Assembly: GCF_002095395.1 (NCBI RefSeq)
Contig: NZ_MJEI01000094.1
Location: 1-64,000, forward strand
DNA: 64,000 nucleotides
Direction: 5' to 3'
DNA from: Williamsia sp. 1135
GTDB taxonomy: Bacteria > Actinomycetota > Actinomycetes > Mycobacteriales > Mycobacteriaceae
Shown: piece by piece, positions 1 to 64,000 of the stretch
How positions within the stretch are numbered: position 1 is the stretch's first letter
Layout of the letters: every line of letters starts with the position of its first letter
Program-made: the position numbers and the translations under genes
The notes under the pieces: generated by a model
What the model was told of the DNA's origin: nothing
Seen by the model: the letters and a program-made list of their open reading frames with translations, nothing else
Databases searched by the model: none

Positions 1-52
1 CGGCGAGGGACTTCTTGATATTCTCGGCAATGGTTTGGTCGATCTCAGACAT
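1..52 (-). CDS. N-terminal fragment of an unidentified protein (cut by window edge)
   Basis: An ATG on the minus strand at 52-50 opens a frame that runs off the window and starts MSEIDQTIAENIKKSLA. Only 17 residues are visible, too few to name a family. It diverges from the alcohol dehydrogenase gene at 386, leaving about 330 bases between them for both promoters. It is called coding only because of its position and open frame; the start codon and the gene itself are uncertain. Confidence 0.4.
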   Translation of the reverse strand, partial: MSEIDQTIAENIKKSLA

Positions 53-385
53 CAGGACTCCTGTGCGGTGTGTGGGTGCACGATCAAGACAGTGCGAGAC
101 TTGGTATTTTCAGCAGCTTCCAAGGGGGCACTCGGCACTTCGATGTGCTGCGTTCGGCCTGACACCAATTACAGGTGCGGATTATTTCTGGATGGTCACG
201 CCGGGACTAACAAGGTGTTTCATAGTGCTCTCAGCACCTCGGCAGAGGGTCTGAGAAGCCGCGTTCTCAGTCTTCGGTGAATCTCAGCCTCGCAGCTTGA
301 CACATGAGTACAGTGGCATGAGTCATAGTAGTTGCATGGTCGGGTGCTGCATCACAGCCGCGGCCGCGAGCAGAGAGTCACCGCG
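53..385. promoter_or_regulatory. Divergent intergenic region upstream of the alcohol dehydrogenase
   Basis: No convincing gene lies here; the small open frames have no start context or recognisable product. Towards the right end there is a TTGACA box at 297-302, two direct copies of CATGAGT (303-309 and 317-323) and the short palindrome ATGAGTCAT (318-326). These lie 60-90 bases before the ADH start, where a promoter and activator site would be expected. No good -10 hexamer at standard spacing was found, so the promoter is tentative. The island's 18-bp palindrome is not present here. Confidence 0.3.
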
Positions 386-1513
386 ATGAAAACAAAGGCT
401 GCAATCCTGACCGAGCTGAACACCGATTGGAAGATCGACGAGATCGACCTCGGCGACCCGGTTGCCGGAGAGGTGCAGGTCAAGCTCGCCGCGTCCGGCC
501 TCTGCCACTCGGACGCACATGTCGTCGACGGCTCGAGCCCGATCCCGATTCTTCCGGTGCTCGGCGGCCACGAGGGTGCGGGCGTCATCACCAAGGTCGG
601 CCCCGGTGTCTCAGGCCTCGAAGAAGGCGACCACGTCGTCCTCGCATTCATCCCCGCCTGCGGCACCTGCCCGTCGTGCGCCAAGGGTCTGCAGAACATC
701 TGCGATCTGGGTGCAGGCCTGCTCACCGGACAGGCGATATCCGATGGCACGTTCCGCGTCACCAAAGACGGTGCGCCCGTTGTCCAGATGTGCCTGCTCG
801 GCACCTTCGCCCCGTACGTCACCGTGCACCAGGCATCGGTGGTCAAGATCGAGAAGGACATCCCCCTGGACAAGGCGGCCCTGCTCGGCTGCGGCGTCTC
901 CACCGGCTGGGGTTCCGCCGTGGACATCGGCAACACCCGTCCCGGTGACACTGTGGTGATCGCGGGGATCGGCGGCGTCGGGATCAACTCGGTCCAGGGT
1001 GCGGCCTACGCCGGCGCACGCCACGTCATCGCGATCGACCCCGTTGAGGACAAGAGGAAGAAGGCGCTCGATTTCGGAGCAACCCACACCTACGCGACGA
1101 TCGAAGAGGCCGCCGCCGAGCTCCCCGATCTCACGTGGGGCGCCATGGCCAACACCGTCATCCTGACGATGGGCGTGGTCAAGGGCGAGTACGTACAGCA
1201 AGGTCTGTCGTTGGCCGGCAAGGGCGGCCAGGTCATCGTCACCGCGATGGGACCCTACGACCAGGTCGATGCGCACCTCAATCTGTTCGAGCTGACGCTG
1301 CTGCAGAAGCGGGTCCAGGGTGCGATCTTCGGTGGCGTCGGCCCCCGTACCCAGATCCCGAAGCTGCTCAATCTCTACCGCAGCGGCGCCCTCAAGCTCG
1401 ACGAACTGGTGACCACCACCTACAAGCTCGAGGACATCAACCAGGGTTACCGCGACATGGCCGCAGGCAAGAACCTCCGCGGTGTCGTGATCTACGGAGA
1501 CGACGACTACTGA
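386..1513 (+). CDS. NDMA-type zinc-dependent alcohol dehydrogenase (MDR superfamily)
   Basis: The 375-residue product is a medium-chain zinc alcohol dehydrogenase of the actinobacterial N,N-dimethyl-4-nitrosoaniline (NDMA)-dependent type, which keeps a tightly bound NAD cofactor and oxidises primary alcohols to aldehydes. Visible signs are the MKTKAAIL start, the zinc-ligand stretch ASGLCHSDAH, GGHEGAG, the structural-zinc cysteines in CGTCPSCAKGLQNIC, the GLLTGQ segment and the Rossmann motif GIGGVG. I chose the ATG at 386 because it gives the family's usual N-terminus; the frame is open back to 332. A strong terminator follows at 1550, so it is probably monocistronic. It may oxidise alcohols formed by the island, but no shared operator was seen in front of it. 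Confidence 0.85.
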   Translation: MKTKAAILTELNTDWKIDEIDLGDPVAGEVQVKLAASGLCHSDAHVVDGSSPIPILPVLGGHEGAGVITKVGPGVSGLEEGDHVVLAFIPACGTCPSCAKGLQNICDLGAGLLTGQAISDGTFRVTKDGAPVVQMCLLGTFAPYVTVHQASVVKIEKDIPLDKAALLGCGVSTGWGSAVDIGNTRPGDTVVIAGIGGVGINSVQGAAYAGARHVIAIDPVEDKRKKALDFGATHTYATIEEAAAELPDLTWGAMANTVILTMGVVKGEYVQQGLSLAGKGGQVIVTAMGPYDQVDAHLNLFELTLLQKRVQGAIFGGVGPRTQIPKLLNLYRSGALKLDELVTTTYKLEDINQGYRDMAAGKNLRGVVIYGDDDY

Positions 1514-1549
1514 TCAACCCGCGCCGACTCGGCGCGACCCTTGAACGCC

Positions 1550-1590
1550 ATCAGCGGCGACCGGCAAAGGCCGGTCGCCGCTGATTTTTT
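1550..1590 (+). terminator. Rho-independent terminator after the alcohol dehydrogenase
   Basis: Two perfectly complementary 15-base arms (1550-1564, ATCAGCGGCGACCGG, and 1571-1585) are separated by a six-base loop and followed by a run of six T residues. It lies 36 bases after the ADH stop and separates that gene from the SMP-30-like gene. This is the clearest classical terminator in the window. Confidence 0.92.
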
Positions 1591-1724
1591 GTGCGCCGGC
1601 GCATTCCGCCGACCGTGCCGATATCGCCGAGCCCGACCGTTCGGCAGCCACCACAGCGACGTGCTGCGAGAACGCAATTCTTCAATCAAAACATTAATGT
1701 TGGTCACATTCGAGCGCTACACTC

Positions 1725-1742
1725 CAATCCTAACAAGGATAG
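1725..1742. promoter_or_regulatory. Island operator copy 1 (18-bp imperfect palindrome)
   Basis: CAATCCTAACAAGGATAG has arms CAATCCT and AGGATAG (6 of 7 positions complementary) around a 4-base spacer. It matches the sites at 18287, 20629 and 29803. It lies 45 bases before the TTG start of the lactonase-like gene. A separate perfect palindrome, AACATTAATGTT, lies just upstream at 1690-1701 and may be a second regulator site. The binding protein is unknown; the GntR-family regulator at 29888 is the only candidate regulator in the island. Confidence 0.6.
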
Positions 1743-1787
1743 CAATGATTGAAGAAGTGCAGCTTCTTCGACGAATGGAGGCCCACC

Positions 1788-3380
1788 TTGACGCAGGCGG
1801 CCCGCTACACCGGCACGACATCGATCACCCTCGCCGAAGGGTGGAACCTAGAGCGGGTCACCGCACCCAGCCGGCTGTTCGGCGCGAACGGCATCCGGAC
1901 CGGCCCGGACGGTCGCATCTACGTCGCCCAGGTGGCGGGCAGTCAGATCAGCGCACTCGACCTCGACACCGGGCAGTTGGAGACGATCAGCGCCAAGGGC
2001 GGCGACATCGTCGCTCCTGACGACGTCGCCTTCGCACCGTCGGGCGACATGTACATCACCGAGTACTACGACGGCCGGGTCAGCGTGCGCAGCCCCGACG
2101 GCGGCACCCGCCTGGTCCGCGACGACCTCCCCGGGGCCAACGGCATCACCATCCACCAGGGCAGGCTCTTCGTGAACGAGTGCCGCGTCGGCGGCCGGCT
2201 GATGGAGATCGATCCGGCGGGCGGCGCGCCGCGGGTACTGCTGGACGAACTGCCGATGCCCAACGGCATGGAGGTCGGACCCGACGGCAAGCTCTACTAC
2301 CCCCTGCTCGGGACCAACGACATCTGGCGCATCGACCCCGAAGGAGGCGAACCCGAGCGTGTCGCAGGCGATCTCGGGGTACCCGACGCCGTGAAGTTCG
2401 ACTCCGAGGGCTTCATCGTCTCGACCCAGGTCGCTTCGGGACAGGTGCTGCGGATCAATCCGCGCAACGGCGATCAGACGGTGCTCGCGAGTTTGAGCCC
2501 CGGGCTCGACAACCTCACATTCGTGGGCGACCGGCTCTTCGTCTCCAGCTTCACCGGTCAGATCACCGAGATCCTCGGTGGCGGCGAGACCCGCACCGCC
2601 CTGCCCGACGGTTTGACCTGGCCCCTCGACATCACCGTCGGAGGAGACGGCACCCTCTACATCGCCGACGGCACGTTCCTGCTCGCGAAACCGCGCGGCG
2701 GTGAATTGCACACGTTGGGCATGCTTTTCAGTCCCGGCTATCCGGGCTACATCCGAGGCCTCACCGCCACCGGCGATGGCGAGTTCATCGTGACCGGCAA
2801 CGGCACGGTGTCGCGGTACCACCCGGCGAGCAGCGAGAGCGAAGTCCTGGTCGAGGGACTCGACCAGCTCTACGGCGTCGCGGTCTCGGCCACCGGCGCG
2901 ATCGCGGTCGCCGACCTGGGCACCGGCAAGGTGTACTCCGTCGAATCCGGGAACGCGACCGAGCTCGCAGGCGGACTGGCCGACCCGACCGGCGTCGCGT
3001 TCACCGCCGATGGCACCCTGCTCGTCTCCGAAGCCGGTGCGGGACGCATTGTCTCGGTGACCAGTTCGGGGGTCGACACCCTGGTCGATGGACTCGAACG
3101 CCCCCAGGGCATCGTCGTGGTCGGCAGCACGCTCTACATCGTCGACGTCGACGCCAAGGCACTCGTCGCGTTCGACCTCGAGTCGAAGGCCAGGCAGACA
3201 CTGGCACAGAACCTCCCCGTCGGCGCACCCCCCGGTGTCGAACCCAAGCCGCTCGTGGGCCTCGCGCCGTTCTCCGGCCCCCAGGGGCCCTACGCCGGTA
3301 TCGCCGCCGACGCCGAGGGGACGCTGTACATCTCGGGCGATGCGGAAGGCAGTGTCCTGGCTCTGCGGGCGGGGAGCTGA
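1788..3380 (+). CDS. SMP-30/gluconolactonase-like beta-propeller protein
   Basis: The 530-residue product is built from repeated beta-propeller strands of the SMP-30/gluconolactonase/NHL kind, for example GIRTGPDGRIYVAQ, NGMEVGPDGKLYYP, DITVGGDGTLYIAD and GVAFTADGTLLVSE. At about 530 residues it is far longer than a single six-bladed lactonase and may hold two propellers. I chose the TTG at 1788 because GGAGG precedes it by about seven bases; a TTG at 1749 lacks such a site. Beside a Baeyer-Villiger-type monooxygenase, hydrolysis of a lactone intermediate is the likely role, but this is inference. It ends two bases before the SDR at 3383 and begins the operon that runs to 13.8 kb. Confidence 0.75.
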   Translation: MTQAARYTGTTSITLAEGWNLERVTAPSRLFGANGIRTGPDGRIYVAQVAGSQISALDLDTGQLETISAKGGDIVAPDDVAFAPSGDMYITEYYDGRVSVRSPDGGTRLVRDDLPGANGITIHQGRLFVNECRVGGRLMEIDPAGGAPRVLLDELPMPNGMEVGPDGKLYYPLLGTNDIWRIDPEGGEPERVAGDLGVPDAVKFDSEGFIVSTQVASGQVLRINPRNGDQTVLASLSPGLDNLTFVGDRLFVSSFTGQITEILGGGETRTALPDGLTWPLDITVGGDGTLYIADGTFLLAKPRGGELHTLGMLFSPGYPGYIRGLTATGDGEFIVTGNGTVSRYHPASSESEVLVEGLDQLYGVAVSATGAIAVADLGTGKVYSVESGNATELAGGLADPTGVAFTADGTLLVSEAGAGRIVSVTSSGVDTLVDGLERPQGIVVVGSTLYIVDVDAKALVAFDLESKARQTLAQNLPVGAPPGVEPKPLVGLAPFSGPQGPYAGIAADAEGTLYISGDAEGSVLALRAGS

Positions 3381-3382
3381 TC

Positions 3383-4233
3383 GTGGCGCAGGATTTCATC
3401 GGACTCGAAGGCAAAGTCGTTGTCGTCTCTGGGGCGGCAGGCGGTGGCATCGGAACATCGGTGACCCGCATGGTCGCCCGCGCCGGCGCCACCGTGATCG
3501 CGGTCAGCCGCTCGGAAGACAACCTCGGCAAACACATCGAGCCGCTGGCTGCCGAGGGCCTGTCGGTGATCCCGGTGGCCGCCGATGCCTCCACCGACGA
3601 GGGGATTGCGGCCGTCCTGCATGAGGTCCGGCGGACCGAGGGAGATCTACACGGTCTGGTCAACGTCGCCGGCGGAGCCGGGCCGGCGACCTGGATGCCC
3701 GCCACCCGCGTCACCCGGGCCGACTGGCGGGATCTGTTCACCCAGAACCTCGAGACGATGTTCTTCATGAGTCAGGCCGTGGCGGCCGAACTCAAGTCCG
3801 CGGGTAAGCCGGGTTCCATCGTCTCGATCTCGTCGATCAGCGGGATGAACACAGCCCCGTTCCACATCGGCTACGGCACCGCGAAAGCGGCATTGGTTGC
3901 CGCAACCCGCACGATGGCAGTCGAATTGGCGACCGACGGGATCCGCGTGAATGCCATCGCTCCGGGCGTGACCGCGACTCCGGCGTCGCTCATGTACGTC
4001 GACGACGACGCCGATCGCGACCAGCGAGCCATCGCCATGGGTCGCCCCGCGGAAATCCGGAGGAGCAGGCCGGGGCCATCCTCTTCCTGCTGTCAGATCT
4101 CTCGACATACATCACCGGGCAAACCCTGCTGGTCGACGGCGGCGTCAACCTCAAGTGGACCCACATGGGCGCCGACCACACGTCGCTCTTCCTCAAGGAC
4201 GAGTCGTTCCGCGCAGCCATGACGCGGTCGTAA
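3383..4233 (+). pseudogene. Short-chain dehydrogenase/reductase, frameshifted near its 3' end
   Basis: The N-terminal two thirds reads as a classical SDR: a glycine-rich cofactor loop (SGAAGGGIG), NVAGGAGP, the serine segment SISSISG and the YGTAK active-site pair. After about residue 221 the frame changes. The expected C-terminus (GNPEEQAGAILFLLSDL, YITGQTLLVDGG, stop TAA at 4231) lies one frame over. One extra C in the CCCC run at 4045-4048 would restore about 283 residues. The gene starts with GTG at 3383, two bases after the lactonase-like gene. Its role is probably an alcohol/ketone interconversion in the pathway. Whether the lesion is real or a consensus error cannot be told from the sequence. 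Confidence 0.8.
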
Positions 4234-4258
4234 CAACAATTTTCAACGGGAGAAGGTC

Positions 4259-5653
4259 ATGACCGACACTGTCGAGAACGCCCAGAAAACAGACGCCGAG
4301 ACACCGGCGACGACCCCGCTCACCATCGGCGTCGACGCCTACCTGTCGCCGGAATACGCGAGGGCAGAAGCCGATCTGCTCTGGTCGAAGGTGTGGCAGC
4401 AGGTCGGCCGGATCGAGGAGATCCCGAAGGTAGGCGATTACCTCACGTACGAGGTCATGGACGACTCGATCATCATCACCCGTACCGGGCCTGACAGCTC
4501 CGATGGCACCCCGAGTCTCAGCGCCTATCACAACGTTTGCTCCCACCGTGGGCGCCGGCTGGTCGACAGGCCATCGTGCGAACATGAGGCACGCGGCAAC
4601 TGCCGCGCCTTTGTCTGCGGCTTCCACGGGTGGACGTACGACCTCGAAGGCAACAACACCTGGGCCGCCGAGAAAGAGGACTGGCCGACCGGATTGACCG
4701 ACAAGCGAACCAGACTCACGCCCGTACAGGTGGACACCTGGGGCGGCTGGGTGTGGATCAACATGGATCCCGACGCCGAACCGCTGCGGCAGTATCTCGA
4801 ACCGGCGGCGACCCTCCTCGACCCGTTCGGGCTGCAGAACATGCGGTACCGCTGGCGGAAATGGCTTGTGTTCGACTGCAACTGGAAGGTGGCACTCGAG
4901 GCGTTCATGGAGACCTACCATGTGCCGTACACCCACCCCGAGTTCCGGAAGTTCGGCACCTTCCTGGGCTGGTCGCGGTACCAGGGCCGGCACAGCAACA
5001 TCGGCTACGACGCACCCAAGGGCATGGAGGAGAACCAGGCGAAGCTCCGCGTCGCCGACGGACCCGACGCACGCCTGTCGACCATCGAGCTGCAGAACTT
5101 CACCTGGGAGAACGCCAACACCAACACCACCCGCACCCTCGTCGATGCGGCGGAACGGCTGACCGACGAACTCCCCGCAGATACCCCGCCGGGCGAGGTA
5201 CTGCGGCACTGGCTCGCCTCGGCCAAGAAAGACGACGCCAACCGTGGAGTGGTGTGGCCGGAAGTCGACCCCGAGGTGATCGCCAAGAGCGGCACCGCGT
5301 GGCAGATCTTTCCCAACTTCCAGATCGGGCACGCGCTGAACAACATGCTCTGCTACAGCGCACGCCCGTACGGGGACGATCCGGACAAGTGCATCTTCGA
5401 GGCCGCTGTCTACGAGTTGTTCCCCGAAGGTGAAGAGCCCGAGACGAAGTGGGAATACACACCCGAGGACGATCCCGGGTGGCGGACCGTGCTGCCGCAA
5501 GATTTCTCGAACATGGCCGCGGTCCAAAAGGGCATGAAGGCACGCGGGTTCACCGGCCCCAAGCCCAACCCCTATCGCGAGCGCAGCATCGTCAACCTGC
5601 ACCACAACCTGGCTATGTACATGGGCACCGGCGCGCCCACCGATCTCGACTGA
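4259..5653 (+). CDS. Rieske non-haem iron oxygenase, large (alpha) subunit
   Basis: The 464-residue product is the terminal oxygenase of a Rieske-type hydroxylating system. The [2Fe-2S] ligands are visible as CSHRG (Cys94, His96) and CGFHGW (Cys120, His123). The mononuclear-iron histidines are in ETYHVPYTHPEF (His221, His226). These enzymes use O2 and electrons from NAD(P)H, delivered through a reductase and often a ferredoxin, to hydroxylate or demethylate their substrate. No beta subunit, ferredoxin or reductase gene lies nearby, so it is probably an alpha-only oxygenase served by electron carriers encoded elsewhere. ATG at 4259 follows the purine-rich GGGAGAAGG. The substrate is not predictable. 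Confidence 0.88.
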   Translation: MTDTVENAQKTDAETPATTPLTIGVDAYLSPEYARAEADLLWSKVWQQVGRIEEIPKVGDYLTYEVMDDSIIITRTGPDSSDGTPSLSAYHNVCSHRGRRLVDRPSCEHEARGNCRAFVCGFHGWTYDLEGNNTWAAEKEDWPTGLTDKRTRLTPVQVDTWGGWVWINMDPDAEPLRQYLEPAATLLDPFGLQNMRYRWRKWLVFDCNWKVALEAFMETYHVPYTHPEFRKFGTFLGWSRYQGRHSNIGYDAPKGMEENQAKLRVADGPDARLSTIELQNFTWENANTNTTRTLVDAAERLTDELPADTPPGEVLRHWLASAKKDDANRGVVWPEVDPEVIAKSGTAWQIFPNFQIGHALNNMLCYSARPYGDDPDKCIFEAAVYELFPEGEEPETKWEYTPEDDPGWRTVLPQDFSNMAAVQKGMKARGFTGPKPNPYRERSIVNLHHNLAMYMGTGAPTDLD

Positions 5654-5699
5654 CCATCCATCTCCCCATCTGCCCGAACCCCCGAGTCAAGGAATCACC

Positions 5700-7533
5700 A
5701 TGCAGCCCTGCGCACCTACGCAGACTCCCGAGGTCGACATCCCCGCCCTCCGCGAGAAGTACCTCCTCGAGCGCGACAAGCGCATCCGACCCGACGGACA
5801 GCAGCAGTACCTGGAGGCCGAGGACGACTTCTCGGAGTTCTACGAAGGCGATCCCCACACACCGGTGGTGCCGCGGCAGCCGATCACCGACGACATCGAG
5901 GTGGTGATCCTCGGTGGCGGGTTCTGCGGTCTGATCACCGCGCAGCGCCTGCAGCAGGCGGGGGTCACGGACTTCAAGATCATCGAACTGGGCGGCGACT
6001 TCGGCGGTGTCTGGTACTGGAACCGCTACCCCGGCATCCAGATCGATTCCGATGCCTACTGTTACCTCCCGCTGCTCGAGGAGACCGGCTACATCCCGAA
6101 AGAGAAGTTCTCCAAGGGTGACGAATGCTTCGAACACGCCCAGCGCATCGGCACGCATTTCGGGCTCTACGACAACGCGATCTTCCACACCCTGATCCGC
6201 TCACTGGAATGGGATGGCGAGATCAACCGCTGGCAGATCAGCACAAACCGGGGCGACGAAATCCGTGCGCGACACGTCATCCTGTGCCAGGGTCCCTACA
6301 ACCGGCCGAAGCTACCCGGCATCCCAGGCATCAAGGACTTCAAGGGGCACACCTTCCACACCGCCCGTTGGGATTACGAGTACACCGGCGGCACCCTGCA
6401 CGGCGATCTCGACAAGATCGCCGACAAGAATATCGCGGTCATCGGCACGGGATCCAGTGGTATCCAGGCGATCCCGCACCTGGCCAAGGGTGCGAAGCAC
6501 TTGAACGTCTTCCAGCGCACCCCGTCCTACATCTTCGAGCGGGCCAACTATCCGACCGACCCCGAGTGGGTGGCGAGCCTGGAGCCTGGGTGGCGGGCGG
6601 CGCGCCAGCGCAACTTCCACAACGCGGCCTTCTCGTTCTACTCCCCCGGCGAGCCCGACCTCATCTGCGACGGTTGGACCGAGGTCTCGCGCAACATGGC
6701 CGCGAAACTCAACGCGACCGAGAATTTCTCGGGCTGGGCGGCCTTGGCCGATCCGGCGAAGTTCATGGAGCTCAAAGAGATCGAGGACTACCGGGCGGTG
6801 GAGCGCCTGCGGCAGCGCGTCGAGCAGATCGTCGAGGATCCGGCGACCGCGGAACTGCTGAAGCCCTACTACCGCAACATGTGCAAGCGGCCCGTCTTCA
6901 ACGATGAGTACCTACCGACGTTCAACCGTCCCAACGTGACCCTCGTCGACGTGTCGGAGACCAAGGGCGTCGAGCGCATCACCGAGAAGGGATCATCGTC
7001 GACGGCGTCGAGCACGAGTTCGACTGCATCGTCTTCGCCAGCGGCTTCGAGATCACCACGGCCCTTGACCGACAGTTCGACATCAAGCCGTTCGCCGGCC
7101 GCGAGGGGACCTCGCTGTACGACCACTGGGGCAAGGGTTCCGCACGCTGCACGGGGTGATGGCTCACGGATTCCCGAACCACTTCGCGACCGGATTCGTC
7201 CAGGGTGGCGTCACCGCGTCGACGACTCTGATGTTCGAACAGCAGGCCGATCACATCGCCTACATCATCAAGGAAGCCCAGGACCGTGGGGCCACGTACG
7301 TCGAGCCGACCGCGGAGGCCGAAGACGAATGGGTCGCGACGATCCGGGCGAACTCCGTCGACAACAGCACCTTCACCTCCGAGTGCACCCCCGGTTACTA
7401 CAACAGCGAGGGAGAGCCGAACGGCCGGTCCTTCCTCGGTGATCCGTTCTGGGGCGGGTTCTACGAGCTCACCGAGTTGCTGCAGGCTTGGCGCGACACC
7501 GGAGAACTCGAAGGCCTGGTGCTCGAGAAATGA
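5700..7533 (+). pseudogene. Flavin-containing Baeyer-Villiger-type monooxygenase with two frameshifts
   Basis: The product would be about 611 residues. It has an N-terminal FAD Rossmann motif (ILGGGFCGL, near residue 70), the type I Baeyer-Villiger fingerprint FKGHTFHTARWD (from residue 214), and an NADPH-binding GTGSSGIQ (near residue 249). Such enzymes insert oxygen next to a ketone to give an ester or lactone. Two frame breaks interrupt it: one at the GGG of 6989-6991, after VERITEKG, and one at the GGG of 7135-7137, after YDHWGK. Adding one G to each run restores IIVDGVEHEFDCIVFASGF and then FRTLHGVMAHGFPNHF through to the TGA at 7533. The stop overlaps the ATG of the next SDR (ATGA). Confidence 0.85.
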
Positions 7534-8471
7534 CCGGACAGCAAGAACCCGAGCTCAGGTTCGACGACCGGGTTGCCGTGATCACCGGCGCAGGCAGGGG
7601 GCTGGGCCGCGCCTACGCCCTGCTGCTCGCGTCGAAGGGCGCCAAGGTCGTCGTCAACGATCCCGGCGCCGCGATCAGCGGGGAGAGTATCGACGCGGGT
7701 CCGGCCGACGACGTGGTCGCCGAGATCCGAGCCGCCGGCGGTGAGGCCGTGGCCAGCACCGCGTCTGTGGCCACCCCTGACGGCGGCAAGGCCATCGTCG
7801 ACACCGCGATCGAGCACTACGGCAAGATCGACATCCTCATCCACAACGCCGGCAACAATCGCTATGCCTCCCTGGCCGAGATGTCATACGAGGACTTCGA
7901 CGCCGTGCTCGACGTCCACCTACGGGGCGCCTTTCATGTTGTCCGGCCCGCATTCCCACTGATGCGCGATGCCGGATATAGGCGCATAGTGCTGACGTCG
8001 TCGATCGGTGGCATCTACGGCAACAAGAACGTCGCCAATTACGGCGCGGCCAAGGCCGGAATCATCGGCCTGTCCAACGTCGCCGCGCTGGAGGGTCACG
8101 AGCACGGGGTGATGTCCAACGTCATCGTGCCCGCGGCGCTGACGCGGCTCGCCGAGGGGCTCGACACCTCTGCGTACCCACCGATGGGACCTGAGCTGAC
8201 GGCCCCTGCGGTCGGCTGGCTTGCACACGAGAACTGTTCGATCACAGGAGAAATGCTGGTGGCGATCGCCGGCAGGGTCGCACGGGCATTCATCGCGGAG
8301 ACACCCGGCGTCTACCGGCCGTCCTGGACCATCGAGGAGGTCGGCGAGCAGATGGCCGCCATCCGCGACACCAGCGACCCGTGGATTCTCCCGGTCGTCC
8401 CGTCGGCCCACGTCGACCACATCACCAAGAGCTTCGCGACAGCCATGGAGGGCAGCGCACATGTCGGTTAA
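7530..8471 (+). CDS. Short-chain dehydrogenase (17beta-HSD4-like SDR domain)
   Basis: The 313-residue product has the SDR cofactor motif ITGAGRGLG, the HNAGN motif, the serine region LTSSIGG and the catalytic YGAAK. The length and the Asn-Asp-Pro after the second strand (VVVNDPG) resemble the dehydrogenase domain of peroxisomal multifunctional enzyme 2/17beta-HSD4, which oxidises 3-hydroxyacyl-CoAs using NAD. That makes a hydroxyacyl-CoA dehydrogenase role plausible, though a free-alcohol dehydrogenase is also possible. The ATG overlaps the preceding stop by four bases, and the 3' end overlaps the next gene by 11, so it lies inside a tightly coupled operon. Confidence 0.8.
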   Translation: MTGQQEPELRFDDRVAVITGAGRGLGRAYALLLASKGAKVVVNDPGAAISGESIDAGPADDVVAEIRAAGGEAVASTASVATPDGGKAIVDTAIEHYGKIDILIHNAGNNRYASLAEMSYEDFDAVLDVHLRGAFHVVRPAFPLMRDAGYRRIVLTSSIGGIYGNKNVANYGAAKAGIIGLSNVAALEGHEHGVMSNVIVPAALTRLAEGLDTSAYPPMGPELTAPAVGWLAHENCSITGEMLVAIAGRVARAFIAETPGVYRPSWTIEEVGEQMAAIRDTSDPWILPVVPSAHVDHITKSFATAMEGSAHVG

Positions 8472-10166
8472 AGTCTACGAACGCATCCTCGACCTCTTCG
8501 AGGCCGAAGGCATCAACACCATCTTCGGTATCCCCGATCCCAACTTCGTCCATCTCTTCCACCTCGCCGAAGAGCGCGGCTGGAATGTTGTTGCGCCCCA
8601 TCATGAGGAATCCGCAGGCTTCATGGCCGAGGCCGTCTCGCGGATGACCGGCAAGGCCGCGGTGTGCATCGGCACCCTCGGCCCCGGTATCGCCAACCTC
8701 GCCGGCGCCATCATGTGCGCCAAGGTCGAGAACTCGCCGGTCATCTTCCTCGGTGGACAGCGTGCCCGCATCACCGAACAGCGGGTCCGTCGCGGTCGGA
8801 TCCAGTTCGTTCAGCAGTCGGCGCTGGTCGAGGCGTCTGTGAAGTACAGCGCCAGTATCGAATACGCCGATCAGACCGACGACATCATCCGCGAGGGCCT
8901 ACGCAAGGCGCTCTCCGGAACCCCCGGCCCGGTGTACATCGAGTACCCGTCCCACGTCATCCAGGAAGAACTGGACGTGCCGCCGGCCCTGCCGCCGAAG
9001 GCATACCGTCTCGTCGGACAAACTGCGGGCCAAGCTCAGATCGATGAGGCCGTCCGCCTGATCGGCGCGGCGAAGCAACCCCTTCTCCTGGTCGGTCACG
9101 GTGTCCACACCACGCGCGCGGGCGCCTCGGTGAAGCAACTCGCCGACCTGCTCGCCTGCCCGGTCATCCAGACCTCCGGCGGCACGTCGTTCATCGAAGG
9201 GCTCGAGGATCGCACGTTCCCCTAAGGCTTCTCGACCGCAGCGGTCGACGCGGTCGTCACATCCGACCTCTGCCTGGCCATCGGCACCGAACTCGGCGAG
9301 CCCGTCCACTTCGGTCGCGGCAGGCATTGGGTGGCGAACGAGGCCAATCGCAGCTGGATCTACATCGAGCAGGACCCGGCAGCCATCGGAGTGAACCGGT
9401 CGATCGATGTGCCCCTGGTGGGTGATCTGCGGGCCATTGTCCCGCAGCTGGTCGACGCGCTGAAGGAATCACCGCGTACCGCAACACCAGAGCTGGCCGC
9501 CTGGATCAAAGAGGACGCCGCGCAACTGGCCGAACTCGCCGAGACCGCTCCGTCGGGGATGTCGCCCGTCCACCCGGCCAGGCTCATCGTCGAGGCCACC
9601 AAGGACTTCCCATCCGACGGCATCATGGTCCGCGACGGCGGCGCCACCACCATCTTCGGCTGGACGTACTCGCAGGCCAAACCCCATGACGTCATGTGGA
9701 ATCAGAACTTCGGCCACCTCGGTACCGGCCTGCCGTACGCGGTCGGGGCCGGTGTCGCCGACGGCGGCAAACGCCCGATGATGCTGATCACCGGCGACTC
9801 GTCATTCCAGTTCCACATCGCCGAACTGGAAACGGCTGCACGCCTGAACCTCCCGCTGGTCTGCGTGGTCGCCGTCGACTACGCCTGGGGCCTGGAGGTC
9901 GGTGTCTACAAGCGCACCTACGGCCAGGGGTCGCTCGAGACCGGCGTCCACTGGAGCAGCGACACCCGGCTCGACAAGGTCGCCGAGGGCTTCGGCTGCT
10001 ACGGCGAATACGTCGACCGCGACGAGGACATCGCCCCGGCCATCAAGCGCGCCTACGCCAGTGGCAAACCGGGTGTCATCCACGTCGCCGTCGACCCGAA
10101 GGCCAACTCGGAGGAGATGCCGAGCTCGACGAGTTCCGGACCTGGTACGCCGAGGGCCAGCAGTGA
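8461..10166 (+). pseudogene. Thiamine-diphosphate-dependent lyase/decarboxylase with nonsense codon and frameshift
   Basis: The reconstructed protein of about 568 residues has the three-domain layout of the acetolactate synthase/benzoylformate decarboxylase/2-hydroxyacyl-CoA lyase superfamily. The N-terminal pyrimidine domain carries the catalytic-Glu segment HHEESAGFMAEA. The C-terminal domain has the diphosphate-binding GDSSFQFHIAELETA; the asparagines usual at the end of that motif read VDYAWG here. Two lesions are present. TAA at 9223-9225 sits in frame where EDRTFP continues as GFSTAAVD (a Tyr codon is expected). One base is missing at the CC of 10120-10121, after which ELDEFRTWYAEGQQ and TGA lie in another frame. 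Its position before an aldehyde dehydrogenase suggests it releases an aldehyde from a 2-hydroxyacyl-CoA or 2-oxoacid. Confidence 0.8.
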
Positions 10167-10206
10167 TCCCTCGTCCCGTTGCACAACAAGAGAGTTAGGA
10201 CTCCTC

Positions 10207-11630
10207 ATGCGTGAATACACGAAGCTCTTCATCGACGGCCAATGGGTCGATCCTGCGAAACCCGCGACCCTTGATGTCATCAACCCGGCAACGGAAGAGC
10301 TCGCCGGCACCGTGGCCGTCGGATCATCGGCCGATGTCGACAAAGCTGTCGCTGCGGCGCGCCGCGCCTTCACGACCTGGTCGACCACACCCGTCGCCGA
10401 CCGAGTCGCGCTCCTCGAGAACATCGCCGCGGAATACCAGCAGCGTGCAGGCGATCTCGGTGCGGCGTTGACCGAACAGATGGGCGCTCCGAAGGAACTG
10501 GCGAACGGTTTTCAGATCAACCTGGGTGCCGGACATCTCGCGACGGCCATCGAGGCGCTCAAGGCGTACACCTTCGAGGAGCAGCAGGGCAGTTCTCTGA
10601 TCGTCAAAGAGCCGATCGGCGTCTGCGGCCTGATCACCCCGTGGAACTGGCCGCTGAACCAGATCGCCGTCAAGGTGTTCCCAGCGCTGGCGACCGGCTG
10701 CACGATGATTCTCAAGCCGTCTGAACGCTCCCCGTTCACCGGGCAGATCTTCACCGAGATCCTCGACGCCGCAGGGGTTCCCGCGGGTGTTTTCAACCTC
10801 GTGCAGGGGACGGTCCTGGCGTCGGCGTACCGCTGTCGAGTCATCCCGACGTGGACATGATCTCGTTCACCGGCTCCACGCGTGCCGGCATCGACACCAA
10901 CGCGGCCTCCGGGGTCAAGCGGGTCACCCAGGAACTCGGCGGCAAGGGCCCCAACATCGTCCTCGACGACAAGGACTTCGCCGAGAACGTCGGCAAGGGC
11001 GTTGTCACCATGATGCTGAACTCCGGGCAGACCTGCAGCGCACCGTCGCGCATGTTGGTTCCGAGCGAGCGCATGGAGGAGGCGATCGGCGTTGCGAAGG
11101 AAGCTGCGGCGTCGGTGACCGTCGGAGATCCGAACGGCGACTTCGCCATCGGTCCGGTGGTCTCGAAATCACAGTTCGACAAGATCCAGGAGCTGATTGC
11201 CCAGGGCATCGCAGACGGCGCGACGCTGGCCGCCGGAGGTCCCGGCCGTCCAGAGGGTATCGACAAGGGCTTCTTCGTGCAGCCGACGGTGTTCGCCGAC
11301 GTGAAGAACGACATGACCATTGCCCGCGAGGAGATCTTCGGCCCGGTCCTGACGATCCTGGGTTACGACAGCGTCGACCACGCGATCGAGATCGCCAACG
11401 ACACCGAGTACGGTCTCGCAGGCGCTGTCGCAGGTGCCGACCTCGAACTCGCCCGGTCGGTGGCCCGGCGCATCCGCTCGGGATCCGTTGCCATCAAGGG
11501 CGGATTCGACTTCAGTGCTCCGTTCGGCGGATACAAGAAAAGCGGAAACGGCCGGGAATGGGGTGCATTCGGGTTCGAGGACTACCTGGAGGTCAAGGGA
11601 ATCCTCGGCTACGCACCGGACGAGGCCTGA
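10207..11630 (+). pseudogene. NAD(P)-dependent aldehyde dehydrogenase, frameshifted
   Basis: The product would be about 474 residues of the aldehyde dehydrogenase superfamily. Visible are the cofactor/anion segment ITPWNWPLNQ, KPSERSPFT, the cofactor loop FTGSTRAG, the catalytic-Glu region QELGGKGPNIV, the catalytic cysteine in NSGQTCSAPSR and EEIFGPVL near the C-terminus. The frame breaks at about 10812: adding one G to the GG of 10812-10813 turns the reading into QGTGPGVGVPLSSHPDVDMISF and joins the two halves. It follows the TPP enzyme by about 40 bases, with an AGAGTTAGGA stretch before the ATG. It probably oxidises the aldehyde that enzyme releases to an acid for re-activation by the acyl-CoA ligases. 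Confidence 0.85.
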
Positions 11631-11647
11631 GGGAGAGGAGAACGACC

Positions 11648-12481
11648 ATGAGCACACTTGCCGTCGAACGGCTCACCGACACCGTCGGGGCCAAGCTGTT
11701 GGACATCGACGCCGAGCGATTACGGAACGACTACGACCTCGCGGATGCGGTGGCGGAGGCACTCGAAACCCATTCGGTGCTGCTGTTTCCCCAACTCGAT
11801 GCCGACGACGAGACCCTGGTCGAGTTCTGCCGGAAACTGGGCACCCTGATCAATTTCTCTCATCTGCCCCCGGCAACCGCCGAGGTGATGGAGATCAGTT
11901 TAGACCCCAGTAATCCGAATGCGGAATACTTTGCCAGCAAATGCTTTTGGCACATCGACGGCCTGCTCGACGAGATCGCCCCGAAGACGTCGATGCTCAC
12001 CGCACGGGTGACCTCCGCCGAGGGTGGTGAGACGGAGTTCGCGAGCACCTACGCGGCGTACGACGCGCTGACCGACGACGAGAAGACGCGATTTGCCGAC
12101 CTTCGGGTGGTGCACACCTTCGAGGCCATCCAGCGGCTCACCTACCCCGATCCGACACCGGAGCAGGTCACCGAGTGGGCGTCTCGCTCGGTCCGCGAAC
12201 ATCCCCTGGTGTGGGAACACGATTCGGGTCGACGTTCTCTCGTGCTGGGTGCCAAGGCTTCTCACATCGTCGGCATGGACCTCGACGAGGGTCGCACTCT
12301 GTTGCGGGAACTGCAAGAACGCATCACGGCACCGGAGCTCGTGTGTCAGCACAGTTGGTCAGAGGGCGACACGGTGCTCTGGGACAACACCGGACTCGTT
12401 CATCGCGTCCGCGACTTCGATCGAAGCAAGCCACGCACCATGCATCGGTCCACCGTCAAGGGTCAGGAGAAGATCAAATGA
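11648..12481 (+). CDS. TauD/TfdA-family Fe(II)/2-oxoglutarate-dependent dioxygenase
   Basis: The 277-residue product shows the facial triad of the TauD/TfdA family: His102 and Asp104 in FWHIDG and a distal His near residue 252 (GLVHRVRDF). Downstream arginines (near residues 263-267, RTMHR) could bind 2-oxoglutarate. The family couples oxidative decarboxylation of 2-oxoglutarate to hydroxylation, or cleavage after hydroxylation, of a substrate that is often a sulfonate, ether or acyl compound. ATG at 11648 follows GGGAGAGGAG, a strong ribosome site. The stop overlaps the next SDR's ATG. Next to a TPP lyase and an aldehyde dehydrogenase it could be the 2-hydroxylase of an alpha-oxidation-like sequence; this is inference. 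Confidence 0.85.
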   Translation: MSTLAVERLTDTVGAKLLDIDAERLRNDYDLADAVAEALETHSVLLFPQLDADDETLVEFCRKLGTLINFSHLPPATAEVMEISLDPSNPNAEYFASKCFWHIDGLLDEIAPKTSMLTARVTSAEGGETEFASTYAAYDALTDDEKTRFADLRVVHTFEAIQRLTYPDPTPEQVTEWASRSVREHPLVWEHDSGRRSLVLGAKASHIVGMDLDEGRTLLRELQERITAPELVCQHSWSEGDTVLWDNTGLVHRVRDFDRSKPRTMHRSTVKGQEKIK

Positions 12482-13221
12482 GCGGTCATACTGCCATCGT
12501 CACCGGAGGCGCGTCGGGTATCGGCGAGGCCATCGCCCGGCGCCTAGCTGCAGACGGCGATCTGGTCGCGATCTTCGACATCAACGAGAAGGCCGCCGAG
12601 GCCGCGGCCCTGTCGATCGAGAACGCCGGCGGCAAGGCGGTCGGGCTCGGCGTCGATGTCACCGACCGTAGTCGCATCGATGCAGGTGTCGGCGAGGTCA
12701 AGGCACGACTCGGACGTCCGACCGTCCTGGTGAACAGCGCCGGTGGGACGCTCGCCGGGCCGTTCCTCGACATCACCGCCGACACCTGGGACCGTGTGCT
12801 GGCACTGAATCTGTCGAGTACCTTCCACTGCTGTCAGGCCGTCATCCCCGAGATGCTCGAGGAGGGCTGGGGCCGCATCGTGAACATCTCCTCGTCGAGT
12901 GTGCACAGCGGCTCTCCCGGACTCGCCGGTTACGTCACAGCGAAATCCGGTGTGGTGGGACTGACCAAAGTGCTGGCGCTCGAATTCGGCAGGCGTGGAA
13001 TCACTGTCAACACCGTTCCTCCCGGATTCATCGACACCCCGATGCTGCGCGCCACCGTCGAGTCGGGAATGGTCGACGTCGATGCACAGGTCGCCAAGAC
13101 CCCGGTGGGCCGGATCGGGCAACCCGAAGATGTCGCGGCGACGTGCGCCTTTCTCGTCAGCGAGGAAGCCGGCTACATCACCGGTCAGATCATCGGCGTC
13201 AACGGCGGACGAAACACGTGA
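12478..13221 (+). CDS. Short-chain dehydrogenase/reductase
   Basis: A 247-residue classical SDR with VTGGASGIG at the cofactor loop, NSAGG, the NISSSS serine strand, YVTAK and the C-terminal YITGQIIGVNGG typical of FabG-like oxidoreductases. FDIN at the end of strand 2 puts an acidic residue where NAD-preferring enzymes have one. It overlaps the TauD-like gene by four bases (ATGA) and the next gene by four (GTGA), so the three are translationally coupled. It probably oxidises a secondary alcohol or a 3-hydroxyacyl-CoA in the island; the substrate is unknown. Confidence 0.85.
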   Translation: MSGHTAIVTGGASGIGEAIARRLAADGDLVAIFDINEKAAEAAALSIENAGGKAVGLGVDVTDRSRIDAGVGEVKARLGRPTVLVNSAGGTLAGPFLDITADTWDRVLALNLSSTFHCCQAVIPEMLEEGWGRIVNISSSSVHSGSPGLAGYVTAKSGVVGLTKVLALEFGRRGITVNTVPPGFIDTPMLRATVESGMVDVDAQVAKTPVGRIGQPEDVAATCAFLVSEEAGYITGQIIGVNGGRNT

Positions 13222-13808
13222 CGGCCAGGATTTCGCCTGCGCTGCGGGCGGATTGGTCGCCGGAGATGACCGCGTTCGTCGACGGGTTCCGATCGGCGGT
13301 CGCGAGCGCCGGACCGGAAGAGGGTCGGCAGGCGGGCGACAATCTGCTCGGCACCCTCGCTCGCTATCCGGGTCTGTCGATGGCGTTCCTCACCTTCAAC
13401 CGGCATCTGCTCTCGGAATCAGCGCTCTCGGTACGCCAGCGGGAGTTGCTGGTACTGAGGGTCGCTCGCATCAAGCGGTCGGACTACGAGTGGGCCCAGC
13501 ATGTGATTCTCGCCGATCGCGCCGGGATGACGACCGACGAGATCGCCGCCGTGGCGGAAGGACCGGAGGCCCCTGGTTGGTCGGCGATCGACCGTGCCCT
13601 GCTGCAGTCGGTGGACGATCTGCTCAACGACGGCGCCATCGGCGACGCGACCTGGGCCGTCCTGGCCGGTGAGTTCGGGGAGCAGAAGCTGATGGACGTC
13701 GTGTTCACCGTCGGCTGTTACTCGATGCTCGCCATGGCGCTGCGCAGCTTCGGCGTCCAACCCGAGGAAGCGCTCGTACCGTTCCTCCCCGCTCCCCAAC
13801 CCCACTGA
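13218..13808 (+). CDS. Carboxymuconolactone decarboxylase-family (AhpD-like) protein
   Basis: A 196-residue all-helical protein of the CMD/AhpD fold. The core segment LSVRQRELLVLRVARIKRSD is followed by YEWAQHVILADRAGMT, the region where AhpD-type members carry a CxxC pair; no such cysteines are present, so thiol peroxidase activity is unlikely. Members of this subfamily accompany many actinobacterial degradation operons without a fixed function. It starts with GTG overlapping the SDR stop and is the last gene of the plus-strand operon. A degenerate copy of its last codons recurs downstream at about 13,943-13,992, at the start of the second half of the repeat array. Confidence 0.78.
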   Translation: MTARISPALRADWSPEMTAFVDGFRSAVASAGPEEGRQAGDNLLGTLARYPGLSMAFLTFNRHLLSESALSVRQRELLVLRVARIKRSDYEWAQHVILADRAGMTTDEIAAVAEGPEAPGWSAIDRALLQSVDDLLNDGAIGDATWAVLAGEFGEQKLMDVVFTVGCYSMLAMALRSFGVQPEEALVPFLPAPQPH

Positions 13809-13813
13809 CCCGC

Positions 13814-14192
13814 CGAGCGTGCCAAAACCACCCTCGACCGTGCCAAAATTGCCGTCGACCGTGCCAAAGTTGCATTGCACGGAGGAGTCGGCACAGTCAG
13901 TGGTCGGATCGGCACGGTCGGCGACTGGCCCACGGGGTGAACGAGGACGCGCGCATAACGTTCCTCCCCGTCCTTCACCCCCGCTAGCCCTCCGTCGAAC
14001 TTGCCAAAATCACCGCCGACTGTGCCAAAGTTGCCTCCTACGCAACCGATTCGGCACGGTCGGCGCGTCGGATCGGCACAGTCAGTGGTCGGTTCGGCAC
14101 GGTCGGCGGTGGTATCGGCACTGTCCGTGGTCCGTTCGGCACGGTCGGCGGCAGTTTTGGCACGGTCGGCGGTCGGATCGGCACGGTCGGGG
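13814..14192. repeat. Array of 21-bp intergenic repeats in two opposed orientations
   Basis: Between the convergent CMD and enoyl-CoA hydratase genes lie at least 14 copies of a degenerate 21-bp unit with core CGGCACGGTC (reverse sense) or GACCGTGCCAAA (forward sense). Forward cores start at 13819, 13840 and 13861, then 14001 and 14022. Reverse cores start at 13889 and 13910, then 14052, 14074, 14095, 14116, 14137, 14158 and 14179. Spacing is 21 bases, with one step of 22. The pattern (forward block, then reverse block) occurs twice, and opposed units can pair into hairpins. The same core recurs twice, 21 bases apart, at 33,689-33,719 between another convergent gene pair. Confidence 0.85.
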
Positions 14193-14196
14193 TTGG

Positions 14197-14961
14197 TCAG
14201 GTGTTGGTCCACACGGGAGCGCGCTTTTCGGCGAACGCCCGTGGGCCTTCTTGCGCGTCGTTGCTGGTGTAGCACCGTTCCGACGCCGCGCGGGCAGCCT
14301 GCAACGCGGCTGATCGGCCCATCTCGGTGGCCAGCATGACGGTCTCGCGGGCTGCCTTCACCGACAGCGGCGCACCGACGAGGATCTCCCTCGCCAGGTC
14401 GATTGCGCTGTCCAGCAGAGCCTCCGGCGCGGCAAGTCGATTGACCAGGCCGATCTCGTACGCCCGTTCAGCGGTGATCGGCTTACCGGTCAGCAGGATC
14501 TCCATCATGATCCGTTGCGGGATCATGTGTATCAGAGGTGAGGCCCATGGCGAGCTGCGTCCCACCTTGACCTCGGTGACCGCGAACTTCGCACCGGTAC
14601 TCGCGACGCAGAGATCACAGGCCTGGGCGATCATCCAGCCTCCCGCGAAGGCTGCGCCGTTGACCGCCGCGATGGTGGGCTTGGAGAGTTCTACGGTGTC
14701 GTAGGGCAGTGGGAACATGTCCCGGGGCGGAACCTGCATGCCGGTCCGGACCATCTCTTTGAGGTCGCCGCCCGCACAGAATGTGTCGCCGGCACCGGTC
14801 AGGATCCCGACGCGCAGCGACGAGTCGGCCTCGAATCTGTACCAGGCGTCACGCAAACCGTCGCGCACGTCCGAGAACAAGCAGTTCCGCGTCTCGGGAC
14901 GGTTCAGGGTGATGACGGCGATGCCGTCGTCGCGAGCGTCGAACAGGACGGCATCACCCAT
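14197..14961 (-). CDS. Enoyl-CoA hydratase/isomerase (crotonase family)
   Basis: A 254-residue crotonase-fold protein. The oxyanion-hole segments are GAGDTFCAGGDLKEM near residue 60 and AAVNGAAFAGGWMIAQACD near residue 105. The usual catalytic Glu pair is not evident in VKVGRSSPWASPL, so it may be an isomerase, hydrolase or altered hydratase. The C-terminus, EGPRAFAEKRAPVW, is typical of actinobacterial family members. Its ATG directly abuts the stop of the CoA-transferase upstream, making it the last gene of a four-gene minus-strand operon (CaiB, CitE, CoA-transferase, hydratase). Its 3' end borders the 21-bp repeat array. Confidence 0.85.
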   Translation of the reverse strand: MGDAVLFDARDDGIAVITLNRPETRNCLFSDVRDGLRDAWYRFEADSSLRVGILTGAGDTFCAGGDLKEMVRTGMQVPPRDMFPLPYDTVELSKPTIAAVNGAAFAGGWMIAQACDLCVASTGAKFAVTEVKVGRSSPWASPLIHMIPQRIMMEILLTGKPITAERAYEIGLVNRLAAPEALLDSAIDLAREILVGAPLSVKAARETVMLATEMGRSAALQAARAASERCYTSNDAQEGPRAFAEKRAPVWTNT

Positions 14962-16233
14962 CTAGAAGCCCCTCTGCTGAATCGTGTGCGCATCGCGGGC
15001 CAGGTCTTCCTGAAAGTCCGGGTGCGCGATGGCGATCAGCCGTTTGGTGCGCTCGCCGAGCGACTGTCCACGCAGTTCCGCTGCGCCGAATTCGGTGACG
15101 ATGATGTCGACATCGCTTCGCGGAGTGGTGACCGGACCCGACAACGTGGTCGTGATCCGGCTGATCGTGCCACCTTTGGCGGTGGCGGGCAGCGCGATGA
15201 TGGCGTGCCCGCCGGGGGAACGGGATCCTGCCCGGACGAAATCCAGTTGGCCGCCGGTCCCACCCAGATAAGACGAGCCACTCTGCTCCGCATTGACCTG
15301 GCCGGTGAGGTCGACCTCCAGAGCGGAGTTGATGGTCACCAGCTTGTCGAGCTGTGCCATGACGGCCGCGTTATGGGTGTAATCCGTGGTGCACATACGG
15401 ATCTGGGGATTCTGGTGGGCGTACTCATATAGCCGGCGGGTGCCGATCAGCGCCCCCGTGATGGTCACACCACGATCGATCCGCTTGCGGGCGTTGGTCA
15501 CCGCTCCCGCCTCGATCAGGTCGACGAGACCGTCTCCCAGCATCCCCGAGTGGACGCCTAGATCGGTACGGTCACGCAACAAGCGCAGCATGGCCTCGGG
15601 GACCGCTCCGATCCCCATCTGGATGACCGAACCGTCGCCGATGTAGGCGGCGGCATGTTCTGCCATGGCGAGGTCGGTGTCACCGATCGGTGCCGATCTC
15701 ACCTCCACCGGCGGCCGCGAGACGTGCACCGCGTAGTCAATCTTGCTGCGGTGCAGTAGTTCACCGCGGGTGTAGGGAACCTGGTCGTTGATCTCGGCCA
15801 CGACCACCCGGGCCCTGGCGACCGCTGCCTGGACGTAGTCGCTGATCAGTCCCAGACTGTGGTTGCCGTCGGCATCAGCGGGGCTGACCTGGATCAGCGC
15901 GACGTCGCAGCCGAGTGCGCCTGCGACGATCATCGGTCCGACCTGACTGACATGACACGGAATGATCTGCAGTTCATGAGCTTTGGTCATCGAGCGCAGC
16001 GATCCCATCGCGCCCATGCTCGACAACTCGAAGCTCGCCGCCGAGTTCGGGGTGAAAAGTCCGGAGAAGCTGGTGGCGATGAAGGCTGACAGCCCACCGA
16101 CGCCGCCGCCCTGTTCGATCAATGCCTCGATCAGGGTGGTGGGCTCACCGCATGCCTGCCCGACGACGATGCGGTCACCGGGTGCCGAGAACTGGGCCAG
16201 ATCGATCCCGGCAACGTCCGCCACCACTGTCAT
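14962..16233 (-). CDS. Acetyl-CoA hydrolase/transferase-family CoA-transferase (4-hydroxybutyrate CoA-transferase-like)
   Basis: The 423-residue product belongs to the acetyl-CoA hydrolase/4-hydroxybutyrate CoA-transferase family: IQMGIGAVPEAML, the LGGTGGQLDFVRAG loop and ITEFGAA-like VTEFGAAELRGQ near the C-terminus. The ATG at 16233 overlaps the CitE stop. The open frame extends further upstream but only through the CitE gene in another frame. The segment where relatives commonly have the catalytic Glu (HTEM or HSEM) reads GVHSGMLGDG; if that alignment is right the nucleophile is missing or displaced, which should be checked structurally. With CitE next door, it may activate a branched dicarboxylic acid for cleavage. 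Confidence 0.82.
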   Translation of the reverse strand: MTVVADVAGIDLAQFSAPGDRIVVGQACGEPTTLIEALIEQGGGVGGLSAFIATSFSGLFTPNSAASFELSSMGAMGSLRSMTKAHELQIIPCHVSQVGPMIVAGALGCDVALIQVSPADADGNHSLGLISDYVQAAVARARVVVAEINDQVPYTRGELLHRSKIDYAVHVSRPPVEVRSAPIGDTDLAMAEHAAAYIGDGSVIQMGIGAVPEAMLRLLRDRTDLGVHSGMLGDGLVDLIEAGAVTNARKRIDRGVTITGALIGTRRLYEYAHQNPQIRMCTTDYTHNAAVMAQLDKLVTINSALEVDLTGQVNAEQSGSSYLGGTGGQLDFVRAGSRSPGGHAIIALPATAKGGTISRITTTLSGPVTTPRSDVDIIVTEFGAAELRGQSLGERTKRLIAIAHPDFQEDLARDAHTIQQRGF

Positions 16234-17117
16234 GCCCGACCGCCGGCGCTCAACAACGCCTTCGCCCGGGCCAGATGCGGCCGGTCGAGCATGGCGCCGC
16301 GGTGGCCGATGGCCCCGACCCCCGGATTGGCCGCAAACAGGTCGACGATCTCCTGTGCGGCTTCGAGTTCGCCGATCGACGGGGTGAACGCCTCGTTGAT
16401 GACGTCGACCTGCGCGGGGTGGATGGCCAGCATGCCTCGGTAGCCGTCGCGGCGGACCTTCTCTGCCCGCGCGCGTAGTCCGTCGAGATCCTTGAAGTCT
16501 CCTGCGATCGTCTCGATGGCGAGCACACCTGCGGTCGCCGCGCCGAGCAGGCACATGCTCCGCACGAGTTCGTACGTGAAACCGTAACTCCCGTCGGTAT
16601 TCCGGTTCTCGCTTGCACCCACCGCGTCGGCCAGGTCTTCCGCACCCCAGGTCAAGGCGACCACCCGAGGCGCGCCGCGATAGGTGCCCGTGGTGAACAT
16701 GGCCTCGGCGGTCTCGGTCACCAGCACGATCACCTTCGTCGCACCCGGCTCGATGCCGGCCGCCACCTCCAATGCCGACAGATAGTGGTCGAGCAGTTCG
16801 ACGTCCTGGCGACCGCGCGACTTGGGCAACATGATGCCGCCCGGTCTCCCCGGGACGATCGCCGCGAGATCGGCCAGCGTGTGAGGTCCGTCGAGCGGGT
16901 TCACCCGCACCCACAGCCGCGTTCGGTCCGCCTCCGACCGAGCGCTGAGAAAGCCGGCGATGAGAGTACGTGCCGCGGGCTTTTCGTCCTCGGTGACGGC
17001 ATCTTCGAGATCGAAGATGACGACGTCCGCGGGTCCTGCGGTTGCCTTCTCCATCTTCTTGACGCTGTCGCCCGGCGCGAACAGCCATGATCGAGCACTG
17101 AACGGACTCTGGCTCAT
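16230..17117 (-). CDS. HpcH/HpaI aldolase/citrate lyase beta (CitE)-type acyl-CoA lyase
   Basis: A 295-residue CitE-like TIM-barrel protein: RSWLFAPGDSVKKMEKA at the N-terminus, DVVIFDLEDAV (metal-ligand Glu/Asp region), LWVRVNPLDG, GIMLPKSRG and the late segment GMLAIHPAQVDVINEAF. Stand-alone CitE proteins, without citrate lyase alpha and gamma subunits (none are nearby), act as (S)-citramalyl-CoA, malyl-CoA or similar beta-hydroxyacyl-CoA lyases and give acetyl-CoA plus a 2-oxoacid. It overlaps both neighbours by four bases. Beside two CoA-transferases it probably cleaves a short branched hydroxyacyl-CoA near the end of the pathway. Confidence 0.85.
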   Translation of the reverse strand: MSQSPFSARSWLFAPGDSVKKMEKATAGPADVVIFDLEDAVTEDEKPAARTLIAGFLSARSEADRTRLWVRVNPLDGPHTLADLAAIVPGRPGGIMLPKSRGRQDVELLDHYLSALEVAAGIEPGATKVIVLVTETAEAMFTTGTYRGAPRVVALTWGAEDLADAVGASENRNTDGSYGFTYELVRSMCLLGAATAGVLAIETIAGDFKDLDGLRARAEKVRRDGYRGMLAIHPAQVDVINEAFTPSIGELEAAQEIVDLFAANPGVGAIGHRGAMLDRPHLARAKALLSAGGRA

Positions 17118-18268
17118 GTGGTTCTCCGGCTCTGGTCCAACTCGTCGCGGACATCATCGTTGTGGGCGCCGAGTCGCGGCGCCGGTCCCGCCACCCGACC
17201 GGGCGTCCGGGAAAACCACGTCGGCGGTCCGGGGAATCTCACCGGCCCGTTGGGCGAATCGACCTCCTCGAAGAACCCGACCGCCTCGAGGTGCGGATTG
17301 TCGAAGAGTTCGTCGAGGGTGCGCACCGGCGCGGCCGGAATGTCCCGCGAGCGAAACAGATCGAGCCATTCCTGCGTGGTCCGTTCGGCAAACGTCTCGG
17401 CCAGCAGCCCGTAGACCGTGTCGATCTGACGCGCCCGTTGCTCCAGAGTGGCGTAGTGCTCCCCCGCCCACGCCGGGTTCACCGCGTCGATGAACGCCGC
17501 CCACTGTTTGTCGTTGTAGACCAACGCCGAGATGTGACCATCTTTAGTGCGGTACGGCTTTCGGTTCGGTGACACAGCGCGCGGATATCCGGCAGGCGCG
17601 AGCGGCGGGTCGAACATCGCGCCTCCCGCGTGCTCGACCAACATGAAGGCGGCCATGGTCTCGAACATCGCAACCTCGACCTCCTGCCCTTCCCCGGTGC
17701 GTTCTCGGTGGTAGAGGGCCATGGTGGTGGCGTACAGCGCCGTCATCCCGGCGACCTTGTCGGCGATGATGGTGCCCACGTATCCGGTCTCGCCGGTCAA
17801 CTGCTGCTGCACATACGGCAGTCCGCACTCGGCCTGGATGGTGTCGTCGTAGGCGGTGCGCCCGGAATCCGGTCCGCCTCGGCCGTAGCCGTAACAGTTC
17901 GTGTAGATGATCGACGGATTGATGGCGGCGACGTCGTCGTACGCAAATCCCAGTGCCGCGACCGCCGTCGCGCGCATGGAGTGGATGAAAACATCGCTCT
18001 GCGCGATCAGTTCGCGAAGCACGGACGCACCTTCTTCGGTCCGCAGGTCCAGCACCACACTGCGTTTGCCGCGGTTGACGTTGGCGAACACGCCGCTCAT
18101 GCCCGGTTCGGGCCCGACGGAGATGTACCGGGTGTTGTCACCGGCCGGCGGTTCGACCTTGATGACCTCGGCCCCCATGTCGGCCATGATCTGGGTGCAG
18201 TACGGACCCATCACCATGGCCGTGAGGTCCACGACGCGCAACCCCGCGAGTGGGCCCGTGTGCTTCAT
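17114..18268 (-). CDS. CaiB/BaiF family III CoA-transferase
   Basis: A 384-residue family III CoA-transferase: LAGLRVVDLTAMVMGPYCTQ at the N-terminus, MGAEVIKVEPP, the nucleotide-contact segment NRGKRSVVLDL and the catalytic Asp in TIIADKVAGMTA (near residue 169). These enzymes move CoA between carboxylates through an aspartyl-CoA thioester. ATG at 18268 is 18 bases from the palindrome at 18287. It is the first gene of the minus-strand operon with CitE, the second CoA-transferase and an enoyl-CoA hydratase, and diverges from an acyl-CoA ligase. The donor and acceptor acids are unknown. Confidence 0.88.
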   Translation of the reverse strand: MKHTGPLAGLRVVDLTAMVMGPYCTQIMADMGAEVIKVEPPAGDNTRYISVGPEPGMSGVFANVNRGKRSVVLDLRTEEGASVLRELIAQSDVFIHSMRATAVAALGFAYDDVAAINPSIIYTNCYGYGRGGPDSGRTAYDDTIQAECGLPYVQQQLTGETGYVGTIIADKVAGMTALYATTMALYHRERTGEGQEVEVAMFETMAAFMLVEHAGGAMFDPPLAPAGYPRAVSPNRKPYRTKDGHISALVYNDKQWAAFIDAVNPAWAGEHYATLEQRARQIDTVYGLLAETFAERTTQEWLDLFRSRDIPAAPVRTLDELFDNPHLEAVGFFEEVDSPNGPVRFPGPPTWFSRTPGRVAGPAPRLGAHNDDVRDELDQSRRTT

Positions 18269-18286
18269 AATTTCACGCTATCAGGT

Positions 18287-18304
18287 CAATGTTTACAAGG
18301 ATAG
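18287..18304. promoter_or_regulatory. Island operator copy 2 in a divergent promoter
   Basis: CAATGTTTACAAGGATAG has one full half-site (AGGATAG) and one degenerate half-site (CAATGTT) around a 4-base spacer. Three bases after it, TATTAG (18308-18313) occupies the -10 place used at the other copies, which would put transcription start close to the GTG at 18320. On the minus strand TGATAG lies at the same offset towards the CaiB gene. One site could therefore control both operons. Confidence 0.5.
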
Positions 18305-18319
18305 TGGTATTAGTAACGG

Positions 18320-19861
18320 GTGACCACAATGCGGACGATCGACAAAATCCTCGACACCGCCCTCGCAGAGCGCCCGGACGCCCCGGCCATCGAGGCCGTG
18401 TCCGGGATCTGGTCTTATGCAGAGCTCGATGATCAGGCCCGACGCGCTGCGGGCGCCCTGTGGTCGCTCGGTGTCCGGCCCGGCGATCGGGTGGCGGCCT
18501 GCCTGCCCAACGATCTGGGCATCGTCGCGGCTTTTCACGGCACCCAGCGGATCGGGGCGATCTGGGCCGGGATCGGCGAGGCGCTGGCCGCCGGCGAACA
18601 GGAGCAGGTACGCGAGCTGTGCGATCCGAAAGTGGTTCTCGCAGGGCCCAAGTGTCAGATCGACTCCGCGAGCGCGGTGGATCCTGAACGCTGGGCAGAC
18701 CTCCTGGCCCGCGACGAGTCGGCGCCACTTGTCGATGTCGACATCGATGCACCGGCCGGAATCGCTTTCACCAGTGGGACATCGGGGACGCCAAAGGCGG
18801 TCGTGCACAGTCAGCGCAACCTGTTGCTCCCGGGTGCGGTGCTCGGCGCCACCCGCGGCTGGGGTCCGGACCTGCGCAAGGGCGACAGCTTTCCGCTGAC
18901 CATCCTCAACCTCATGGTCTTGTCCACGCTGCTCACAGCTCAAGTCGGCGGCTGCAGCGTGATCATGAATCGACGCGATGTCGACGGCGTCACCGAATGG
19001 ATCTCGACTCGCAAGATCACCGTGTGGAACGGGGCGCCCGCGCAGCTCTACGACCTCGCCCGGCGCAGCAACGTCGATCTGTCGTCGCTGCGTGAGGTGT
19101 GGAGCGGCGGCGCCGACACCTCCGATGCGCTGCGCGACGAGTTCGCGCGAGCGCACGGCCTGGTCCCGAGGGCGACGTATGGACTCACCGAGGCCCCGAC
19201 CGTCGTGTCGATCGATCCGCCGGGACGGGACTGGCGGGCAGGCAGCAGTGGCCGGGTCCAGCCGCAGTACGACGTCGCGGCCTACGACGACGACGGCAAG
19301 CGGCTGCCGGCCGGCGAACTGGGCGAACTGCGGCTGACCGGAGCCACCGACGGACCATGGGCCGACGAATGGCGACCTCTGCTCGGCTACTGGGAGAACG
19401 GCGCTGTCCGGCAATGGGAATCAGGCCCGTTCGCCACCGGCGACGTCGGGACGGTCGACGCCGAGGGGTGGCTGACCGTCCTGGACCGCAAGAAGCTCGT
19501 CATCATCCGAGGCGGTGCCAACGTCTACCCGCTCGAGGTCGAGCGGGTCATCGCTGCCCACCCTGATGTGACCCGCGCGGCGGTTTATCCCGTCGCCGAC
19601 GACCGGCTGGGCCAGCGGGTGGCGGTGGCGCTCGAGAGCCCCGTTCCGCTCGATATCGCGGCTCTCGACGACCTGTGTCGTCGCGAACTGTCGCCCTACA
19701 AGGTCCCGGAGATCTGGGCACAGGTGGCGGAACTCCCTGTCAACGCCATGGGCAAGGTGCAGCGGCCTGGTCTCGCCGAATACGTTGATGCCCAACGTAT
19801 CGCGGACATCGAACAGGGAGCGGAGCGGAGCCCGACCATGATGCTGCGGGGCACCACGTGA
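18320..19861 (+). CDS. AMP-dependent acyl-CoA synthetase/ligase
   Basis: The 513-residue product is an ANL-superfamily ligase that adenylates a carboxylic acid and transfers it to CoA. Visible motifs are the P-loop FTSGTSGTPKAVVH, TYGLTEAP, the TGD motif in FATGDVGTVD and KKLVIIRGGANVYPLEVE. The C-terminal catalytic Lys is in VNAMGKVQR. I favour GTG at 18320 because the predicted start of transcription almost coincides with it (a leaderless message); ATG at 18329 is the alternative. It overlaps the next SDR gene by four bases. Its place beside the CoA-transferase operon suggests it activates a pathway acid. Confidence 0.88.
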   Translation: MTTMRTIDKILDTALAERPDAPAIEAVSGIWSYAELDDQARRAAGALWSLGVRPGDRVAACLPNDLGIVAAFHGTQRIGAIWAGIGEALAAGEQEQVRELCDPKVVLAGPKCQIDSASAVDPERWADLLARDESAPLVDVDIDAPAGIAFTSGTSGTPKAVVHSQRNLLLPGAVLGATRGWGPDLRKGDSFPLTILNLMVLSTLLTAQVGGCSVIMNRRDVDGVTEWISTRKITVWNGAPAQLYDLARRSNVDLSSLREVWSGGADTSDALRDEFARAHGLVPRATYGLTEAPTVVSIDPPGRDWRAGSSGRVQPQYDVAAYDDDGKRLPAGELGELRLTGATDGPWADEWRPLLGYWENGAVRQWESGPFATGDVGTVDAEGWLTVLDRKKLVIIRGGANVYPLEVERVIAAHPDVTRAAVYPVADDRLGQRVAVALESPVPLDIAALDDLCRRELSPYKVPEIWAQVAELPVNAMGKVQRPGLAEYVDAQRIADIEQGAERSPTMMLRGTT

Positions 19862-20619
19862 GCGGCACGGACATGTTCGACCTCGACGGCCGGGTCGCCG
19901 TGGTCACCGGCGCCTCGTCGGGACTCGGGGTGGCGATCGCGGAAGCCCTGGCGTCGGTGGGCGCTCGGGTCGCAGTGGTCGCTCGCCGCGCCGACAAACT
20001 CGCCGCCGTCGCGAAGCGCATCGGCGGAGTGGCCATCGCCCGAGACCTGTCAGATCTCGACCAGGCCGGTTCGGTGATTCCCGCAGTCGTCGACGCCCTC
20101 GGTCCACCGGAGATCCTCATCAACGCTGCCGGCAGCATGTTCACGGAGGAGAGGGCCGAGGCCGAACCGCGCGTCGCCATCGAGCAGACCCTGGGTCTCA
20201 ACCTCATCGCGCCATTCTTGCTCGCGCAGGCCGCATTTCCGCACATGGTCGAAGCCGGACGCGGCTCGATCGTGAACATCTCGTCGATCAGCGGACGCGT
20301 CGGAATTCCCGGTATCCCCCAAGCGTCGTACGCGGCGAGCAAGGCCGGCCTGTCCGGGCTCACCGCCGAGCTCGCGGTTCAGTGGGCGCGGCACTCGATC
20401 CGAGTGAACACCGTGGCACCCGGGTTCTTCCGGAGCGAGATCACCGGTCCGCTCTACGACAGCAGCAAGGCCGCCGAATACCTCAGGCGCAACACACCCC
20501 TGCCCAAAGAGGGTTCGGCACAGGACATCGTGGGCGCCGTGCTGTGGCTGGCGGGCGATGCGGGGAGCTATGTCACGGGCCAGACCATCGTCGTCGACGG
20601 GGGCTGGACGGCACGCTAG
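19858..20619 (+). CDS. Short-chain dehydrogenase/reductase
   Basis: A 253-residue classical SDR with VTGASSGLG, VVARRADK after strand 2 (basic residues that favour NADP), INAAGS, NISSISG, YAASK and the C-terminal YVTGQTIVVDGG. It begins with GTG overlapping the ligase stop (GTGA) and is the second and last gene of that short operon; a promoter/operator for the next unit starts within ten bases of its stop. Probably a ketone reductase or hydroxyacyl-CoA dehydrogenase. Confidence 0.85.
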   Translation: MSGTDMFDLDGRVAVVTGASSGLGVAIAEALASVGARVAVVARRADKLAAVAKRIGGVAIARDLSDLDQAGSVIPAVVDALGPPEILINAAGSMFTEERAEAEPRVAIEQTLGLNLIAPFLLAQAAFPHMVEAGRGSIVNISSISGRVGIPGIPQASYAASKAGLSGLTAELAVQWARHSIRVNTVAPGFFRSEITGPLYDSSKAAEYLRRNTPLPKEGSAQDIVGAVLWLAGDAGSYVTGQTIVVDGGWTAR

Positions 20620-20625
20620 CAAGTA

Positions 20626-20655
20626 TTGCAATCCTTGTGAGGATTGAAGTAATGT
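20626..20655 (+). promoter_or_regulatory. Promoter with perfect island operator (copy 3)
   Basis: The palindrome CAATCCTTGTGAGGATTG (20629-20646) has perfectly complementary 7-base arms and is the best copy in the window. It is embedded between TTGCAA (20626-20631, -35) and TAATGT (20650-20655, -10), 18 bases apart, so a bound protein would cover the promoter. The stretch from 20619 to 20655 agrees by eye at 31 of 37 positions with the minus-strand promoter at 29794-29830. It drives the AcuI-like gene and probably the MaoC-type and ligase genes after it. Confidence 0.7.
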
Positions 20656-20706
20656 CGGCCACACTGCGTGACCGACGTTTCGGCCCAGAAAGGAATGACT
20701 CTCACG

Positions 20707-21690
20707 ATGTTTTCTGCTGTTGTCATCGAGAAAGGCGAAGCGGGCCAATCGGTTGCGCTCGCGAGCCTCGACGAGGCCGACCTACCAGAGGGCGAGGTCG
20801 ACATCACCGTCGACTACTCCTCGCTCAACTACAAAGACGCACTTGCCATCACGGGTAGCTCCCCCGTGGTACGGAAGTTTCCGATGGTTCCCGGCATCGA
20901 CCTCGCCGGCACCATCACCCGCAGCGCGCACGCCGGCTGGTCCGAAGGTGATCGCGTGGTCCTCAACGGCTGGGGTGTCGGCGAAAGCCATTGGGGCGGT
21001 TTCGCTCAGCAGGCGCGACTCAAGGGCGACTGGCTCGTGCCCCTGCCCCCGGAGTTCACCACCCGCCAGGCCATGGCGATCGGCACCGCCGGGTACACCG
21101 CCAGCCTTTGCGTCGACGCCCTCCTGAACTTCGGAGTCCAACCCGACCAGGGCGAAATCCTGGTGACCGGTGCGACCGGCGGGGTCGGCAGCGTCGCCAT
21201 CGCACTGCTGAAGAAGGCCGGCTTCACCGTCGCTGCGTCCACCGGAAAGACCTCGGAGTCAGCTTATCTCGAGCAGCTCGGTGCGAGTTCCGTGGTCGAT
21301 CGCGCCGAACTCGCAGAGAAGGGCAAGGCGATGCAGAAGGAGCGCTGGGCAGGCGTCGTCGATTCTGTCGGCAGTCACACCCTGGCCAACGCCTGCGCGC
21401 AGACGAAGTACGGCGGCGCGGTCGCAGCCTGCGGTCTCGCCCAGGGAATGGACTTCCCGGCAACCGTCGCACCGTTCATCCTGCGTGGGGTCACCTTGCT
21501 CGGCATCGACAGCGTGATGGCTCCGCTCGAGAAGCGTCAGAGAGCATGGGAGCGGCTCGCCCGAGACCTCGATCCGAGTGCGATCGAGGCCATCGCCGAA
21601 GAGATCACGCTCGCAGAGTCCATCGATGCCGCAACCAGGCTCATCGAAGGCACGGTGCGTGGTCGCATCGTCATCGACGTCAACAGATAA
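20707..21690 (+). CDS. acuI: AcuI/YhdH-type NADPH-dependent acryloyl-CoA reductase-like MDR oxidoreductase
   Basis: A 327-residue zinc-free medium-chain reductase of the AcuI/YhdH family, which reduces acryloyl-CoA to propionyl-CoA with NADPH. Typical segments are [42 protein letters not shown] and the dinucleotide motif [10 protein letters not shown]. The ATG at 20707 gives the family's usual MFxA start and lies 12 bases after AGGA; ATG at 20695 is possible but too close to that site. The gene is the first after operator copy 3. In this setting the true substrate may be a larger 2-enoyl-CoA, so the symbol denotes family only. Confidence 0.8.
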
Positions 21691-21702
21691 GCGGGAGAAC
21701 AC

Positions 21703-22897
21703 ATGACGACACACGCAACTGAACCGGACACCGTCGAACTCGACCTCTCCGATGTCGATCATCGAGTCGGCAAACCCATCGGCGGCGGGCAACTGTGGGA
21801 TCCGTGCAGCACCTCCGACATCCGGCGCTGGGCGATGGCCATGGACAATCCGAACCCCATGCACTGGGACGAGAGGTTCGCCCGAGAGTCCAAGTTCGGC
21901 GGTCTCATCGCCCCGCAATCCATCGCAGTGGCCCTGGACTACGGACACGGCGCGGCACCAGCGTGCGTGGGACACATCCCGAACAGTCACCTGATCTTCG
22001 GCGGCGAGGAGTGGTGGTTCTACGGCACCCCTGTCCGCCCGGGCGACAAACTGTTCCAGGAGCGTCGCTTTCACGACTACAAGGTCCGACACCAAGTTCG
22101 CCGGACCCACGATGTTCTCGCGCGGCGACACGACGCACAAGAATCAGCACGGAGCCCTCGTCGCCCGAGAGCGGTCGACCGCCATCCGGTACCTCTCGGC
22201 AGAGGCGAACAAGCGCGGCATGTACGACGACCAGATCGGCGCCACCAAGAAATGGACCGCCGACGAGCTCGCCGAGGTCGACAAGCTGCGGCACGCATGG
22301 CTGCTGTCGAACCGTCTCGGGATCTCGCCGCGTTTCGGCGAGGTCAAGATCGGCGACACCCTGCATCGCCGCGTCATCGGCCCGCACACCATCGCGAGTT
22401 TCACCACCGAGTACCGCGCGTTCCTGTTCAACATCTGGGGCACGTTCGAGTGGGTCGCCCCCGAAGGGGTGGAGGACCCGTGGGTCTACCAGGATCCCGG
22501 CTGGAGTGAGGGTTTCGGGTTCGACGAGGAAGGCGCGATGATCGACCCCCGCCTGCGCGACGGTCTCTATGTCGGGCCGTCACGCGGGCACATCGACGCA
22601 GACAAGGCCGGTGAGGTGGGCATGGCCCGGGCCTACGGTTACGGCGCGACCATGGGCGCCTGGTGCACCGACTACCTCGCGAACTGGGCGGGCCACGAAG
22701 GCATGGTCCGGCACACCAAGGCCGACTTCCGCGGCCCCGCCTTCGAAGGCGACGTCACGTACTTCGATGCCGAGGTCGTCGACAAGCAGGCCGACTCCGA
22801 GTGGGGCGTACCGCTCGTCCAGATCAAGGTCAAGCTCACCAGCCAGGACGGCACCACGCTGGTGACGTGCACCGCCGAGGTTGAACTGCCCGTCTAG
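21703..22897 (+). pseudogene. MaoC-type (hot-dog) acyl-CoA dehydratase, frameshifted
   Basis: The reconstructed protein of about 398 residues fits the long actinobacterial MaoC-like dehydratases with two hot-dog domains. The N-terminal half holds WAMAMDNPNPMHWDERFA and GGEEWWFYGTPVRPGD. The second half has FAGPTMFSRGDTTHKN, later YGYGATMGAWCTDYLANW, and ends LVTCTAEVELPV. The reading shifts at 22084-22087: GTCC stands where GTCTCC would give DYKVSDTKFAGPTMF, so two bases are missing. This is the only 2-bp lesion in the island. ATG at 21703 follows GCGGGAG 12 bases after the AcuI-like stop. It probably hydrates the enoyl-CoA made by the acyl-CoA dehydrogenases. Confidence 0.8.
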
Positions 22898-22933
22898 CCA
22901 CCACCCATCGAGCGGCACCTGAGAGGTCGAGTC

Positions 22934-24639
22934 ATGAGCACACCCACCGTTGATTCATCAGTGCGACCTCTGTCGATCGTGTCGGGTCCACCGCTCGACG
23001 AAGAGCCCGGGCTCGGCACGCTGACGATGCCCGGATTCCTCCGCGAGGTGACTGCGCTCTACGGCGAGCGCGAAGCGCTCGTCTTCCATACCGAGGACGG
23101 CGTCGTCCGCTGGACGTACGCCGAGCTGTGGGAGCGTGCGATCGAGGTCGCGCAGGCACTCAGGGCGGCCGGAATCGGCAAGGACGGCCGGGTGGGCGTG
23201 CTCATGACCAATCGCCCCGAATGGATCTCGGCAGTCTTCGGGACGTCACTGGCCGGAGGGGTCGCGGTCACCCTGAGCACCTTTTCCACACCGGCCGAAC
23301 TCGATCACCTCATCGGGGTATCCGAGATCTCGGTGCTGCTGTTCGACCGCCAGATCCTGAAAACCGACGTGGCCACCGTCCTTACCGAGCTCGAACCACA
23401 GCTCGCGTCGGTCTCCCCCGGCCAACTACGCTCCCTCGACTATCCGTTCCTGCGCCACCTCGCGATGGTCGGCGATGAAGAGAATGGGCCAAGCGGAATC
23501 GAGACCTGGGATACCTTCCTTGCCCGCGGCGCATCCGAACCGAGGGAGCTGATCGAGGCGACCGCGGCGACGACCAAACCCAGTGACACCGCCGTGCTCT
23601 TTTTCTCCTCCGGATCGACCAGCAAGCCGAAGGGCATTCTCAGCGCACATCGCGGAGTTGCCATCCAGCTGTGGCGGTTCCGGCAGCTGTACCATTTCGG
23701 ACCCGATGACAACATCCGCTGCTGGAGCGCCAACGGGTTCTTCTGGTCGGGTAATTTCGCGATGGCGCTGGGCAACACACTGTCCAGCGGCGGTTCCCTG
23801 GTGTTGCAGAAGACCTTCGATCCGGTCGAGGCACTCGATCTCATCGAAGCGGAGAAGGTCAACTTCCCGTTCGCCTGGCCGCATCAGTGGGCACAGTTCG
23901 AGTCCACTCCCAACTGGGGTACAGCCGACCTGAGCAGTCTGCGGTTCGTGGACCACCGCACGCCCGTGGCCCGCCACCCGTCCGTCACCGCGACTGGATA
24001 GAACCCGGATACGCCTACGGGAACACCGAGACCTTCACCATCTCATCGATTTTTCCGGCCAACACCACCGAGGAAGAAGCCGGCGGCAGCAGCGGCACAC
24101 CTCTTCCCGGCGTGACATTCAAAATTGTCGACTCGTTGACCGGTGACACCCTCCCGTTGGGCGAGCGCGGCGAGATCTGTGTCAAAGGCCCCACCCTGAT
24201 GCTCGGCTACCTCGGCACCCCGCTGAGTGAGACCGTCGACGACGAAGGATTCTTCCCCACCGGCGACGGCGGATACCTCGACGACGCGGGGCGGCTCTTC
24301 TGGGAAGGCCGCCTCACCGACATCATCAAGACCGGCGGCGCCAACGTTTCACCCCTCGAGGTCGACGAGGTACTCGTCTCCCACCCGGGCGTCAAAGTGA
24401 CTCGCACGGTGGGCCTTCCGCACGAGACCCTGGGCGAGATCGTGGTCGCCTGCATCGTGCCTCACGCCGACGCGAGTCTCGACGCCGACGGCATCCGCGC
24501 GTTCATGAAACAGAAGCTCGCCAGCTACAAGGTCCCGCGTGAGGTGCTCTTCTTCGACGACGAAGAAATCACCCTGACCGGCAGCGCGAAGATCAAGACC
24601 AGCGACGTCAAAGCCCTGGCAGCCCGACGATTGGCGTGA
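22934..24639 (+). pseudogene. AMP-dependent acyl-CoA synthetase, frameshifted
   Basis: The reconstructed ligase of about 568 residues has the ANL P-loop FFSSGSTSKPKGIL, the aromatic-rich NGFFWSGNFAMALG and, in the second frame, YAYGNTETFT, PTGDGGYLDDAGRLFWEGR, IIKTGGANVSPLEVDEV and the terminal SAKIKT lysine. Adding one G at 23992 (GCGAC to GCGGAC) restores VTADWIEPGYAYG and removes the TAG at 23999-24001. It is the last gene of the plus-strand unit starting at 20707 and converges on an acyl-CoA dehydrogenase eight bases away. It probably activates a carboxylic acid of the island substrate. Confidence 0.82.
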
Positions 24640-24646
24640 GCCCTCT

Positions 24647-25723
24647 TCAATACCTCATCGCCAACCTCTTACGATGTGCCGCAGGCGAACCGAAGAGTGA
24701 GCGGTTGAGGGTGGCCCGCTTGAAGTAGACGTGAATGCCGCTTTCCCACGTGTAGCCCATGCCTCCGTGCAGTTGCATTGCCTTGCCCGCGATGTCGACG
24801 GCCATGGCAGTGGTGAACGACTTCGCCATGGCGGCTGCGACACCGGCCTCGGCGTCGGGATCGGTGAGTGCCTTCACCGCCGCGGCGACAAGCGTCCGGG
24901 CGATCGTGATCTGGACGAGCATGTCTGCGCAGGCGTGCTTGACCGCTTGGAACGATCCGATCTTGCGGCCGAACTGTTCGCGGACGCCGACATAGGCGAC
25001 CGTGGCGTCCAGCATCGCTTCGCTCAGTCCGAGACTGTCGAGGGCGACAGTGACGGCTGCCCGGTCATACAGGCGCTGCAGTGAGTGTTCGGGGTCTGGA
25101 TTGAATCTCAGTACTGAATCAGGTGATACAAGCACATCGTCGCCGGCCACCCTGCCGAGAGATCGGGTCTTATCCACCACCGGCTGCCCTTCGACGTGCA
25201 GGCCGGTCGTATGCGCGCCCAGATCGACGATGACGGCGACTCCATCTCCACCGACCGCGGGAATGAGCAGCCGATCGGCCCCGGGCCCGTCCAGCACGAA
25301 ATCTGCTGCTCCACTCAAGGCCGGACCGTGTGTTGTGTCGATGAGCCGAAAGCTGTTCGCGAACAGACCTTCACCGGCCATCGCCACCACTGGCGCCCTG
25401 TCCCCGGAGGCGGTGGCAGCGAGTAGATCGTCACGCCGCGCGCTTGGTTCGAGCAGTCCGAGTGCTCCGACCGCGATGCCGGTGACTGCAGGATAGGGTC
25501 CGCGCGCCGCCGCCCGTCCGATCTCTCTCAGGATCACCGCCACCTCGGCGAACGTCGCGCCGGCGCCCCCGAGCGTCTCCGGTACCTCGAGTCCGGTCCA
25601 GCCGGATCGGATGATCAGGCTCCAGTCGACGTTTACCTCTCGTGGCGCGGAGGCGAGCAGATCACGGGCGACCGCGGTGAGTTCATCGTGGAGTTCGGCG
25701 AATTCGACGTGTGCAGTTGTCAT
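24647..25723 (-). CDS. Acyl-CoA dehydrogenase, short subunit of a probable heteromeric pair
   Basis: A 358-residue acyl-CoA dehydrogenase-fold protein. The flavin-side segment REQFGRKIGSFQAVKHACAD and the late HGGMGYTWESGIHVYFKRA are clear; the N-terminal half is divergent and lacks the usual FCLTEP-like strand. Short subunits of this kind pair with a longer partner in actinobacterial alpha2beta2 dehydrogenases (the FadE26-27 and FadE28-29 complexes of steroid side-chain oxidation), where the two genes are adjacent. The longer partner is directly upstream, joined by an ATGA overlap once its frameshift is corrected. The Glu of GYTWE is a candidate catalytic base; this is inference. Confidence 0.82.
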   Translation of the reverse strand: MTTAHVEFAELHDELTAVARDLLASAPREVNVDWSLIIRSGWTGLEVPETLGGAGATFAEVAVILREIGRAAARGPYPAVTGIAVGALGLLEPSARRDDLLAATASGDRAPVVAMAGEGLFANSFRLIDTTHGPALSGAADFVLDGPGADRLLIPAVGGDGVAVIVDLGAHTTGLHVEGQPVVDKTRSLGRVAGDDVLVSPDSVLRFNPDPEHSLQRLYDRAAVTVALDSLGLSEAMLDATVAYVGVREQFGRKIGSFQAVKHACADMLVQITIARTLVAAAVKALTDPDAEAGVAAAMAKSFTTAMAVDIAGKAMQLHGGMGYTWESGIHVYFKRATLNRSLFGSPAAHRKRLAMRY

Positions 25724-26909
25724 TTCGCCACCTGGGGTTCGCGGGGAAGCCGAGGCCTCGCTCCCCGATGATGGTGCGCTGGATCTCGCTGGTCCCGCCG
25801 GGGATCGTCCATTCCCAGGATCCGATGAAGTCGAGCACCCAGCTTCCCGACTCCCATCCGCTCGACATCGGCTTGCGCAGCGCGGTCTGACCGGCGACAC
25901 CCGCCACGTCTGCGCCGAAGTCGGTCATGCGCTGGAGAAGTTCGCTGTAGTACAGCTTCACGATCGACGCATCGGCCGGGCCGGGGTTGCCGTCGGCGAC
26001 GAACGCCGCACAGAGCGCACGCAGCCCGGTGAGCTCGGTCTCCAGGCAGGCGAGTCGATCTGCGACCGCCGCGTCGTCGAGCGGCCGTGTCCCGTCAGTC
26101 CCGACTCGTCCACACAGGTCGACGAGCCAGGGAAACCCCGCGTGGCCCAGACGTTCCGCCAACTCGAGCATGGTCATCCCCCGTTCGGCGCCGAGCGTCT
26201 CCTGAGCGACCCGCCACCCTTCGTTCTCCGGTCCCACCAGGTTCTCGGCCGGGATCACCACATCGCTGAGGAAGATCTCGCAGAAGTGGGATTCGCCGGT
26301 GGCCTGCCGGATCGGCCGGACCTCGACGCCGGGGGTACGCATGTCCATCAGGAAGTACGAGATGCCGCGGCGTTTGGGGGCGTCGGGGTCGGTGCGGGCG
26401 AGCAGCAGACACCAGTCGGCGTGTGCTGCCCCACTGGCCCAGAGCTTTTGACCGTTGACCACGTACGTCTCGCCGACCTTGCGGGCAGAGGTGGAGAGCG
26501 CTGCCATGTCGGAGCCGGCACCGGGCTCGGAGAACCCCTGGCACCAGATCTCGCCGTCGCCGATCGCAGGCAGATGACGGCGGCGCTGCTCGTCGGTACC
26601 GGCAGCGAGCAGGGTGGACGCCGCGTGATGGATCGACACGAACGGCAGGACCAGGCGGGGTGCGTCGTGGGCGGCCAATTCCTGGTACAGCACAATCTGA
26701 TCGGCGACCGACATACCCCCGCCCCACTCCTCCGGCCAATGCGGTACGGCATAGCCGGCCGCGTGGAGTTCGGCGAACCACTCCTTCTGAAAAGCCACAA
26801 AGGTCTCATCACCGACGCCGGTCTGCTCGCTCCGCCAGTTGGTGGGTACGTGCGCCGCGCACCAGTCGCGGACCTCGGTGCGGAAGTCCTGCCGGTCCGG
26901 CGCCGTCAT
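25720..26909 (-). pseudogene. Acyl-CoA dehydrogenase, long subunit; single-base lesion at its 3' end
   Basis: About 395 residues with complete acyl-CoA dehydrogenase signatures: WPEEWGGGMSVADQ, CQGFSEPGAGSD, VVNGQKLWASGA, QTALRKPMS and IPGGTSEIQRTIIGERGLG. As written the frame runs to 25683 and overlaps the next gene by 41 bases with an untypical tail. One more C in the CCCC run (plus strand GGGG at 25743-25746) gives GFPREPQVAK and a TGA that overlaps the next ATG, matching every other junction in this operon. The lesion would change only the last residues, so the enzyme may work either way. It probably forms a complex with the 358-residue subunit. Confidence 0.85.
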
Positions 26910-27688
26910 CGACTGGCCACCGTGCGACCCAGCGCCAGCAGCTTGTCCCGGTGCTCTGCCGATTGCATGGTCGCGACCTCTGCGGCGAAACCGGCTTGCA
27001 GGGGGCCCGACAACGCTTGCGAGAGATGCATGTTGACAATGCGTTTGGTGCTCCGCAGCGCCTCGGACGGTTGCGCGGCGAACCGTCCGGCCAAGGCGTG
27101 GGCGGAAGGCAACAGCTCGTCAGGTGCGGTGGTGCGCGTGGCGAGACCGAGTTCGACGGCCATCGCCGCCGAAATCTTGTCACCGGTGTAAAGGTATTCG
27201 CGGGACCGCAGGATGGGTGTCAACAGCGGCCAGAAGGCCGCTCCGCCGTCACCGGCGACGAGTCCGACGGCCACATGCGGATCGGCGAAATGCGCCTTCT
27301 CCGACATCAACACGACGTCGCACAACACCGCCATACTGCAGCCCAACCCAACCGCCGGACCGTTGACGGCAGCGATGACCGGCAGCGGGAACCGCAGCAT
27401 CTCGTCGATGATCTCCGCGCCCTCTCGCACGCTCTCGTCCCGCGCGACGGGGTCGTCGAGGAACGAGGTGATCCAGTTCAGGTCACCGCCAGCGCTGAAG
27501 GCCCGGCCGGCACCGGTGAGGACGACCACGGCTGCACCCCGGTCGGCAGCGAGTTGGCGCCAGACGTTGGCGAGTGCCCAGTGCAAGTCCTTGTTGACCG
27601 CGTTGAGGTCGTCGGGCCGGTTGATCACCACGGTACGAATCGGCCCGTCGGACTGGACGATCAGCTCGGGTGGCAGGTCGTACGTCAC
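26906..27688 (-). CDS. Enoyl-CoA hydratase/isomerase (crotonase family)
   Basis: A 260-residue crotonase-family protein with TGAGRAFSAGGDLNW and AAVNGPAVGLGCSMAVLCD for the oxyanion hole and FADPHVAVGLVAGDGGAAFWP, where the first catalytic Glu position reads H/V but GDGG keeps an acidic residue. GTG at 27688 overlaps the preceding stop (GTGA); the open frame upstream belongs to the neighbouring gene's other frame. Its own stop overlaps the ATG of the long dehydrogenase subunit. It lies between two dehydrogenase pairs and probably hydrates the enoyl-CoA they make. Confidence 0.85.
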   Translation of the reverse strand: MTYDLPPELIVQSDGPIRTVVINRPDDLNAVNKDLHWALANVWRQLAADRGAAVVVLTGAGRAFSAGGDLNWITSFLDDPVARDESVREGAEIIDEMLRFPLPVIAAVNGPAVGLGCSMAVLCDVVLMSEKAHFADPHVAVGLVAGDGGAAFWPLLTPILRSREYLYTGDKISAAMAVELGLATRTTAPDELLPSAHALAGRFAAQPSEALRSTKRIVNMHLSQALSGPLQAGFAAEVATMQSAEHRDKLLALGRTVASR

Positions 27689-28638
27689 GGGGCCACCGCC
27701 TCGTCGTTGAACAGTCCGGTCAACCCGCGCCGCCCGAGGCGCGCGGTCAGTGCGGCGCCGGTGGCCGACAGTCCCAGTGGCAGCCGGCGCAACGGAAGGC
27801 TGTACCTGGAAAGCCACGACAGGGTGGTCTCGTCGCAAAAGCCTGTCGCTCCGTGCAATTGGTGGGCGACACGGAAGACCACGTCCGCGGCCTCGATCGC
27901 CGCCAGCCGCAGCGCGAGGGCGTCGTCGACGGCTTCGTCGTGTCCGGCCTGGACACTCCACAACGCATACTTCGCGAGGACTTCGACGCCGCTGCGTTCG
28001 ACCTCGGCATCGGTGAGCTGGAACTGGACGCCCTGCAACTGCGCGAGCGGACGGCCGAATTGTTCCCGCAGCAGGACGTGGGTGCGGGTGAGGGCCAGTG
28101 CACGGTCGAGCATTCCGAGCAGCGTCCAACACGGCAGCACCAGCCCTAGGGCCACGTCAGCAGCTCCACCGGCGTCGAGTGACTCGAGTTCCAGGGGTGC
28201 GACGAACGCGAACGCGGACGTGCGCGGCGACTCGCCCGTCGAGCGCGCTGTCGCAACAGCGCGCTGACCGGTCAGGGTGACTGCCGCCCAAAGCAGATCC
28301 AGATCAGCCACGGCTGCTGCCGGGTTGCGATCCGCCACGACCAGGAGACCGTCGACGTCTAGATCGGTGGGCCGGGACAGTCGTTCGGCGACCGGATAGG
28401 GCACCGCCCAGTGTCCTGCGCTACGACATAGTGCCGCCGCGGCTTCCAGTTCGTCGCCGTTCTTGCGGGGTTCCAGCTCCCATGCACCGAGCCCGTCGAA
28501 GACCGGGGCGACCAGTTTGTCGCGTCCGCCCGGGTCGCGTTCCGCGGATTCGATCAGCGCGTCGCCGCCCGCGGACTCGAATGCCCGCAGCGCCGCTGCG
28601 CCGTACTCGGTTGCCTCCGCGCTCAACTCGATGTTCAT
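27685..28638 (-). CDS. Acyl-CoA dehydrogenase, short subunit of a second pair
   Basis: A 317-residue, markedly short acyl-CoA dehydrogenase-like protein. It keeps LLREQFGRPLAQLQGVQFQL and the late HQLHGATGFCDETTLSWLSR but has a shortened N-terminal domain without the canonical flavin-shielding strand. Ordinary FadE enzymes have about 380-400 residues, so this is probably the non-autonomous half of a heteromer with the gene immediately upstream (ATGA overlap at 28635-28638). The Glu in GFCDE is a possible catalytic base by analogy with GYTWE in the other short subunit. It overlaps the hydratase downstream by four bases. Confidence 0.8.
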   Translation of the reverse strand: MNIELSAEATEYGAAALRAFESAGGDALIESAERDPGGRDKLVAPVFDGLGAWELEPRKNGDELEAAAALCRSAGHWAVPYPVAERLSRPTDLDVDGLLVVADRNPAAAVADLDLLWAAVTLTGQRAVATARSTGESPRTSAFAFVAPLELESLDAGGAADVALGLVLPCWTLLGMLDRALALTRTHVLLREQFGRPLAQLQGVQFQLTDAEVERSGVEVLAKYALWSVQAGHDEAVDDALALRLAAIEAADVVFRVAHQLHGATGFCDETTLSWLSRYSLPLRRLPLGLSATGAALTARLGRRGLTGLFNDEAVAP

Positions 28639-29774
28639 GACGCCGCCGGCAGGAGGGTTCGCGCCAACAAGATCCGCTGCATCTCGATGCTTCCCGATGC
28701 CACGGTGGCGGCCTGCGAGTAGCTCCAGTGATCTCGGACGTCGAGCCGAAAGCGTTCGGTGTCGTCGTCTGATGAGGTTGCATACGAAGCGATCTCGGTG
28801 AGAACCTCGGCACTGTCCTGGTCGAGAGTGGTCACGGCTATGCGGTAGACCGCGGCGTCGGCGGGCCGCACCCGTCCCTCGCTCTGCATCGCCACGACCC
28901 GGTAGGCGAGCAACCGGGCGCGCCGGCAATGCACCAGCATGCGGCTCCAACGTCCGTGCAACTCGGCAGGCAAGTCGTCCCACTCGTCGCCGAGCACGGT
29001 CGGGGCTTCTTGCAGGAGACGCTCACACCGGGCGTACCGGGCGATACCCACGCGCTCGAAGGCCAGCACCTCCTGGACCACCTGCCATCCCTCGTCGACA
29101 GTGCCCAGGACGTGCGCCTGCGTGACCTCGAGATCGTTGAAGAAGACCTCGTTGAGGTGGTGAGGTCCCAACATCGCGCGGATGGGGCGTACCTCGATCG
29201 CCGGGTCCGACATAGGGACCAGGAACACGGTCAGGCCTTGCTGCTTGCGTTCTCCCGTCGACGTGCGGGCGAGCAGGAAGCACCACTGCGCCATCGTCGC
29301 GTACGACGTCCAGATCTTCTGACCCGAGATCCGCCATCCATCACCGCTGCGTCGAGCAGCCGTGCGCAGGGACGCGAGGTCGGAGCCCGACCCCGGCTCG
29401 GAGAAGCCCTGACACCAGATCACGTCGCCCCGGGCGATGGGCGGCAAGTGTTCGCGCTGCTGTTCGGGCGTGCCGTGCCGCATGATGGTCGGCCCCACCC
29501 AATTCACGCCCATGTACTGGGCGCCCCGCGGCTCGTGATGCGCCCACATCTCCTCGCGGACCACGGTCTGCTCCCACACCGACGCGCCGCGTCCGCCGAA
29601 CTCTTCAGGCCAGGCCAGACACAGCAACCCGCGCTCGGCCAGGAATCGGCAGAACTCCTGCGCAGTCTCGAGATCGGCCGGATCATCGGTGAACGCGCCG
29701 CGAAAGTCTGCGGGGACCTGTTCCTGCAGCAACCCTCGCAATTCCTCGCGCAGTCGGGTCGCCGCCTCCCCCAT
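28635..29774 (-). CDS. Acyl-CoA dehydrogenase, long subunit of a second pair
   Basis: A 379-residue acyl-CoA dehydrogenase with LAWPEEFGGRGASVWEQ, CQGFSEPGSGSDLASL, ISGQKIWTSYA and a C-terminal SGSIEMQRILLARTLL in place of the usual GGTSEIQ. I chose ATG at 29774: a GTG at 29795 is in frame, but the -10 element of the promoter lies at 29794-29799, so that codon would be upstream of the transcript. It is the first gene of a five-gene minus-strand operon (two dehydrogenase pairs and a hydratase) and diverges from the GntR regulator. Confidence 0.85.
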   Translation of the reverse strand: MGEAATRLREELRGLLQEQVPADFRGAFTDDPADLETAQEFCRFLAERGLLCLAWPEEFGGRGASVWEQTVVREEMWAHHEPRGAQYMGVNWVGPTIMRHGTPEQQREHLPPIARGDVIWCQGFSEPGSGSDLASLRTAARRSGDGWRISGQKIWTSYATMAQWCFLLARTSTGERKQQGLTVFLVPMSDPAIEVRPIRAMLGPHHLNEVFFNDLEVTQAHVLGTVDEGWQVVQEVLAFERVGIARYARCERLLQEAPTVLGDEWDDLPAELHGRWSRMLVHCRRARLLAYRVVAMQSEGRVRPADAAVYRIAVTTLDQDSAEVLTEIASYATSSDDDTERFRLDVRDHWSYSQAATVASGSIEMQRILLARTLLPAAS

Positions 29775-29793
29775 GGTGAAGTCCGTACGGATC

Positions 29794-29823
29794 ACATTAC
29801 TTCAATCATTGATAGGATTGGAA
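29794..29823 (-). promoter_or_regulatory. Promoter with island operator (copy 4) between the dehydrogenase operon and gntR
   Basis: CAATCATTGATAGGATTG (29803-29820) has 6 of 7 complementary arm positions. Read on the minus strand it sits between TTCCAA (29823-29818) and TAATGT (29799-29794), with an 18-base spacer, exactly as in copy 3. The two promoters also share GCAAGTATT on the upstream side and GATTGAAGTAATGT on the downstream side. The site lies 68 bases before the GntR start, so autoregulation is plausible. Confidence 0.68.
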
Positions 29824-29867
29824 TACTTGCATGGTCGGGGGTCGACGATTCGATTATACTCCCCGGA

Positions 29868-29891
29868 ATGAACGAAATGCGGTCTGAGTGA
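29868..29891 (+). other. Short upstream reading frame overlapping the gntR start
   Basis: ATG at 29868 opens a seven-codon frame (MNEMRSE) whose TGA overlaps the GTG at 29888 in a GTGA arrangement. A TATACT hexamer at 29855-29860 would start transcription close to this ATG. Such a frame could couple translation to the regulator gene or be fortuitous; its short length does not allow a firm call. Confidence 0.3.
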
Positions 29892-30691
29892 CGACGGTCA
29901 GGAACGGTCGGGTTCCCCAGCGCCGGATCGCCGAGACGGTTGCCGCGGAGATCCGCGACGCCATCCTCGACGACGAAGACTACCGCTTGCCCACTCAAGA
30001 ACAGCTGGTCAAGGACTTCGGTGTCAGCTATCCGTCGATCCGTGAGGCCTTGCGGATCCTGGAGACCGAGGGTCTGGTCACTGTCCGTCGAGGGAACGTC
30101 GGCGGCGCAGACGTGCACCGGCCGGACGAGACCTCGGCGGCGTATCACCTGGGATTGTCTTTGCAGGCCGCCCGCGTCACGCTCCGGGATCTCGCCGCGG
30201 GGCTCCAGATGCTGGAACCGACGTGCGCGGCCGAGTGCGCCCGGCGCGATGACCGCGCCGACGTCGTCGTACCGGCGTTGACAGCTGCCATCGATGCCTC
30301 GGTCGGCTTTGTCGGCAACGGCGTCGAGTTCACCCACAGCGCCCGCGATTTCCACGATCTCGTCGTCTCGTTCACGCCAAACGTGACCATTCGGTACGCG
30401 GTCGGCAGCTATGTTGCGCTGTGGTCGGCGCAGGAAGAAGCCTGGGCCGAAGCGCGGACCCGCCACGGCGAGTACCCCTCCGAGGTCGAGGCCGAGGAAG
30501 CTGTCCGGGCACATCGCCGTCTGGTCGAAGAGATCGCAGCCGGACGCGCCGACGAGGCCGAACGCCTGGCCCGCGCGCACCTGGCCGCAACCCAGGCGCT
30601 GGTTCTCGATCGATACGGCGACCGGGTCGTCAACGCCTCCGCCGCCATGTCGCGGCAGGCCATCCAGTCGATCCGGCGTTCGCGGATCTGA
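29888..30691 (+). CDS. GntR-family (FadR/FCD subfamily) transcriptional regulator
   Basis: The 267-residue product has an N-terminal winged helix-turn-helix (LPTQEQLVKDFGVSYPSIRE, residues about 33-52, then ALRILETEGLVTVRRGN) and an all-helical C-terminal effector domain of the FCD type, with metal/effector-binding His and Asp candidates in ARDFHDLV and AVRAHRRLVEEI. FCD regulators usually repress catabolic operons and release DNA on binding an acid or acyl-CoA. It diverges from the dehydrogenase operon across operator copy 4. It is the only DNA-binding regulator in the island, so it is the best candidate for the four palindromes, although these do not resemble the usual FadR-type TGGT-ACCA sites. 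GTG at 29888 is the first in-frame start. Confidence 0.85.
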   Translation: MTTVRNGRVPQRRIAETVAAEIRDAILDDEDYRLPTQEQLVKDFGVSYPSIREALRILETEGLVTVRRGNVGGADVHRPDETSAAYHLGLSLQAARVTLRDLAAGLQMLEPTCAAECARRDDRADVVVPALTAAIDASVGFVGNGVEFTHSARDFHDLVVSFTPNVTIRYAVGSYVALWSAQEEAWAEARTRHGEYPSEVEAEEAVRAHRRLVEEIAAGRADEAERLARAHLAATQALVLDRYGDRVVNASAAMSRQAIQSIRRSRI

Positions 30692-30699
30692 GCTGCCGC

Positions 30700-31119
30700 C
30701 TACTCGGCCGACGGCCGGTTACCGCCGACCATCCCCACCAGCAACCGGCAACCGATCTCGGTATTCCAACTGTGGCCGGCGCCGTTGACGACCACCACGT
30801 CACCGACGTCCAGTCCGATGGTCTCGGAGTCGACCGCGAAGTCGACAGTTCCGTCGACGACAACGGTGATGTCGACGCTGTCGGTGTGATGGAACGGGAT
30901 GTCTCGGCCCGGCCAGAACTCGATGAGTCGCCACGTCACCGTGCCCGGCTCCGGGGCGAAGTCGAGCGGGATGCCCGACGCCGGTCGCGTCAGGTCGGGC
31001 GCGGACGAGTGTTCGTAGACACCGACAGATCCTGACTCCACGATCGGGCCGTCGTGGACCGTGACGGACTCCAGGAACGATGTCCCGTCCTCGCCGATGC
31101 CGGTGACCACGTGTTTCAT
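30700..31119 (-). CDS. Small cupin-domain protein
   Basis: A 139-residue single cupin. Motif 1 is represented by GRDIPFHHTDSVDITVVVDG and motif 2 by LDVGDVVVVNGAGHSW. The His pair and the late His could bind a metal. Small cupins of this kind serve as isomerases, dioxygenases or binding proteins; nothing here fixes a role. Its ATG overlaps the aldo/keto reductase stop by one base, so the two form an operon that converges on gntR. It may be the last member of the catabolic island. Confidence 0.75.
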   Translation of the reverse strand: MKHVVTGIGEDGTSFLESVTVHDGPIVESGSVGVYEHSSAPDLTRPASGIPLDFAPEPGTVTWRLIEFWPGRDIPFHHTDSVDITVVVDGTVDFAVDSETIGLDVGDVVVVNGAGHSWNTEIGCRLLVGMVGGNRPSAE

Positions 31120-32072
31120 CAGCCGACCGCCGTGACCTTCGCCGAGACGTCGTCCAGTCGCTCGAGTTCGGTGGCGGAGAGCGTCAGATCCACCGATGCC
31201 AGCAGCGCGCCGAGCTGATCCGGTATCCGCGCACTGACGATCGGGGCGACGATCGTCGGCTGTTGTCGGGTCCAGGCGATGGCCACCGTCGCGATGGCAA
31301 CCTCATGTGCCTTGGCGATGTCAGCGAGGACGTCGACCACCGCCAGTCCTTCGGTGCTGAAGTAGCGGTCGACGATCTTGCTGCGGGCCGCAGCATCGAC
31401 GTCCTCCTGTGTGCGGTACTTACCGGTCAGGAAGCCACTGGCCAGCGCCCAGTACGGCATCACCCCGAGGCTGTGTTTCTCGGCGAGCGGACGTAATTGC
31501 GCCTCGAACGGCTCCCGGGCCACCAGGCTGTAGTGGGGCTGCAGCGCAACAGGCTTCGCGAAACCGTTGGCCTCGGCGATCGCCATCCACTCGGCGATCC
31601 GTTCGGGCGAGTAGTTCGAGATTCCGAGGTACCTCACCTTTCCGGCCTTGACCAGCGCGTCGAACGCACCGAGCGTCTCGCCGAGGGGGACGTCCGGATC
31701 GTCGTAGTGCGCGTAGTAGAGGTCGATGCGGTCGGTCTGCAGCCGTCGCAGGGAGGCCTCTGCCGCACGGGCGATGTTGTCGGGCGCCAGACCGAGGAAC
31801 TCAGGATGCCTGCTGACCTTGGTGGCGAGTACGACGTCGTCGCGTCGCCCCTCCTTGCTGAACCACTGCCCGAGGATGGTTTCGGACTCGCCGCCCGTGT
31901 TGCCCGGAATCGACGCCATGTAGCTGTCGGAGGTGTCGATGAAATTGCCGCCGGCGGCGACGAAGTCGTCGAGCACCGTGAACGACGTATCGGCGTCACT
32001 GGTCCAGCCGAACGTATTGCCGCCGAGATTGAGTGGATAGACGTCAAGGGTCGAGTCGCCGATTCGAGTCAT
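31119..32072 (-). CDS. Aldo/keto reductase
   Basis: The 317-residue product shows the AKR barrel: LGGNTFGWTSD at the N-terminus, FIDTSDSYMAS (Asp and Tyr of the tetrad), VVLATKVSRHP (Lys), RIDLYYAHYDD (His), YLGISNYSPER and VALQPHYSLVARE. These use NADPH to reduce aldehydes and ketones. ATG at 32072 is the family start; the longer frame up to 32144 runs into the divergent gene's leader. The usual GxGTW strand reads LNLGGNTFGW. The substrate is unknown; the neighbouring cupin is co-transcribed. Confidence 0.85.
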   Translation of the reverse strand: MTRIGDSTLDVYPLNLGGNTFGWTSDADTSFTVLDDFVAAGGNFIDTSDSYMASIPGNTGGESETILGQWFSKEGRRDDVVLATKVSRHPEFLGLAPDNIARAAEASLRRLQTDRIDLYYAHYDDPDVPLGETLGAFDALVKAGKVRYLGISNYSPERIAEWMAIAEANGFAKPVALQPHYSLVAREPFEAQLRPLAEKHSLGVMPYWALASGFLTGKYRTQEDVDAAARSKIVDRYFSTEGLAVVDVLADIAKAHEVAIATVAIAWTRQQPTIVAPIVSARIPDQLGALLASVDLTLSATELERLDDVSAKVTAVG

Positions 32073-32153
32073 GCCCACCACACTATTGATTCGTCCGTCG
32101 TCCTGCCGCCGCGCACAATGGACCAGGACCTCCAGTCGGGACAAGGAGCCACC

Positions 32154-33641
32154 ATGACGTCCTCACCACACTCCACTCATACCGGCATCACGCACGCCGA
32201 CAAGGTGATGGATTCACTGTCGTCGCGTCCCGATGAAGACGTGATCAGCGACGAGACCAGGAGTTTCACCGCTTCCGAGTTCTTCGATCTGACGACGCGC
32301 CTGACCCATGTCCTCGCCGCGCACGGGCTCGGCCGCGGCGACACCGTTGCCGTCCTCGCCCCCATTGCGATCGAAGCGATCGCAATTCGGTATGCGGCCA
32401 CCCGGTTGGGGTGTGTCACGGTTCTGTGCCCGGACGCCGGGACACCGCAGCGACTCTCGGTTTTCCTGTCCCGGATCAGCGCCGACGCCGCGATCGTCTT
32501 CCCGGACACCGCAGCCGCGTTCCCCGCCGGGTCCGTTTCACTGGTGCTGGGGGTAGGACCGATCGAGGGTGTACCCGACCTACTGACCGCTGTGGGCTCG
32601 GCGCCCACGGCACCGCTGCGCGTCGATCTCGGCCCCGACGAGCAGTGCGTCCTGGTCGCGACCGGCGGCACCACGGGCGTGTCGAAGGCCAGCGTTCGCA
32701 GTGTTGCCGCGTACGACCGGCTCGTCGATCTCGGACCGACCCCCGGCCGTAGGCAATTGATCTGCACTCCGCTCCCCTACATCGCTCAGACCCTTGTCGA
32801 CACTGTTCTGATCGGCGGCGGCCAACTCATCCTCCGCAGAACGTTCGAACCGGTGTCGATCGCCACCACCATTGCCGAGCAGCGCGTCACCCATGTCGCG
32901 CTCGTCGAACCGCTCCTCGTCGAACTGCTCGACGGCATCGAGATGACGGACTTCGACCTGTCGTCCCTTCTCGCGATAAGCCATATCGGCGCCGACGCCT
33001 CGCCCGCACTGCGACGGAGGCTGCTGACCCGCGCCGGACGCCCCCTTCTCGTGCACCCCTACGGTGCAAGCGAATTCGGAGTTGTCAGCGCTCTTGCCGG
33101 CCCCGATTACAGCCTCGAGCATCCTGAACTTCTGAGCTCGGCTGGTAGACCGATCCCCACTGTGCAGGTCCGAATCACGGACGCCGCCGGAAACATCCTG
33201 TCCGCAGGCGAGACCGGACTGATCAACGTCCGCACCCGGGCGATGGCGCAGGGATATTCCGTCGCGCCGGAGTCCTCGGGCTTCCACGACGACGGCTCGT
33301 TCACCACCGGCGACGCCGGGTTCCTCGACAGCGATGGATACCTGCACATCCGCGGTCGTGCCGCTGACGAACGATTCATCGACGGGCACTCGATTTTTCC
33401 GCTCGACGTGCAGCAGGATCTCTGCTCGAATCCCGAGGTCGCCTACGCGGTGGCGGTCCCCGGTCCCAGGGGTGGTTTCGGTGCGGCAGTGGTGCTCACC
33501 GCCGACGCAACCAGCTCAGGAGACGACCTCGCCAAGCGGCATCCTTGGTCGATCGTGATCGTCGACCACATCCCGACCACCGAACAGGGCAAGCCGCATC
33601 GGCAACAGGTCACCGACCTCATCTGGCCATCGACTCCTTGA
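32154..33641 (+). CDS. AMP-binding (ANL superfamily) acid-CoA ligase-like protein
   Basis: A 495-residue ANL-fold protein. The P-loop is degenerate (VATGGTTGVSKASV, with SKA where PKG is usual). HPYGASEFG stands for the YGxTE motif, FTTGDAGFLDSDGYLHIRGR is complete and the C-terminal catalytic Lys is present in TTEQGKPHR. The first 50 residues are short for an acyl-CoA synthetase. ATG at 32154 follows AAGGAG. It diverges from the aldo/keto reductase across 81 bases with no copy of the island palindrome, so it is probably outside that regulon. It could be a true ligase or an adenylating enzyme of secondary metabolism. Confidence 0.78.
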   Translation: MTSSPHSTHTGITHADKVMDSLSSRPDEDVISDETRSFTASEFFDLTTRLTHVLAAHGLGRGDTVAVLAPIAIEAIAIRYAATRLGCVTVLCPDAGTPQRLSVFLSRISADAAIVFPDTAAAFPAGSVSLVLGVGPIEGVPDLLTAVGSAPTAPLRVDLGPDEQCVLVATGGTTGVSKASVRSVAAYDRLVDLGPTPGRRQLICTPLPYIAQTLVDTVLIGGGQLILRRTFEPVSIATTIAEQRVTHVALVEPLLVELLDGIEMTDFDLSSLLAISHIGADASPALRRRLLTRAGRPLLVHPYGASEFGVVSALAGPDYSLEHPELLSSAGRPIPTVQVRITDAAGNILSAGETGLINVRTRAMAQGYSVAPESSGFHDDGSFTTGDAGFLDSDGYLHIRGRAADERFIDGHSIFPLDVQQDLCSNPEVAYAVAVPGPRGGFGAAVVLTADATSSGDDLAKRHPWSIVIVDHIPTTEQGKPHRQQVTDLIWPSTP

Positions 33642-33687
33642 CGGCACATGGGATATCGACGGTCAGAAGAGCACGCTCGATCGCTGT

Positions 33688-33720
33688 TTCGGCACGGTCG
33701 ACGGCCGGTTCGGCACGGTC
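33688..33720 (+). repeat. Two copies of the 21-bp intergenic repeat core
   Basis: TTCGGCACGGTC occurs at 33688-33699 and again at 33709-33720, exactly 21 bases apart. It is the same core and period as the large array at 13.8-14.2 kb. Here too it lies between convergent genes, and the second copy overlaps the stop codon of the gamma-glutamyltransferase. Confidence 0.75.
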
Positions 33721-35680
33721 AACGAGAGTCGCCGAGAACTATCCCTTCGCGGCGTGGATCCGCTCCACCGGACCATCCTTGCTCGGTACGCAACAGGGCG
33801 CTCAGCCCGCTGGATTGGTCGTCGAGGTCGACCTCATGACCCTTGGCGCGCAATCCCTGGACAAGTGGGTCGTTGTCCCCGTTGTTCGCGGTGTCGATGT
33901 TGGGGTGCTCACCGCCGACGTTGGTGCTCGGCGTGTTGGCCGCACCGAAGTCGACCATCGACACCGCCTGTTGTGGATCCATACCCCAATCAGTCAGTCC
34001 GATCAGCGTTTTCACCACGAACTGGATGATCACCGACCCACCGGGTGATCCGACGACCATCTCGAGGTCGCCGTACTCGCCGCCGGCGGCAGGTCCACTG
34101 AAGACCAGCGTCGGCGCCATGGAACTGCGCGGCCGCTTGTTCGGCTCCACCCGGTTGACCAGAGGCAGACCCTGCGGATCGGTCGGCTCGGCGGAGAAAT
34201 CGGTGAGCTGGTTGTTCAGCAGGAAGCCGTCGACCATGTGAAAGGATCCGAACGCGGACTCCACCGTGGTGGTCATGGACGCGGCGTTGCCTTCCTTGTC
34301 GACAACGGAGATGTGGCTGGTCCCGTGCTCGACACCGGCGTACCAGCCGACGGGTGCGGCAGCATCGAATTGACCTGCCGTCGCAGTCCCCATCGAGCGG
34401 TCCGGATTGATGAGTGCCGCCCGACCTTTCAGGTAGGCGGGATCCAAGAGGGCAGCAGGACTTCCGCCGGGCAGGGGCACGAAGTCGGAATCGGCGATGT
34501 ACTTGTCGCGGTCTGCGTAGGCCAGTCGCTCGGCCTCGGAGATCAGGTGCACCCCCATCACCGACGGCTTCCCACCGTTGAGATCGGTTGCGGTCGGCGG
34601 GTATTGATCCATCTCGAAGTTCGAGAGGATCCCCAGCGTCGACGCCACGGCGAGCCCGCCCGATGACGGGTTCGGCATCCCGCAGACCTGCACGTCGCGG
34701 TATGGGACGCAGATGGGTTCGCGCACCTTCGACTCGTAGTTCTGCAGATCGGCGACTGTCATCGCGGACGGGGTCATCCCGTTGGCGGTGGACCCCGCCT
34801 TCGCCACGATGGCCTCGGCGATGTCACCGGAGTAGAACGCGTCGGCTCCCTCGGACGCGATGGCGCCCAACGTCTTCGAGTACGCCGGGTTTGTCAGGAC
34901 CTCTCCCGCGGGCTTGCCTGACCCGTCCGGCAGCAAGAAATACGATTTGGCAGCTGGATCGACCGCGAGCTCGGCACTGGACTCGTCGATGGCCGCAGCC
35001 ATCCGGGGGCTGATCGCGAAGCCGCTGTCGGCCAGGCTGGTCGCAGGTTCGAACAGACTGCGCCAGGCGTTGTTCCCGTGCTCCGAGTGAACGTCCTCCA
35101 GCAGTCGCAGGACCCCGGGTACACCGATCGACCGGCCGCTCTCGCGTGCACTGGGCACCGGCTCGGTGCGATTGATGTCGTCGACCCAGCGCAGGTAGTT
35201 CTCGGTGGCCGCCGCCGGTGCCACCTCGCGGCCGTCGTAGGCCTGCACCGACTTGTCGGCTGCGTCGTAATACAGCGCGAATGCACCGCCGCCGATGCCC
35301 GAACTCTGCGGCTCGGCGAGGCCGAGGACCATCTGGGCAGCCACCAGCGCGTCTGCGGCGTCGCCACCATCGGCCAGGACCTCACAGGCTGCCTGTGTGG
35401 CCAGCGGATTCGCGGTGGCCGCGGCGAAAGACTTCGTGTGCACCACGGTCATGTCCGACCGGTACCCCGTCGCCACCTCAGGGTTGGTCGAGATGTCCTC
35501 CGTCGCACCATCCGGCTCGGAGGGCGCGGTGACCGCTGTACTCGGCGACTCGGGTAGAGCACACACGCGCTCAGGTGACGCAATCTCGTCGGAGGACGTC
35601 GAACACGACGCCGCCAGGAGCAGTGCGGTGACAATCACAGCCACAGCACCTGCGCGGGGGCGGGCCACAGGTCCGGTCAT
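33719..35680 (-). CDS. ggt: Gamma-glutamyltransferase, predicted lipoprotein
   Basis: The 653-residue product is an Ntn-hydrolase gamma-glutamyltransferase, which cleaves gamma-glutamyl bonds such as that of glutathione or, in actinobacteria, other gamma-glutamyl compounds. It begins with a signal peptide ending in a lipobox (LLLAASC, Cys26), so it should be exported and anchored to the membrane. Self-cleavage before the catalytic Thr is predicted at Thr454 (VEHGTSHISVVD). The substrate loops SGIGGGAFALYY and VVGSPGGSVIIQ are present. ATG at 35680 was chosen over a GTG at 35686 for signal-peptide length. It diverges from a small SRPBCC gene. Confidence 0.9.
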   Translation of the reverse strand: MTGPVARPRAGAVAVIVTALLLAASCSTSSDEIASPERVCALPESPSTAVTAPSEPDGATEDISTNPEVATGYRSDMTVVHTKSFAAATANPLATQAACEVLADGGDAADALVAAQMVLGLAEPQSSGIGGGAFALYYDAADKSVQAYDGREVAPAAATENYLRWVDDINRTEPVPSARESGRSIGVPGVLRLLEDVHSEHGNNAWRSLFEPATSLADSGFAISPRMAAAIDESSAELAVDPAAKSYFLLPDGSGKPAGEVLTNPAYSKTLGAIASEGADAFYSGDIAEAIVAKAGSTANGMTPSAMTVADLQNYESKVREPICVPYRDVQVCGMPNPSSGGLAVASTLGILSNFEMDQYPPTATDLNGGKPSVMGVHLISEAERLAYADRDKYIADSDFVPLPGGSPAALLDPAYLKGRAALINPDRSMGTATAGQFDAAAPVGWYAGVEHGTSHISVVDKEGNAASMTTTVESAFGSFHMVDGFLLNNQLTDFSAEPTDPQGLPLVNRVEPNKRPRSSMAPTLVFSGPAAGGEYGDLEMVVGSPGGSVIIQFVVKTLIGLTDWGMDPQQAVSMVDFGAANTPSTNVGGEHPNIDTANNGDNDPLVQGLRAKGHEVDLDDQSSGLSALLRTEQGWSGGADPRREGIVLGDSR

Positions 35681-35767
35681 GGTCACATGTTCCCCGATCG
35701 TATGCAGCAGAAACCCTCGATCCACGATTTCGTTTGGCGATCAGCGCAGTTGGGTTACCTTCAGACC

Positions 35768-36196
35768 ATGGCAGTTAGCGGAAGCAAGAGTATCGACATC
35801 GAAGCGCCACCAGCCGCGGTGCTCGACGCCATCGCGGACATCGAGGGCATGCCGTCATGGTCGTCCATTCACAAGAGCGCCGCCGTGATCGACCGTCACG
35901 ACGATGGCAGGCCCAGGCAGGCACGCATGAGCGTCCAGCTGATGGGCAACACCGACGATCAGGTCGTCGAGTACACCTGGGCCGACAACTCCGTGGTGTG
36001 GGAGATGCTCGAGAGCTCGCAGCAGAAGATGCAGCGCGCCGAATATCGCCTCACCGAAACGGAAACCGGCACCCACGTCGAGTTCGAGATGACCATCGAT
36101 CTCAAGATCCCGGTGCCGGGGCTACTCGTCAAAAGAGGTCAGAAAACAGTTCTGGAGATGGCGACGAAGGGTTTGCGCGACCAGGTCGTCGGCTGA
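35768..36196 (+). CDS. SRPBCC-fold (START/polyketide cyclase-like) small protein
   Basis: A 142-residue protein of the SRPBCC/polyketide cyclase-dehydrase fold: SKSIDIEAPPAAVLDAIADI at the N-terminus, MPSWSSIHKS, then beta strands and a final amphipathic helix (VLEMATKGLRDQVV). Such proteins bind hydrophobic ligands; no catalytic residues can be named. Its stop directly abuts the stop of the convergent lipase gene with no space for a separate terminator. A second SRPBCC gene at 38150 is of similar length and may be a paralogue. Confidence 0.78.
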   Translation: MAVSGSKSIDIEAPPAAVLDAIADIEGMPSWSSIHKSAAVIDRHDDGRPRQARMSVQLMGNTDDQVVEYTWADNSVVWEMLESSQQKMQRAEYRLTETETGTHVEFEMTIDLKIPVPGLLVKRGQKTVLEMATKGLRDQVVG

Positions 36197-37543
36197 TCAC
36201 AACTTGCCGCCCACCAGGGTGAACAGCGCGGCCTTGCCCATTCCCAGAAATCCGCGGCCCGTACCCAGCAATCCGCGTAGCGAGGTGGGCGAGAGCGCGG
36301 TCGACCACACGGTGCGGGTCGACCCGATCGGCTCGGGTGCGCCTTCGAACCGGGCGGTCAGCCATTCGAGCACAGTGGGCGTCGAGAGAATCATCAACGA
36401 CAAGTGTTCGCTGACACGGTCGCGGATGTACGTCACGTTGGCTCCGAACTCGTTGTAGCGCTCCACCTGTCCATCCACGTCCTCGACGGCGATGATCTGA
36501 TCGTGAACCGGCTGCAGTACGAGCAGCGGGCAATCGGGCCGCCGGGAACCCAGCCGGATGTCGTCGAACAATTCGAGAACCGCGGGCGAGGCGAGCACAT
36601 CGGCCAGCGGGATGTCGGTGTAGTTGTCGAAATCGTCGCCGGCGAACCGGGCGATCGCCCACGCGGTGGACATCGTCTCGATCTCGTCGAGTCGCGCCCT
36701 GCCCTCGTCGTTGACGTGCGCCTCGATCACCCGCCCCAACCCGGGGTACAGGTGACGTAGGCCGGCGACCACCAACGCGGGCAGACCTGCGAAGAACGTG
36801 TCGTTGAGGCGAATGTACGTCTGGCCCGGATCACCTACCGGCGCACCGAGAACCGCCCCGACGATGTTCAGTTCCGGAGCGTACTCCGGCGCCATCTCGG
36901 CGACCCACGACGACGCCATGCCGCCGCCGGAATAGCCCCAGACACCCACGGGAGTCGACTGCGAGAGACGCAAGGGTGCAAAATCGGTCGCCGCCCTGAT
37001 CCCATCCAGGACGCGGTACCCAGGCTCACGCGGGGCGCCGAAGTAGCCACCGAGTCCCTCGTGATCGGCGATCGTGACCGCCCAGCCCCGAGACACCGCG
37101 TTGGCGATGATCAGCAGCTCGAAGGGTGCAACGTTGCCGAGAGACGTCGATCCGCGTTGCAAGGCGTACGACGGGAAGCTTCGGGATGAGATCGCATCGA
37201 TGGCGCACTGATAGGCCAGCAGCGGGCGCTCTTGCGCCGATTCCGCATCTTCATCCGCGTCGGCAGGCAACAGCACCGTGGTGACAGACGCTTCGGGCGT
37301 CCCGTTCAGATCCGCTGTGCAGTACAGCAACTGCCAGGCGCGGACTTTCTGCGGAATCACACCGAGCAGCGCGATCTCCACCTCACGACTTCGCAACAGC
37401 GTGCCGGCGGGCAGTGTCTCGAAGTCTGCGGGCGGGCGGTAGAACGGGTCGTTGACGGGCAGCTGCGGCCTGTGCCACCTCGTCGGTCGCGGTGTCGTCG
37501 CTTCGGCGGTCCAGCCGCTTGCGACATCGATGTTTTCGCTCAT
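36197..37543 (-). CDS. Secretory-lipase-family alpha/beta hydrolase
   Basis: The 448-residue product resembles the actinobacterial/fungal secretory lipase (LIP) family. The nucleophile elbow is GVWGYSGGGMASSW, preceded by VTIADHEGLGGYFGAPREPG. Acid and His candidates lie in LLVLQPVHDQIIAVEDV and SEHLSLMI. No signal peptide is visible from the ATG at 37543, unusual for a secreted lipase, so it may be cytoplasmic or secreted by another route. A 14-bp hairpin lies 23 bases upstream. It probably hydrolyses esters or triacylglycerols. Confidence 0.82.
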   Translation of the reverse strand: MSENIDVASGWTAEATTPRPTRWHRPQLPVNDPFYRPPADFETLPAGTLLRSREVEIALLGVIPQKVRAWQLLYCTADLNGTPEASVTTVLLPADADEDAESAQERPLLAYQCAIDAISSRSFPSYALQRGSTSLGNVAPFELLIIANAVSRGWAVTIADHEGLGGYFGAPREPGYRVLDGIRAATDFAPLRLSQSTPVGVWGYSGGGMASSWVAEMAPEYAPELNIVGAVLGAPVGDPGQTYIRLNDTFFAGLPALVVAGLRHLYPGLGRVIEAHVNDEGRARLDEIETMSTAWAIARFAGDDFDNYTDIPLADVLASPAVLELFDDIRLGSRRPDCPLLVLQPVHDQIIAVEDVDGQVERYNEFGANVTYIRDRVSEHLSLMILSTPTVLEWLTARFEGAPEPIGSTRTVWSTALSPTSLRGLLGTGRGFLGMGKAALFTLVGGKL

Positions 37544-37565
37544 CGGACTTCCTGTAGAAGGCGAC

Positions 37566-37598
37566 AACCGGCGCGGGCTCCATGAGCCCGCGCCGGTT
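37566..37598 (-). terminator. Strong GC-rich hairpin between glsB-like gene and lipase gene
   Basis: Arms AACCGGCGCGGGCT (37566-37579) and AGCCCGCGCCGGTT (37585-37598) are perfectly complementary over 14 bases with a five-base loop. It follows the stop of the 101-residue membrane protein on the minus strand and lacks a T run in that direction, so it is a non-canonical actinobacterial-type terminator. It could also act within the leader of the lipase gene. Confidence 0.7.
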
Positions 37599-37632
37599 TC
37601 TGTCTCACCTGGTGCGTGGATGCACTACCGCG

Positions 37633-37938
37633 TCAGCGTCTGAGCCGCTTCACGATGAACAGCAGGATGCACGCGCCGAGAAGTGCGGTGAAGAATGTGA
37701 ACCACCAACCGCCACTCGCGGTGTCGAAGAAGAAGCTGAGGATGAATCCACCCAGGAAGGCACCGATGACACCGACGACGATGTTGAGCAGAATTCCCAT
37801 CTGCTTGTCGGTACCCATGAACTTGCTGGCGATCCAGCCGGCGAGACCGCCGATGATGATGTAGCCAACCCAACCGACCGCAGTCGTGGTGGTGGAACGT
37901 TCGGCCAAAACCTCGACCGCTTGAGTAGTGGTACTCAC
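37633..37938 (-). CDS. GlsB/YeaQ/YmgE-family stress membrane protein
   Basis: A 101-residue protein of the transglycosylase-associated (GlsB/YeaQ/YmgE) family with three hydrophobic segments: VGWVGYIIIGGLAGWIASKF, ILLNIVVGVIGAFLGGFILS and WFTFFTALLGACILLFIVK. The glycine-rich GWIASKFMG and GAFLGG motifs are typical. These small inner-membrane proteins are linked to acid or general stress and have no known catalytic function. A SigF-like promoter lies 64 bases upstream, and the gene ends at a strong hairpin, so it is probably monocistronic. Confidence 0.85.
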   Translation of the reverse strand: MSTTTQAVEVLAERSTTTTAVGWVGYIIIGGLAGWIASKFMGTDKQMGILLNIVVGVIGAFLGGFILSFFFDTASGGWWFTFFTALLGACILLFIVKRLRR

Positions 37939-37967
37939 AGTGCTTCCTAACGTTGGTGGTGCTCGCT

Positions 37968-37985
37968 GGTCACGGATGCGTGACC
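37968..37985. promoter_or_regulatory. Inverted repeat upstream of the glsB-like gene
   Basis: GGTCACG and CGTGACC are perfect 7-base arms around GATG. The site lies 30 bases before the ATG, downstream of the proposed SigF-like promoter, where an operator or a leader hairpin would act. No cognate regulator is identifiable. Confidence 0.4.
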
Positions 37986-38001
37986 ACGCTGCCCACTTGG
38001 A

Positions 38002-38028
38002 ATCCCCACCGATGGGGTCGATGAAACC
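38002..38028 (-). promoter_or_regulatory. Possible SigF/SigB-type stress promoter for the glsB-like gene
   Basis: Read on the minus strand, GGTTT is followed after 16 bases by GGGGAT. Mycobacterial SigF-type promoters have GTTT, 15-17 bases, then GGGTAT. The fit is good apart from one base in the -10 box, and the downstream gene belongs to a stress family. No transcript data support it, so it is a suggestion. Confidence 0.4.
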
Positions 38029-38149
38029 TCGGGTCTGAAAGCGGTCAGCACCTCAAGTCTCGTCCACCGACCTCGGCCACGTCCAGCCCTACGCGACAGC
38101 CGCCCCCGACTCCAGGTGTGTGGCCCCCGAACCGGTGATCCCGGCCCTC

Positions 38150-38578
38150 TCAGCGCAGGGCCACGAGGTTCGCCACCGACTTGCGGACATCGGAGTCGAT
38201 CACCCGGGCGACCAGGTCTCCGATCGGCCCGTTCAGGACACTGCCACTCAAGGTCGCATCGAGATCGAAGATCGAGCCGTCGCCCTGCGGCGTCACTTTC
38301 AGCGCGATCGCGATCTTCACGCCGCCCCGGCCGCTACCCGACAGCTCGAGCAGTCTCGGTTCGTCGTAGCGCGTGACCTCCCAGTGGATGGTGTTGCGAA
38401 AACCCTTGACCTTGATCAGGGACGACACCTTGGTGCCCTCGGCAATGGTGTCCGGCACGGGGCTCTTCCAGCCGGCGAAGATGGTCATCCATTCGTCGAA
38501 CCGACTCAGATCAGACGCCATCTGCCACGCCTTCTCGGGTTCCAGATCGCTTGTCACCGATACGTTCACACCAGCCAT
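38150..38578 (-). CDS. SRPBCC-family protein (Rv0910-like)
   Basis: A 142-residue SRPBCC protein: VNVSVTSDLEPEKAWQMASD, FDEWMTIFAGW and a final helix DLVARVIDSDVRKSVANL. It resembles the mycobacterial Rv0910 group, annotated by some as a toxin of a type II toxin-antitoxin pair. No antitoxin-like gene is adjacent, so a toxin role is not supported here. It probably binds a lipid or polyketide-like ligand. ATG at 38578 is the first in-frame start. It lies 211 bases from the glsB-like gene, in the same direction. Confidence 0.75.
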   Translation of the reverse strand: MAGVNVSVTSDLEPEKAWQMASDLSRFDEWMTIFAGWKSPVPDTIAEGTKVSSLIKVKGFRNTIHWEVTRYDEPRLLELSGSGRGGVKIAIALKVTPQGDGSIFDLDATLSGSVLNGPIGDLVARVIDSDVRKSVANLVALR

Positions 38579-38617
38579 GCGGGTATTACCTCCAAGTATG
38601 TTTTGCGCTGCGATTTC

Positions 38618-39322
38618 CTAGAAGAGCAGCGGGAGCACGAGGACCATGACAAGCGTCCACGCAATGTGGGTGAATGCCGGAGCGAGCACTCCGGCAGTGG
38701 CCCGGCGTTCGAGCGCGCACACCACGCCGAGCAAGATGGCCGCGAATCCCAGCATCGGGTTACCGCTGGCCAGCGTCGCGATCACATAGATCAAAGTCGA
38801 GAAGATCACTGGTGCATGGCCTTTGAAGGCCGAGTAGACCGCGCCACGGAAGAACAGCTCTTCGGCGATGCCGTTGACGATTGCCGTCGCCAGCACCAAC
38901 GCCAGCCCTCCGGTGTCGGCGTGGTCGAGTACTTCGGCGATGAAATCTCGCAGCGGCGGGATCTCCCTGATGACGAGACCACCGACAACGAAGATCGCCC
39001 CGAGGATCAGCCCGACGATGATGCCGATCCCAGCGGCCTGCACGTGACCGCCGCGGGGAGGCGGAAAGCAGCCGATGCGTATCGGACCCGACGCGAAGGC
39101 ACCCACCAGCCATATTGCGGCCAGGGCAAAGGTCATCGGATAGAAGGACGAATCACCGGGTTCGATCGAGAGCGAGAATCCCAGCGTCACGCTGCCCGCG
39201 ATGAGCACCACAGCCACGACGATCCGCCGGCGCAGCACCGAGGCCCTGGACTCGACCGGCTCGTCCGAATCGTCGACGACGGTGTCCAGCAGGAACTGGA
39301 ATTTGTCGGGAACCGTGATCAC
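38618..39322 (-). CDS. CPBP-family intramembrane metalloprotease
   Basis: A 234-residue polytopic protein with the CPBP (Abi/CAAX protease and bacteriocin-processing) signature EELFFRG (EExxxR) near residue 150 and later His in PAFTHIAW. About six hydrophobic segments are visible, for example IVVAVVLIAGSVTLGFSL and AAGIGIIVGLILGAIFVVGG. Bacterial members may process prenylated or membrane peptides; the substrate is unknown. It starts with GTG overlapping the stop of the epimerase-like gene (GTGA), so the two are co-translated. Confidence 0.85.
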   Translation of the reverse strand: MITVPDKFQFLLDTVVDDSDEPVESRASVLRRRIVVAVVLIAGSVTLGFSLSIEPGDSSFYPMTFALAAIWLVGAFASGPIRIGCFPPPRGGHVQAAGIGIIVGLILGAIFVVGGLVIREIPPLRDFIAEVLDHADTGGLALVLATAIVNGIAEELFFRGAVYSAFKGHAPVIFSTLIYVIATLASGNPMLGFAAILLGVVCALERRATAGVLAPAFTHIAWTLVMVLVLPLLF

Positions 39323-40392
39323 GTCGCACCCCGCACCGCGTTGATCAACCCCGCCACCACGCCGACCGCCTGGACGGTCCGATCCCGTACCTCACGCTTG
39401 ACGCGCATCAGGTCGCCGCCCGCCCACGAGGGATCCGTGTCCGCGAGATGATGAATATCGGGGAGTTCGTTCACCGGCCGAGGTAGACCGCTGGCCACCG
39501 ATAGCTTCACGGCTTGCCGGACGGTCAACAGTCCTCCCGGGGGATCGGGTACATGGTCACGAATCGTATGCTCGGACGCCTTCATCGGGTAGTCCAACGA
39601 CCGCACCAGGTCGGACGCGAGCCCGGTGGGTACCGGTACGAGCAAACCACCGACGAAGCCGGCCAGGCGGACGTCCACCGACGGCATCACGACACCCACA
39701 CGGGGTGCCTTGATCGCGCGCAGGTAGGCGAACAGGAGTGCGCTGTACGACGCGGTGTCCGCGCTGGTGATGTCGTAACTGCCCGGCGGGACCTGGTCGG
39801 TTGCCGCCGCGGCCAGGTAGTAGACGGCATCGCGGACGGAGATCGGGTCCATCGGGTTGTCCACCCAGGTGGGCAGCGGGATCACGGCGAGGCGGTCCGA
39901 GATGTACCGGACCATCTCGAACGATGTCGACCCGGCGCCGATCACGACGGCCGCCTTCAGCCACACCAGATCAGCCCCGCCATCGAGGTCGAGAGCCTTG
40001 CCGACCTCGGCGCGGCTCTCGAGGTGTTCGGACAGTTCCGCATCATCCGGCACGAACCCGCCGAGATAGACGATGCGACCGACGTTGTGACCGCGGGCGC
40101 CGGCGGCGACATTCTCGGCGGCGCGGCGATCGATGTCGCGAAAGTTCTTCTCGCCGATGCCGTGGACGAGGTAGTACACGACGTCGACATCCCCCGCGGC
40201 GGAGAAGCCGGCCTGGACCGATTCGGGATCGGAGGCGTTGAACTCGATCGTCTTGACGTCGTCGACCCAGCCGAAGCGTTCGAGAGAGGCGAGGTCACGG
40301 GACGCGGCCACCACCTCGTGGCCTGCATCGAGGAGAGCAGGGATCAGTCGGGAGCCGATGTAGCCGGTGGCCCCGAGAACAAGTACGTGCAT
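39319..40392 (-). CDS. NAD(P)-binding epimerase/reductase-like protein (extended SDR, NmrA-like)
   Basis: A 357-residue protein with a Rossmann N-terminus, VLVLGATGYIGSRLIPALLD, acidic/basic positions after strand 2 (ASRDLASLERF) and VYYLVHGIGEKNF. There is no YxxxK pair, which groups it with atypical extended SDRs (NmrA-like or isoflavone reductase-like) rather than true sugar epimerases. The family includes quinone- or lipid-linked reductases. It is the first gene of a two-gene operon with the CPBP protease. A 261-base region with no other gene separates it from the SHOCT protein. Confidence 0.78.
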   Translation of the reverse strand: MHVLVLGATGYIGSRLIPALLDAGHEVVAASRDLASLERFGWVDDVKTIEFNASDPESVQAGFSAAGDVDVVYYLVHGIGEKNFRDIDRRAAENVAAGARGHNVGRIVYLGGFVPDDAELSEHLESRAEVGKALDLDGGADLVWLKAAVVIGAGSTSFEMVRYISDRLAVIPLPTWVDNPMDPISVRDAVYYLAAAATDQVPPGSYDITSADTASYSALLFAYLRAIKAPRVGVVMPSVDVRLAGFVGGLLVPVPTGLASDLVRSLDYPMKASEHTIRDHVPDPPGGLLTVRQAVKLSVASGLPRPVNELPDIHHLADTDPSWAGGDLMRVKREVRDRTVQAVGVVAGLINAVRGAT

Positions 40393-40653
40393 GTCACCAC
40401 CTGGTTCTATGCGTACCTCGGTCGGTCACCTCTGGCGAACTCGCAACGCCTGGTGTTCACGGTGACCGCAAGAGCACACGCGCATTGCGTTCGTGAGCGG
40501 ACCAAATGGACTTACCCCGCAGCGTGAGGGAACAATCGTGGCGCCGATCACTGCGGATGGGAACGGAACAGTCCGCGGGTCGGCACAGACGACAAACGTC
40601 GACCGCACCGGCGAACGGTGCGATCGACGCCCGAGGTGTCTTGCGATCGGCGA

Positions 40654-41037
40654 CTAGGCCAGCGCTTTGGCCTTGAGCTTGTCGAACTCTTCCTGCGTGA
40701 TGGTGCCGTTGTCGAGCAGCGCCTTCGCCGAGTGGATCTGATCTGACGGCGACGTCGTTCCGGCAGCCTGCTTGATGTAGGCGTCGGCCTGCTGGCGGGC
40801 CGCTTCCTGCGAGGCCTGCGCCCGCTCTGCCATTCCGCGCCCACGCGCGATCAGGTAGACGAACACCGTGATGTAGGGCACCAGGATCAGGAAGATGATC
40901 CAGACCGCCTTGACGAAACCTGAGGTCTTGTGGTCACGGAACAGATCCGCGAGCACATTGAAAAGAATCATCAAATACGCGATGAACGCGAAGATCACCA
41001 ACGTGTACCAGATGAAATCCCAGAAAGAATCCCACAT
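40654..41037 (-). CDS. Small membrane protein with PLDc_N-like helices and SHOCT domain
   Basis: A 127-residue protein. Two membrane helices (FWDFIWYTLVIFAFIAYLMI and AVWIIFLILVPYITVFVYLI) flank the motif DLFRDHKTSG. A charged coiled segment follows (GRGMAERAQASQEAARQQAD) and then a SHOCT domain (IHSAKALLDNGTITQEEFDK). I chose ATG at 41037 because AAGGAG lies ten bases upstream; an in-frame ATG at 41094 is less likely. Such proteins are common in actinobacteria as membrane-anchored short-oligomerisation proteins of unknown role. It diverges from another membrane protein. Confidence 0.8.
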   Translation of the reverse strand: MWDSFWDFIWYTLVIFAFIAYLMILFNVLADLFRDHKTSGFVKAVWIIFLILVPYITVFVYLIARGRGMAERAQASQEAARQQADAYIKQAAGTTSPSDQIHSAKALLDNGTITQEEFDKLKAKALA

Positions 41038-41118
41038 TTTCTGACCACTCCTTGCTCGAAGCTGCCCCCGTACATCGGTGACGAAGTCGATCATCGCACG
41101 TGAGCGTAGTTTTTCTTC

Positions 41119-41154
41119 ACCCTTCCCGGATGAATCACAGCAGGCGGGAAGGGT
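41119..41154. promoter_or_regulatory. Inverted repeat in the divergent promoter of two membrane-protein genes
   Basis: ACCCTTCCCG (41119-41128) and CGGGAAGGGT (41145-41154) are perfect 10-base arms around a 16-base spacer. GATGAA and TTCATC form a further overlapping inverted pair. Because the flanking genes diverge, this is more likely an operator than a terminator. Confidence 0.45.
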
Positions 41155-41235
41155 TCATCCGAGACGGGTGAGGACACAACCGACTCCCCCGATGACACTC
41201 GATGCAAACAATGTCTCATCGAGAAAGGCCCAGCT

Positions 41236-41643
41236 GTGAGTACTTCATCTGACATCGAGCGGCATCCGGTCAAGCAAGGCATTGCCGGGGGCACGACCTT
41301 CGCCGCCGCGATTCTGTTGCTCGTCGGCTCGTTTCTGGCGATTTTCCAGGGAATTGCCGCAATTGCGAACGATGACCTCTTCGTGGTCGGTCCGAAATAC
41401 ACCTACGAGTTCGATTTGACCGCATGGGGCTGGATTCATCTGATCCTGGGCGTCCTCGGCATTCTGGTCGGCGCAGGCTTGATGGCCGGAGCCGTGTGGG
41501 CGCGGGCCACCGCCATCGTGCTGGCCGCCATCTCGATCGTCATCAATTTTCTCTGGCTGCCGCAGTATCCGCTGTGGTCCATCGTGATCATCGCGTTGGA
41601 TCTCATCGTGATCTGGGCTGTGTCGACCTGGAAGAACGACTGA
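41236..41643 (+). CDS. Four-helix membrane protein (DUF7144-like)
   Basis: A 135-residue protein with four hydrophobic segments: GTTFAAAILLLVGSFLAIFQ, WGWIHLILGVLGILVGAGLM, ATAIVLAAISIVINFLWL and PLWSIVIIALDLIVIWAV. The LTAWGWIHLILG and FLWLPQYPLWSI segments mark it as an actinobacterial family of unknown function, often near stress genes. GTG at 41236 follows GAGAAAGG. It is isolated from the sulfation operon by 124 bases. Confidence 0.8.
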   Translation: MSTSSDIERHPVKQGIAGGTTFAAAILLLVGSFLAIFQGIAAIANDDLFVVGPKYTYEFDLTAWGWIHLILGVLGILVGAGLMAGAVWARATAIVLAAISIVINFLWLPQYPLWSIVIIALDLIVIWAVSTWKND

Positions 41644-41767
41644 TCTGCGCGCGGCGACGACCGACCGGACACCCGATTCCTAGCCCAGGTTCGCCGGTCG
41701 GTCAATAATCCGGATCAGGCCGATTCATCGAGGTCGCGGATTTTTTGGGGCCGCTAAGGTCTCGTTC

Positions 41768-42601
41768 ATGGCATCCCGTCCCGACAACTCGACCCTTCAC
41801 GAAAGTGGTCCGGGGGGCTCGTACCTCGTGCTGGCGTCGCAGCGCAGCGGCAGCACGCTCCTCGTCGAGTCTCTCCGGGCCACCGGTATCGCCGGCAACC
41901 CCGAGGAGTTCTTCCAGTACCTGCCGACCACGAGTGCGGCCCCCCAACCACGCGAATGGTTCGCGGAAGTGACCGATCCGGCAGTGCTCGCGCTCCTCGA
42001 TCCCTTGGATCCGGGCACCCCCGCCGTGGAGACCCCAACGCAGTGGCGAGACCGGATATTGCAGGCCGGACGCAGCGACAACGGCGTCTGGGGCGGCAAA
42101 CTCATGTGGAATCAGACCCCGCTGCTCGTCACCTGGGCCGCCGGACTGCCCGAGCGTTCCGGGTCCGACCTGCGTTCGGCCATCGACGACGTACTCGGAG
42201 ATGTGCTGCTGATCAAGGTCTCCCGGGAGAACGTCGTCGATCAGGCCGTGTCCTTTTGGCGTGCGGTACAAACGCGGGTCTGGCGGGGCAAAGCCGACCC
42301 CGAGCGCGATGCGCAAGCGCAGTACAACGCCGACGGGATCGCCCACCTGGTGACCGAATTGCGCAATCAAGAGGCCGGATGGCGGGCATGGTTCGCCGAC
42401 AACGACATCACACCGTTCGAGGTCAGCTACGAAGAGTTGACCGCCGACACCACCAAGGTGGTGGCCACCATCCTGGAGGCACTCGGTCTGGACCCGGCCG
42501 CGGCCCCACCGCCTGATCTGGAAAAGCAGGGCGACGCCCGCTCCAACGAGTGGGCGGAGCGTTATCGCCACGACGCCGCAACGAGAGGTCTGCCGCTGTG
42601 A
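41768..42601 (+). CDS. stf0: Stf0-family sulfotransferase (trehalose 2-sulfotransferase-like)
   Basis: The 277-residue product closely resembles mycobacterial Stf0 throughout. The 5'-phosphosulfate loop is [18 protein letters not shown], followed by [45 protein letters not shown] and the C-terminal [13 protein letters not shown]. Stf0 transfers sulfate from PAPS to the 2-position of trehalose, the first step towards sulfated trehalose lipids in M. tuberculosis. Here the gene heads an operon with its own PAPS-making enzymes (cysD, cysNC) and a sulfatase. The stop overlaps the cysD GTG (GTGA). Trehalose as acceptor is inferred from similarity; the final product in this organism is unknown. Confidence 0.88.
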
Positions 42602-43527
42602 GCACAACCGAGACTCTTCCCGCCCACATCAGCAGGGTCGAGGAACTACGTGCACTCGAAGCCGAGTCCGTGCACATCATCCGCGAGGTGGTCGCCGAAC
42701 TCGAGCGACCCGTACTGCTGTTCTCGGCCGGCAAGGACTCCATCGTCTTGCTCCGACTGGCGGAGAAAGCTTTTCGGCCGAGTCCCGTACCCTTCCCCAT
42801 CCTCCACGTCGACACCGGCCACAACTTCCCCGAGGTCATCGAGTTCCGAGACCGGAGGCTCGCCGAAGGCGGCCACAGGTTGATCGTCGGATCGGTGCAG
42901 GAAGCGATCGACAGCGGCCGCAGTACCGAGATCGGTGGGTCCAGCGGTTCCCGAAATCGCCTGCAGACCAGGACACTTCTCGACGCACTCGACGCCGGTC
43001 GTTTCGATGCGGCCTTCGGCGGCGCCCGCCGCGACGAAGAACGCGCCCGCGCCAAGGAACGGGTCCTGAGCTTCCGCGACGAGTTCGGCCAATGGGATCC
43101 GCGAGCCCAGCGGCCCGAGCCGTGGTCGCTGTACAACGGTCGCATCCGCCGCGGTGAGCAGGTGCGGGTGTTCCCGCTGAGCAATTGGACCGAGCTCGAC
43201 ATCTGGCGATACATCGAACTCGAGGAACTCGACCTACCGTCGATCTACTTCGCGCACGAGCGCGAGGTGTTCGAACGCGACGGAATCTTGGCGACATCCG
43301 AGTTCACCCAGGCCGCCGAACACGAGGCAGCGAAGACCGAATGGGTCCGTTACCGCACCGTCGGCGATCTCACCATCACCGGCGCCGTCCGATCCACCGC
43401 GACCGAGATCAGCCAGGTCATCGAAGAGATCTCCGCAGCGGTGGTGTCCGAGCGCGGCGAGACCCGGGCCGACGACCGCACCTCCGAGGCAGCCATGGAA
43501 GACCGCAAACGTGAGGGATACTTCTGA
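42598..43527 (+). CDS. cysD: Sulfate adenylyltransferase subunit 2
   Basis: The 309-residue small subunit of ATP sulfurylase makes APS from ATP and sulfate with GTP-driven CysN. The PP-loop is [51 protein letters not shown] and [20 protein letters not shown] are characteristic. GTG at 42598 overlaps the sulfotransferase stop; the C-terminal [10 protein letters not shown] is the family's usual ending. It overlaps cysNC by one base (TGATG). Coupling to stf0 suggests dedicated or co-regulated PAPS supply, although it may also serve sulfate assimilation. Confidence 0.95.
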
Positions 43528-45464
43528 TGAGCGAGACAACCGAGCTGAGTGAAACACCGGAGATCACAGCAGATCTCACCGACCAACCACCGCGGCAGCT
43601 ACTCCGGCTGGCCACCGCCGGATCTGTCGACGACGGCAAGAGCACCCTGATCGGGCGGCTCCTCCTGGACACCGACAGCCTGCCGCTCGACCATCTCGAG
43701 TCGGTGACCGACGACGGTGGCGGCGTCGATCTCGCAGCGCTGTCCGACGGTTTGCGGGCCGAGCGGGAACAGGGCATCACGATCGATGTCGCCTATCGTT
43801 TCTTCTCCACCCCGTCACGCAACTACATCCTCGCCGACACCCCGGGCCACGAGCGCTACACCCGAAACATGTTCACCGGCGCGTCCAACGCCCACGTCGC
43901 CGTCCTGCTCGTGGACGCGCGCGCCGGAGTGTTGCGGCAGACCCGAAGGCATGCGCGAATCGCCTCCCTGCTCGGGGTTCCGCACCTCGTCGCCGCAGTG
44001 AACAAGATCGATCTCGTCGACTACGACGAGGCGCGCTTCCGGGAACTCGAATCCGAATTACACGCTCTGGCACACCGACTCGGTGTCTCCGACCTCACCG
44101 TGGTCCCGGTGGCGGCCCGTGACGGCGACAACGTCGTGCACCGTTCGACGCGGACGCCGTGGTACGACGGCCCGACCCTGCTCGGTCACCTCGAGGAGAT
44201 CGATCTCAAGGCTCCGCACGCCGCTGTCGACGAGCTACGTCTGCCCATCCAGTGGGTCTCGCGTCCGAGCGCGCAAGAGCGTCGGCGGTACACCGGGCGA
44301 CTGTCAGCCGGAACGCTGTCCGTCGGTGATCGCGTCGCGGTCCTGCCCGCGGGCACGCAGAGCACGGTGACCGCGCTCGACACCCTCGACGACACCCGCG
44401 ACATCGCGGTGGCACCACTGTCGGTGTCCGTCGAACTCGCCGACGACATCGATGTCGGCCGCGGGGATGTGCTCGTGTCCGCAGACGCCACCGAGCTACC
44501 GGTCCTCGCAAGGGAACTCGAGGTCAACCTCTGCTGGTTCGCGGACAGTCCCCTGCGCGCAGGGGACCGGTTGGCACTCAAGCACACCACCCGCACGGTG
44601 CGCGCCACGGTCCAGGAACTGCACAGCCGACTCGATCCCGAGACCCTCGAGATCGACCAGAACCCGATCGAGTTGTCGCTGAACGACATCGGCACCGTCA
44701 CCTTGCGCACCAGCTCGGTGGTGGTTGCCGACCGATACGCCGGGAACCAGGATGCGGGCGCGTTCATCCTGATCGACGAGAACTCGAACGACACCGTCGG
44801 TGCCGGCACGATCTTGGAGGCCCGCGAGGTCAAGCCAGGCGAGCGGACACGTAACGACGTCAAGTGGCATCCGTCGTCGCTCGACCGTGGCCATCGCTGG
44901 ACGACCGTCGGGCAACGCGGTGCGACGGTGTGGCTCACCGGCCTGCCCGCCTCCGGCAAGTCCACCCTCGCGGTCGGCCTCGAACGCGCGCTCGTCGAAT
45001 CCGGCAGGGTTGCCTACCTGCTCGACGGCGACAACGTCCGCCACGGACTGTCCGACGATCTGGGCTTCTCCCCTGGCGATCGCGCCGAGAACATCCGCCG
45101 CGTGGGGCACCTGACCCGGTTGTTCGCCGACGCGGGCGTGGTCGCGATCGCGTCTCTGGTGTCACCACTGGAATCAGACCGCGAGATCGCGAGAACACTC
45201 AACGACGCGGCCGGGCTGCCCTTCATCGAGATCCACGTCGCGACCCCGCTCGCCGAATGTGAACGCCGCGACCCGAAGGGCCTCTACAAGCGGGCCCGCG
45301 CGGGCGAACTGAAGGGCCTCACCGGCATCGACGCACCCTACGAGGTGCCGGAGAATCCCGACCTCGTGGTCGACACCACCGGGGCAGATCTCGACGCTCT
45401 GGTGACACAGATCTTGCAGGTGCTGGAAACACGGGCACCGACGGCGCAGCAGAGCACGGGCTAG
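43527..45464 (+). CDS. cysNC: Bifunctional sulfate adenylyltransferase subunit 1/adenylylsulfate kinase
   Basis: The 645-residue fusion joins CysN (GTPase subunit of ATP sulfurylase, residues 1 to about 450) and CysC (APS kinase, from about 470). The GTPase motifs are GSVDDGKSTLIGRLLLDTDS, LADTPGHERYTRNM and NKIDLVD. The kinase P-loop is GLPASGKSTLAVGLE, followed by LLDGDNVRHGLSDDLGFSPG and LYKRARAGELKGLTGIDAPY. Together with CysD it converts sulfate to PAPS, the donor for the upstream sulfotransferase. The fusion is the usual mycobacterial arrangement. A 32-base gap separates it from the sulfatase gene. Confidence 0.95.
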   Translation: MSETTELSETPEITADLTDQPPRQLLRLATAGSVDDGKSTLIGRLLLDTDSLPLDHLESVTDDGGGVDLAALSDGLRAEREQGITIDVAYRFFSTPSRNYILADTPGHERYTRNMFTGASNAHVAVLLVDARAGVLRQTRRHARIASLLGVPHLVAAVNKIDLVDYDEARFRELESELHALAHRLGVSDLTVVPVAARDGDNVVHRSTRTPWYDGPTLLGHLEEIDLKAPHAAVDELRLPIQWVSRPSAQERRRYTGRLSAGTLSVGDRVAVLPAGTQSTVTALDTLDDTRDIAVAPLSVSVELADDIDVGRGDVLVSADATELPVLARELEVNLCWFADSPLRAGDRLALKHTTRTVRATVQELHSRLDPETLEIDQNPIELSLNDIGTVTLRTSSVVVADRYAGNQDAGAFILIDENSNDTVGAGTILEAREVKPGERTRNDVKWHPSSLDRGHRWTTVGQRGATVWLTGLPASGKSTLAVGLERALVESGRVAYLLDGDNVRHGLSDDLGFSPGDRAENIRRVGHLTRLFADAGVVAIASLVSPLESDREIARTLNDAAGLPFIEIHVATPLAECERRDPKGLYKRARAGELKGLTGIDAPYEVPENPDLVVDTTGADLDALVTQILQVLETRAPTAQQSTG

Positions 45465-45496
45465 CCTGTCGGAGACATCGCTGAAGGGTTATATGT

Positions 45497-46903
45497 ATGA
45501 CCGGCTATGACGCCGCCTCCAGGAAAGAGAACGTTCTCCTGGTTCACTGGCACGACCTGGGTCGCCATCTGGAGCTCTACGGGGCATCCGGGGCCCATTG
45601 CCCCAATCTCGAGCGACTCGCGGCGGAGGGTGTTCTCCTCACCGGGGCGCACGCGACCGCACCGCTGTGCTCACCTTCGCGTGGCTCGCTGCTGACCGGT
45701 CGATATCCACACAGCAACGGTGTCGTCGGGCTTGCGCATCACGGCTGGGAGTACCGCGAAGGCGTCCGAACGCTGCCTCAGATCCTGGGCGCCAACGGCT
45801 GGAAAAGCGCACTCTTCGGCATGCAGCACGAATCCGCGGTTCCCGGACGGCTCGGTTACGACGACTACGACGTCACCGATTCCGACTGCGACTACGTCGT
45901 CGACCGCGCGGAGGAATGGCTCAAAGCCACGGCGCAGACTCGCGACTCCGGCGACCACACGCCGTTCTTGCTGAACACGGGCTTCTTCGAGGTGCATCGG
46001 CCGTACTCACCCGATCGCTACCCGGTGCCCGATCCCAACGGGTTCGACGTCCCCGACTACCTGCCCGACACCGCAGAGGTCCGCGGCGACCTCGCGGCGT
46101 TCCACGGCAGCATCGAGGTCGCCGACATCGCGACCGGGCGCCTACTCGAAGCGCTCGACGCGTCCGGATTCGCAGAGGACACCTGGGTGGTCTTCTTCAC
46201 CGATCACGGCGAGGCCTTCCCCGGCGCGAAATCGACGTTGTACGACCGCGGCACGGGCATCTCGTTCATCGTTCGCCCGCCGCGCTCGCGGTCGATCGCA
46301 CCGGTGCGTTACGAGGGACTCTTCAGCGGCGTCGACCTCGTCCCGACACTGCTAGAGCTCCTCGGGGTCGAGGTCCCCGACGAGGTCGAAGGTGTCTCCC
46401 ATGCCGACGTTCTCTCCGGCGCCGACCGGGAGACCGTGGTCCGCGATGCGGTCTTCACGCAGAAGAACTATCACGACAGCTACGACCCGATCCGCGCGAT
46501 CCGCACGGTCGACTACAGCTTCATCGAGAACTTCGCGTCCCGGAGCGCCCTGGAGCTACCCCTCGACATCGCCGACAGTCCGTCGGGCCGGGCGCTCGGC
46601 GGATCACACCTGGGTCCACGCAGTGCCAAAGAACTCTACGATCTGCGCTCGGATCCGGGTGAGGTGAACAATCTCGCCGGTGACCCCGCCTACGCCGCGG
46701 TGCAGAACGAACTCGAGAACCGGCTGCACGAATGGCAGGAGAAACTGGGCGACACGGTGACCAGTGACGCCGAGGGCAGTGCCATCGCCGCCGAGTTCAT
46801 GCATCGGTACCAGGCGACGCTCGGCGACAAAGAAGCCGTGCCCCGCTCGCCCAAGGGGCGAGATCGTCAGCTCAAGACCCCGGAGACCCGCGCGACCGGG
46901 TAA
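45497..46903 (+). CDS. Type I (formylglycine) sulfatase
   Basis: The 468-residue product is an alkaline-phosphatase-fold sulfatase. Cys58 in CSPSRGSLLTGR is the residue converted to formylglycine. Metal-ligand regions are visible as LLVHWHDLGRHLELYG (with HDLG where DDxG is common) and FFTDHGEAFPGAKSTLYDRG. No signal peptide is present, so it should act in the cytoplasm. The M. tuberculosis stf0 gene (Rv0295c) is likewise next to a sulfatase gene (Rv0296c), which supports a linked role in sulfated-metabolite turnover. It lies 32 bases after cysNC in the same direction. Confidence 0.88.
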   Translation: MTGYDAASRKENVLLVHWHDLGRHLELYGASGAHCPNLERLAAEGVLLTGAHATAPLCSPSRGSLLTGRYPHSNGVVGLAHHGWEYREGVRTLPQILGANGWKSALFGMQHESAVPGRLGYDDYDVTDSDCDYVVDRAEEWLKATAQTRDSGDHTPFLLNTGFFEVHRPYSPDRYPVPDPNGFDVPDYLPDTAEVRGDLAAFHGSIEVADIATGRLLEALDASGFAEDTWVVFFTDHGEAFPGAKSTLYDRGTGISFIVRPPRSRSIAPVRYEGLFSGVDLVPTLLELLGVEVPDEVEGVSHADVLSGADRETVVRDAVFTQKNYHDSYDPIRAIRTVDYSFIENFASRSALELPLDIADSPSGRALGGSHLGPRSAKELYDLRSDPGEVNNLAGDPAYAAVQNELENRLHEWQEKLGDTVTSDAEGSAIAAEFMHRYQATLGDKEAVPRSPKGRDRQLKTPETRATG

Positions 46904-46919
46904 CGATCACGCCCGCGGG

Positions 46920-47678
46920 TCAAAGGGTGGTGGCAATTCCCCCGTCGACCGGGATCACCGCACCGGTGAGGTAGCTACCTGCTCGACTGGACAAATACAC
47001 CACGGCGCCGACCACATCGTCGGGTCTGCCGATGCGGCCGAGCGGTGATGCTGCTTCCACCTCGTCCCGCAGTTCGGCCAGGATCGGGGCCATCATCTTG
47101 GACTCGAACGGTCCCGGTGCGATGGCATTGACGGTGACATGACGCGGACCCAGGTCGCGGGCGAGGTGCCGAGTCAGCTGGTGGATGGCCGCCTTGCTCG
47201 ACGAGTAGGAGTACGACGCCGTGCGGGGCACCCGGATCCCGTCGATGCTGCCGATGTTGATCACCCGCGACGGATCTTCTGCGGTGGCGCCCCTGGTCAG
47301 CAGCGGCAGCAGTGCTTGGGTCAGCGCGAACGGTGCCTGCACGTTGAGCTTCAGCACCCGATCCCACGCCGCGTCGGGGAACTCATCCAGCGGTGCACCC
47401 CACGTCGCGCCTGCGTTGTTCACGAGGATGTCCAGACCGTCCACCTCTGCTGCGACCTGTTCGGCCAACGCGCGGGCACCCTCGGGCGTGGAGAGGTTCG
47501 CCTGCAGCGCGGTCAGACCGGCGGCGCGGGCCTCTTCCAGAGCGTCGGGCTTGCGACCGGCGATCACCACGCGGGCACCGCGTTCGAGAAGTCCGTGGGC
47601 GATCATCGCACCGATACCGCTGGTACCGCCGGTGACCAGGGCGGTCTTGCCACTCACGTCGAACAGATCAAGCGTCAT
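46920..47678 (-). CDS. Short-chain dehydrogenase/reductase
   Basis: A 252-residue classical SDR with VTGGTSGIG, IAGRKPD after strand 2, LVNNAGATWG, INIGSIDGI, YSSSKAA and YLTGAVIPVDGG at the C-terminus. Its length and the ATSYSYSS-like segment resemble FabG/gluconate 5-dehydrogenase-like enzymes. Its ATG overlaps the TGA of the enoyl-CoA hydratase remnant (ATGA), showing that it once stood directly behind a complete hydratase gene in an acyl-CoA operon. It converges on the sulfatase gene with 16 bases between the stops. Confidence 0.85.
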   Translation of the reverse strand: MTLDLFDVSGKTALVTGGTSGIGAMIAHGLLERGARVVIAGRKPDALEEARAAGLTALQANLSTPEGARALAEQVAAEVDGLDILVNNAGATWGAPLDEFPDAAWDRVLKLNVQAPFALTQALLPLLTRGATAEDPSRVINIGSIDGIRVPRTASYSYSSSKAAIHQLTRHLARDLGPRHVTVNAIAPGPFESKMMAPILAELRDEVEAASPLGRIGRPDDVVGAVVYLSSRAGSYLTGAVIPVDGGIATTL

Positions 47679-47779
47679 CGTTGTCGATACTCCGGTGCTC
47701 GTTCATCCAAGAATGCGGCGGTTGCCTCCGCCCGATCATCGGTCATTGCCGGGATCATCTGCTGGCGGTTCTCGGATTT
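47675..47779 (-). pseudogene. 3' remnant of an enoyl-CoA hydratase/isomerase gene
   Basis: On the minus strand, 34 codons ending in TGA read KSENRQQMIPAMTDD followed by RAEATAAFLDERAPEYRQR, which matches the C-terminal helix of crotonase-family proteins (consensus like TDDxxEgxxAFLEKRxPxF). The rest of the gene is missing. The remnant ends exactly at the boundary of the 79-bp palindrome at 47780. The TGA overlaps the SDR start. It was probably truncated by the rearrangement that placed the palindrome and the flavin monooxygenase gene here. Confidence 0.65.
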
Positions 47780-47858
47780 CGCCCTGAGATCGTCCGTTTC
47801 CGGGGTGTCCAAGGGCGATATGCCCTCAGTGGGTGCGGAAAGGGACGATCTCAGGGCG
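47780..47858. repeat. 79-bp nested palindrome between LLM gene and hydratase remnant
   Basis: Arms of 22 bases (47780-47801 and 47837-47858) are complementary at 21 positions, starting CGCCCTGAGATCGTCC. The 35-base loop holds a second inverted pair, AGGGC and GCCCT, around GATAT. It begins where the hydratase remnant ends and finishes two bases before the monooxygenase stop codon. It may be a small non-autonomous element, a recombination scar or a T-less terminator for the monooxygenase gene. No other copy was found in the window. Confidence 0.75.
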
Positions 47859-47860
47859 CG

Positions 47861-49282
47861 TCAGGCCTGCACCCCGGCGCCGTGCCTCAGGGAGTCATCG
47901 ACGGTCGAGTTCGCCCCGCCCACGCGGAAGCTCGCACCCCGATGGTGATCGGGCAATAGATCGCCCTGGCCGAAGAGCTTGTGCCGAAGCGTGCCGGGCA
48001 CATACTCGCGGTCGTAGGCACCACGCGCCTCGAGGGCGGGCACCACATGCTCGATGACGTCGGTGAATGTCCCCGGTGTCACGGCGTAGGCGAGGTTGAA
48101 ACCGTCGACGTCGGTTTCCTCGGCCCACTCCAGCAATTGTTCGGCGACGCTGTCACCCGATCCCACGAGCACGGGCCCCATCCCACCGATGCCGCCCCAG
48201 GCCGCGATGTCGCGGATCGTCCACTCTTTGCCGGTGTCGGAGGCCTGCTGGAACGCGGCGACGGCTGATTGGATGGCGTTGCTCTCGACGTTGCCGATCG
48301 GTTCATCGAGGTCGTAGCGCGACAGGTCGATGCCCATCCATCCCGACATGAACACAAGCGCGCCCTCGGCGCTCGCATAGCGCTGGTATTCCTCCGCCTT
48401 CGCGCGAGCAGCCTCGTCGGTCTCGGCCGTGATGATCGTGAGCAACGTGTAGATGCGGGCGTCGTAGGCGCCGCGTCCCGCGCCCACCAACTGCTCACGG
48501 ATGTTCGTGACCAGGTTCCGCAGAATGTCTTTCGTCGGCGCTCCGACGAAGATCGCCTCGGCGTTCTCGGCCGCGAACTTCACCCCACGTGGCGACGCCC
48601 CGGCCTGGTAGATCACGGGCGAACCCTGCGGCGACGGCTCGGACAGGTGGATACCGGGCACGCTGAAGTGCTCGCCGCGATGGCCGATGTGGTGGACCTT
48701 GGCCGGGTCGGCGAAGACCCCATGGTCCTTGTCGCGGCGCACGGCGTCGCGCTCCCACGAACCCTCCCAGAGTTTGTAGAGCACGGTCAGGTACTCGTCG
48801 GCGTGGTCGTAGCGGGCGTCGTGCTCGAGCTGATCCACCTCGCCCATGTTGCGGGCCGCGGCCGGTAGATAGCCGGTGACGATGTTCCAGCCGATGCGAC
48901 CGCGGGTCAGATGATCGAGGGTCGAGAGCCGGCGGGCGAACGGGTAGGGATGCTCGAACCCGGTGCCTGCGGTGATCCCGAAGCCGAGGTGCTCGGTGGC
49001 GTGGGCCATCGCCGACACCAGCAGCAGCGGATCTGCCACGGGGATCTGCGCGCCCTGCCGGATCGCGGCCTCGTCGGTGCCCGCGTAGACGTCGTAGGTG
49101 CCGAGGACGTCTGCGATGAACAGGCCGTCGAACCCGCCGACCTCCAACGCCTTGGCGAGGTCGACCCAGTAGTCGAGGGTGTTGTAGTCCCACGACCGGT
49201 CTTCTGGGTGGCGCCACAATCCCGGGGACTGATGGGCGACGCAGTTCATGTCGAACGCGTTGAACCGGATGGTGCGGGACAT
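47861..49282 (-). CDS. LLM-class flavin-dependent monooxygenase (NtaA/SnaA/DszA-like)
   Basis: A 473-residue luciferase-like monooxygenase of the two-component NtaA/SnaA/SoxA(DszA) group: IRFNAFDMNCVAHQSPGLWR, FDGLFIADVLGTYDVY, ITAGTGFEHPYPFARRLSTL, GRIGWNIVTGYLPAAARNMG and VIYQAGASPRGVKFAAENAE. Such enzymes use FMNH2 from a separate flavin reductase to cleave C-S or C-N bonds, or to oxidise long substrates. No reductase gene is adjacent. ATG at 49282 gives the family start. The neighbouring sulfate-activation operon makes an organosulfur substrate attractive, but sequence alone cannot separate DszA-like from NtaA-like function. Confidence 0.85.
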   Translation of the reverse strand: MSRTIRFNAFDMNCVAHQSPGLWRHPEDRSWDYNTLDYWVDLAKALEVGGFDGLFIADVLGTYDVYAGTDEAAIRQGAQIPVADPLLLVSAMAHATEHLGFGITAGTGFEHPYPFARRLSTLDHLTRGRIGWNIVTGYLPAAARNMGEVDQLEHDARYDHADEYLTVLYKLWEGSWERDAVRRDKDHGVFADPAKVHHIGHRGEHFSVPGIHLSEPSPQGSPVIYQAGASPRGVKFAAENAEAIFVGAPTKDILRNLVTNIREQLVGAGRGAYDARIYTLLTIITAETDEAARAKAEEYQRYASAEGALVFMSGWMGIDLSRYDLDEPIGNVESNAIQSAVAAFQQASDTGKEWTIRDIAAWGGIGGMGPVLVGSGDSVAEQLLEWAEETDVDGFNLAYAVTPGTFTDVIEHVVPALEARGAYDREYVPGTLRHKLFGQGDLLPDHHRGASFRVGGANSTVDDSLRHGAGVQA

Positions 49283-49399
49283 CGGTGCCAGCCTCTCACC
49301 GGGCGGTCGTACCCGGACCCGACCGATCCTCCGGTGCACGGACTGTGCCGAAAACACTTGCGATCACAGTGACCCGAAACCGGGGTTAGATTTGACGGC

Positions 49400-51133
49400 G
49401 TGACTTCTGAATCTTTCTTCGATCTGCCCGATGCGAACGAACGACTGACGCCGGCGATCGTCCTCTCGGCGACCGAGAGCGCCCGCAACACCGTCATCGA
49501 CGAGATCCGCAGCCGCTACGGCCGCGACTACAACATCAAGTTCGCCGCGACCGGCGGCGAATGCCTCGAACTGACGAAGAGCCTGCTCGCCAAGAAGGTG
49601 CCGATCGCCCTGTTCCTCATCGAACTCGGCGATCTCGGTGACTGGCAGGGCGACGCCCTGCTCCAGAAGCTGCGGTTCGTCGTCCCCTCGGCGCGGCGCG
49701 TGGCCCTGATTCCCTCGATCCGGTTCGGCGACTCTTTCGACGAGCTGCGCACCGGCGTCGCCGAGGGCCGCTATGACACCTACCTCGGCATCCCGCGCGG
49801 ACAACGCGACGAGGAGTTCCACACCGCGATCGTCGAGTACCTGTCGGACTGGGGCTGGTCGGTGGCCGCCCCCGAGGTCGCCTACCTGCAGATCGTCGCC
49901 GACGGACCATCCCCTGAGCTGTCGGCGATCCGCGATTTCCTCGACCGGATGGGTATGCCGGTGGAGATCAATCACCCGGATTCCGTCGTGGGACGCGACA
50001 TCCTCGCCTCGGTCGAGGGCGACTCCGAACTCCCCGTACTGAGCCGCCTCGGGAAGCCGCCGCTGTCCCGTCCGACGGTCAGTGAGGTGGCGGCCACCAT
50101 CTACGGCACCCCCGACAAGATCCCCGAGGGCACGGTCGCCGACCTCCTGGTGATCGGTGCAGGCCCCGCCGGGTTGGCCGCGGCCGTCTACGGCGCCTCC
50201 GAGGGGCTCTCCACCACCGTCATCGAGCAGGGCGCCATCGGCGGACAGGCCGGCACCAGCTCCATGATCCGCAACTACCTCGGATTCCCTCGCGGCATCT
50301 CCGGCATGCGCCTCGCCCAGCGGGCACGGATCCAGGCCAGCCGCTTCGGGGCACAGTTCTTCTCCGGTGAGGGCGTCACCGAGATCGAGGTCAACGACGA
50401 GTACGACCACCACCACGTCCGGGTAGGCGACGCCCGCATCTGCGCGCGCGCGATCGTCATCGCCACCGGCGTCGCCTACCGCCGTTTCGGCGTCCGCGGA
50501 TGCGAGGACCTCGTCGGGTCGGGCGTCTACTACGGGGCCGCCACCAGCGCAGCCCGCGAGATGACCGGACGCGATGTCGTGGTGGTCGGTGGTGGCAATT
50601 CCGCCGGGCAGGCCGCGATGCACCTGTCGCGGTTCGCCAAGTCGGTGACGATCGCGATCCGTCGAGAGTCGCTGACCGAGACCATGTCGGACTACCTCAT
50701 CCGGGAGATCGAGGCGAGCCCGTGCATTACGGTGAAGGGCCACACCGAAGTGGTGGACGGCGGCGGCGACGGGCATCTCGAGTGGCTCGAATTGTGCAAC
50801 AACCAGACCCGCACCTCCGAACGGGTCGACGCCTCGGGCTTGTTCCTGCTCCTCGGCGCCGCCCCGACGTGCGACTGGATCCCGCAGGCCATCAAACGTG
50901 ACGAGCACAGCTTCCTGGTCACCGGCCGGTCGATGCCGAAGGAGTACTGGCAGGACGGCGTTCCCCCGGCGTTCCTCGAGACCACGGTGCCGGGGATCTT
51001 CGCGGTCGGCGACGTGCGGAGCGGATCGATGAAGCGCGTCGCATCGGCGAGCGGCGAGGGCGCCTCGGCGGTGCCTCTGGTGCACGAGCATCTACAGCGG
51101 GTGCGGCTGGCGAATCTGACACCCAAGCACTAG
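49400..51133 (+). CDS. Receiver-like domain fused to thioredoxin-reductase-like flavoprotein
   Basis: The 577-residue product has three parts. An N-terminal response-regulator-like domain (residues about 15-140: AIVLSATESARNTVIDEI, ALFLIELGDLGDW, VALIPSIRFGDSF) lacks the acidic pocket and phospho-Asp of true receivers. A short thioredoxin-like domain follows (about 155-215). The C-terminal FAD/NAD reductase (VADLLVIGAGPAGLAAAVYG; second motif VVVVGGGNSAGQAAMHLSRF; TVPGIFAVGDVR) is of the thioredoxin-reductase type. The CxxC expected after the NADPH motif is absent, so disulfide reduction through the usual dithiol is unlikely. GTG at 49400 is the first start; it diverges from the LLM gene. Confidence 0.82.
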   Translation: MTSESFFDLPDANERLTPAIVLSATESARNTVIDEIRSRYGRDYNIKFAATGGECLELTKSLLAKKVPIALFLIELGDLGDWQGDALLQKLRFVVPSARRVALIPSIRFGDSFDELRTGVAEGRYDTYLGIPRGQRDEEFHTAIVEYLSDWGWSVAAPEVAYLQIVADGPSPELSAIRDFLDRMGMPVEINHPDSVVGRDILASVEGDSELPVLSRLGKPPLSRPTVSEVAATIYGTPDKIPEGTVADLLVIGAGPAGLAAAVYGASEGLSTTVIEQGAIGGQAGTSSMIRNYLGFPRGISGMRLAQRARIQASRFGAQFFSGEGVTEIEVNDEYDHHHVRVGDARICARAIVIATGVAYRRFGVRGCEDLVGSGVYYGAATSAAREMTGRDVVVVGGGNSAGQAAMHLSRFAKSVTIAIRRESLTETMSDYLIREIEASPCITVKGHTEVVDGGGDGHLEWLELCNNQTRTSERVDASGLFLLLGAAPTCDWIPQAIKRDEHSFLVTGRSMPKEYWQDGVPPAFLETTVPGIFAVGDVRSGSMKRVASASGEGASAVPLVHEHLQRVRLANLTPKH

Positions 51134-51153
51134 CAATCGCGGCGCGCCGGCGA

Positions 51154-52410
51154 TCAGTCGATCCGGTAGACCCTGCGGGCGTTGTCGCGAAAGACCTTCC
51201 GCAACAACTCTTCGCCATATGGCTCGAGCACATCGAGCTCCGTGCCGACGATGGTGGCCATCGTGGCATTCGGTTTGTCGGCGGGAAAGTTCGATCCGAA
51301 CATCATGCGGTCGGGGCCGAACACCGACACCACGTGTTCGAGGAGCGGACCGGTCATGCTGGTCAGCGTCTGCTGGGTGCCGATGTTGCCGGAACGCTGG
51401 TGTCCGTAGCCGAGGAGCGGGAAGGCCAGTCCGGAGAGTTTCACGACCACGTTCTGGCACTGGGCAACTGCCGAGATGTCCTCACGCCAGGCCCGCATCA
51501 GCTCGTGACGCTGGGCGGCGGTGTGGCCGGTGCTCTGCCCCATCGGCCCGAAAAGGCCGACCGGTGTACCGAAGTGATTGAGCACGATGGTGGTCTCGGG
51601 GTACTCGCGCGCGAGCGTCCGGACGTCGCGTAACTGGTGCGAGTACACCCAGGCATCGAACACCAGATCTCGCTCGGCCAGCGCGGCGAAGCCACGGAGG
51701 AAGTCGGGGTCCGCGAGCAGTCCTTCGACCTCGGCCCAACTGCGCACCTTCGGGTCCGGATGATGGGCCGCCATGGCGCGGATGCCGGTGACGCGGTCGG
51801 AGATGTCGAGGTGCACGTCCAGCAACTGCGAGAAGAACGGGCTCCGTGGATCACCGCGCGCGACGATGGCTCCCAGCTCAGGCGCTCCGTTCACACCGAA
51901 CGGCAGGCCCGCGACCCACCTGGTCTCGGCCGCCGCCGCCATGGGTTCGTCCGTCCGCCAGTCCGCCTGCATGTGGACGACGGATTCCACCGGTACCCCG
52001 GCGGTCAGCAGCACCGCCGCGGCGTCGTGCTGGTAGTGCTTCGGCAGATACGGCCTGGTCACGAACTTCGGATCCAGGACGAGTTCGCGATCCTTTTGCG
52101 TCACCGCGTACCGGAATATCGCTCGGCCGAACACCGGGGCCGCCCGGTAGAGCCGAGTCCGCTTCGACGCCTCCCGCGGAGAGCGCAGCGGATCCCACTG
52201 ATGCACGTGCGTGTCGACGATCCCGGGGATCACCCCCGCCAATGCTCCCGTCGACACCGACAGCCGCGACTCCCCCACTCGCTGGTTCTCCCCCGCCCCT
52301 TTGGTCTTCTCGTCCGTCTGCAGTCCACGTGCCAGCACACCGGACCCATCCTCACCCGACCCGGCGTGTGCGCCCCGGCGCACCTGGTGCTTGGCACGCT
52401 CCTCTGCCAT
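51154..52410 (-). CDS. Amidohydrolase (PF04909-type TIM-barrel metal hydrolase/decarboxylase)
   Basis: A 418-residue amidohydrolase-2 protein. The first metal motif is GIVDTHVHQWDP, TIVLNHFGTPVG supplies a further His, VVKLSGLAF fits the beta-strand before the second site, and MMFGSNFPADKP carries the terminal catalytic region (Asp or Asn in SNFP). Members hydrolyse lactones or decarboxylate aromatic acids. The first 70 residues from ATG at 52410 are charged and low in complexity, so the true start may be further in, closer to GIVDTHVHQW. It is divergent from the globin gene and converges on the reductase fusion. Confidence 0.8.
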   Translation of the reverse strand: MAEERAKHQVRRGAHAGSGEDGSGVLARGLQTDEKTKGAGENQRVGESRLSVSTGALAGVIPGIVDTHVHQWDPLRSPREASKRTRLYRAAPVFGRAIFRYAVTQKDRELVLDPKFVTRPYLPKHYQHDAAAVLLTAGVPVESVVHMQADWRTDEPMAAAAETRWVAGLPFGVNGAPELGAIVARGDPRSPFFSQLLDVHLDISDRVTGIRAMAAHHPDPKVRSWAEVEGLLADPDFLRGFAALAERDLVFDAWVYSHQLRDVRTLAREYPETTIVLNHFGTPVGLFGPMGQSTGHTAAQRHELMRAWREDISAVAQCQNVVVKLSGLAFPLLGYGHQRSGNIGTQQTLTSMTGPLLEHVVSVFGPDRMMFGSNFPADKPNATMATIVGTELDVLEPYGEELLRKVFRDNARRVYRID

Positions 52411-52532
52411 CAGACAACTGTACCCAGCCATCCGCCGTCGCCTGGGCGTATATACAGGCCTTGGGCAATAAACTGTCCGGGAAAGCGAACGCGCCGGCCG
52501 CACGAGGCCGCACACGGGGAGGTCGGCTCGAA

Positions 52533-53684
52533 GTGGGAACGCATACTCAGCACGTGCTCTTGCAGGTGCGTGATGTGCTGAACGCAGACCCCGATCGGTT
52601 CACCTCGAACTTCTACTTACGCCTCTTCGCGACGAATCCGGAGTTGCGTGAGCTCTTCCCGGCGAACATGGGCCACCAGCGGGCGATGCTGTTCCGGGTC
52701 ATCGAGTACGTGCTGGAAACCGTCCCCGACCGGGACAATCACCCACGACTTCTCGAGTTCCTCGGGCAACTCGGGCGGGATCATCGCAAGTACGGCGTCA
52801 CCGAAGAGAACTATCACCAGTTCTTCGCCGCCCTGATGCGTGAGATCGCGGTGACGATGGGCGACCGCTGGGACGAAGACATCGCGAATGTCGTCTCGCA
52901 GGCCTTCATGCTCACCACCGGCGTCATGCGCGGTGCCGCCCACTCTGCGCCCGGACCTGCGACCTGGCAGGCTGTTGTTGCCGAGAAGTACCGGTTGTCA
53001 AGGGATTTGGCCGTGGTGCGACTGAAATCGGCGCAGCCACTGACATTTGCAGCGGGCCAGTACCTCGAGGTTCAGATACCTCAGTGGCCGCGGATCTGGC
53101 GGCATTTCTCTCCGTCGATCCCGCCGAATCCCGACGGCGAGATCGAGTTCCATGTACGCGCGGTCCCCGGTGGTTCCATCAGTAACTCCATCGTCACCGA
53201 GACCCAGGTCGGCGACGTCTGGCGGCTGGCGCAGAGCCACGGCACCCTCACTGTCGACACCGACCGCGAGGTCCTGATGATCGCCGGTGGCACCGGACTG
53301 GCGCCGCTGCGGGCGCTGCTCATCGAACTCTCGTTCCGCGCCGACGCGCCCGCGGTCCACCTGTTCTGCGGAGCGCGATACCCGGCAGATCTGTACGACC
53401 TGTCCCGGCTGTGGCGGATGGTCGCCACCAATCCGTGGCTGACGGTCACAACGGTGGTCGAAGACGACACCGATCCGTGGTGGAGCACTGCCAGTGAAGA
53501 ATCCGGGCGCATCACCCTGGAGCGAGTACAGGGGCAACTCGCCGACGCCGTACTCGGATACGGCAAGGACTGGACGCAGCATCAGGTACTACTCGCCGGG
53601 TCTCCGGAGATGATCGCGAACACGCGACGTCGACTGCTGATCGCAGGACTTCCGGCGAGCAAGATGCAGCACGACCCGGTCTGA
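52533..53684 (+). CDS. Globin-reductase fusion (flavohaemoglobin-like)
   Basis: The 383-residue product has an N-terminal globin (residues 1 to about 135: VRDVLNADPDRFTSNFYLRL, LGRDHRKYGVTEENYHQFFA with the proximal-His region) and a C-terminal ferredoxin-NADP-reductase-like module (from about 150). The FAD strand reads WPRIWRHFSPSIPP instead of the usual RxYS, so flavin binding is uncertain; the NAD motif IAGGTGLAPLRALL is intact. Flavohaemoglobins oxidise nitric oxide to nitrate. This short form is typical of mycobacteria and may have a different partner or role. GTG at 52533 is chosen because GGGGAGG lies upstream; the open frame further upstream is non-coding. Confidence 0.8.
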   Translation: MGTHTQHVLLQVRDVLNADPDRFTSNFYLRLFATNPELRELFPANMGHQRAMLFRVIEYVLETVPDRDNHPRLLEFLGQLGRDHRKYGVTEENYHQFFAALMREIAVTMGDRWDEDIANVVSQAFMLTTGVMRGAAHSAPGPATWQAVVAEKYRLSRDLAVVRLKSAQPLTFAAGQYLEVQIPQWPRIWRHFSPSIPPNPDGEIEFHVRAVPGGSISNSIVTETQVGDVWRLAQSHGTLTVDTDREVLMIAGGTGLAPLRALLIELSFRADAPAVHLFCGARYPADLYDLSRLWRMVATNPWLTVTTVVEDDTDPWWSTASEESGRITLERVQGQLADAVLGYGKDWTQHQVLLAGSPEMIANTRRRLLIAGLPASKMQHDPV

Positions 53685-53687
53685 GTC

Positions 53688-54875
53688 CTACTCCTCGACG
53701 TCCGCGTCTTCGCTCTCGGAGGCCGACACCGGTGGCGTCGTGGTTGTCGTCGTCGTTGTAGTCGTGGTTGTCGGCGGCGTGGTTGTCGTGACCGGCGGCG
53801 GCGCCTGGGTCACCGTCACCGGCGGCGGCACCTGGGTGATCGTCCTGGTCGGCGGCGGAGGTGGAGGCGGCGCGAGGGTGGTCGTGGTGGTCGGCGGCGG
53901 AGGCGGCAGCGTGGGCGAGGAGATGCGCGACTGACCCTTCGACGTGGACACCGCGGTGGTGGTGCTCGAACTCGCAGACGCCGTGGACACCGGATTGTCG
54001 TCCACTGCGGTCTCGGGGGTGTTGTTGCCGCCGGTCATCACCACTGCGACGATCACGCCGATCGCGAGCAGGAGGGCTGCGCCGGCGGCTGCGGAGAGCA
54101 GCACCCAACGGTTGTTGTCGCGGCTCGCCCCTGCCGCGGCGGCCGCGACCAGAGCGGCGCCATGGGCCGAGGTGTACTGGGGATCCTCGGCGATCTGAAC
54201 CGGCAGTTGTAGTGCGTACTCCAAAGACGGTGCGACACCTGGGATCTGAGCCCCGGGTCCGATCACGAGCACACCGAACAATCCGCCGGTGGGGTTTCCG
54301 ATCACGCCGATGGCATCGGCCAGGGTCTGCGCACCATCCGGTTCTGTCACAGCCAGCCGGTCACCGAGGGGAGACACCGCGCTGGCCCCGACAACAGTCC
54401 GGGTGTCGGTGTCGACGAGTGCCACGGACTGTCCGGGGAAGAGCGCGCCGCTGGTGTCGAGGGCGGCCACCGCGACCACGCCGCGTGACTCGAACTGCGG
54501 GGAGCCGAACGGCCCGGCAGCGATCTCGGCGAAGGCGACCGGCGTGCCGACCACGGTTGTCCGGGGGAACCAGCTCGGCTTTCGCGCGGGCGCCGGCTCC
54601 GTCGGGTCCGGCGGCGCCAGGAAATCCGGTACGACCCCGGCCGCGATGATGTCGGCGATGGCAAGCTGCATGCCGCTGTCCGAGCACGCGATGGTGATCG
54701 CCGCGGGCTCGATGGGAGCTGACTCGATCAGCTGGTAGATGGCATCGAAGGCCACGTCCGGGCCGGTGCCGGGCAGCTCGACGAAGTTGCGGGCGAGAAT
54801 GTCACCGGTACCGGATTCGGCCACGACCGAAGCGATCTCCACGTCTGTGACGGAGATCCCGAGTACCTGACTCAT
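53688..54875 (-). CDS. Hsp70-like membrane protein with Pro/Thr-rich tail (DUF7159-like)
   Basis: A 395-residue protein. The N-terminal region (LGISVTDVEIASVVAESGTG, VVAVAALDTSGALFPGQSVA, GGLFGVLVIGPGAQIPGVAP) has the layout of actinobacterial Hsp70/actin-fold-like proteins but no clear ATP-phosphate loops. One membrane helix, WVLLSAAAGAALLLAIGVIV, follows near residue 265, then an extracellular tail rich in Pro and long Thr runs. The tail suggests a wall-spanning, possibly glycosylated stalk. It stands 30 bases downstream of hspR in the same direction, so it may belong to the heat-shock operon. Confidence 0.75.
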   Translation of the reverse strand: MSQVLGISVTDVEIASVVAESGTGDILARNFVELPGTGPDVAFDAIYQLIESAPIEPAAITIACSDSGMQLAIADIIAAGVVPDFLAPPDPTEPAPARKPSWFPRTTVVGTPVAFAEIAAGPFGSPQFESRGVVAVAALDTSGALFPGQSVALVDTDTRTVVGASAVSPLGDRLAVTEPDGAQTLADAIGVIGNPTGGLFGVLVIGPGAQIPGVAPSLEYALQLPVQIAEDPQYTSAHGAALVAAAAAGASRDNNRWVLLSAAAGAALLLAIGVIVAVVMTGGNNTPETAVDDNPVSTASASSSTTTAVSTSKGQSRISSPTLPPPPPTTTTTLAPPPPPPPTRTITQVPPPVTVTQAPPPVTTTTPPTTTTTTTTTTTTPPVSASESEDADVEE

Positions 54876-54905
54876 ACCCGCGTATCGCCCGGCACTGGTC
54901 GCTCG

Positions 54906-55312
54906 TTACCGATTCGGGCGATCGCGGCGAGGCTTCCACACCACGAGAGCGCTGGTACGGGGCATCGGCACGAGGTCGCCTGGCCGTCCGCCGCGGGCGT
55001 TGGCGAGTTCTGCCTCGAGTTCGCGAACCCGGCTCTGCAGTGCGTCCACCTGATTCGTCAGCTCGATCACCCGCTTGATTCCCGCGAGGTTCACGCCTTC
55101 GTCCTGAGAGAGCCGCTGCACCTCGCGCAACAATTCGACGTCGCGCGAGGAGTAGCGGCGGCCCCCGCCTGCCGCACGCTGCGGCGTGACCAGACCGAGC
55201 CGGTCGTAGGTCCGCAGCGTCTGTGCATGCATCCCGGCCAGTTCCGCGGCCACCGAGATCACGAACATCCTGGCCGTCTGCTCGGCCGATTCCCGGTCAT
55301 CGCGAGGTGGGG

Positions 55313-55316
<4 letters not shown>
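54906..55316 (-). CDS. hspR: Heat-shock repressor HspR (MerR family)
   Basis: The 136-residue MerR-type repressor starts at the ATG at 55316, which overlaps the dnaJ stop (ATGA). The helix-turn-helix and wing are visible in FVISVAAELAGMHAQTLRTY and GLVTPQRAAGGGRRYSSRD, followed by a dimerisation coil (NQVDALQSRVRELEAEL). HspR binds HAIR operators (CTTGAGT-N7-ACTCAAG) upstream of dnaK, using DnaK as co-repressor. Two matching sites lie upstream of dnaK at 59154 and 59231. As in other actinobacteria it is the fourth gene of the dnaK operon, giving feedback control. Confidence 0.93.
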
Positions 55317-56506
<1,190 letters not shown>

Positions 56507-56602
56507 CAGGCGTCACCTCCTTCTCTTTGTCATTCTCGTCCATATATTTGTTTGCGGGTGGAGAGATCCCGGCCCAGGCGCGATGCGCCTGGGCCGAGGA
56601 GC

Positions 56603-57184
56603 TCATTCCTGGGTGGCCGCGGCCGGGGTTTCCGGTCCGTCCACGACGACCACCATGGCGGTGCGCAGTACGCGGTCACCGAGACGGAAGCCCTGTCGGT
56701 ACACGGTCCCGATCACCGGTCGCGATCCCTCACCTTCGTGCTGCACGGCTTCATGAAGAGCCGGGTCGAACGGGTCTCCCTCGGCTCCGAAGGCCGCAAG
56801 GCCCGCGCTGCTGAGGGTTTCCGTGATCTTATCGGCAACCGCACGCAACGGACCCGCTTCCAGGTCGCCATGTGCGCGAGCCCGGTCGAGGTCGTCGAGC
56901 ACCGGCAACAGCGACCTGATCAGATCGCCCTTGCCGTACTGCTGTGCCGAGACCTTGTCGCGCTCGGCGCGACGCCGGTAGTTGGCGTACTCGGCGTGCA
57001 CGCGTTGCAGGTCCGCGATCAGTTCGGTCTCCCGATCCGAACCAGACGCGTCCGATACGGCCTCGTCGAGGGCAGCGTCCACGGTGTCTTCCGAATCCGG
57101 CTGTGCGAAGACGTCTTCCGTTTCCGGTACGTCCGCAGCTTCCGTGTCTGCCTCTGTGACCGGTTCGGATCCCGGACCGGTCAC
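56603..57184 (-). CDS. grpE: Nucleotide exchange factor GrpE
   Basis: The 193-residue GrpE has a long acidic N-terminal segment, a coiled-coil ([20 protein letters not shown]) and the C-terminal beta domain [20 protein letters not shown] followed by [20 protein letters not shown]. It releases ADP from DnaK. The start is GTG at 57184, overlapping the dnaK stop by four bases, so translation is coupled. A 96-base gap with a separate strong ribosome site leads to dnaJ. Confidence 0.95.
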
Positions 57185-59022
57185 TTCTTGTCCTCGGCGT
57201 TGTCGTCGGCGCCTTCGTCGACAACCTCTGCATCGACGACGTCGTCGGCTCCGCCGGGCGTCGCTGCGCCCTCTTCGGCACCGGCGTTGGCGTAGATCGC
57301 CTGACCGAGCTCCTGCGACTCGGTGGTCAGCTTCTCGACCGCCGACTTCACCGCACCGAGATCGGTGCCCTTGAGCGCTTCGCGAACACCCTCGATCGAA
57401 CCCTCGACCTTGGTCTTGAGTTCGGCGGGAACCTTGTCGTCGGAGTCCTTGAGGAACTTCTCGGTCTGGTTCACCAGCGACTCCGCCTGGTTGCGGGTCT
57501 CGGCCTCTTCACGACGCTGACGATCTTCGTCGGCGTGTGCTTCGGCATCCTTGATCATGCGGTCGATCTCGTCCTTCGACAGGCCCGAGCCGTCCTGGAT
57601 CCGGATGGTGTTCTCCTTGCCGGTGCCCTTGTCCTTCGCGGTGACGTGCACGATGCCGTTGGCGTCGATGTCGAAGGTCACCTCGATCTGCGGGACACCC
57701 TGCGGTGCAGGAGCGATCCCGGCCAGCTCGAACGATCCGAGCAGCTTGTTGTGCGAGGCGATCTCGCGCTCACCCTGATAGACCTGGATCTGCACCGACG
57801 GCTGGTTGTCCTCTGCCGTCGTGTAGGTCTCGGACCGCTTGGTCGGGATGGTGGTGTTGCGCTCGATCAGCTTGTGCATGACGCCACCCTTGGTCTCGAT
57901 ACCGAGGCTCAGCGGGGTCACGTCGAGCAGCAGCACGTCCTTGACCTCGCCGCGCAGCACACCGGCCTGCAGTGCGGCACCGACGGCGACGACCTCGTCC
58001 GGGTTCACACCACGGTTGGGGTCCTGGCCACCGGTGAGCTCCTTGACCAGTTCGCTCACTGCGGGCATGCGGGTCGAACCACCGACGAGCACGACGTGAT
58101 CGATGTCGCCGACGGCGATGCCGGCGTCCTTGACCACGGCCTGGAACGGCGCACGGGTGCGCTCGAGCAGATCGTTCGTGATCTTCTGGAACTCGCTGCG
58201 GGAGAGCTGCTCGTCGAGGAAGAGCGGGTTCTTGTCCGCGTCGACCGTGATGTACGGCAGGTTGATCGAGGTGCTCTGTCCCGAGGACAGTTCGATCTTC
58301 GCCTTCTCCGCGGCCTCACGCAGACGCTGCAGGGCCATCTTGTCCTTGGTCAGGTCGATGCCGTTCTGCGCCTTGAACTTCTCCACGAGCCAGTCGACGA
58401 CGCGCTGGTCCCAGTCGTCGCCACCGAGGTGGTTGTCGCCGGAGGTCGCACGGACCTCGACGACGCCGTCGCCGATCTCGAGCAGGGACACGTCGAACGT
58501 GCCGCCACCGAGGTCGAAGACGAGGATGGTCTGTTCCTTCTCGCCCTTGTCCAGGCCGTATGCCAGTGCGGCAGCGGTCGGCTCGTTGACGATGCGGAGC
58601 ACGTTGAGGCCGGCGATCTGGCCGGCTTCCTTGGTCGCCTGACGCTGGGCGTCGTTGAAGTAGGCCGGGACGGTGATGACCGCGTCCACGACCTCGTCAC
58701 CGAGGTAGCTCTCTGCGTCACGCTTGAGCTTCATCAGCGTACGAGCGCTGATCTCCTGCGGGGTGTAGTCCTTGTCGTCGATCGACTGGTTCCACTCTTC
58801 GCCCATGTGGCGCTTGACGGAACGGATGGTGCGATCGACGTTGGTGACTGCCTGGTTCTTGGCCGGCTGTCCGACCAGAACCTCGCCGTTGCGGGCGAAA
58901 GCAACCACCGACGGGGTGGTGCGGGCGCCCTCGGCGTTGGCGATGACGGTGGGTTCTCCACCTTCGAGCACTGCGACCACCGAGTTGGTGGTGCCCAGGT
59001 CGATTCCAACAGCACGAGCCAT
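57181..59022 (-). CDS. dnaK: Chaperone DnaK (Hsp70)
   Basis: The 613-residue Hsp70 has the ATPase motifs [35 protein letters not shown] and [11 protein letters not shown], a substrate-binding domain ([19 protein letters not shown]) and a C-terminal lid ending in an acidic tail. ATG at 59022 follows GGAGG; the upstream in-frame codons belong to the leader. It is the first gene of the dnaK-grpE-dnaJ-hspR operon and works with GrpE and DnaJ in protein folding. It also serves as HspR co-repressor, so its own promoter is closed when free DnaK is abundant. Confidence 0.97.
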
Positions 59023-59128
59023 TTGTTGCCTCCTATAAGCAGTGCGTCCGCGGCAAGCGGAGCACGGGGTGTTCACGTTTTGGTCTTTTGGCTTGAGACC
59101 TCAGCGCAATCGACTCAACTTCTACCGA

Positions 59129-59148
59129 TTGACGGTACCTTCCGTCAA
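59129..59148 (-). promoter_or_regulatory. Probable dnaK promoter core containing an inverted repeat
   Basis: TTGACGG and CCGTCAA (59129-59135 and 59142-59148) are perfect 7-base arms around six bases. On the minus strand TTGACG could be a -35 box with TAGAAG 18 bases on, about 100 bases before the dnaK ATG. It lies next to the first HAIR site. The assignment is by position and sequence only. Confidence 0.45.
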
Positions 59149-59153
59149 ACCGG

Positions 59154-59174
59154 CTTGAGTCTTGGCCGCTCAGG
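59154..59174. promoter_or_regulatory. HAIR-like HspR operator, proximal
   Basis: CTTGAGT, seven bases, then GCTCAGG: the left half matches the HAIR consensus fully and the right half at 5 of 7 positions. It lies just upstream of the proposed dnaK promoter. A further CTTGAGA at 59092 is followed by ACTCAAC after 14 bases, not seven, so it was not counted as a site. Confidence 0.6.
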
Positions 59175-59230
59175 TCTCTCGAGAGGTGTAACGGACCCCG
59201 TGCCGAATGTGTTCCCGATTCTCGAAAAAA

Positions 59231-59251
59231 CTTGAGCCCAGTTCGCTCAAG
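59231..59251. promoter_or_regulatory. HAIR-like HspR operator, distal
   Basis: CTTGAGC-CCAGTTC-GCTCAAG is a perfect inverted repeat with the 7-7-7 layout of the HAIR element. The consensus is CTTGAGT-N7-ACTCAAG; both halves carry the same complementary change (T to C, A to G), so symmetry is kept. It is about 210 bases upstream of dnaK and could act with the proximal site. Confidence 0.75.
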
Positions 59252-59374
59252 TCACGGGAAGACGCCCCCCCACCCCCGGAAATGGGCCCTTCTGGCGAAC
59301 GAAAGCCCAGGTCGGCCTCGCCAAAACAGCACATCATCGGGGGTGCCGGGGGCTCCCCGGCGTAACATCGCGCT

Positions 59375-59935
59375 ATGACCGAACCCGGACGGCCACCTCC
59401 GCGCCCGCGTCCGGGTAGGCCGGAGATCCGGATCGCCCCACTGCGTGAGCCCGTCGCCGACGAGCGACCCCGGGTCGTCGACGCCGCCGTGATCGTGTGG
59501 CTGGCCGCGCTTGCGGCTTTGGCGATCGCCGCCATCTGGCAGGCCTTCAACCACGTTGCCGTCCGCGCCGCGATCAGCGACTCACTCGCCGCAAACCATC
59601 CCGCGACCAGTCGCAGCGACATCGACGACACCGTGACCATCATCATGGTCGGCAACGGCGCCGCAGCGCTGGTGATCCTGGCCGTCGCGGTGGTCGGGAT
59701 CATTCGGGTCCGGGACCGGATCAGTTCGGGTCGCACGATGCTCACCGTGATTGGTGCGCTGGCGGTTGCCGTCGGCATCCAGTTCTGGCTGGTTGCCGAG
59801 CCCGCCAGAGACGCCGTCGGACCGGTGATCTCGGTTCTTCCCCTGGTCCTGAGCGGAGGGGCGCTGATCGGCACGGCGCTGCTCTACGCACCCGCCGTCG
59901 GGACATGGCTCAAGGCCGCGCCACCGCGGCGCTGA
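59375..59935 (+). CDS. Unidentified four-helix membrane protein
   Basis: A 186-residue protein with a Pro/Arg-rich cytoplasmic start and four hydrophobic segments: AAVIVWLAALAALAIAAIW, TIIMVGNGAAALVILAVAVV, GRTMLTVIGALAVAVGIQFW and ISVLPLVLSGGALIGTALLY. I do not recognise a family; similar small proteins of unknown function occur beside dnaK in related actinobacteria. It diverges from dnaK and its stop abuts the convergent gene's stop. Confidence 0.75.
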   Translation: MTEPGRPPPRPRPGRPEIRIAPLREPVADERPRVVDAAVIVWLAALAALAIAAIWQAFNHVAVRAAISDSLAANHPATSRSDIDDTVTIIMVGNGAAALVILAVAVVGIIRVRDRISSGRTMLTVIGALAVAVGIQFWLVAEPARDAVGPVISVLPLVLSGGALIGTALLYAPAVGTWLKAAPPRR

Positions 59936-60547
59936 TCAGACACCCGAATCTTGGTCGATCGTCGTAGTGATCAGAGTTGTAGACGGGGCCTTCGGGGTGG
60001 AGCCGAACCCGAACCGGACGGGCGGATCCACCGGCGTCAGGTCTCCGAGATCCTTCCCCTGCCACGTCGCCGTTGCGCTGGTGATGCGCCGCTGACCGCG
60101 GGCGCCGTAGTACTCACGTCTGCCGCCACCTGCCGTACCCCGAGTCCGGACACCGCGAAGGAAGACGCGGGCGATGGGGTCGCTGATCGCGCAGAACCAC
60201 GGCGCGGTGACCACCGCTCTCGGCATGATCGACAGCAGCCGGCCGAGCAGAGTGGGGGATCCGACCTCGAAGGACACCGCCAACTCCCCCGCCACCACAT
60301 GCGTCCAGGATCCCTTGGAGCGGTAGGTCACCTCGGCGATGACGGTGCGGTCGAAATTGTAGGTGGCCGTGACGAATTCGCGAACGTCCTCGCTCGGCGC
60401 GATCAACAGCCGCTCGCCGTCGGCGAACTCGACCATCGCGTCGGCGAACTCACCGAGGTGCGATCGCGGCCAGTGACCGATGACGATCCTGGTGCCGCCG
60501 GAGGTGCCGATGCCGGAGATGTCGCCGTCGAAACGCAGCCTGCTCAT
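59936..60547 (-). CDS. Unidentified 203-residue protein co-transcribed with the dynamin pair
   Basis: A soluble-looking 203-residue protein: ISGIGTSGGTRIVIGHWPRS at the N-terminus, FADGERLLIAPSEDVREFV and VAGELAVSFEVGSPTLLGRL in the middle, and a basic, glycine-rich C-terminal part. No known family motif is visible. Its ATG overlaps the stop of the IniC-like gene (ATGA), so it forms the third gene of the iniA-iniC-like unit and may work in the same membrane-associated process. Confidence 0.72.
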   Translation of the reverse strand: MSRLRFDGDISGIGTSGGTRIVIGHWPRSHLGEFADAMVEFADGERLLIAPSEDVREFVTATYNFDRTVIAEVTYRSKGSWTHVVAGELAVSFEVGSPTLLGRLLSIMPRAVVTAPWFCAISDPIARVFLRGVRTRGTAGGGRREYYGARGQRRITSATATWQGKDLGDLTPVDPPVRFGFGSTPKAPSTTLITTTIDQDSGV

Positions 60548-62013
60548 GAACCGAGTTCCGCGAGAATGCCCTCGGCACTGCGGGCGGCGACGGTGCAGGC
60601 GACCGAGGTCTGCCGGTCGAACAACGGGTGCGCCGCCCTGGTGCGCCAGCGTCGAACCTCGTCCATCGCAGCGGTGCGGTGCAATTCGAGCGGATCGTCG
60701 GGGGCGATCCCGAGCCGGGCCCACGGCTGGGTTCCCTGCCCGCCGATGATCCGCTGCAGATCATCGCGTTCGGCGGGCGGCAATGCGGTTTCTTCGGCTC
60801 GCAGCCTGCCGAGCAACCGGAGTTCGGCGAACCCGTGGGTGTCCGCGAGCAGGTGCGCGGTGGCGCGTCGCAATGCAGCGGTGTCCGCCGAATCGTAGTG
60901 GGACAGAATCCGATCGAGGGCGATCAACGCCGTGTGCGACTTCAACTGGTCGGCCCGCTGTCCGAACTGGACGTCGATGATCTGGCGCAGCTCGGTCAGG
61001 CCGCTGCGATCGACCAGTTCCGTTGCGAGGGTCGGCGAATCGGAGGTGCCCAGCCTGATCAGGGTGACGGCCAGCCGGATCCCGTACATCCCGAACCGAT
61101 CGAGGATCTCGGCGCGCAGCTGCGGCTCCACCGGTAATGCCGTCTCGGCCCGTACAAATCTGTCCGCCGACAACATCGCGAGTTGCAGATCCTCCGGCGG
61201 CACGGCCGCGAGCGCCTCGAAGGCAACGAATTCCACCTGACGCAACGTCCGCGCGCCCAAGGCCAGCAATCCGGCGACCGGTACCACCGCCTGGCACAGA
61301 CCGGTGCGCTCGAGTTCGGTGGCGAACCGCGCCGCCACCTGCTTCGCGGACATCATCGCGTCCATCCGCCCGGCACCGATCTCATCGGCCCGCGACACCA
61401 CCCCGATCACCCCGAGAGGTCCGGAGTCCCCGCCGATCGAATCCCCGAGCCGGCCCAGGAACGAGGTGTCCGTGTTGGTCAGCGTCCGCAGCAGGTAGAC
61501 CACCGCGTCTGCCCCCGACTCCCCGTCGTCCGGGGTGAGCATGTCGACCGTCAGGGCGGAGACGTCACGCGAGAGCGACGCTGTGCCGGGGGTATCGATG
61601 ATCGTGGTCGTCCGCAGGGCCCGGGCCGGCCATTCGACGTCGAGGCGATCCACCCGTTCGGCGGTCAGCTCCCCGAAGTCGAAGGTGAGGTGGCCGTCGC
61701 GGCGCACCACCGGGATGCCCGCTGACCGGTCGCCGTCGTAGTGGGCGGTGACCTTGGGGTTGATCCCCCGCCGGTACCAGGTCACCACCCGGGTGCACTC
61801 GGTCGCGTCCGTCGGCGCGATGTCCTGGCCGACCATCGCGTTGAGCAAGGTCGACTTGCCGGCCTTCAGCGACCCCGCGATGGCGATCCGCAGCGGCTCC
61901 TCGAGACGGTGGGAACACTCGGCGAGCCGCTCGGCAGCCCAGCGGTCACCAGCGCACACCGATTCGGTGGCATCGATCAATTCCCGGGCACGATCGAGGG
62001 TGCTCGGGGTCAC
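60544..62013 (-). CDS. Dynamin-like GTPase, IniC-type
   Basis: A 489-residue bacterial dynamin-like protein. GTPase motifs are the P-loop RIAIAGSLKAGKSTLLNAMV near residue 45, switch threonines in PTDATECTRVVTWY, TTIIDTPGTASLS (G3) and VVSRADEIG (G4-like). A long helical stalk follows. It resembles IniC of the mycobacterial isoniazid-inducible iniBAC operon, a dynamin-like protein linked to membrane maintenance. GTG at 62013 overlaps the stop of the upstream partner (GTGA). Bacterial dynamins often act as adjacent hetero-pairs, as here. Confidence 0.85.
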   Translation of the reverse strand: MTPSTLDRARELIDATESVCAGDRWAAERLAECSHRLEEPLRIAIAGSLKAGKSTLLNAMVGQDIAPTDATECTRVVTWYRRGINPKVTAHYDGDRSAGIPVVRRDGHLTFDFGELTAERVDRLDVEWPARALRTTTIIDTPGTASLSRDVSALTVDMLTPDDGESGADAVVYLLRTLTNTDTSFLGRLGDSIGGDSGPLGVIGVVSRADEIGAGRMDAMMSAKQVAARFATELERTGLCQAVVPVAGLLALGARTLRQVEFVAFEALAAVPPEDLQLAMLSADRFVRAETALPVEPQLRAEILDRFGMYGIRLAVTLIRLGTSDSPTLATELVDRSGLTELRQIIDVQFGQRADQLKSHTALIALDRILSHYDSADTAALRRATAHLLADTHGFAELRLLGRLRAEETALPPAERDDLQRIIGGQGTQPWARLGIAPDDPLELHRTAAMDEVRRWRTRAAHPLFDRQTSVACTVAARSAEGILAELGS

Positions 62014-63851
62014 GACTGCTCTCCCTGCGATACCGCGGGGTCGAGTTGCAATGCCAGTTTTCGCAGCGCTGCAACCGCTTTGAGCTCTCCTTCGAGCTGC
62101 GCGGTCCGCTGTCGCTGCTCGGACGTCGCAAGTGCCGCGCCTTCCTGTGCGGCCTGCAGCGAGTCGCCGATCGATCGCGCAGACTGCTCGGCGATCTCGG
62201 TGAAGTGATCGCGCAGCGCGCGGTGGACGTGGCGCAGCCGATCCTTGGACTCCTTGCCCACCTGGAAGCTGACGTCGTCGGTGAACTTGCGGATCGCGGC
62301 CTTCGCCTTCTGCCGCCGATCGACCGTCCGAGCTTCTTTGTCGTCCTTGTAGGCCTTGGTACCCAGCAACAGTCCGGCGCCGACCGAGATCGGGTTGATC
62401 AGGGCCAGGCCGGCGAAGGTGCCGATGAGCCCGAACATGAGGACTCCACCGTAGGAGCCACGCATCCCGATCAGCACCTTCTGGGTGATCCCGACGCGCC
62501 CCGATTCGAGTTCGGACAGTTCGGTCACGGTGTCGAAGACGCCGTCGATGTCGGTGATGTCGAGTGAGGGCAGATGCGCTTCGGCGGAGTCGGCGAAGTG
62601 CTCGGCGATCCGTTCCGAGAGCCAGATCGCGCGATCGTGTGCCCAGACGAAATTGTCGCCGACCACCACCGCTATCTGATCTTCGAGCCATTCGCCGAGT
62701 TGCGCCCAGTCCTTACCGGGGTCGCCTTGGTCGACGGCTTCCTCGGCTTCCCGGGTGACGGCCCGCAGTCGGTCGCGGAGGTCGTGGTCGATGTCGGCGG
62801 CGAGATCGGTGATGCCGTCGGACAGGGTCTGCTGCCACAGGGCCGTCCGCTTCTTCATCTCATCGGCCGTCGCCTTGGCCCGTTGCAGTTCGGCGACCGC
62901 CGCGGCCGCCTTCTCCGGATCGCGCAACGCCGCGAGCTCGCTACCCAACGTCAGCGCGAGGTGCTCGGAGACAGACCGTAGATCGAGCGCCACGGAAGTC
63001 TTCGTCGACTCGGCTGCTCTGGCGACCACCCGATCGCGCAAGAACTGGTAGACCTCGACGAACCCGGCCTCGGCGTTGAGCGAATCGTCCTTGAGCCGCA
63101 GCGCATGCGAGCGCAGCAGCGACGACACCGGCAGCAGCGGAACGTCGACGCCTTCGCGGCTCAGGTGCGCCTGATCGGCCTCGACGATGGCGCGCCAGTG
63201 TGGATACAGGTCGGTCTTGGTGATCAGGCACGCCACGGTCGGGCACAGACCGACGACCTGTTTGAGGAACGCCACCTCGGGCTCGGTGAACTCCTGGCTG
63301 GCGTCCGAGACGACGAAGACCGCATCTGCTGCGGGGAGGAGGCCGAGAGTGCTTGCCGCATGCGGATTCCCATGCCCTCCGACGCCGGGGGTGTCGACGA
63401 GGACGAGACCGTCCGCGAGCAGCGGACTCGGCACGTTCACCTCGAGACGCAACACCGTCGACCCACCCGCCAACGGATGGTCCGGGGTGATCGCGTTGAT
63501 CTGATCGAGCGGCACCACCACCCGCTCCGGCTCGGAGCCGGGGCGGTCGAGAACCAGGTGCGCCGACGCCTCGGCAGCATGCGCGGCCAAGGTCGGGACG
63601 GCCGTCGTCTCGTCGTCGCCCACCGAACACACGTCGATGCCGAGCAGCGAGTTCACGAATTGGCTCTTGCCCTGTTTGAGGGGTCCGACGACAACGATCC
63701 GTAACCGGGGGTCGGTGACCCTTGTCCGGGCGCCGTCGAGACGCGCCACCAGATCCTGCCTACCCGACCGGGCCGCGATCTCGCCCATCCGGCCGAGAAG
63801 CTCACCGAGCTCGCCCGTGGTGGTGGGCGCTGTGGCCACTTCGCTTTTCAT
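62010..63851 (-). CDS. Dynamin-like GTPase, IniA-type
   Basis: A 613-residue dynamin-like protein with P-loop VVVGPLKQGKSQFVNSLLG, DETTAVPTLA (G2), VLVDTPGVGGHGNP (G3) and LITKTDLYPHW (G4), a helical stalk, and a hydrophobic membrane-inserting segment (GVLMFGLIGTFAGLALINPI) near residue 485. It matches IniA, which binds membranes and mediates fission in mycobacteria. The ATG at 63851 is the family start; an upstream in-frame extension to 63920 is not conserved in character. It is the first gene of a three-gene unit that also encodes the IniC-like protein. Confidence 0.85.
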   Translation of the reverse strand: MKSEVATAPTTTGELGELLGRMGEIAARSGRQDLVARLDGARTRVTDPRLRIVVVGPLKQGKSQFVNSLLGIDVCSVGDDETTAVPTLAAHAAEASAHLVLDRPGSEPERVVVPLDQINAITPDHPLAGGSTVLRLEVNVPSPLLADGLVLVDTPGVGGHGNPHAASTLGLLPAADAVFVVSDASQEFTEPEVAFLKQVVGLCPTVACLITKTDLYPHWRAIVEADQAHLSREGVDVPLLPVSSLLRSHALRLKDDSLNAEAGFVEVYQFLRDRVVARAAESTKTSVALDLRSVSEHLALTLGSELAALRDPEKAAAAVAELQRAKATADEMKKRTALWQQTLSDGITDLAADIDHDLRDRLRAVTREAEEAVDQGDPGKDWAQLGEWLEDQIAVVVGDNFVWAHDRAIWLSERIAEHFADSAEAHLPSLDITDIDGVFDTVTELSELESGRVGITQKVLIGMRGSYGGVLMFGLIGTFAGLALINPISVGAGLLLGTKAYKDDKEARTVDRRQKAKAAIRKFTDDVSFQVGKESKDRLRHVHRALRDHFTEIAEQSARSIGDSLQAAQEGAALATSEQRQRTAQLEGELKAVAALRKLALQLDPAVSQGEQS

Positions 63852-63957
63852 CCGGCATCCGACCTGTTCGTCAACGAGAGCAACCCCGATGTGGCCGCAC
63901 CCGCCGGGTTCGGGGCACACGCCAATCGGTCCCGCTCACAGTATCTCGATGAGGCAC

Positions 63958-64000
63958 CGTGATCGGGACCGATGGCGCGGGAATCTCTCGACAACTACAC
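63958..64000 (+). CDS. Possible start of a divergent gene, cut by window edge
   Basis: A GTG at 63958 (frame starting VIGTDGAGISRQLH) and an ATG at 63972 (frame starting MARESLDNY) both stay open to the window end. Mycobacterial dynamin loci often have a gene divergent from or upstream of iniA, so one of these may be real, but 14 codons do not allow identification. Confidence 0.2.

Follow-up and report, generated by a model that had tools for sequence, protein, structure and literature searches.

Organization of the island and its palindromes

The window, meaning the whole 64,000-nucleotide stretch of Williamsia DNA that was analyzed, carries a catabolic island in which copies of an 18-bp palindrome accompany the proposed target operons and the gene of a GntR/FCD regulator. 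The relevant features are the following.

1725..1751, plus strand: putative operator 1, palindrome 1725-1742 followed by the third half-site CAATGATTG to 1751, upstream of the SMP30-SDR-Rieske-BVMO operon
1788..13808, plus strand: proposed target operon (SMP-30-like protein, SDR, Rieske oxygenase, BVMO, SDR, ThDP enzyme, ALDH, TauD-like protein, SDR, CMD)
14197..18268, minus strand: proposed target operon (enoyl-CoA hydratase, CoA-transferase, CitE-like lyase, CaiB-like CoA-transferase)
18287..18304, no strand assigned: putative operator 2, with a degenerate left arm, between the divergent CaiB and AMP-ligase genes
18329..20619, plus strand: proposed target operon (AMP-forming ligase, SDR)
20620..20646, minus strand: putative operator 3, an exact 27-bp match, palindrome 20629-20646, upstream of the AcuI-MaoC-ligase operon
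20626..20655, plus strand: promoter-like TTGCAA-18-TAATGT (TTGCAA 20626-20631, TAATGT 20650-20655), enclosing operator 3
20707..24639, plus strand: proposed target operon (AcuI-type acrylyl-CoA reductase, MaoC-like hydratase, AMP-forming ligase)
24647..29795, minus strand: proposed target operon (four acyl-CoA dehydrogenases [ACAD] and an enoyl-CoA hydratase)
29794..29823, minus strand: promoter-like TTCCAA-18-TAATGT, enclosing operator 4 and reading into the ACAD operon
29803..29829, plus strand: putative operator 4, palindrome 29803-29820 and third half-site, between the ACAD operon and gntR
29888..30691, plus strand: GntR/FCD regulator of 267 aa (Pfam GntR 4e-12, FCD 1.9e-11), the proposed binder of all four operators

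For the operon at 1788..13808, in which several frames are apparently broken, the SMP-30, Rieske, BVMO, and ThDP labels come from a domain scan and the SDR, ALDH, TauD, and CMD labels from reading the frames, as does the hydratase label at 14197..18268. The ligase at 20707..24639 and all but the first of the dehydrogenases at 24647..29795 were labeled through homology to annotated plasmid genes, the first dehydrogenase by comparison with NCBIfam and PDB. The same two resources place the BVMO nearest to 5mq6 (presumably the polycyclic ketone monooxygenase PockeMO) and one dehydrogenase near Tcur3483 and 4x28 (which we take to be FadE heteromers), alongside an acetolactate-synthase-like ThDP enzyme and a Rieske oxygenase. 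These relatives hint at an alicyclic or terpenoid compound as a possible substrate of the island. Ten further ORFs of the window were scanned and yielded no regulator.

The four palindromes reported in the first-pass annotation (1725-1742, 18287-18304, 20629-20646, and 29803-29820) were all found at these positions, with one, three, zero, and one mismatches to CAATCCT-N4-AGGATTG, respectively, and 18287 and 29803 do lie in divergent intergenic regions, as it had described. Its account of the promoters was likewise borne out, since -35 and -10 elements with an 18-base spacer surround the palindromes at 20629 and 29803, where the two sequences agree at 31 of 37 positions. Around 1725, no clear -35/-10 pair was seen by eye. 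At up to three mismatches, the four matches in the window are mildly unusual (mean 1.17, reached in 4 of 100 shuffles). At up to one mismatch, the three sites within positions 1-30000 are far beyond chance, a number reached by none of 209 permuted half-sites (maximum 0) and none of 3000 random half-sites (maximum 2). A genome-wide search had been proposed as a check, and in the whole 5.98-Mb Williamsia genome only 1725, 20629, and 29803 lie within one mismatch; the 27-bp pattern CWATCCTN4AGGATWGNAATACTTG, allowed up to three mismatches, also returned these three sites only (control 0), with operator 1 departing from it at two positions. The site at 18287, which has one poor arm, is by itself no better than chance, because 82 places in the genome, this one among them, lie within three mismatches of the palindrome, compared to 53 for the reversed control. 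Its backing as a putative operator comes from orthologs: at the orthologous spot in the four Gordonia genomes examined, two have the exact palindrome and two the weak form. By locus, the exact form stands at L133 and L135 and the weak form at L153-L156 and L158.

Conservation of the proposed operator and co-occurrence with the regulator

Of 348 named relatives, the best 80 were compared. In 58 of these loci, a site with at most one mismatch precedes the gntR ortholog or overlaps its start, and allowing two mismatches raises the number to 63. In the 1,504,050 bases of the 80 loci, 68 exact and 24 one-mismatch sites were found, compared to none in five Markov copies, and 60 permuted palindromes gave no exact match and a one-mismatch mean of 0.12 (maximum 4). 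The first-pass annotation had regarded random scatter, or absence from the promoters of relatives, as speaking against a regulon; instead, all 92 sites stand before the same few cluster genes, namely 57 between an acyl-CoA-dehydrogenase gene and gntR (the place of operator 4, occupied in 57 of the 80 loci), 28 before SMP30, 6 before acuI, and 1 before a lone gntR, with none inside homologs of the window genes. The SMP30 operon shifts its position relative to gntR between genera and keeps its own site within one mismatch in 28 loci, while several acuI and SMP30 promoters have two-mismatch sites only. No site within two mismatches was found before gntR in 17 of the 80 loci, 14 of which belong to a Nocardia subgroup (N. 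carnea type) where most gntR promoters, judged by eye, retain part of the operator only. When operator 1 was compared with three Williamsia sequences and one from Gordonia, the invariant columns clustered at the operator.

A position matrix from 123 distinct sites gave the conserved operator CAATCCTYA-YAAGGATWG-CAATACTTG, which exceeds 18 bp. Conserved bases extend outside the palindrome into an asymmetric third 9-bp half-site, and the operator consists of three contiguous 9-bp repeats of alternating orientation. The half-site CAATACTTG is matched with at most two mismatches in 100 of the 123 sites, a count somewhat inflated by the orientation of each site for the best fit to CAATACTTG. The operators contain no GGTATA repeats, and the matrix has no symmetric GT...AC, with CT/AG standing closest to its centre; the earlier remark that the site does not resemble the TGGT-ACCA motif of the GntR family holds for the conserved operator.

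Across 401 genomes, the exact site occurs in 35 of the 43 with a close GntR ortholog, compared to 4 of the 358 without one (Fisher p = 4e-38, kinship ignored). Close orthologs, at least 65% identical (one of them partial), were sorted by hand from up to six candidates scored per genome, and the table was computed for orthologs of this one regulator, counting the genome with the partial ortholog (G230) as "with" and, as "without", 47 genomes whose best homolog is weaker (37-50%). None of these 47 has the exact site. In six of the eight ortholog genomes lacking the exact site, a site with one mismatch adjoins cluster genes, and the other two (G111 and G384) have none within one mismatch anywhere in the genome. 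In all six fetched genomes where gntR does not adjoin the ACAD operon (L141-L146, N. carnea type), the exact site still precedes that operon and the GntR ortholog lies elsewhere in the same genome. The pairing of site and regulator is seen repeatedly, in Williamsia, Gordonia, Rhodococcus, Nocardia, and relatives; the regulator is conserved together with its predicted operators both among many Mycobacteriales and in some actinobacteria outside that order.

The GntR/FCD protein and its predicted mode of action

By domain content, the protein encoded at 29888 is a member of the GntR family, FadR (FCD) subfamily, with an N-terminal winged helix (PF00392, 46.0 bits against a cut-off of 27) and a C-terminal FCD domain (PF07729, 44.9 bits against 24.3). 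Its predicted structure has a helical FCD domain (mean pLDDT 80.1, pTM 0.67), and the fold matches of the model are NanR, CGL2915, Atu1419, and FadR, at TM-scores of only 0.34-0.63. The FCD metal site is formed by three His and one Asp or Asn, and some members lack it. In an alignment of 31 orthologs, restricted to sequences at least 70% identical to the protein and not selected with peptide patterns that include FGVSYPS, H156, H209, and H231 are invariant, and Ala (30) or Ser (1) occupies the position four residues ahead of H156. In Atu1419, Asn137 stands four residues before His141 (PMC7797058).

The best solved relative in both sequence and fold is E. coli NanR (FadR subfamily, PDB 6on4/6wfq), which is also FCD-type, with a non-canonical operator of three repeats and catabolic targets (PMC8012715). 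However, the repeats of NanR are direct GGTATA repeats, unlike the alternating 9-bp repeats in Williamsia, and its 32-residue N-terminal extension is absent from the 29888 protein, whose first helix starts at residue 11 in the model. Orthology to NanR was rejected on these differences and on the score against the NCBIfam NanR model (64.3 bits, cut-off 260). Agrobacterium Atu1419 (VanR group, FCD) represses a catabolic region through palindromes that overlie the -10 box or fall between it and the -35 element (PMC7797058); in contrast, its operator, ATGTATACAT, has a GT/AC core, it acts as a tetramer, and its Arg45 reads G where the Williamsia protein has Tyr48.

We propose, at a probability of about 0.87, that the GntR/FCD regulator has the palindrome as its operator and would repress the catabolic operons as well as gntR itself. 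Sequence comparison establishes that the sites exist, where they lie, that they are conserved, and that they go with the regulator; we infer direct binding, repression, occlusion, and a role for the third half-site. A GntR dimer would bind CWATCCTN4AGGATWG, and the adjacent CAATACTTG may promote the binding of an additional subunit or dimer. The bound protein, placed between -35 and -10 in operators 3 and 4 and close to the start region in operators 1 and 2, would shut off the operons and gntR until released by a pathway intermediate, possibly an acid or CoA ester by analogy with FadR-subfamily relatives. Promoter occlusion would fit 20629 and 29803, but less readily 1725, where the operator is turned the other way relative to its gene and has no clear -35/-10 pair around it, or 18287 with its one poor arm. 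The site positions are compatible with an autoregulated repressor of a catabolic regulon. The earlier suggestion of one regulon under a single regulator across the island is strengthened by the comparisons, as is its candidate, the protein at 29888.

The first-pass annotation had left another option, a regulator encoded beyond the window, which the joint occurrence of site and gntR in dozens of genomes now renders unlikely. Such a protein, encoded elsewhere than in the island, would bind the palindrome with gntR as a mere target or passenger; gntR often adjoins its site and looks like a target either way, and the N. carnea-type gntR genes have no good upstream site. Nevertheless, the co-occurrence over 401 genomes, the six N. 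carnea-type genomes with the site before the ACAD operon and the ortholog elsewhere, and the lack of exact sites where only weaker homologs exist make this reading quite improbable. Somewhat less improbable, though still unlikely, is that the palindrome is bound by the GntR protein with activation, or with a dual effect, as the outcome at some promoters. Some GntR/FCD proteins, such as E. coli FadR, both activate and repress; operator 1 is reversed relative to its own gene compared with operators 3 and 4, and the orientation before SMP30 is mixed (21 against 7 of 28). Against activation, the location of operators 3 and 4 between -35- and -10-like elements favours repression, as do the comparable palindromes of the repressor Atu1419 (PMC7797058). 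An RNA hairpin, a mobile repeat, or chance similarity was already disfavoured and seems barely credible: genomes that lack gntR contain four exact sites, two of which fall within long inverted repeats (L149, L150), but the Williamsia genome has three strong sites only, all 92 sites at the relatives precede the same few cluster genes, and conservation reaches beyond the palindrome into the asymmetric half-site.

The operator strings were not found in any of 5.39 million PMC papers, and topic searches of titles and abstract starts, whose scope excluded RegPrecise and most subscription literature, returned no published description of the regulator or island. The proposal would assign a regulator and predicted operator to a large island of degradation genes that is undescribed in the literature searched and is common to Williamsia, Gordonia, Rhodococcus, Nocardia, Amycolatopsis, Actinomadura, and, in part, Mycolicibacterium. 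The operator marks operons that belong together even when separated, an aid in reconstructing the pathway and finding its substrate, and the regulator-operator pair could serve as a biosensor once the inducer is identified.

Possible base recognition in the regulator and its distant homologs

The GT/AC operator core is usual in the GntR family without being obligatory, NanR and BioR lacking it, and a considerable number of GntR-family sites have an extra, weaker half-site 7-12 nt from the centre (PMC4494728). E. coli FadR, of the NyGTNxACNy class, shares the GntR helix-turn-helix and a helical effector domain with the Williamsia protein (same source). However, the GT/AC core is absent from the Williamsia operator, and FadR Arg35 and Arg45 are replaced by Asp/Glu and Tyr. 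The position of Arg45, the recognition-helix Arg reading G, is Tyr48 in all 31 aligned orthologs, and in 78 of 80 named loci, a biased count, as the peptide patterns finding these loci include FGVSYPS. Among the 24 GntR-type domains of the Williamsia genome that score above cut-off, a set that excludes 5 weaker ones, Arg occupies this position in 18, and Tyr occurs only in the 29888 protein and its broken paralog. The absent Arg-G residue lowers the likeness to the FadR (FCD) subfamily, not the membership, and makes the pair a clean test case for a GntR protein reading DNA without the usual contact. At the Arg35 position, matched by hand, the 31 orthologs have Asp (20) or Glu (11).

Among 18 distant homologs, chosen by hand from a longer list, 16 have an acidic residue at the Arg35 position. 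The idea that the Arg45-to-Tyr change alone accounts for the unusual operator was rejected, as nine of the 18 have Leu at that place and L201 has Arg together with a related upstream palindrome (by eye). The acidic residue fits the odd operator better, as a correlation across the sequences compared, and Asp-C contacts have been predicted for GntR operators (PMC4494728). At somewhat less than even odds, we tentatively suggest a separate FCD branch with an acidic residue at FadR Arg35, which would read CTATCYT-N4-ARGATAG rather than GT/AC and place more than one dimer on three contiguous 9-bp half-sites. By eye, CTATCYT-type palindromes occur before two of the 18 distant homologs (CTATCTTGTACAAGATAG before L212 and CTATCTTTTATAAGATAG before L201), with similar but less exact ones at L209 and L210. 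The distant homologs with such palindromes come from Gordonia and a further genus, probably Mycobacterium.

Distribution of the palindrome

The palindrome CAATCCT-N4-AGGATTG is real: the four copies claimed in the first-pass annotation were all found in the window, at 1725, 18287, 20629 and 29803 (operators 1 to 4). Scanning the entire 5.98-Mb Williamsia genome with at most one mismatch returned 1725, 20629 and 29803 only, and three such sites within the first 30 kb were reached by none of 209 permuted and none of 3000 random half-sites. Site 18287 carries three mismatches, a level at which the genome holds 82 places versus 53 for a reversed control. Despite this, it is probably a genuine site, as the surrounding block CTATCAGRTCAATSYTTACAAGGATAGTGGTAT and the palindrome forms recur in seven fetched stretches from Williamsia and Gordonia relatives; the equivalent spot holds an exact palindrome in L133 and L135, whereas in L153-L156 and L158 (Gordonia and Williamsia) the left arm is as weak as it is in the window. 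For genome group g9, the name Gordonia relies on a single contig that G249 has in common with the named locus L055.

The regulator gene gntR (29888-30691) encodes a GntR/FCD protein. Its nearest named relatives come from W. limnetica (98% identity) and W. soli (97%), which places the window in the genus Williamsia. Out of 348 named relatives the best 80 were compared, covering Williamsia, Gordonia, Rhodococcus, Nocardia, Aldersonia, Actinomadura, Amycolatopsis, Mycolicibacterium and others. Within one mismatch, these 80 loci (1.5 Mb) contain 92 sites. All 92 stand before catabolic-cluster genes or gntR: 57 between gntR and the first gene for an acyl-CoA dehydrogenase, 28 ahead of SMP30, six ahead of acuI, and the last ahead of a gntR copy (L056) that has other cluster genes alongside; none falls inside homologs of window genes. 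Five Markov copies of this DNA contained no site at the same threshold, and 60 permuted palindromes gave no exact match and a mean of 0.12 one-mismatch places (at most 4). Viewed by locus, a site within one mismatch precedes gntR in 56 of the 80 and runs into the assigned gntR start in a further two, while five others (L078, L084, L094, L098 and L106) have a two-mismatch site there. Of the 17 loci with no site within two mismatches before gntR, 14 belong to a Nocardia subgroup of the N. carnea type; the others, L114, L119 and L126, each stand alone. Ahead of some acuI and SMP30 copies, only two-mismatch sites occur.

The SMP30-Rieske-BVMO operon adjoins gntR and keeps its own site in many Rhodococcus and Nocardia loci, and in Williamsia and Gordonia, where it lies about 28-30 kb from gntR, the site is still present. 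This confinement to few promoter settings, retained where an operon has moved, supports the proposal of one regulon across the island, which is very probably real. On the Rhodococcus plasmid pUSK13_1 (L162), a one-mismatch site lies between the dehydrogenase operon and acuI, with gntR 9 kb away. A further one-mismatch site of this plasmid (5548-5565) precedes annotated ABC transporter genes of the oligopeptide/dipeptide type, possibly an uptake system of the regulon.

Identity of the regulator

The first-pass annotation had left two candidates: the GntR/FCD protein encoded at 29888, with a new operator type, or a regulator outside the window. Searches of the same 401 family genomes for close orthologs of GntR (at least 65% identity; one partial ortholog counted in) and for exact CWATCCTN4AGGATWG were compared. 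The exact site was present in 35 of 43 genomes with a close ortholog versus 4 of 358 others (Fisher p = 4e-38, ignoring kinship), and in none of the 47 genomes having just a weaker homolog. Around the four ortholog-less sites (L149-L152), the fetched surroundings held no island homolog, and two of these sites sit in long inverted repeats. Eight genomes have the ortholog but not the exact palindrome. In six of them (G038, G124, G204, G298, G099 and G380) a site with one mismatch adjoins cluster genes, and G111 and G384 have none even at that level. Most telling are L141-L146, from six genomes whose gntR lies elsewhere: the exact site nonetheless precedes the dehydrogenase operon. Plasmid pUSK13_1, with its gntR 9 kb from the site, resembles them. 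This co-occurrence favors the first candidate over an outside regulator, and the GntR protein encoded alongside, with its predicted binding, is very probably the regulator of the regulon.

Operator structure and recognition

Comparison of the 123 distinct sites collected from the window, the 80 loci and 26 fetched stretches defined a conserved 27-bp block, CAATCCTYA, YAAGGATWG and CAATACTTG, forming three 9-bp repeats of alternating orientation; within the own genome this pattern, at up to three mismatches, recovers the three strong sites and no others. The third repeat is matched with at most two mismatches by 100 of 123 sites, a count favored by orienting each site for best fit to that repeat. 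The opposite flank carries a conserved TA-containing element, readable as a -10 box in reverse direction. Since the third repeat lies on one side ahead of SMP30 in 21 of 28 cases and on the other in seven, it is unlikely to be merely a -35 element. Many GntR sites are described as carrying, 7-12 nt from their centre, one more half-site of lower strength (PMC4494728), and the third half-site would thus be an instance of this habit. In NanR, the closest solved relative, three dimers bind cooperatively to three repeats (PMC8012715); by analogy, the three half-sites here may take up more than a single dimer. Operators 3 and 4 do lie, as had been noted, between TTGCAA/TTCCAA and TAATGT, which stand 18 bases apart (31 of 37 positions agreeing); a repressor bound there would block RNA polymerase.

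When the promoter holding operator 1 is aligned with those of three Williamsia and one Gordonia, the invariant columns cluster on the operator. A 15-nt inverted repeat (93%; 1674-1688 and 1746-1760, 57 nt between arms) flanks this operator, its right arm overlapping the third half-site. Judged by eye, W. soli shares the repeat and W. limnetica has a weaker form, while W. faeni and the aligned Gordonia promoter lack it.

FadR-subfamily operators usually have a GT/AC core, whose G is contacted by FadR through Arg45 of the recognition helix and Arg35 (PMC4494728). In contrast, the Arg45 place is Tyr48 in 31 of 31 orthologs here, and the Arg35 place (residue 38) is Asp in 20 and Glu in 11. Arg is kept in 18 of the 24 GntR-type domains over cut-off in the own genome, with Tyr just here and in a broken paralog. 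Among 18 distant homologs (40-51% identity), the Tyr48 place holds Leu, Lys, Pro or Arg, and the other position is acidic in 16. By eye, related CTATCTT-N4-AAGATAG palindromes lie upstream of at least two of them, one with Arg (L201), so Tyr by itself does not account for the odd operator; the acidic residue may weigh more. Other recurring upstream blocks, such as CTATTTATACCATTACTGCTAAAATAG and CTATCTTGTACAAGATAGCAAGGATAG, occur at distant homologs L195-L200 and L209-L212 (genus probably Mycobacterium), and are perhaps diverged operators of the same branch.

A second GntR gene of the own genome (L017, contig C93, 1278-1633) is in two pieces in different frames, with 67% identity over residues 3-87; it adjoins frames resembling, by eye, an IS3-type transposase, and the contig has no palindrome within one mismatch.

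The system is a variant of a familiar type: an FCD-type catabolic regulator, apparently autoregulated, whose predicted operator is non-canonical and made up of three half-sites. Literature searches by operator sequence and topic found no published description of this regulator or operator.

Gene content of the island

The operons encode a Rieske oxygenase and a Baeyer-Villiger monooxygenase, the latter with 5mq6 as its closest relative. With them come CoA ligases and CoA transferases, four acyl-CoA dehydrogenases, a ThDP enzyme, an AcuI-type reductase and an SMP-30 protein resembling lactonases. Such a gene set looks like a pathway that degrades an alicyclic or terpenoid compound. Six catabolic genes show apparent frame breaks (ORF list and reading), which may reflect sequencing error or decay:

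3383-4222, SDR gene
5700-7530, BVMO gene
8461-10166, ThDP enzyme gene, stop at 9223
10207-11630, ALDH gene
21703-22897, MaoC-like gene, set against a homolog annotated as a single gene on plasmid L162
22934-24639, ligase gene, likewise set against a single-gene homolog on L162

Units resembling TCGGCACGGTCG occur at 1610-1621, 13835-14189 and 33689-33721, mostly clustered between operons. With 13 window matches at up to one mismatch versus 2.0 expected (as many in none of 100 shuffles), they look like an intergenic repeat family.
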